Shown one piece after another: positions 1 to 20,829 of a stretch of 20,829 bases of DNA. The position numbers and the translations under genes were made by a program. The first letter of the stretch is position 1. Each line of letters begins with the position of its first letter. The stretch comes from a virus, in the IMG/VR virus record IMGVR_UViG_3300017613_001047, positions 1 through 20,829 of that record; one strand, given 5' to 3'. Under the pieces are notes generated by a model. The model was given only the letters and a program-made list of their open reading frames with translations, did no database searches and was not told the origin of the DNA.

Positions 1-1266
1 CAGTATGTCATCTGCGGCACTCTCATCTAAAGAGAAGTTTACCTCATTGGCGGAGTTAGTAGTCTTGAAGTGAACAGTAGGGTCAGCAGCACTACCTGTT
101 CGGATACTCAATTCACCATCAACGAATGAGGATATGGTATTTACTATGCCACTTTGTATTTCATCAGCAGCTACTACATCATCAAAGTGACTTCCTATTG
201 TATCCCCTGTATCAGCAAAGAAAGAATAATCTTTAGTCCCAAACTTCTCTATAATTATATCGTTGTGAGCAGAAGATAGAGTTGACGTATTCCCATTTGA
301 ATCAAGATAATAGGCATACCCATTACCTGCTGGTGTACCACCACCTGAAGCCTTCCCATGAATATGATTACCTGTGATATGAAAATCTATTGCTGCCTCG
401 CCTATCAGGTTGAATATCTTTAGAGTACCAGCATAATCGGCATTTTCCATATCCGCTTCTATTCTGTTGTTACGGATAGATTTTTCTCCCGTATCAGTAG
501 AAGTTATATGAAATACATTTACAAGGTCATCGACATCATCTATATCCACCACAATCTCGGTATCAACAATGCTATAAGCAAGTGTACCAGCTAAATCTAT
601 GATAGGATGTGTAGCTGCCCCTGCGTTAGTACCACCGAAGTTATAGATAAGTTTACTTCTGAGTATTCTCAATGTACCACCATCATCATCTATTAAAGAA
701 CCTACATCGCCATTGTCTGTATTGATTAGTTGTAGAGTACATTCTCTGATGGCGTGTTGTCCAGTAGAGCTAGGAGAAGTTATTAAATCAAGTCCTGAAG
801 TAGTTGTAGTTTCCGCAACCTTTAAGTTTTCTATTCCTGCATTATCTCCTGCATCAGAAGCAAAAGTAACAGTACCGTCTATGATGACATTACTACGCTT
901 ACCCACGCCTTGGAGAGATACAAAATCTTCCATAGTAATATTTTCGGTATATGTACCCGGATAAATTAAGATCACATATCTCTTGCCAGTAGCATTGTCT
1001 GTAATATCATCTATCGCAGCTTGAATAGTGGCAAAATCACCATCAGCCTTTGCTACGACTACTGCTTGCTGTGGAACAGCACCTCCACCGCTTACAGTCA
1101 TAGTTCCTGTTATTCCTGATTGGGTACACTCCACACCCGCACCCGTACAGTCGAGCTTGAAGAACACACCTTTATCAACACCTTCATCTAAGATCCTTGT
1201 CGGTGGTAAGGCAGCGTAAGACGATGAAACCATTAAAAAGAAAATAAATAAGAGTTTATACCACAT
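1..1266 (-). CDS. Tailspike-like right-handed beta-helix protein, secreted-type N-terminus (3' part outside window)
   Basis: The frame is open without a stop from the ATG at 1266 to the left edge, giving 422 codons of a longer protein. Residues 1-18 (MWYKLLFIFFLMVSSSYA) form a typical Sec signal peptide with an SYA-A cleavage site. A short linker with two cysteines follows (LDCTGAGVEC). From about residue 72 the pattern DGDFATIQAAIDDI, then IYPGTYTENITM, then LQGVGKRSNVIIDG is characteristic of pectin-lyase/pectinesterase-type beta-helices; later turns repeat in the same style (IRNNRIEAD, FHITGNHIHG). Phage tailspikes of this fold bind or cut surface polysaccharide, so receptor recognition or depolymerase activity is inferred. 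No catalytic residues can be assigned, and the C-terminal trimerisation region is not in the window. The start overlaps the preceding gene by 11 bases. A host-type secreted pectinase is an alternative, but the operon position argues for a spike. Confidence 0.85.
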   Translation of the reverse strand, partial: MWYKLLFIFFLMVSSSYAALPPTRILDEGVDKGVFFKLDCTGAGVECTQSGITGTMTVSGGGAVPQQAVVVAKADGDFATIQAAIDDITDNATGKRYVILIYPGTYTENITMEDFVSLQGVGKRSNVIIDGTVTFASDAGDNAGIENLKVAETTTTSGLDLITSPSSTGQHAIRECTLQLINTDNGDVGSLIDDDGGTLRILRSKLIYNFGGTNAGAATHPIIDLAGTLAYSIVDTEIVVDIDDVDDLVNVFHITSTDTGEKSIRNNRIEADMENADYAGTLKIFNLIGEAAIDFHITGNHIHGKASGGGTPAGNGYAYYLDSNGNTSTLSSAHNDIIIEKFGTKDYSFFADTGDTIGSHFDDVVAADEIQSGIVNTISSFVDGELSIRTGSAADPTVHFKTTNSANEVNFSLDESAADDIL

Positions 1267-1579
1267 AGCAGTATTGTACCCCATCGTTCGAATTAGCTGC
1301 ATCCACATATACTTTATTAACGTTATCTATCGGGAACCAATCCGTACTTCTTGCTTGCTCTAATACCATCCCCCTTGCGGAACTTACCGTACTCCCCCCT
1401 ATAAACACGTTACCTGTATTACCCGCTTTTGCGAAAATATTGATTAACCTGCAAGGCGTGTCTGTAGTGGTTAATTGTTCTGCTGTTCCCGCACTAGTCA
1501 CGTCTTTTGACCCGTCTCCAATCGTGTCAGGAGGAGTTATATTGACGGGTGTTTCTCCTCTTTTTTTATCTAGGCTCAT
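1256..1579 (-). CDS. Small phage structural protein upstream of tailspike
   Basis: This 107-residue protein has no signal peptide. From residue 28 it shows a pattern often seen in short phage proteins beside tail or head-completion genes: a TSAGTAEQL start, a strand with TPCRLINIFAK, a GNVFIGGSTVSS turn, a GMVLEQARS strand and a final acidic VYVDAANSNDGVQYCYV strand. This looks like one small beta-sandwich. A structural role at the spike or tail end is inferred from the family pattern and from its place between the ejection-type gene (4-base ATGA overlap) and the tailspike (11-base overlap). The overlaps suggest translational coupling. The exact virion position is unknown. Confidence 0.7.
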   Translation of the reverse strand: MSLDKKRGETPVNITPPDTIGDGSKDVTSAGTAEQLTTTDTPCRLINIFAKAGNTGNVFIGGSTVSSARGMVLEQARSTDWFPIDNVNKVYVDAANSNDGVQYCYVV

Positions 1580-4116
1580 CTTACCTCACCAATTTCTTTT
1601 GCAACTTCTTTAATGGTTTGCTCTATACGTTTTAATTCCTGTTTCCTATCATAAACTTTTGCCCAATATGCACCGCGTTTTAAATCGCTAATCTTTCTTT
1701 TAATTCTTTTAACTGCTCTGACTTTTAAATCGTTTAAATTCATCTTGTAAACAGACGATAAAGATTGTGCAAAGGCCTGCTCCCCCACAGTGAGTTTTTC
1801 TTTTCTGACCTGTTTTTTAACGAGTTTATTTAATTCATTTAACATCCTTGCTTGTGGCAATACAGTGGTAAGGGTGTATTTTAATTTAACAGGGATATCC
1901 ATTCGTAAAAGTTCTTGAGTTTGATTATCGTATCGTTGTATCTCGCTTTCAAAATAGAAACTTTTATTCATTCTTAACTCAATGGGTGCACGTAAATAAG
2001 GGGTTATAAGTTCAAGAAACATCTCCTGTGGGCGAACCATTTTAGCCAAATCACCTGCGGGGAGAAGGCCTTCTAACGGTATATACGTCACAGTATCTAT
2101 ATCGCGTTGTAGTTCTATTGGTAATCGTTCATATAGTTGCGGAGAAGAATACTTGAGACGTAATAAATCTTTTGGGTCTCTCTGACGTAACGGTATGCCT
2201 AGTGGTGCGAACTTCTGGGGTTTCTCCCAAATCTGTTGTAGTTGTAAAGGTACGTTCTTGCGTGTCCATGTGTAGAAGGGCATTAATCGTTTAACGACTT
2301 GTTTTTCAAAAGCTGTTAAATCCGTGTAATCAAAAAGGAATTTCTTTACAGACTGTGCTGCACCGAGAATATCATCCCCCTTGTCTAGCCTATCTAGGAA
2401 ATGTGCCAATCTTGCATTGTTTTCTATTGTCGTTCCAAAAGCCATCCCCCGACCAATTAATCCCTTGCTACCCTTAAGGGCTTGCTCTACGGCTGTCTCT
2501 ACGTCAGCAGCATACCATCCCTGTCCAAGAACACCAGTTTGTTCTGCCCATCGAATAAAATCATCGGCTTGCTGAGGAGAAATTCCAATTTTATCCAATT
2601 CAGCTATTGCATACTTCCCCATCTTCCCGCCCTTGTTCCCGTACTTTCGGTACATTTGTAAGGCTTGTGCCCTAGGATATTGGGAAAGCTGAACACCCGC
2701 CAAGTGATTATTCCAAAGGTTCCCAACCATATTTCTAAGGTGGTATTTGGGGAAAGGCGCAAGTGTCCACTTCTTCCAAGCATTTTGAACAAAATCATAT
2801 CCCTTTAAGAATACACCCGTTTCTTTTGGGTTAAAATATTGGGCAGTTGTCCTTCCTATTTCCTCTGCTATCTCAGGGTCAAACTTTAACCCTCTTAACC
2901 TAGGATTTAACCGAGTAATAGCATTAGGTAATTCCTCCCAATAGCTTGGCGCTTGTCTTTGTCCAAATTGCCGACCCACATCATCTAAGAACTGTGCGGA
3001 AGTAATCGCTTTTGCAGACCGACTCCCTCTAATATAGAGCGCTGCAGCTGGTTTCTTAAGAAAGAATTGCTCAACAGACCTCCCACCAAGACTTTTTAAT
3101 CCATGTGAAGCCACAAAATCATTAAACTCTGCAAGGGTAAAATCCATAGTCTTACGTTGAAGAGCATTTGCTAACCGTGGATTCCATACCTTTGCATTTC
3201 CAACTCTTGCTTGTTTTAAGTATTTTTTCGCTTCTTGCACCGTAATGCGTGGAAAGTATTCAATACCACGATTCCCTTTTGCCAAATGGGTTATTGGTAC
3301 ACCCGCCTTCATTTCCTTTGTAAGCATATTGGAAAGGTGACTCTTCATTGTGTTGGCAAGAGCCCGCAATTCACCAGGAGCACTAGATGGCGCAATACCA
3401 GGTTGTTCGATAAGCCCGATAAGTTGTTTCTCAATGTCATCTACAGACTGACCAGATTTCCTTGACACATTTTGTATGATATTACGTACTTTCTTGGCAT
3501 ACAATAATTCCTTACCACGCAAATATTCTCTTTTTGTTAAATGGGTTTCTATGAGGTCATTGAATTTCTTGAACCCACTCTTCGTTACAAACATATTCCT
3601 TAGTGCGGTTGTTACTGGTTGGGCTTTTTCTGTAACAATCCCCAATGCTCTTTCTATGATGGGGATAGACTTCACTCCTTTACCAACAGTCTTAACACCT
3701 TTACCTACCCCCTTAGTAATTGCTTTATATCCAGCACCACCAAACCACATCAAGGGGTCAGATGCCACTTCTGCGGTGAACCCAGCTCCTGGAATACCAT
3801 GGATACCGATACGGCTTAATAACTCATTCGCTGTGAGTCTTTCCTTCCCAGACATACCCTTGCCGCCCGCTTTCAGTATTTCTGTTGGGTCAAAAGGTTT
3901 CGTGGGTTGGTCTATTCCAACACCACCCTTAAAGGTAAGATGGGGTACTTGCTGTTCGAGTTCCGAGAGAGAGGATTTTACTGCGTATCCTGGGCGGGAG
4001 ATAATGTCAATCACTTTCATAAATTTTGACATATCCTTAAAGGAAGCATCCTTGTCTGGAACAAGCCTCGGTTCATCTAAAACAAGTCTTGGGTTATCTG
4101 GAATAAGCCGTGGCAT
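1576..4116 (-). CDS. Large internal virion / DNA-ejection-type protein (846 aa)
   Basis: This is the largest gene of the window. Residues 1-22 hold three copies of a seven-residue PRLxxDx unit. A Gly/Lys-rich amphipathic stretch (about 127-150) is followed by long helical, basic regions. At about 455-464 the motif FPKYHLRNMVGN occurs, and at about 594-621 FLFDYTDLTAFE leads into PFYTWTRKNVPLQL. These two motifs recur in large virion proteins of many phages, often annotated as internal virion, DNA-ejection or large polyvalent proteins. The basic, helix-rich C-terminus fits a protein that leaves the capsid with the DNA. No lysozyme or transglycosylase motif was recognised. The ATG overlaps the upstream stop as TAATG. 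Its place after two Gln/Ala-rich proteins resembles the gp14-gp15-gp16 ejectosome set of T7-type phages, which supports a role by analogy only. Confidence 0.75.
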   Translation of the reverse strand: MPRLIPDNPRLVLDEPRLVPDKDASFKDMSKFMKVIDIISRPGYAVKSSLSELEQQVPHLTFKGGVGIDQPTKPFDPTEILKAGGKGMSGKERLTANELLSRIGIHGIPGAGFTAEVASDPLMWFGGAGYKAITKGVGKGVKTVGKGVKSIPIIERALGIVTEKAQPVTTALRNMFVTKSGFKKFNDLIETHLTKREYLRGKELLYAKKVRNIIQNVSRKSGQSVDDIEKQLIGLIEQPGIAPSSAPGELRALANTMKSHLSNMLTKEMKAGVPITHLAKGNRGIEYFPRITVQEAKKYLKQARVGNAKVWNPRLANALQRKTMDFTLAEFNDFVASHGLKSLGGRSVEQFFLKKPAAALYIRGSRSAKAITSAQFLDDVGRQFGQRQAPSYWEELPNAITRLNPRLRGLKFDPEIAEEIGRTTAQYFNPKETGVFLKGYDFVQNAWKKWTLAPFPKYHLRNMVGNLWNNHLAGVQLSQYPRAQALQMYRKYGNKGGKMGKYAIAELDKIGISPQQADDFIRWAEQTGVLGQGWYAADVETAVEQALKGSKGLIGRGMAFGTTIENNARLAHFLDRLDKGDDILGAAQSVKKFLFDYTDLTAFEKQVVKRLMPFYTWTRKNVPLQLQQIWEKPQKFAPLGIPLRQRDPKDLLRLKYSSPQLYERLPIELQRDIDTVTYIPLEGLLPAGDLAKMVRPQEMFLELITPYLRAPIELRMNKSFYFESEIQRYDNQTQELLRMDIPVKLKYTLTTVLPQARMLNELNKLVKKQVRKEKLTVGEQAFAQSLSSVYKMNLNDLKVRAVKRIKRKISDLKRGAYWAKVYDRKQELKRIEQTIKEVAKEIGEVR
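4051..4113 (-). repeat. Three imperfect 21-base tandem repeats at the 5' end of the ejection-type gene
   Basis: Immediately after the ATG, three in-frame 21-base units encode PRLIPDN, PRLVLDE and PRLVPDK. The units differ mostly at third positions (CCA/CCG, CGG/AGA/AGG), so the peptide pattern is better kept than the DNA. Confidence 0.75.
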
Positions 4117-4937
4117 TAGTCCTCAATTCTATACTTTTTACCATCAACCATTACTTTCCAAACACCATCTTCTTGAAAAGCATCGGGCCATTGCTTGTAG
4201 GGTGATTTTCCTTTTGCGGTATCAATGTTCTTGTCTACATACTCCCCGTGTTTGATGGCATATACTTCTTCAGCCAGTGCAGATAATTGTTGTGGTGTTA
4301 ATTCTTTATCTACAACACCCATTTTGGAAAGCTGTATGGCTATTGAGTATGAATCATCCCGCTTTTCTTTCTCTTCTTTCTCTTCCTTTTCTGTCTTTTT
4401 CTCTGCTCTTTCTACCCGTTTTTCTCCCAATTCCTGTGCTCCCGTGTACCCACCTGCGTACCCTTGGGATAAACCTGACGCACCTGCTAATACATTCTGG
4501 TTTCCTGTAGTGCTGCCAATAATCGCCGCTAGACCAGGTACACCCGCGCTAAGAAGAAGTTGCATTAAGAAATTGTCTTTATCATCCGTGTCTTTATCAT
4601 CCGAAGTCTTGGGTGTAGAACTAGGTATTACCGATGGAGTCTGTGGTTTCTCTGAGGATTTTTCTGGGGTTTTCTCTGTCTCTGGTGGTTTTAAGAGGTT
4701 CTTCATGAAAGCCTGTATTAATGTAGGTTTTGTTTCGTCAGGGACACCTTCGAGGCTTTTTGCGAAATCCCCCGTTAGGCTCCCTATAGCTTTTGTCTTT
4801 GCTCGGACAGCTTGTTCTTCTTTGGTTTGTGGCTGCCCAATTTGGGGCATAATTTGTTGAGGAGTAACTTGCTGTGCTTGCCCCATATTCTGATACTGTT
4901 GCTGACCTCTATTGATAATATCTTCTAGTAATCCCAT
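4116..4937 (-). CDS. Internal virion-type protein, Gln-rich with coiled coil (273 aa)
   Basis: The protein begins with a Gln-rich helix (MGLLEDIINRGQQQYQNMG), continues with a Pro/Ser/Thr/Lys-rich linker (about 80-115), a short hydrophobic Gly/Ala segment (about 122-165) that could touch or enter a membrane, and a highly charged Lys/Glu coiled coil (about 168-193). The C-terminus (KSPYKQWPDAFQEDGVWKV) may be a small separate fold. No enzyme motif is visible. A good Shine-Dalgarno (AAGGAG) precedes the ATG, and its TAA overlaps the ATG of the 846-residue gene. Being sandwiched between two other ejection-type proteins, it is most likely part of the DNA-ejection apparatus; this is inference from layout and composition. 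Confidence 0.65.
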   Translation of the reverse strand: MGLLEDIINRGQQQYQNMGQAQQVTPQQIMPQIGQPQTKEEQAVRAKTKAIGSLTGDFAKSLEGVPDETKPTLIQAFMKNLLKPPETEKTPEKSSEKPQTPSVIPSSTPKTSDDKDTDDKDNFLMQLLLSAGVPGLAAIIGSTTGNQNVLAGASGLSQGYAGGYTGAQELGEKRVERAEKKTEKEEKEEKEKRDDSYSIAIQLSKMGVVDKELTPQQLSALAEEVYAIKHGEYVDKNIDTAKGKSPYKQWPDAFQEDGVWKVMVDGKKYRIED

Positions 4938-4950
4938 ATTAACTCCTTAC

Positions 4951-5757
4951 TTATGCCCATTTTGTTGCTAGTGCCCCGCCGACTCCCCCAACTGCGGTGC
5001 CTAACCCCTGAAATAGAGAACTGTATAACGCAGATTGTGATTGTTGGTTTGCCATTTGTTGTTGTGCCGCAAGACTCGCTGCTGTATTTGATTGGCTTAC
5101 CGCTCCCGAATACTGTTGGTTAGGGCTTACCACCGGATTAACATATTGGGGTTGGGTGATCTGAGAACCAGGGAAAAGCATCTGTAACGCTGGTAACGCT
5201 GATTGAATCGCGTTTAACCGTGCTATCCTGTCTCTATCGATATCTTGTACCGCAAATTGATTAAGTAAATCACCAACCGCAGTATCTTCTCTCGCCTGCC
5301 GCCTGCCTCCATATAACGTACCCCCTACATTAGCGCTTGTCTGTATGGCGCGTTGTAAATCGCTTACTGACTCTCCTCTTATCGCTTGCTGTGCTTCTTG
5401 TTGTTGTGGGGTAATTCCTTGAGGGCTTATTAACTGCTGTAATATATTGCCTAACATCTGCTCTCTTACACCCTGCTCACCAGGAAAGACTTGCTTACGA
5501 ACATCTTCCTGTAATTGCGTTGTCGCTCCTAATCCGTATTCAGGGTTAGCCAGAATATCGTACTGTACCTTTGCCGCGCCTGGCATGGTATTTATCTGTG
5601 CTTGTAATTGTGCCTGTGCTTGTTTTACAGGGTCAATCTTTTCTGGTGCAGGAGCAGGGCTTGATTTGCCCCCACCACCGCGTTTTGTAAATCGTACATC
5701 CGTACCTTTGTCTAAAGAAAATAAAACTAACCAACACAGAATACTTAAACTAAACAT
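4951..5757 (-). CDS. Ejection-type virion protein with an N-terminal hydrophobic leader (268 aa)
   Basis: Residues 1-15 (MFSLSILCWLVLFSL) are strongly hydrophobic, with no clear signal peptidase site behind them. At about 27-45 comes RGGGGKSSPAPAPEKIDPV, the sort of Gly/Pro/Ala start often seen at the very N-terminus of short phage virion proteins of this kind. The rest is Gln/Ala-rich and helical, with many QQ pairs. The C-terminus (GLGTAVGGVGGALATKWA) is a Gly/Ala-rich amphipathic segment typical of membrane-active internal virion proteins. The chosen ATG has an AGGAGAGG ribosome site inside the end of the GNAT-like gene, so the leader is probably translated; no other good start lies between the leader and the Gly-rich segment. 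Its role as an ejectosome part is inferred. Confidence 0.65.
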   Translation of the reverse strand: MFSLSILCWLVLFSLDKGTDVRFTKRGGGGKSSPAPAPEKIDPVKQAQAQLQAQINTMPGAAKVQYDILANPEYGLGATTQLQEDVRKQVFPGEQGVREQMLGNILQQLISPQGITPQQQEAQQAIRGESVSDLQRAIQTSANVGGTLYGGRRQAREDTAVGDLLNQFAVQDIDRDRIARLNAIQSALPALQMLFPGSQITQPQYVNPVVSPNQQYSGAVSQSNTAASLAAQQQMANQQSQSALYSSLFQGLGTAVGGVGGALATKWA

Positions 5758-6049
5758 CGATACCTCTCCTTGCTAATTTGTTTCTAGGGAAAGGGCCTAC
5801 TAACGCATCTCGTTGGAGATTGTTCCAATAAACCCAATTAACATTTTTCATAAATTCGTGCTTATTCATCTTTGCAATTAATTTTTCTATACAACCCTTT
5901 GCAAACCCGCTTCGAAACTTTGGATGTACCCATAAGTTTTGGATATAAACATACTCTCCATGGTCTTGAAATTGTCCTTCTTTATTAACAACTTCCCACT
6001 CAATGAAACTATAGATGAATCTATGTTTTGTCTGTAAATAAGTTATCAT
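5750..6049 (-). CDS. GNAT-like (N-acetyltransferase fold) small protein
   Basis: This 99-residue protein carries the core of the GNAT fold. Residues 35-52 contain a hydrophobic strand, then NLWVHPKFRSGFAKG, matching motif A of acetyl-CoA-binding N-acetyltransferases (R-x-x-G-x-A/G followed by a helix). Near the C-terminus WVYWNNLQRD and RNKLARRG resemble the terminal strand and the usual ERN-LARR end. It is shorter than typical GNAT enzymes (140-180 residues), so N-terminal elements may be missing or reduced. It overlaps the fibre gene upstream by ATGA and the ejection-type gene downstream by 8 bases. Some T7-type phages carry a small GNAT-like virion protein in a similar place, so it may be structural; modification of a host or phage protein is the alternative. 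Confidence 0.7.
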   Translation of the reverse strand: MITYLQTKHRFIYSFIEWEVVNKEGQFQDHGEYVYIQNLWVHPKFRSGFAKGCIEKLIAKMNKHEFMKNVNWVYWNNLQRDALVGPFPRNKLARRGIDV

Positions 6050-7206
6050 AAGACGTATTGAACTATTACAATTCCAGTACCACCTGCACCACCAGAACCA
6101 GCGTTTGCTCCGCCACTGCCACCACTACCTGTTACTCCTGCACTTCCGCTTGCAGCACCACCGCCGCCATCAGCGCCTGTTGCACCAACACTTAAACTGC
6201 TTCCACCACCGCCACCAAGATATCCAGAACCATCACCGTCCGCACCTGCACCGCCCGCAAAGCCAGGAATACCGCCCCCGACCGTTGCTGTTTTCGTTCC
6301 GCCTGTATTGTATGTTGTCCCGCCTGTACCGCCTGGGCCGTCTGCAACTGAACCTGCAGATTTTCCCGCACTACCGCCGCTTCCACCTTTTACATATAAA
6401 GTATCAAACCTCGTTTCACCCCCAGCAGATCCGTCTAAACCTGCCCCTCCACCTGCACCGCCAGCACCTACCTCTACGGCATATCCTGTCGTGGGAACAA
6501 CTGTATGGGGGGTATCTATGGTATAGGCACCACCACCGCCACCGCCACCGCCGTATTGACCGTTCTCACCACCGCCACCACCTCCACCGCCGCCAGCCAT
6601 CGTTATATATACCCTTGTCACTCCTGCTGGACAAGTCCACGTGTCATTGGAAGTATAAGAGGTTGTACTCAGCATCGCATCAACATATGTTTTTGTTGCT
6701 TTCTCTGTTGGTATGGCAGTATCAGAATCTCCGGCAAGAGTCCCGTCTGTAGAGAACTCTGTGACCGCGTTCGTCATTGTTATAGAAGTAAACGTAGCCA
6801 CTCCCGCAGAAACGCCTCCGATTGTTACATCGTCTATTGTTCCACCGTTAATATCTGCGGTTGTCGCTACTAAATCAGCGAAGGTGGTTTGTGCCGTTAT
6901 CGTTGCTCCTGAAAAATCTAGTGTTCCCGTGAACGTTGTGTTCTGAGAAATAGTTGATAAATCGACTTTAGTCTCATCAATATCTGCGGTTGCGCTTATA
7001 TCTGCATTTAAAATCGTTCCGTCCGCATAAGTATCTACACCCGCGGTTAGGTAGTCGAACACCGCGTCCTCATTTGCCGTAACGTGTGCTGAAAGAATAG
7101 TTGTCCCTGACGTGTAAGTGTAAATCCTCGCCGGGGGGCCTGCAACAGCATCACTAATAAAACAAGGTGGGGATAGTAAGAGAAATAAAATAAGTAATTT
7201 TTTCAT
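6046..7206 (-). CDS. Glycine-rich tail fibre/adhesin with signal peptide (386 aa)
   Basis: The start is placed at the ATG at 7206 (GGGAG ribosome site, TAATG overlap with the upstream stop), not at the upstream in-frame ATG at 7230. Residues 1-22 (MKKLLILFLLLSPPCFISDA plus VA) form a Sec signal peptide with AVA-G cleavage. Residues about 28-90 form a module shared with the neighbouring 162-residue protein (SGTT, YLTAGVD, ILNADISATADI, QNTTFTGTL). A fibre-like region ending SDTAIPTEKATKTYVD follows. From about 195, WTCPAGVTRVYITMAGGG opens a long glycine-rich domain that closes with GGTGIVIVQYVL, the usual ending of Gly-rich phage fibre tips. Such tips stack polyglycine II helices and bind receptors in other phages. 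A receptor-binding fibre is the likely role; the signal peptide is unusual for one. Confidence 0.82.
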   Translation of the reverse strand: MKKLLILFLLLSPPCFISDAVAGPPARIYTYTSGTTILSAHVTANEDAVFDYLTAGVDTYADGTILNADISATADIDETKVDLSTISQNTTFTGTLDFSGATITAQTTFADLVATTADINGGTIDDVTIGGVSAGVATFTSITMTNAVTEFSTDGTLAGDSDTAIPTEKATKTYVDAMLSTTSYTSNDTWTCPAGVTRVYITMAGGGGGGGGGENGQYGGGGGGGGAYTIDTPHTVVPTTGYAVEVGAGGAGGGAGLDGSAGGETRFDTLYVKGGSGGSAGKSAGSVADGPGGTGGTTYNTGGTKTATVGGGIPGFAGGAGADGDGSGYLGGGGGSSLSVGATGADGGGGAASGSAGVTGSGGSGGANAGSGGAGGTGIVIVQYVL

Positions 7207-7694
7207 TATGAACTCCCTAGGCATAAGCACGCGTCTGCTGTCGCGTCACTACAGTTTACTATTGTACTCCCATCAAACCCGAACCCACAACCTGCGGTAC
7301 ACGTGGTATTACACTCCTGGTTAGCGCTTTTCTGGATTGTCCATCCTACCGACGTGGTGGTGGTTGATGTAAGAGAACTCGATACTCCGACTGTGCCAAC
7401 GATTGAAACGTTACCTGTATTTGAGAATGTGCCCGTATTCGTGATGTTCTGTGCTATGGTGGTTAGATTTAACTTGCTTGCAATAATATCCGCACTAGCG
7501 CTGATGTCCGCATTGACAATCGAGAAGTCTTCAAACGAGTCTACCCCTGCGGATAAATAGTTGTAAAGCGTATTCAAATCGTCATTGACTTCATCCGAGT
7601 CGATGGTTGTCCCCGCACTAAAAGTGTTTGGTCTGCTCGGAGCACCCGCATAACTCAGTAACGCTAGGATTAAAAATAAATGTGTTAATTTCAT
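7206..7694 (-). CDS. Short fibre-type protein with signal peptide and Cys-rich C-terminus (162 aa)
   Basis: I chose the ATG at 7694 because it has a GGGGA ribosome site and directly begins a signal peptide (MKLTHLFLILALLSYAGA); the in-frame ATG at 7751 would add 19 non-hydrophobic residues. Residues about 20-85 match the N-terminal module of the adjacent glycine-rich fibre (FSAGTTI, YLSAGVD, IVNADISASADI, QNITNTGTF). The C-terminal 40 residues hold six cysteines (ECNTTCTAGCGFGF, NCSDA, ACLCLG), an even number that could form three disulfides after export. The glycine-rich tip is absent. It is probably a paralogue of the next gene that acts as a short fibre, a baseplate connector or an adhesin. 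Its stop overlaps the next start by one base. Confidence 0.75.
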   Translation of the reverse strand: MKLTHLFLILALLSYAGAPSRPNTFSAGTTIDSDEVNDDLNTLYNYLSAGVDSFEDFSIVNADISASADIIASKLNLTTIAQNITNTGTFSNTGNVSIVGTVGVSSSLTSTTTTSVGWTIQKSANQECNTTCTAGCGFGFDGSTIVNCSDATADACLCLGSS

Positions 7695-7701
7695 ATTTCC
7701 C

Positions 7702-7980
7702 CTACTTTGTTGTAAATGTATGATTGTTCCCTCTATACTGTATGCGTACATTCGGCCCTGTCTGGATTAACCAGAACTCGCCATCATTAGGGTCTGCCTT
7801 CGATGTGGTGACAAGATCTAACTCTAACCGCCCGTTAATAATGTTTTGTAAATCTATTAAAATCCTGTTGAGTTTCTGGATTTGTTTCTCATCGGATAAA
7901 TCGGTAAACGTGAAGGGTTTCTCCATCCTCGCCCCGCAAAGAACTAGAACTAATAATATAATTAATAATTTATTCCACAT
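7702..7980 (-). CDS. Small secreted-type protein in the fibre cluster (92 aa)
   Basis: Residues 1-17 (MWNKLLIILLVLVLCGA) form a signal peptide. A cysteine lies near its end, but the residue before it is Leu, so this is not a good lipobox. A polar helix follows (about 27-50, with KQIQKLNRILIDLQNIINGR, a likely coiled coil), then a short beta region (NDGEFWLIQTGPNVRIQYRG). A helix followed by a small strand-rich tip resembles short trimeric fibre parts, so it may join or cap the fibres; this is inferred. It starts inside the last codons of the 617-residue gene (11-base overlap) and is followed after 7 bases by the next fibre-type gene. Confidence 0.7.
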   Translation of the reverse strand: MWNKLLIILLVLVLCGARMEKPFTFTDLSDEKQIQKLNRILIDLQNIINGRLELDLVTTSKADPNDGEFWLIQTGPNVRIQYRGNNHTFTTK

Positions 7981-9823
7981 CCATCACGTCCGCTAACATA
8001 TGAAACCCGTATAAATGAAAGTTTTCGTTGATATCCGCGTTCTCAAACTTATACTCTATCATCCGCCCGTACCCGCTAAGTAAAGTCGTATAAAACTTGT
8101 CTCCTGTTGTCCCCCAGACACCGATATCCCATAACGCTGAATCCCATAAACTCGATGTTGATGGACTAAGGTTCTTGGCTTCACTTCCTAGCGTTGACCC
8201 GAAATCTACAGAATAACTTACAATGACTTCATCCCCTGTAGATTCTTCACCCCAAAGGAATAATTTACGGAAGTTTTTAAGTCTTGGGGAATCCCCGAAA
8301 TCGTACCATTTAGTGGTATACGCGGCATCTATCGCACCTATCGAGTAATTACTCGTTGTCGTCGGGGTAGTGGTGAACGCTGTGGCTACGGCAACACCCG
8401 TTGAGGTGTTATACACAATAACCTGTTCTTCTCCCGCCCCTGTCCCTGAGGTTATCTTGAATAAACATCCTGTCAGTTGGGTTGTGCTGAACCCAGGGGT
8501 AGAGTCTTTAATGAACTGTGCTCCTGTTATCGTGCGGGTATTGACCGTGCCTACAGATTCAACTACACCGACATATCCTGTCCCATCACCGCCGTCTGAT
8601 GTATAATCGGGGTTATCTAACCAATACACATGCGCGTCGTAGTTCCCGAAATAGGTTTTTACAACACTGGAATCTTTGATTTGACCAAACGCATTGGCGT
8701 TGATATCAGTATGTTTAGTCCATTCGCCGACCTCTGTCTGAAACTCGTAAATACTGTCGTTCTCCGTTACACCGCTTGTACTGGACGAGAGATAGTAAGA
8801 ATCCCCGTCAAACGTGCTTACGGAATATTGGATTCGTGACGAGTTGAGATTGTCGAGTGTCGGTTGGATAATCCATCCGATATCTGTAATCGTAGCGCCG
8901 TTGAATAAATATACCCTCTTATCTTCGTCAAGAAAAATAATGGCACGGCGGTTATCTTCCAAGAGGATTGTTTGTATCGAATCCCTAGCAATCGAACCGA
9001 TGTTCTCAATGACTTTATTAACGGTAAAGACATCATCCCCTCCTACAAAAGACGCTTTGTAAATCGAGTTTCTTAAGAAAGCGTAAAGGTCGCCGTATAA
9101 CTCGGCAAACCCTACAATTTCATCTCCCGCAAGTGCGCCTATATCGATATAATCCTCATCCGTCCAAGACTGTATCGTACCGACATTCGACCATCGTGCA
9201 CGCGTAGGGTACTCTGTCCCCGCCTCAACGGTATTCCCTAAAACTAAATAGTTTTTATACCATATAACCGTTTTTACTTTAGTTACGGCATCACTTAAAT
9301 CAGATAAATCTAAATCAGAGTATTCAGGGGTAGAATCTATTTTTAACGGTAAATCAGTATCGTTCGTGCAGACAGCGTAATCTAACGCGCTGATACATTG
9401 CCACTGGTTGTTCTTGCCTGTGGTGATACCCGTTACTTTATGCCCTTCAGGTGAATCAGTAACTTCCGTCCATGCTGTCCCTGAATCGTACTTTAATTTC
9501 TTCCCGACAAACGCGTAAATCCGTTCATTGCCGTTAGAATATTCCATATAGAATATCCCGTTAATCGCAGGAGAATCTATATCTAAATCGTCTAGTGTGT
9601 CATCTACCGGGTCGTACCCTCTGCGTTTCTCTAAATCAAAACTGCGGGATAATTTAACGTTTTTTAAATCCGAAGCTCGTCCGTCCTGTAATAACGGTGC
9701 GCTGGTACGTGTATCTAACCCGCGGAATCCCATAATAGTCTGGGGTGGATATCCGATTAACTTAGGGTTTTGTGCGTAACATAAAGTTGTAAACAATAAG
9801 AATACTAAACATTTACGCAACAT
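7970..9823 (-). CDS. Tail nozzle / stabilisation-type protein with signal peptide (617 aa)
   Basis: The N-terminus MLRKCLVFLLFTTLCYAQ is a clear Sec signal peptide with CYA-Q cleavage. After it, from about residue 31, comes the motif MGFRGLDTRTSAPLLQDGRA then DLKNVKLSR and KRRGYDPVDD. This is the usual opening of large beta-rich phage proteins that lie just after the head-tail adaptor (T7 gp12-like nozzle or P22 stabilisation-type proteins). Many beta-propeller-like strands follow (NGIFYMEYSNGNERIYAFVG, KNYLVLGN, FAELYGDLYAFLRNSIYKA), together with an inserted Thr-rich domain (about 420-485). The C-terminus has RLKNFRKLFLWGE and a GYGRMIEYKFEN strand. It overlaps the adaptor gene by 11 bases. 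The family role is inferred from motif and order; the signal peptide is the odd part and would not be expected in a cytoplasmic tail protein. Confidence 0.75.
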   Translation of the reverse strand: MLRKCLVFLLFTTLCYAQNPKLIGYPPQTIMGFRGLDTRTSAPLLQDGRASDLKNVKLSRSFDLEKRRGYDPVDDTLDDLDIDSPAINGIFYMEYSNGNERIYAFVGKKLKYDSGTAWTEVTDSPEGHKVTGITTGKNNQWQCISALDYAVCTNDTDLPLKIDSTPEYSDLDLSDLSDAVTKVKTVIWYKNYLVLGNTVEAGTEYPTRARWSNVGTIQSWTDEDYIDIGALAGDEIVGFAELYGDLYAFLRNSIYKASFVGGDDVFTVNKVIENIGSIARDSIQTILLEDNRRAIIFLDEDKRVYLFNGATITDIGWIIQPTLDNLNSSRIQYSVSTFDGDSYYLSSSTSGVTENDSIYEFQTEVGEWTKHTDINANAFGQIKDSSVVKTYFGNYDAHVYWLDNPDYTSDGGDGTGYVGVVESVGTVNTRTITGAQFIKDSTPGFSTTQLTGCLFKITSGTGAGEEQVIVYNTSTGVAVATAFTTTPTTTSNYSIGAIDAAYTTKWYDFGDSPRLKNFRKLFLWGEESTGDEVIVSYSVDFGSTLGSEAKNLSPSTSSLWDSALWDIGVWGTTGDKFYTTLLSGYGRMIEYKFENADINENFHLYGFHMLADVMDVE

Positions 9824-10793
9824 CGGCTGTTGACCTCCTGATATGAGGAAACTGTCTGAACCTGTGTCTTTCTAGCCTGGGGATAAAATCGCTTACCCCC
9901 CGATCAGCATTAACCATCGCTCTGACACTCGCTGAATATAACGCTTGTGTTGTGGTGAAATCGTTCTCTTTCCCTAAAAACTGGTAGACCTTGGCTAAAG
10001 TACCTAACCTTATAACATAATGCCAGTTCGGGTCGAATTGCGGGACATCGCTATCTCTAACTAATTCCCTCAAATGAGAGTAGTATTGAATGTAAATAGT
10101 CATCGCACTGCCTGGAATAGGGTATAAATCCATGACCTTGTGGATAGGGTTACGCTCTTCCTTTCCTAACGTAGTGAGTGTGGTCGCACCTGCAGTAATC
10201 GTTATCGTCCCCGTGGTGTTCTTGCTCTTGGAAACAAAGATATCTCTTGCATCAAACGTGGTGGAACCTGTAACCGTGGTCGTACCGTTTAACACATAAC
10301 TCTCTGACTGAAGAATACCGTTTACATACCCCCATATTGTTACCGCTAAATCGCTGTCGTTATCGTCGGAAGTAGAACTCGATACCACATCTATCGTGTC
10401 TGCAGTAGAAAGTTTAGTCCCTACACCGGATATTTCCCATAACCTGTAAAGTACAGGGTTCCCCGTATCAGTAGGTTCGGGCTCGTATTTGAGGAATTGT
10501 TCGTCTGTAACACGGTATATCTTGGTTGGGGATTCTCGTTGGGTGACGATAGCAACGTCTTTGATATCCCTCTCTAACACGTATTCTGATGTCGAAGCCG
10601 TGGTGGTAAAAGTAGTCTTGCGTTTTAACCATGACCATCGATGATGGATTTCTTTTCTAAACGCCCAACCTGGGGATTCAACTTCTCTTAAGGTGAGATT
10701 TATGAACTCTTCGACGAGTGACCCTATTTGCGAACTTTCTTGGCGGGTTGTGGAGAGTACGTGATCCTTTATTGCTTTGCGTGTTGACAGCAT
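9813..10793 (-). CDS. Head-tail adaptor (gp11-like tail tubular A type), 326 aa
   Basis: The N-terminus has the helical adaptor pattern: TRKAIKDHVLSTTRQE, then FINLTLREVESPGWAF, as in proteins that join the portal to the tail in short-tailed phages. A middle region (about 133-215) is Ser/Thr/Asp-rich and reads as an inserted beta-sandwich (GYVNGILQSESYVLNGTTTV, GTITITAGATT). The C-terminal third returns to adaptor-type sequence (MDLYPIPGSAMTIYIQYY, HYVIRLGTLAKVYQFLG). No signal peptide is present, in contrast to the next gene. A GAGG ribosome site lies 5 bases before the ATG. The start lies 116 bases inside the end of the O-antigen ligase-like gene. The conserved motif right after the ATG supports this start, so the overlap comes from an extended upstream gene. 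Confidence 0.8.
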   Translation of the reverse strand: MLSTRKAIKDHVLSTTRQESSQIGSLVEEFINLTLREVESPGWAFRKEIHHRWSWLKRKTTFTTTASTSEYVLERDIKDVAIVTQRESPTKIYRVTDEQFLKYEPEPTDTGNPVLYRLWEISGVGTKLSTADTIDVVSSSTSDDNDSDLAVTIWGYVNGILQSESYVLNGTTTVTGSTTFDARDIFVSKSKNTTGTITITAGATTLTTLGKEERNPIHKVMDLYPIPGSAMTIYIQYYSHLRELVRDSDVPQFDPNWHYVIRLGTLAKVYQFLGKENDFTTTQALYSASVRAMVNADRGVSDFIPRLERHRFRQFPHIRRSTADVA

Positions 10794-11931
10794 TTATTTC
10801 CTCATTTCTGATTGCATACACCGAGGCATATGCGAACATAGCGTAAATAGAAGGTAGCCAAAGGTGCGAAGTGTAATTAAAAATACAGCTGATACAAAAA
10901 CCCAACACAATAGCTTTAAGGCATATTGAAGTGTGGTCTGAAACCCTATTTTTAAAAAATGTATATATGACATTGATAATTAAAATTAACCCGATGATTC
11001 CTAGTTCAAGCGCGTAATGGTAATACTCTAAATGTAAATGCCGTAAATCAGGGAATAAGGTTTGCTTATAGATGATGTTTATCCCACCTAACCCTATCCC
11101 TGTTACTGCGTGAGATTTAAATAACGGGTAGTAATACTTCCACCACTGGATTCGCCCATGTGGGTAAAATAAATCTTTGTTTATAAGGGTTAACACGAGT
11201 AGGCTTACTACCGCTAGGGGGAGAGCTATATAGAACGCCTTCCTTCTTTTAAAGTAAAGTAGATAAGCGCCGACACATAAACTAGTAATAATACCTGAAA
11301 CAGCCACATCATTTTTGTGCTCTCCCGTTACGGTCAGTAAAATAAGGCACGTTAAGCCTAATACAAACCAGTTCTCCTTCTTCTTCTTGATGAATAGTAA
11401 CGGTATACACATAGCGAGGAATCCCGCTAGATGCGTTCCGTTCCCGATAAACCCGTTGACAGGGTTGTTCCAGTATTCATGAAATTGGGGGTGGTCTTTT
11501 AATAAGAATATGAAAAATTGGCTTAAACCGAAATATTGTAATACACACACAAATAACGTTGCGATTAACCCCCAACGCATATACTCTAAGATCTTCTCAA
11601 CCTTCTCTTTGTTCAAATATTGAACGATGAGCTTATAGAAGATAAGTAAACAAAGCAGATTGAAATAAGGGAGAAAATGTTGTAAATCATACTTCCCCTT
11701 TACCTGAGCAAGAAAACAGAATACCCCCACACTTAACCCTATCCAGCCGTGTAATAATCCGAGTGGTTTGTTTTTAAGAGTAGGTACCCCTTTATAAAAG
11801 AACGATAACGTGAATAATATAAATATCCCTGTCTGTACCCAAAACCCTTGTGCATGCCAGATATCTAACCCATAAAATATGAACGGTGCTAAATTAGTCC
11901 CTAGTATCGTGAGTACAAATATCCAGAACAT
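10678..11931 (-). CDS. O-antigen ligase/polymerase (WaaL/Wzy-type) membrane protein in phage operon
   Basis: The protein has about 11-12 hydrophobic segments spread over 380 residues. Near residues 259-315 it has the conserved block of the O-antigen ligase/polymerase family: GRIQWWKYYYPLFKS, GIGLGGINI, then HLHLEYYHYALELGIIGL. This matches the R-x(n)-W, G-x-G-x-G and H-x-E-Y-GiiGl pattern of the periplasmic loop that handles lipid-linked sugar repeats. The start is set at ATG 11931 (AAAGGG ribosome site); a TTG at 11943 in frame is weaker. The last 38 or so residues are basic, non-membrane and overlap the adaptor gene, so they may be a recent read-through extension. A phage Wzy changes O-antigen linkage in Pseudomonas phage D3 (known); here serotype conversion or exclusion of rival phages is inferred. 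Its place between head genes is unusual. Confidence 0.85.
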   Translation of the reverse strand: MFWIFVLTILGTNLAPFIFYGLDIWHAQGFWVQTGIFILFTLSFFYKGVPTLKNKPLGLLHGWIGLSVGVFCFLAQVKGKYDLQHFLPYFNLLCLLIFYKLIVQYLNKEKVEKILEYMRWGLIATLFVCVLQYFGLSQFFIFLLKDHPQFHEYWNNPVNGFIGNGTHLAGFLAMCIPLLFIKKKKENWFVLGLTCLILLTVTGEHKNDVAVSGIITSLCVGAYLLYFKRRKAFYIALPLAVVSLLVLTLINKDLFYPHGRIQWWKYYYPLFKSHAVTGIGLGGINIIYKQTLFPDLRHLHLEYYHYALELGIIGLILIINVIYTFFKNRVSDHTSICLKAIVLGFCISCIFNYTSHLWLPSIYAMFAYASVYAIRNEEINAVNTQSNKGSRTLHNPPRKFANRVTRRRVHKSHLKRS

Positions 11932-11943
11932 ATACCCTTTCAA

Positions 11944-11996
11944 AGGGGACAGCGAGGGATGAAAGGATGAAAGAACCCTCGCTTAATTTGTCCCCT
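11944..11996 (-). promoter_or_regulatory. Long RNA hairpin between decoration gene and O-antigen ligase-like gene
   Basis: AGGGGACA (11944-11951) pairs with TGTCCCCT (11989-11996), and the directly adjoining GCGAGGG (11952-11958) pairs with CCCTCGC (11976-11982). A short bulge (11984-11988) interrupts one side; the loop carries CTTTCATC twice in tandem on the minus strand. This gives about 15-16 base pairs. No run of T follows on either strand, so it is not a standard rho-independent terminator. It may be a processing or mRNA-stabilising site at the border between highly and weakly expressed genes, or part of the translation control of the membrane protein. Confidence 0.7.
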
Positions 11997-12001
11997 AACT
12001 C

Positions 12002-12487
12002 TTACTCGCAGTCTATGTTTGCTAGAACAGAACCGCCTGATGCGGTTGCTGTTGCATAACCAAACTGTAATCCCTTGTCAACCCCCGAAGAAGGACAAGA
12101 ACGCGCTGTTCCTGCTGTTCCTGAAGTACAAAGGAACGTTCCAGCTACGATGTCAGAACCGACACCGGAAGAAGGAACTGTAACAGTCGTAACTCCGTCT
12201 GTAACCATAATCCCGTCTGCTCCTACTGCTGCACCGACAAGAACTATACCAGCGACAGGGCCGGTACCAGATGTCGTTGTAACATCGACGTAATTATCGT
12301 TATCTCCTGTAGAGTCGTCCGTATCCCAGATAACAACCATACCCGCAGTCAACGTAGTTGACGAGCTACTGTTATAATAGGATGTTACTTCTCTACAAGG
12401 GCCTGCTGAAGGGTCACAGATTGTACCTGCGTATGCCACTCCTGCAACGAATAGGAGGGCAAATAAAGAAATAAGTAATTTTCTCAT
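12002..12487 (-). CDS. Head decoration (cement)-like protein with signal peptide (161 aa)
   Basis: Residues 1-20 (MRKLLISLFALLFVAGVAYA) are a near-perfect Sec signal peptide with AYA-G cleavage. The mature part is a small beta-rich domain: TLTAGMVVIWDTD, GPVAGIVLVGAAVGADGIM, TVTVPSSGVGSDIVAGTFLC and FGYATATASGGSVLANIDC. The order (storage of a value, G-I-V-L strand, G-x-V-x-V-P strand, GxxL strand, GYA strand) resembles the small capsid cement proteins that commonly follow the capsid gene. Five cysteines (TIC, GPC, FLC, RSC, IDC) would be suited to an oxidising compartment. It lies 9 bases after the capsid gene with an AAGGAGGA ribosome site, so high expression is likely. The decoration role is inferred; a secreted non-virion protein is the alternative. 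Confidence 0.7.
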   Translation of the reverse strand: MRKLLISLFALLFVAGVAYAGTICDPSAGPCREVTSYYNSSSSTTLTAGMVVIWDTDDSTGDNDNYVDVTTTSGTGPVAGIVLVGAAVGADGIMVTDGVTTVTVPSSGVGSDIVAGTFLCTSGTAGTARSCPSSGVDKGLQFGYATATASGGSVLANIDCE

Positions 12488-12496
12488 TGTTCCTCC

Positions 12497-13471
12497 TTAA
12501 GCCGTTGTGTTAGTTTGAACCCCTTGCGTTCTCCTAGACCCTGTGGTTAAATTACCGTACAAAGCCATTAATGCGGATTTCGCAAGTTGGTCATCTTTTT
12601 CTTGGAATTTGAACATTTTCATGTTCCCTTGTGCTAATACCTGCAACCATAAGCTATCAGTATCTACGAAGTACGTATTGCCCGTAGGACAATTATCATC
12701 GAAAAGTACTGGTAACGTTGTGTATTGAAGGTGTCTAAACCCTGCATCTGCAAGGTCTGTTTGAGCATATCGAATATTGCTCGTCAATCCGATCTCATAT
12801 AAACCGTAGATTGTCTTAGTCGTAAATACAGCCCGCGGGCCTCTACGCCCGTAAATTGTATTATTTAAGATATCATTCCACGCTTTTACCCCTGTATCGG
12901 ATGTATTGAAGGCCGTAATTGCCGATGTGTTGGTATAGTTGTGCCAATACGTTAATGCTGTACTAGCGGTACAATCTATCCCACCGACATTACTTTGACC
13001 AGTTGGTGTCTCATGGATTAAAAACTGTAACCCGCCGAAGTCGTTTGAGCCTGTACCATCTCCAAAAGCCTGGTCGCCCATTAACTCGGACATTGAAATC
13101 TCAGCTTCTAACCTTTTAACATCAGCAAGTTCGAGTAATCTTTCTTTATTGCCAGCGTTCATCGCTAAGTCTACATCAGACAAAACAATAGAACCCGCAG
13201 CAACTTTGATATCATACTCTGCTCTTGTGATTGCATCGGTCACGTTAAGACCAATGGTGTCCAACTTAGAATACATCGCAAATGAAGGGTTAGTTTTGTA
13301 GATAATCGGATGAGTGAATTTCCTACCACCACCAACTACTTTGATATTGCCTGCTTGTCTTAACATCCAATATAACGCATTGTTTGTTGAGATAGCATCG
13401 AATATCTCTTTACCATGATTCTGTAAAGTAGTGGTAATTAAGGTAGTAAAACTACTATTACCTACTGCCAT
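12497..13471 (-). CDS. Major capsid protein (324 aa)
   Basis: The protein follows a scaffold-type gene directly and has the length of a phage coat protein. The N-terminal helix (SFTTLITTTLQNHGKEIFDA, then ALYWMLRQAG) is followed by a loop-like VVGGGRKFTHPIIY segment, an acidic helix (KERLLELADVKRLEAEISMS), a Gly/Asp loop (GDQAFGDGTGSNDFGGLQ), and a C-terminal region with LPVLFDDNCPTGNTYFVDTD followed by FKFQEKDDQLAKSALMALYG and NLTTGSRRTQGV. This is the arrangement of HK97-fold coat proteins found in many short-tailed phages (A-domain strand with variable loop, then a closing basic strand). No signal peptide is present. Two cysteines are seen. A good ribosome site (AAGGAG) precedes the ATG. 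The protein would form the head shell in the cytoplasm. Confidence 0.88.
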   Translation of the reverse strand: MAVGNSSFTTLITTTLQNHGKEIFDAISTNNALYWMLRQAGNIKVVGGGRKFTHPIIYKTNPSFAMYSKLDTIGLNVTDAITRAEYDIKVAAGSIVLSDVDLAMNAGNKERLLELADVKRLEAEISMSELMGDQAFGDGTGSNDFGGLQFLIHETPTGQSNVGGIDCTASTALTYWHNYTNTSAITAFNTSDTGVKAWNDILNNTIYGRRGPRAVFTTKTIYGLYEIGLTSNIRYAQTDLADAGFRHLQYTTLPVLFDDNCPTGNTYFVDTDSLWLQVLAQGNMKMFKFQEKDDQLAKSALMALYGNLTTGSRRTQGVQTNTTA

Positions 13472-13482
13472 TTGCTAACTCC

Positions 13483-14196
13483 TTACAAAGTTCCATCCCA
13501 ATCTGTCTCTAACTTTTGCCGTATTTCATCCCTGTAAGACGGTGTCTCTGAGGGGATACTGGTGTCAGAGGGGACTGATGTCCGTTCAAGATTGGCTTGA
13601 ACTTTTTGTTGTGTTTTCTTTGTTGTGCTTACTTTTCCTGTTTTTTTGGCTTCCTCAATCCGTTTAGTCCCCATGACCGCCATAGTGGCTTTGTCAAGAG
13701 ACATACCCAGAGAAACATATTGCGCTATTTCTTTTTCTTCAGGGGAATTAGGTTTAACGTCACTATTCTCTTGACGGAACTGCTTTTCCTGAATACTTGC
13801 AATAGTCCTGCGTAATGCTTCGTTCTCCCGTAAGATGGGAGCAGAAAGTTCCTCACCTACTTTTTGGGCTTCTTTCCGCATCTCACCTTTGAGCTCCCTT
13901 AAGAACTCTCGGGTGGCTGGGTCTTGTGCACCGTACTTTTGGATTAAATCTATCTCTTGTTTCGTCGCGGCTGGTGCATTGGGTTGAGATAGTTTGTCCG
14001 TTAATACTTGCGCCTGCTGTCGCCATTGCTCGGCTTCTTGGGCGGCTTGGTTCTTTTGGTCGATGACCTCTTTGAACCTGTCGTACGGTATGGATTGCTC
14101 TTCCTGAACAGCTTGTTCCTCGGTTGCTTCCGATTGTTCAGTTTCCGTAGTGGACGGGTCTACAGTGTTTTCGTCCTGTATTTCTTCTACCATCAT
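13483..14196 (-). CDS. Head scaffolding protein (237 aa)
   Basis: The protein is strongly acidic at the N-terminus (VEEIQDENTVDPSTTETEQS), then almost wholly helical and charged with Gln/Glu/Lys-rich coiled coils (about 40-165: YDRFKEVIDQKNQAAQEAEQ, LRELKGEMRKEAQKVGEEL). A basic Lys/Thr-rich stretch (KTGKVSTTKKTQQKVQ) and a short helix (YRDEIRQKLETDWDG) end it; basic C-termini bind coat protein in known scaffolds. Position just before the capsid gene is classical. Two ATGs lie in tandem at 14196 and 14193 after AGGAGG; the second has the better spacing, so the real start may be one codon later. No protease motif was recognised. Confidence 0.85.
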   Translation of the reverse strand: MMVEEIQDENTVDPSTTETEQSEATEEQAVQEEQSIPYDRFKEVIDQKNQAAQEAEQWRQQAQVLTDKLSQPNAPAATKQEIDLIQKYGAQDPATREFLRELKGEMRKEAQKVGEELSAPILRENEALRRTIASIQEKQFRQENSDVKPNSPEEKEIAQYVSLGMSLDKATMAVMGTKRIEEAKKTGKVSTTKKTQQKVQANLERTSVPSDTSIPSETPSYRDEIRQKLETDWDGTL

Positions 14197-14241
14197 TCCT
14201 CCTCTTTTTACGTCATAGTGGACGTGGTTAATGGTTGGTAC

Positions 14242-14601
14242 TTACTGCAGAAAAGCAAAGACACTGGAAACATCTACTTCTGCAACCAGGTATCCGCTCA
14301 TTCTGTCCATATCAATAAGGTCTTTCTTTAATTCTAACTTGACTTTCTTTAGGTTCTTAGCGTTTTCCCCGAACTTGAAAAGTAATAAATCCACGCCTAC
14401 ACCCGCCTCGGCACCTGTTCTCTGGTTATCGGTGTTGCTTAGATAGGTGTCTTCATAAGGATGGGTGTGTTCCCTGATAGCGGTTGTTTTATAACTCGTT
14501 CCGGGCTGGTTGTAGATTTGGTTCTTTTGGGTTTCTTTTATTTCTGCAAATGCAGGGGTTGCTAAGAAAACGATTAATACTAGAATAATTAATCTTTTCA
14601 T
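14242..14601 (-). CDS. Secreted-type small protein before the scaffold (119 aa)
   Basis: Residues 1-19 (MKRLIILVLIVFLATPAFA) are a Sec signal peptide with AFA-E cleavage. The mature protein is about 100 residues: a polar region (KETQKNQIYNQPGTSYKTTA) with HTHPYEDTY, then AGVGVDLLLFKFGE, a basic helix (NLKKVKLELKKDLIDMD), and a hydrophobic end (GYLVAEVDVSSVFAFLQ). No known family was recognised. The ribosome site AAAGGAG is good. The 45 bases between it and the scaffold hold only a weak 5-base-pair inverted repeat (ACGTC/GACGT). It may be a virion surface or membrane-bound assembly part like the other leader-bearing products, but this is speculation from context. Confidence 0.72.
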   Translation of the reverse strand: MKRLIILVLIVFLATPAFAEIKETQKNQIYNQPGTSYKTTAIREHTHPYEDTYLSNTDNQRTGAEAGVGVDLLLFKFGENAKNLKKVKLELKKDLIDMDRMSGYLVAEVDVSSVFAFLQ

Positions 14602-14610
14602 TTTTCTCCT

Positions 14611-14883
14611 TTAACTTGGACTTGGTATCCTGATTTTTTTCATACTGCTTAATGCTTCCACAATTAAACCCTGGTCTTGCTTTATCTTCGTTGCTTCCTT
14701 TGAGCTTAACGTGTCCTTCAGGGATTTCATCTCTCTTATCTGTTGCTTTAACATAGATATTTCAGGGTCTTGCCTTTTCTTTTTCTTGAGATAGGCTTCT
14801 AAAAGAGTGAGCTTACGCATAAATCCCTTGTTGAGCGCATTTTGCATTTTGTTCTCTGGGATCTTTATGGTAATTGTGCTCAT
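14611..14883 (-). CDS. Helical, basic small protein of unknown function (90 aa)
   Basis: A short strand-like start (MSTITIKIPENKM) leads into two Lys-rich helices (KLTLLEAYLKKKKRQD, then MLKQQIREMKSLKDTL) and a basic end (MKKIRIPSPS). Heptad-like spacing of Leu/Met suggests a coiled coil. The start ATG overlaps the stop of the preceding 47-residue gene (ATGA). A plain recognition of family is not possible. The site in the head gene cluster suggests a head-assembly or DNA-associated role, without direct evidence. Confidence 0.6.
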   Translation of the reverse strand: MSTITIKIPENKMQNALNKGFMRKLTLLEAYLKKKKRQDPEISMLKQQIREMKSLKDTLSSKEATKIKQDQGLIVEALSSMKKIRIPSPS

Positions 14884-15023
14884 TTTAACCTGACGTTCTT
14901 ATTCGGTGTTCCTCTTTGTTTGGCATCCCCTTGAGGTTGAGGTGTGACCCTCGCTGAACCAGGTGATTTTTTGGGAGCCCTCTGAGTTCGTAAATGGTTT
15001 GGTTGGGTTTCCTTCAATTTCAT
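14880..15023 (-). CDS. Very small basic protein (47 aa)
   Basis: The frame reads MKLKETQPNHLRTQRAPKKS and ends with GTPNKNVRLK; it is rich in Lys, Arg, Pro and Gln and appears unstructured. A strong GAGGAG ribosome site lies in the last codons of the zinc-ribbon gene, and the stop overlaps the next start as ATGA, so translation is well supported. It fills an otherwise unexplained 144-base gap. Such basic linkers may bind DNA or be a loosely conserved assembly part; function is unknown. Confidence 0.65.
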   Translation of the reverse strand: MKLKETQPNHLRTQRAPKKSPGSARVTPQPQGDAKQRGTPNKNVRLK

Positions 15024-15027
15024 TTTT

Positions 15028-15396
15028 CTACTCCTCTGCTTGTATTTTTTTTCTATATGTTTTATCCCTCATGTCGCCCGATAGTTCCGACCACTTTGAG
15101 GGGTTGGTGCTCCCGTCCATAATGAGTTTGTTCTGGTTCATGTACTCTTTTTTTTCCTTTCTACTCTTGAACGGGCGTTGTAGTGCTCTGTCGAAATACG
15201 GTGAATCGTCTTTAGGGAACCATATCGGTGTCCCTTTTGAATCTTTAACTTGTAAACCATGTCCTATACTGGCCTTGGAAAGTAACTTGATCGCTTTCTC
15301 CCCGCAATGTACTGCGTTGTGCATCTCTTCAACGATATGGAACTCGTCAAATTCTTCCCCGCACATCGTACACTCATAAGTATAGAGAGGGCACAT
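15028..15396 (-). CDS. FmdB-type zinc-ribbon protein (122 aa)
   Basis: The start CPLYTYECTMCGEEFDEFH is the standard FmdB-type zinc ribbon opening (MPLYEYxCxxCGxxFE). The usual second CxxC pair is reduced to AVHCGEKA, so only His-Cys remain and zinc binding may use His or be lost. The second half PYFDRALQRPFKSRKEKKEY matches the segment seen in phage versions of this protein, which often lie beside portal or terminase genes. Its job in those phages is not established. The start is MCPLY rather than MPLY; the extra codon lies in a duplicated 20-base stretch left at the homing endonuclease border. It is coupled to the endonuclease gene by TAATG. Confidence 0.78.
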   Translation of the reverse strand: MCPLYTYECTMCGEEFDEFHIVEEMHNAVHCGEKAIKLLSKASIGHGLQVKDSKGTPIWFPKDDSPYFDRALQRPFKSRKEKKEYMNQNKLIMDGSTNPSKWSELSGDMRDKTYRKKIQAEE

Positions 15397-15403
15397 TATG
15401 TTT
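15381..15403 (-). repeat. Direct repeat copy 1 at downstream border of the homing endonuclease gene
   Basis: On the plus strand TATAGAGAGG and CATTATGTTT flank an extra GCA. The second copy at 15767-15786 has the same two ten-base blocks joined directly. The copy spans the start codon of the zinc-ribbon gene and the stop of the endonuclease. Confidence 0.85.
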
Positions 15404-15779
15404 TCTTTCTTCTGTTGAGTTTTCTTCCCAACCTATCGTGTGTATAATTTGTAACATATTGGAGAAAACTAAGTGCTTTTTCTCGTTTGTAGGAATATAG
15501 ATACGGAAACACTTTCTCTAGAAGTGCTTTTGCTTCTAATATTCTGCATATTTCGATTTCAGTACATCTACTATTTTTATTTTTATACTCTATAAAATAT
15601 ATACCTAATCCATGAAGAATTGACCTACACTCATTTAGTATTCCTTCATCTGAATTAGTAATCATAACTCTGCATAAATGTGTTCCGCTTTGACGAGATT
15701 TGCGCAGAACAATACAACCTTCTCCATCAATAATTCCACCAAGATAAGCTATTTTCTCTGAAGATATATAGAGAGGCAT
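15396..15779 (-). CDS. LAGLIDADG homing endonuclease, free-standing (127 aa)
   Basis: Residues 13-21 read LGGIIDGEG, a good LAGLIDADG dodecapeptide with the acidic residue that coordinates the metal ion. CIVLRKSRQ and CRVMITNSDEGILNECRSIL follow, then the later helix and strand pattern of a single-motif enzyme (LEAKALLEKVFPYL). A protein of this size acts as a homodimer (known for the family) that cuts an allele lacking the gene and spreads itself. No intron or intein is seen around it: portal and zinc-ribbon genes are both intact, so it is an intergenic mobile gene. Its first four residues (MPLY) equal the normal start of the zinc-ribbon family. Both ends lie in TAATG overlaps. The gene looks more AT-rich than its neighbours. 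Confidence 0.88.
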   Translation of the reverse strand: MPLYISSEKIAYLGGIIDGEGCIVLRKSRQSGTHLCRVMITNSDEGILNECRSILHGLGIYFIEYKNKNSRCTEIEICRILEAKALLEKVFPYLYSYKREKALSFLQYVTNYTHDRLGRKLNRRKKT

Positions 15780-15786
15780 TATGTTT
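15767..15786 (-). repeat. Direct repeat copy 2 at upstream border of the homing endonuclease gene
   Basis: TATAGAGAGGCATTATGTTT on the plus strand spans the start codon of the endonuclease gene and the stop of the portal gene. It equals copy 1 except for a missing three-base insert. Together the two copies look like a target duplication left by insertion. Confidence 0.85.
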
Positions 15787-17632
15787 GGGGTAGTCCTGGT
15801 GTTGGTTGTCCTACTAAACTGCGTAACTCGTTCATTCCGCTGCCTTCGGTATACCCGCCTTTCCCTTCTTCCGGCGGGATTAACCCTTGTGTACCCTGGC
15901 TGATGGTCTGGATGATTTTACTCACATCACCTATCGCTTCAGGATATAACTGTAAAACAATCTTTAAGAACTCACCGATATTGACTTTTATCCCCTGCTG
16001 TTGCGCCATCATTACTAAATTGGTATTTGTAGCGATGTTGATTAAATCACCTAATTGTTTGCGTATCCCGACAATATCGTTACGTTGCGTTGAACCGACA
16101 ACCATCTCAAACCTGAACCCCCCTCGATGGAGTTTATCGCTCATCTCTGAATCGATATCTTCAAGCCATGTATACATGACTTGACCTGTTTGTGGATCAA
16201 CACCCGATTCGCCAGTGATTAATTGTAAGTCTTCAAACGGTGCGAATTGTTTGACAATCTGCCATAATTTCGTGGCTTGACGGTTTAAATACTGGCTTAC
16301 GAAATTGTTCATATCCGCTAACCTTAACGTCTCTGCCCCATGACTTAATTGCTCGCCTGTTGCGGTCTCTGCCGTACTCACTCCTAATAGTTTGGCTTTG
16401 GTAACACCCGTCTGTATCGTGACAACATCGAGGATCTTGTCTAACACACCCACTAAATCACCTTTTAGTTGGGTAAACGAAAGTTCTTTAAACATCTCGT
16501 TTGGATTACCGTTACACTTGACTATCGCCCCGACATCGCCTTCTTCTAACGTGCGTTCCCCATCATCCCCCAACTTACCCGTATCTACCGCTATCTTAGG
16601 GACAAAGCGGTCAATTTGGTTTAATATCGAGTCCATCGTGGTGGTGAAACGGTCTTGTAACGCTTTAATCTTGGTTAAATCGCTGATTGGATATAACTTG
16701 TGCCCGTGTTTGTTGAACGTTAAGACATCCGCTTGCCAACCATCTATCTCATAAGGTGATTCTTCGTGATATAACGCTTTATAATCGTTCTGGTCTTTCG
16801 CCATAACAAGAATATAGACTTTATTCTCATTACGATAATGGATTTCATATAAATCTATCAGTTTGAACTCGTCTAATGCGCTTACAGGTACGGTTTGACC
16901 CGTCACTGTGGGGAAATCAGGGACATCCAGCCCTTGTAATTTATTGGTGTTCTTGTACTTAGGGTTGGCTTTAACCTGCTCTAACGTCTTGCGGGTGCAA
17001 TGTGCCCACCATTGGGCTTCTTCTAAATTTCGGGCACGCGGGTCGATTAATACTTCGAACGGAGAAAGATATTGTATATACGGGGATTCGGAAATAATAT
17101 TATAATTCAACTCGGGGACAGTGATCTCTTCATTCTTGGGTTTCTTTAACCCCATGCGTTCAAGGAAGTTACGTTGTCTGCGTTTCTCGATTTCTTTTTT
17201 GTCAATAACATCGACCCCGTACTTGGTCGCATAACCGATCTTGTAAACCCCATACCCTAAAACATACGCATCCCATATAATACGTTTATTGATATCTTCT
17301 ACCCCTATCTCTCGATAGTAGTGATTAACTATCTCCCTTGCTAATGGTGCGGCAGGTTCATCTTCCCGCCTTAATGGAACAGCGTTTATCTTTGGGTTCT
17401 TAAAGTAGAGTGCTGGAACAACGTTTTTTGCAATCGCATGAAATAAGTTTAATGTGGTATACTGTTCTTCTTCTTCGTAAAGCCTGCCTAACGCAATACC
17501 TTTTTCATAGTAATCTACATTCTCCCCTGCTTTAGTGATCTCGTTTTGGGCGTACTTCCCGAAATTTTCGTCTCGGTACTTAGTGGCAAGCTCGAGTTCG
17601 ATTTTCCATTTCTCAATTTCTGTTAGTTTCAT
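15779..17632 (-). CDS. Portal protein (617 aa)
   Basis: This follows the terminase cluster and precedes the head genes, the usual place of the portal. The N-terminal helix (EIEKWKIELELATKYRDENF), the early core LYEEEEQYTTLNLFHAIAKN with PALYFKNPKI, the segment AYVLGYGVYKIGYATKYG, and YIQYLSPFEVLIDPRARN are typical for portal proteins of podovirus and some other tailed phages. A Gly/Ala/Thr-rich region at about 420 (TKAKLLGVSTAETATGEQLS) and a helix-rich C-terminus are also usual. The ring would form the DNA channel at one vertex and bind terminase and adaptor. No signal peptide is present. A ribosome site (AGGGAAGAG) lies inside the preceding small gene. The stop is TAATG, overlapping the endonuclease start. 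Confidence 0.9.
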   Translation of the reverse strand: MKLTEIEKWKIELELATKYRDENFGKYAQNEITKAGENVDYYEKGIALGRLYEEEEQYTTLNLFHAIAKNVVPALYFKNPKINAVPLRREDEPAAPLAREIVNHYYREIGVEDINKRIIWDAYVLGYGVYKIGYATKYGVDVIDKKEIEKRRQRNFLERMGLKKPKNEEITVPELNYNIISESPYIQYLSPFEVLIDPRARNLEEAQWWAHCTRKTLEQVKANPKYKNTNKLQGLDVPDFPTVTGQTVPVSALDEFKLIDLYEIHYRNENKVYILVMAKDQNDYKALYHEESPYEIDGWQADVLTFNKHGHKLYPISDLTKIKALQDRFTTTMDSILNQIDRFVPKIAVDTGKLGDDGERTLEEGDVGAIVKCNGNPNEMFKELSFTQLKGDLVGVLDKILDVVTIQTGVTKAKLLGVSTAETATGEQLSHGAETLRLADMNNFVSQYLNRQATKLWQIVKQFAPFEDLQLITGESGVDPQTGQVMYTWLEDIDSEMSDKLHRGGFRFEMVVGSTQRNDIVGIRKQLGDLINIATNTNLVMMAQQQGIKVNIGEFLKIVLQLYPEAIGDVSKIIQTISQGTQGLIPPEEGKGGYTEGSGMNELRSLVGQPTPGLPQT

Positions 17633-17765
17633 GTTCCAGCTCTTCCCTTAATTCAAGATATTTTTGGTATGTAAGGGGGACACCAATCCATCGTTCAAGG
17701 TCGCTTTTATAAATATGTCCCTCAACATTCTTATTGTTTAAAAGTTTCGTCAAACTCAATCCCAT
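17613..17765 (-). CDS. Small hypothetical protein before the portal (50 aa)
   Basis: The frame ends with the stretch KSDLERWIGVPLTYQKYLEL and REELEHETNRN, which looks coding and overlaps the portal start by 20 bases. I take ATG 17765 (MGLSLTKLLNNKNVEG) as the start, giving a 35-base overlap with the upstream gene; an ATG at 17801 would extend it into sequence that shadows the upstream gene. Its ribosome site is weak. The helix content could fit a small regulator or packaging helper, but no family was recognised. Confidence 0.5.
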   Translation of the reverse strand: MGLSLTKLLNNKNVEGHIYKSDLERWIGVPLTYQKYLELREELEHETNRN

Positions 17766-18090
17766 GTTCTTGATAGAATTTGCGTTTCTTGTTAATAACA
17801 TTCTTGAAAATCTTGTCTAACCACCACGTAGGGAACTCTTGATATAACTCTTTTAAGAAGTAGTACCACCCGGGGGTGTTCATGCGTTCCATCCACATGG
17901 ATACTGTGATGTTTAGTAGTTTTTTTCCAATAAAATACCCGTTGTCTGTAGGGGTGAATATCTTCCCGAATCCCCCTTCTCCATGGGTTTCGTAAGCATA
18001 CATATCATTAAATGCTTTCTCAGAGAAATCGTAATCCCCCACAGCAAAGAGTCTGTATACCCGTGTCATCCTTTCATAGTTTTTGTTCAT
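17731..18090 (-). CDS. Hypothetical protein between terminase and portal (119 aa)
   Basis: This Trp/Tyr/Phe-rich, helical protein contains NYERMTRVYRLFAVGDYDFS, then THGEGGFGKIFTPTDNGYF, and a WMERMNTPGWYYFLKELYQE segment. The start overlaps the preceding small gene as ATGA. No family was recognised and no membrane or secretion signal is present. Location next to the large terminase would allow a small terminase role, but the recognisable helix-turn-helix and oligomerisation pattern of small terminases is not evident. Confidence 0.65.
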   Translation of the reverse strand: MNKNYERMTRVYRLFAVGDYDFSEKAFNDMYAYETHGEGGFGKIFTPTDNGYFIGKKLLNITVSMWMERMNTPGWYYFLKELYQEFPTWWLDKIFKNVINKKRKFYQEHGIEFDETFKQ

Positions 18091-18197
18091 GCTATCTTTT
18101 GTGCTTCTTTTCCTTCACCAATCGTCTTCCCGCGTGCTAATTGTGGTTCTTTTGGGATTTCAACTTTTACTTCTTTCTTGACTTCTTTTTTCTTCAT
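18087..18197 (-). CDS. Very small Lys/Glu-rich protein (36 aa)
   Basis: The frame reads MKKKEVKKEVKVEIPKEPQL and ends GEGKEAQKIA. A strong AAGGAG ribosome site precedes the ATG, and the stop overlaps the next ATG (ATGA), so translation is likely. It is highly charged and probably unstructured. It lies 9 bases after the terminase stop. No function can be given. Confidence 0.6.
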   Translation of the reverse strand: MKKKEVKKEVKVEIPKEPQLARGKTIGEGKEAQKIA

Positions 18198-18206
18198 CTT
18201 CTCTCC

Positions 18207-19757
18207 TTACGTGAATGAGGGGCGTATCCGTGATGGTTTGTAACGCCTGGGTAAATGTTTGAACCTTCGTTCTCTCTCCTGTAGCCATTGCTGCTCTAAC
18301 CACGCAGCACTATTTTTCGGGGGGCCCGCTTTCTTCGGAACCCCGCCTGGTCGGGTTAGTTGGATATGCCAGCTTAATGAATCAACAATATCGTCATGCG
18401 GGGACTTGGGGTATTGAAGCATCTGATACGCTAATGTCGAGAAATCCCCGTCTAATAACTCGAAACTTCCTCCTGGAAAAAGTAAATCGCCGCGTTCATG
18501 CCATGCCGCTAATGCTTCGATACGTTGGTGCTTCCCTTCCCCTCTACGCCAACGCGTCTGAAACGGTTCTACCCCGAACCTGTGGAACGTCGGATCGGTT
18601 TGTTCTCCTTGAATACGGTCTCGGATATCTTTTTCTAACCTGCCTCGAAAAAAGGTTGTCTCCACCCCTAACTTAGTGAAATGATAGGTGTGGTTTAATC
18701 GGAATATCGCGTTAACCTGGTCATTCGGGCTGATGCGTTTGTTGATTATATCTAATAAATATAGTTTGTTGAACCTATCTGTCCCGCATACCGTGATCGC
18801 AGAGTAATCTTCCCCTTCCCCTGCGGGATCTATCGTTGCGGTGATATAAAGGTCTTTATACTTACCTTTTGTCCGGTCTTCGTTCTTTTCTAGCGTTCCG
18901 TAGAATTGGAAATCGCTTTTCTTGAACGTTGCGGTTTCGTCATCTACAGGGTTGTTTAAATAAAGAGAGGAGAATATGAAAGAGCCTTGTCTCGCTTTTT
19001 GTGTATCTAAGAACTCTTTGTCTAACCCTATGGGGGAAAAAGGGTACTCGTTCCCAACTATCGCGGACTCAAGAAAAATCTCGAACTCTTTGGTTTTCTT
19101 ATTCTCCTCAATTAACCTGCCGTAAAGATCACCGAAATGCCATCGTGTCCCAACAATCAGTGTTTCACCTTTCGGGACTAAAAGAGAAAGGGATTTCTGG
19201 TAGCAGGCATGGGTTTTATCCATCTGGTCTTTTGTGGTGGTATTGACATCCGAAACGATATCATCAAAAATTATAATATCGTAATGCGCACCGACTTTTG
19301 TGGTCTCTATCCCACCCGTATCTACATTGGGTTCTTTATACGCAATACCGCGTATGCGTAACTCAATCATGGATTCGTTCCATTTCCCCTTATGAGGATC
19401 GGTTTCCCACGGGCCGTAAATATCTCTGAACTTCGAACGTTCCGCTTTCCCGTAAATATGGTTTTTAATGTCGGTCAGAAACCCTTGTGCCTTTGTCGCG
19501 GTATCGGAATAAATCAGGATCCTTAAATTAGGGTCTGACGCGAGTTTCCAAAGAGCATAACCTACCGTGCAAATACAGGATTTGTACGAGTACCGCGGCA
19601 TTAATACGATGCGTGATCGTTTGTTCTTAGACTGGATCTTCCCGCAAAGATTGTCGTGGATAGAAAGCATGTCCCCATACCCTAAGATGTCTTTGCAGAA
19701 GAATTTGAAGTCTAATCTTCCTAGTTCCGATAAACGGGATTTTTCTTTTAAATCCAT
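18207..19757 (-). CDS. terL: Terminase large subunit (packaging ATPase and nuclease), 516 aa
   Basis: The ATPase half shows a P-loop-like LMPRYSYKSC (about 52-61), with the usual second small residue (Ser/Thr after KS) replaced by Cys; adenine-side elements; Walker B IIIFDD (161-166); and a coupling motif GTRWHFGD (203-210). The nuclease half begins at ITATIDPAGEGEDYSAI (D at about 310) and ends with SPHDDIVDSLSW (acidic pair at about 455-456), the metal-binding residues of the RNase H-like domain. The length and motif order are normal. Terminase docks on the portal, pumps DNA into the prohead and cuts concatemers (family knowledge). The start ATG has only a weak ribosome site (GGTGGA about 15 bases upstream after an eight-T run). 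Relation is closest by look to T7-like and P22-like packaging enzymes. Confidence 0.92.
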   Translation of the reverse strand: MDLKEKSRLSELGRLDFKFFCKDILGYGDMLSIHDNLCGKIQSKNKRSRIVLMPRYSYKSCICTVGYALWKLASDPNLRILIYSDTATKAQGFLTDIKNHIYGKAERSKFRDIYGPWETDPHKGKWNESMIELRIRGIAYKEPNVDTGGIETTKVGAHYDIIIFDDIVSDVNTTTKDQMDKTHACYQKSLSLLVPKGETLIVGTRWHFGDLYGRLIEENKKTKEFEIFLESAIVGNEYPFSPIGLDKEFLDTQKARQGSFIFSSLYLNNPVDDETATFKKSDFQFYGTLEKNEDRTKGKYKDLYITATIDPAGEGEDYSAITVCGTDRFNKLYLLDIINKRISPNDQVNAIFRLNHTYHFTKLGVETTFFRGRLEKDIRDRIQGEQTDPTFHRFGVEPFQTRWRRGEGKHQRIEALAAWHERGDLLFPGGSFELLDGDFSTLAYQMLQYPKSPHDDIVDSLSWHIQLTRPGGVPKKAGPPKNSAAWLEQQWLQERERRFKHLPRRYKPSRIRPSFT

Positions 19758-19808
19758 AAAAAAAAGAGTCCACCGTTATGCACGATAAACCCTTTCAATT
19801 TAAGTGCT

Positions 19809-19982
19809 TTACTTGCGATGACGATATATCGCGTTCACTTTCTCTTCGTCTGTACTTGCTTTCTTTAACTTCCTCTTAAGCTCTTTTCCTGACTTGTGCT
19901 GGGATTTGAGCTGCTTTGAAATCTTTTGTGCTTTCTTTAACTCTTCTGCCATCGCCCCTTTGATACGTTTTAAAACTTCCAT
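19809..19982 (-). CDS. Small helical basic protein (57 aa)
   Basis: I chose ATG 19982 over an in-frame GTG at 19997: the ATG overlaps the stop of the preceding gene (TAATG) and has GGAGG at a suitable distance. The protein is almost wholly a charged helix (RIKGAMAEELKKAQKISKQL, then GKELKRKLKKASTDEEKV). It lies 51 bases before terminase. A coiled-coil small terminase-like role is possible, but the size is well below typical and no DNA-binding fold is visible. The 51 bases after it hold no recognised hairpin or promoter. Confidence 0.62.
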   Translation of the reverse strand: MEVLKRIKGAMAEELKKAQKISKQLKSQHKSGKELKRKLKKASTDEEKVNAIYRHRK

Positions 19983-20104
19983 TAATTCGGCCTCCACCCA
20001 GCTTTACGCAGTGTCCCGTACACATACTTGTCTTGTCGTTTCTTGTCCCCTGGGAATTTCTTCCTCGCTTGGGTCTTGAGTTTCTTTTCTACCTTCTTCG
20101 GCAT
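19982..20104 (-). CDS. Very small basic protein (40 aa)
   Basis: The frame reads MPKKVEKKLKTQARKKFPGD and ends KYVYGTLRKAGWRPN. This KYVYGTLRKAGWRP ending is a recurring pattern of very short phage proteins, which supports that it is real. Both ends overlap neighbours (TAATG upstream and downstream). It is rich in Lys/Arg and may bind nucleic acid. No function is known to me. Confidence 0.65.
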   Translation of the reverse strand: MPKKVEKKLKTQARKKFPGDKKRQDKYVYGTLRKAGWRPN

Positions 20105-20247
20105 TACGCCCCCCTCACAGGATAACCCGTCCATCCTTTTATCCCGTACTTCGTCGGTCTGGGATAGGCTTTCTTCGGAACATTAATTCCCCGCGCTTTG
20201 TCTTTCTTCTCCATCTCTTCCTTCGTTAAAGGCTTTATCGGCTCCAT
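20104..20247 (-). CDS. Very small hypothetical protein (47 aa)
   Basis: The frame starts MEPIKPLTKEEMEKKDKARG and ends YGIKGWTGYPVRGA. A strong GGAGGAG ribosome site lies directly before the ATG, and its stop overlaps the next start. The Gly/Trp/Tyr-rich end resembles other short phage proteins of packaging clusters. No family assigned. Confidence 0.65.
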   Translation of the reverse strand: MEPIKPLTKEEMEKKDKARGINVPKKAYPRPTKYGIKGWTGYPVRGA

Positions 20248-20363
20248 ACTCTCCTCCACCTCTTCCCGTTTACCTCATACTCGTCTTTCGGAGTTCCCCT
20301 TACCGCCTTCGTATCAGGCTTGGTCTTTAACGGGGAAATACCCTTTTTTATCCTGCTTTCCAC
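20235..20363 (-). CDS. Possible overlapping small protein with GTG start (42 aa)
   Basis: A frame from GTG 20363 to a TAA at 20235 encodes a sequence ending TPKDEYEVNGKRWRRVWSR. The end looks coding (NGKRW, Trp/Arg-rich) and covers the otherwise empty 66 bases between its neighbours. It overlaps the upstream gene by 50 bases and the downstream one by 13. There is no ATG in the frame and only a poor ribosome site, so the true start is unclear. Confidence 0.35.
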   Translation of the reverse strand: MESRIKKGISPLKTKPDTKAVRGTPKDEYEVNGKRWRRVWSR

Positions 20364-20469
20364 AAACTTGCTTGATTTCGTCATCGTAAACCCTTAATGT
20401 CTGATACCATGCACAATAGGCTCTTGGGTGCTTGGTATACGCGTTTAACATCTGGGAAAGAAAATTCAT
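20314..20469 (-). CDS. Small hypothetical protein (51 aa)
   Basis: ATG 20469 overlaps the upstream stop (ATGA) and is preferred to the in-frame ATG at 20514, which lies deep inside the upstream gene. The protein reads MNFLSQMLNAYTKHPRAYCA, then WYQTLRVYDDEIKQVCGK and KKGYFPVKDQA. No family recognised. Two cysteines are far apart and do not suggest a zinc site. Confidence 0.6.
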   Translation of the reverse strand: MNFLSQMLNAYTKHPRAYCAWYQTLRVYDDEIKQVCGKQDKKGYFPVKDQA

Positions 20470-20666
20470 CGTTTTATTGGTAGCCCAGGTACCTTTTGTA
20501 ACTCTTTTAACCATAATTTACTGTATATATTCCGATGTCCCTCTATATACCAGCCGTCTTTGAAGATGACCTGCTTATTCGCCAAAAAACTCCCGCACCC
20601 ACAGGCACATTCCGTTGTATCATGCCCTAATCGCCCAAATCCTTCTGGCGTGTCATCTATATACAT
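20466..20666 (-). CDS. Small zinc-finger-like protein (66 aa)
   Basis: Residues 20-48 hold ECACGCGSFLAN followed about 12 residues later by GWYIEGHRN. The C-x-C-x-C cluster followed by G-H-x-N is the pattern of short phage/plasmid zinc proteins related to HNH-type fingers, but the catalytic His of the nuclease is not evident, so nuclease activity is doubtful. The start ATG has AGGTAAGA upstream. It is the first gene of the minus-strand cluster in the window. It may be a DNA-binding or regulatory protein. Confidence 0.65.
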   Translation of the reverse strand: MYIDDTPEGFGRLGHDTTECACGCGSFLANKQVIFKDGWYIEGHRNIYSKLWLKELQKVPGLPIKR

Positions 20667-20725
20667 TCTTACCTAACATGTTTTACCAATTCCTTATCGC
20701 ACCCTTTAAACACCATATCGGATAA

Positions 20726-20829
20726 ATGAAAATCAGCAAGTACAGGATACTGTTTAATATAGTTAACGATAAGGAAGAGGAGTTAGAGGACGAAGTTTGC
20801 AAGCTTTCTTATTTACTTATGTATTTAAA
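20726..20829 (+). CDS. Start of a possible plus-strand gene (runs off right edge)
   Basis: From ATG 20726 the frame is open to the window end (34 codons): MKISKYRILFNIVND, then KEEELEDEVCKLSYLLMYL, an amphipathic helix with coding-like composition. The minus strand here has several stops and no good start, which favours this reading. The ribosome site (GGA before AAATG) is weak. If real, it is the only plus-strand gene and marks a switch of transcription direction. The 59 bases between it and 20666 hold no promoter I can defend. Confidence 0.4.
   Translation, partial: MKISKYRILFNIVNDKEEELEDEVCKLSYLLMYL

Follow-up and report, generated by a model that had tools for sequence, protein, structure and literature searches.

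Predicted Sec leaders on outer virion parts, and a WaaL-type ligase gene beside them, in a clade of podovirus-type phages

Introduction

Why would the genes for the outer parts of a tailed phage begin with signal peptides? The particles of tailed phages are generally considered to form in the cytoplasm, and P22 mounts its tail parts once packaging is over. Sec leaders are familiar from the coat proteins of the Inoviridae, whose assembly draws on exported protein and which are built without a terminase, a portal, or an icosahedral head. The question is raised by a virus record of 20,829 bases, referred to below as the window. From its sequence it was originally predicted that the surface parts of the particle carry Sec leaders and that they are exported and docked later, or else anchored for assembly at the inner membrane.

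A phage endolysin with a signal peptide is described in a passage of PMC8951688, and Table 3 of PMC5723332, which covers five lytic phages of the rumen, counts 2, 1, 0, 0, and 0 signal peptides in them. Among the matches listed in a search of the open-access literature, none described a set of tailed-phage virion parts with Sec leaders, and none a phage ligase that acts on virions. Going by that literature, the arrangement of leaders described here appears to be new; the entry of the exported parts into virions is a prediction.

Materials and Methods

Leaders were called with a heuristic Sec/SPase-I rule rather than with SignalP. The rule demands an n-region that is not negative, an uncharged hydrophobic core, and small residues at -3 and -1; it passed 7/7 E. 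coli signal peptides and rejected 2/2 cytoplasmic proteins. Relatives that keep the gene order were collected by capsid, nozzle, and ligase searches of IMG/VR, only L046 being reached by the ligase search alone. The conservation count covers 38 loci with the same operon and takes, for every gene and under the same rule, the best start within 60 codons. Near-copies are included in it: the near-identical contigs L003/L004/L005, L015/L016, and L055/L056 are inside this count and partly inside the ligase counts, and L006, a near-copy fragment, is in no count.

Results

The Window and Its Operon

All 22 listed proteins of the window match those of a longer record, IMGVR_UViG_3300017527_000399 (43,560 bases), at 100%. 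The window is a minus-strand late operon (Table 1) consisting of terminase, portal, a scaffold-position gene, capsid, decoration, a Wzy_C membrane protein, adaptor, nozzle, g14, g15, g16, a GNAT-like gene, three ejection-type genes, a small gene, and spike. The terminase, portal, and HK97-type capsid genes (phrog_38, phrog_1216, phrog_9953), together with the adaptor and nozzle, place the virus in the Caudoviricetes as a podovirus-type phage. It shares the HK97-type head set, the adaptor, and the nozzle with P22/Sf6/T7-type podoviruses, and its terminase, portal, and icosahedral-head genes set it apart from the Inoviridae. Related capsids (25-31% identity) are found in the cultured phages Mx8, BUCT555, ppBjS10J-1, and Ruegeria 45A6, at least the first three of which also have the same order of capsid, decoration-position gene, adaptor-position gene, nozzle, and GNAT.

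Table 1. Features of the window, in order along the minus strand
Feature	Coordinates	Strand	Basis or remark
Terminase large subunit (TerL), without leader	18207..19757	-	profile match
Portal, without leader	15779..17632	-	profile match
Small protein with leader (about 19 aa, AFA^E)	14242..14601	-	homologue only in the window's own longer record
Scaffold-position gene, without leader	13483..14196	-	name rests on position only
Major capsid protein, without leader	12497..13471	-	profile match
Capsid decoration protein (g10) with leader (about 20 aa, AYA^G)	12002..12487	-	leader rule, predicted decoration fold, paired cysteines
WaaL/Wzy_C-type polytopic ligase homologue	10678..11943	-	between decoration and adaptor genes; invariant R264, H304, E313
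SU10-like adaptor, without leader	9813..10793	-	SU10_adaptor match above cut-off
Tail nozzle (g13) with leader (about 17 aa, CYA^Q)	7970..9823	-	leader rule, predicted nozzle fold
g14, small tail-region protein with leader	7702..7980	-	leader rule, conservation
g15, fibre-type protein with leader	7206..7694	-	N-terminal domain common to g15 and g16
g16, glycine-rich fibre-type protein with leader (AVA^G)	6046..7206	-	leader rule, conservation
g18, g19, g20: three ejection-type genes	1576..5757	-	function by position
Spike-type protein with leader (SYA^A)	1..1266	-	extends past the window edge; 848 aa in the longer record

Leader Calls in the Window and in Control Sets

The seven leader-bearing ORFs of the original prediction all lie at the coordinates given for them and all pass the rule, and a longer in-frame start is also available for three of them (7694-7206, 7206-6046, and 1266-1). 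The genes said to be leaderless behave accordingly, with TerL, portal, scaffold, capsid, adaptor, and the two larger ejection-type genes g19 and g20 failing the rule. As far as can be read from the sequence, the n-, h-, and c-regions and the small -3/-1 residues of the leader genes are those of Sec/SPase-I substrates. Two further window ORFs pass, the polytopic membrane protein g11 and g18 (5757-4951). As g18 passes in 1/16, the call is not conserved, and the g18 start in the window is therefore probably wrong. In the interval corresponding to 14601-14242, some leader ORF is present in 8/24 contigs, although the window gene itself has its only homologue in the longer record (Table 1).

None of 66 CDS taken from the late regions of the four cultured relatives passes the rule. 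Of the CDS listed from T7 and P22, 9/119 pass, three of the nine being spanin genes, and among their structural genes 1/21 (0/11 in P22 and 1/10 in T7, the latter gp14). When all coding-strand ORFs of at least 80 aa are considered, 168/439 pass in 34 leader-clade loci vs. 22/345 in 35 leaderless relatives. Leaders in the window are commoner than chance.

Leaders Recur on the Same Genes in Related Contigs

The original prediction had proposed to look for the same leaders in related contigs, and they do recur on the same genes. In the conservation count, where the leader clade is defined by a ligase match and leader and ligase counts are hence not independent, a leader was found on 33/35 decoration ORFs, 32/36 nozzles, 27/27 g14, 28/28 fibres, and 2/2 spikes, the spike having a homologue in two records only. 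The controls are at zero (TerL 0/9, portal 0/26, g05 0/27, scaffold 0/29, capsid 0/32, and adaptor 0/36), as are GNAT (0/17), g19 (0/3), and g20 (0/2), with g21 at 1/6. The ligase, a membrane protein, passes in 30/37, and in longer contigs additional leader genes follow the spike. A second count, limited to ORFs with both ends present, to starts within 90 codons, and to a set from which most near-copies had been removed (L055 and L056 both stayed in), gives a leader on 30/31 clade g10 and 22/25 clade nozzles. As to the failures, the nozzles of L024 and L060 have leader-like N-termini missed by the strict rule, that of L008 has a hydrophobic stretch ending in LAG without a clear start before it, and the frames of the L052 nozzle and of the L030 and L053 g10 extend far upstream of the likely start, the L030 leader being present further in.

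Leader-positive calls also occur in leaderless relatives, on 4/30 nozzles and 5/13 portals. They were judged spurious because the near-identical L065-L068 nozzles have a poor leader and the portal starts lie about 50 codons inside the frame. Accepting starts up to codon 90 adds the outgroup nozzles of L076 and L079 to those that pass. The leaderless set of the conservation count also holds L059, a leader-clade fragment, whose g14 and g16 pass.

Calls of this kind could arise from the choice of start, or from hydrophobic N-termini that are common in phages, and the calls on window g18 (mostly leaderless in its homologues) and on T7 gp14 would fit this. Yet the same genes pass across diverged contigs when their neighbours score 0/26 to 0/36 under the same rule, which makes an artefact very improbable; start choice was rejected as the source of the leaders, as the control genes stay at zero when each is likewise given its best start.

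Predicted Folds of the Decoration Protein and the Nozzle

Structure models indicate that two of the leader proteins are true virion parts. The g10 model (pLDDT 85.2) matches phage decoration proteins and head-fibre bases, among them 6qyy (E 6.7e-5) and 8qsy_JJ (Z 13.9, 2.2 A over 114 residues); across the best 15 rows the aligned part starts at residue 18-32, at the predicted cleavage (20) or past it. The g13 model (pLDDT 86.5) has the fold of a P22 gp10/T7 gp12-type nozzle, with matches to podovirus nozzles including 9nwi (E 1.4e-24), the VP1 nozzle, SU10, T7 gp12, P22 gp10, and Sf6; 30/30 best rows are phage tail structures.

Cleavage Sites and Paired Cysteines

In g14 and g16 the positions -1/-3, counted from the conserved mature N-terminus, are occupied in register by small residues. 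The residue before the mature N-terminus is A or G in 24/24 matched g14 (one unmatched) and A, S, or G in 19/19 matched g16 (one unmatched); in the nozzle the pattern is looser, with A in 15/21 (one unmatched, and some matches out of register). Every one of the 97 sequences in the four main families has a net positive n-region, a count that, like the -1/-3 counts, uses sequences preselected by a leader rule that forbids a net negative n-region. Two observations weigh against cleaved leaders. A strict A-x-A motif is clearly enriched over shuffled sequences in g10 only (21 vs. 10.6), the excess being small in the nozzle (4 vs. 2.4) and g14 (4 vs. 3.5), and g16 lying below its shuffled value (2 vs. 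4.0). Shine-Dalgarno-like sites are few before the starts of g14 (5/25) and lie before about half of those of the nozzle (12/22).

Mature g10 contains 2.31 Cys per 100 aa, with an even number of Cys in 25/30, as compared with 0.27 in portal, 0.51 in capsid, 0.21 in adaptor, and 0 in scaffold. Cys content alone proves nothing, because TerL (1.45) and GNAT (1.92) are Cys-rich too, and because the Cys density of the nozzle (0.74 per 100 aa) is no higher than in the nozzles of leaderless relatives (0.68). In g10, however, five Cys column pairs co-occur (10/10, 9/9, 3/3, 6/7, and 5/6), and four of the five change on shared branches of the tree (4/4, 2/2, 3/4, and 2/3), the 9/9 pair changing too rarely for a branch count; a sixth, weaker pair does so in 2/4. 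The nozzle has three such pairs (6/6, 6/7, and 12/14), and for one of them two changes fall on shared branches. No paired Cys change on the tree was found in portal, capsid, or adaptor (one capsid pair co-occurs, 13/19), and no co-occurring Cys column pair in GNAT; one pair in g05 and several in TerL, the latter from only 8 sequences, change together. Cysteines that are gained and lost in pairs, as those of disulfides are, fit periplasmic folding, and the g10 pairs may be read as disulfides formed outside the cytoplasm.

Cleaved leaders are thus favoured over permanent anchors, considering the conservation of the leaders, the virion folds, the -1/-3 register in g14 and g16, and the paired Cys of the decoration protein.

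A WaaL/Wzy_C-Type Ligase Homologue in the Structural Operon

The product of 11943-10678, to which the original prediction gave no part, is a homologue of WaaL/Wzy_C and suggests itself as the best clue to why the outer parts would be exported. The Wzy_C domain (PF04932) is matched at E <= 0.01 in 32/32 members, and its curated cut-off is exceeded in 5/6 and 28/31 records, with the window's own protein below it (20.8 vs. 31.7 bits). The only PDB match at E <= 1 is to WaaL, 7tpg/7tpj (2.4e-7). R264, H304, and E313 are invariant, and R264 and H304, in 32 rows, align with the Arg and His in the catalytic region of 7tpg, which we take to have a role in WaaL catalysis. Unlike the WaaL O-antigen ligase, this homologue is encoded inside a phage structural operon. 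The Wzy_C family covers ligases, polymerases, and protein O-oligosaccharyltransferases, and NCBIfam matches to the ligase are weak and mixed (IctB 3/32, PEP_O_lig_1 3/32, and TfpM 1/32). As regards a PglL-type protein O-oligosaccharyltransferase, the weak TfpM and PEP_O_lig_1 matches are what the family models give, the listed matches including no PglL-specific model.

The ligase gene is present in 36/37 leader-clade records (6/6 and 30/31; the count of 31 loci came after that of 6 and leaves out L004 and L046), the one miss being L059, a 4.7-kb fragment with its start in the nozzle gene. It was found in 0/33 leaderless relatives, a set that includes the four cultured phages, searched as whole records, and takes in all of the 35 leaderless loci but L038 and L080. 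Many of its uncultured members are short, but eleven hold a full capsid gene as well as a nozzle gene (L061, L063-L065, L067-L069, L074, L076, L084, and L085). One ligase query and one decoration query against 50,697 phage records gave no match. A scan of genome contigs yielded one distant relative only, L050, whose 37-kb contig had been assigned to the bin of a Sulfuricurvum MAG (binning of a phage contig is weak evidence of a host). It is the most distant leader-bearing relative, with a nozzle 25% identical, and both the leaders and the ligase are present. In the nozzle tree all bearers form one clade (89/88), with L059 labelled a ligase bearer by hand; in the capsid tree L050 stands apart on a long branch. 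As read from these trees, leaders and ligase arose once (nozzle) or twice (capsid) and were then kept together, so their co-occurrence reflects a few events retained rather than many independent gains.

Glycos_transf_2 and Glycos_transf_1 were found in 0/12 longer records, and any glycan would therefore come from the host. A Pfam search of 20 further late proteins gave no holin and no clear lysis cassette, with one weak Cell Wall Hydrolase match in L009.

Discussion

A Proposed Two-Compartment Assembly

The original prediction read the leaders as a sign of export-based assembly. Its export half holds up well: the conservation of the leaders, the two virion folds, the -1/-3 register, and the paired Cys together lend strong support to export of the outer parts, as judged at the level of genes and predicted proteins. 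Leader cleavage and oxidative folding in the periplasm are supported as well; the further steps, docking after membrane opening and glycosylation, are proposed here. It had been recognized that homologous phages without leaders would speak against this reading. Such phages do exist (Mx8, BUCT555, ppBjS10J-1, 45A6, and the uncultured outgroups), but only in other lineages that also lack the ligase gene, and for that reason they do not refute it. We put the probability at about 0.6 that these contigs represent a clade of podovirus-type phages with two-compartment virion assembly, known from genes alone.

The genes without leaders are those on which building, filling, and closing the head depend, and the leader genes are those whose products can be added later. 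Leaders on the outer parts argue against a particle made entirely in the cytoplasm, which is usual for podovirus-type phages. In the assembly that we propose, the terminase, portal, scaffold, capsid, adaptor, and ejection proteins would stay in the cytoplasm to make, fill, and close the head, and the decoration protein, nozzle, small tail protein, fibres, and spike would carry cleavable Sec leaders and be exported. Once in the periplasm, these parts would lose their leaders and form disulfides, and the phage WaaL-type ligase would attach a lipid-linked glycan of the host to at least one of them, which is probably its role. Lysis proteins would then open the inner membrane, so that closed heads meet the stored parts and the particles are completed. 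Late mixing is preferred to portal-first docking because the decoration protein must coat the whole head. Taken in full, with the whole outer layer exported by Sec, oxidised, glycosylated with host glycan by the phage ligase, and mounted after membrane opening so that the particles wear host sugar, the scheme is offered tentatively, as rather less than an even bet. Its outcome would be shared with the glycosylated mycobacteriophages, which bear sugar on capsid and tail proteins through glycosyltransferases of their own; the present phages differ from them in having a periplasm-facing ligase and in the absence of the two common glycosyltransferase families from the 12 longer records.

Alternative Explanations

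The leaders could instead be uncleaved or slowly cleaved anchors that hold the tail parts at the inner membrane, where heads dock portal-first. Hydrophobic N-termini with positive n-regions would anchor too, strict A-x-A is enriched in g10 only, and T4 is a precedent for membrane-linked head assembly. Against this stand the -1/-3 register in g14 and g16 and the Cys pairs of g10, and a decoration protein held in the membrane could presumably not readily coat a whole head; we regard assembly at the membrane as unlikely. Alternatively, the exported copies might act outside virions, in the periplasm or at the cell surface (e.g., in receptor masking or superinfection exclusion), with virion forms starting downstream of the leader. 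Some start codon does occur near the predicted cleavage (-4 to +6 codons) in 11/30 g10, 7/22 nozzles, 14/25 g14, and 3/20 g16; ATG, however, is found there in only 4/30, 0/22, 5/25, and 0/20, respectively, so a leaderless form is not generally encoded. The paired Cys within the decoration fold further suggest that the exported form is under selection, and such a non-virion role seems more doubtful still than anchoring.

For the ligase, the main rival keeps export as the role of the leaders but separates the Wzy_C protein from them: as an O-antigen polymerase or ligase, it would remodel the glycan of the host surface. The breadth of the Wzy_C family and the weak and mixed NCBIfam matches would allow this, and P22 carries the O-antigen conversion genes gtrABC. 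The fixed place of the gene within the structural operon and its absence from 33/33 leaderless relatives examined argue the other way. Surface remodelling is nevertheless a serious contender, only somewhat short of an even chance.

Implications

With a leader set that separates head-building from late-added parts, assembly outside the cytoplasm becomes directly testable. Leader-bearing nozzle and decoration genes, together with a Wzy_C gene between decoration and adaptor, provide a genomic mark by which such phages may be recognized. If the proposed export and modification of virion parts is true, it would give phage surface proteins a route to gain disulfides and host-type glycans, which would bear on particle stability and receptor binding.

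Relatives of the virus

Our scan of genome contigs recovered a single relative, L050 (JAQTLL010000009.1), a 37-kb contig binned in a Sulfuricurvum MAG, in which both leaders (predicted signal peptides) and the WaaL/Wzy_C-type ligase gene are present. Among the relatives, the record of L023 (also L091 and L092) is 39,748 bases long and, in the orientation used, its opening 50 bases are repeated ~180 bases from its end; because of this repeat, it probably represents a complete genome of ~39.6 kb.

Gene junctions and additional genes

In the window, the ligase and adaptor genes share 116 bases, which are read in different frames; this overlap is reduced or missing in several relatives. At 11 loci, the interval separating the decoration gene from the ligase gene contains a small lipoprotein-type ORF with LTGC, LAGC, LSGC, or ISGC as its lipobox; many of these ORFs are Cys-rich. 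In L019, the decoration gene is a tandem pair with a leader on each copy. A long additional in-frame stretch separates adaptor and nozzle in L008, and the hydrophobic leader of this nozzle was found within it, with no clear start codon upstream of the leader.

Immediately after the portal gene, whose last base is its first base, is an HNH-type endonuclease ORF, which among the relatives searched was matched only in the window's own longer record. Downstream of the spike gene, that record (L086) encodes additional ORFs with leaders, one of which contains a lectin-type domain, Laminin_G_3 (7e-17). It also encodes a leaderless staphylococcal-nuclease-like protein.

The fibre-type genes g15 and g16 share an N-terminal domain with 46.8-49.4% identity, a pattern suggestive of gene duplication.

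Coordinates of the features discussed
Feature	Location	Basis
HNH-type endonuclease ORF	window 15396-15779	phrog_5046, 3e-9
Ligase/adaptor overlap	window 10678-10793	
g15 and g16	window 6046-7694	
Lipoprotein-type ORF, decoration-ligase interval	L003 (9242-9505), L020, L021, L027, L032, L033, L035, L051, L055, L056, L057	
Tandem decoration genes	L019:625-1623	
Adaptor-nozzle stretch	L008:2809-3199	
Genes beyond spike	L086:4238-7785
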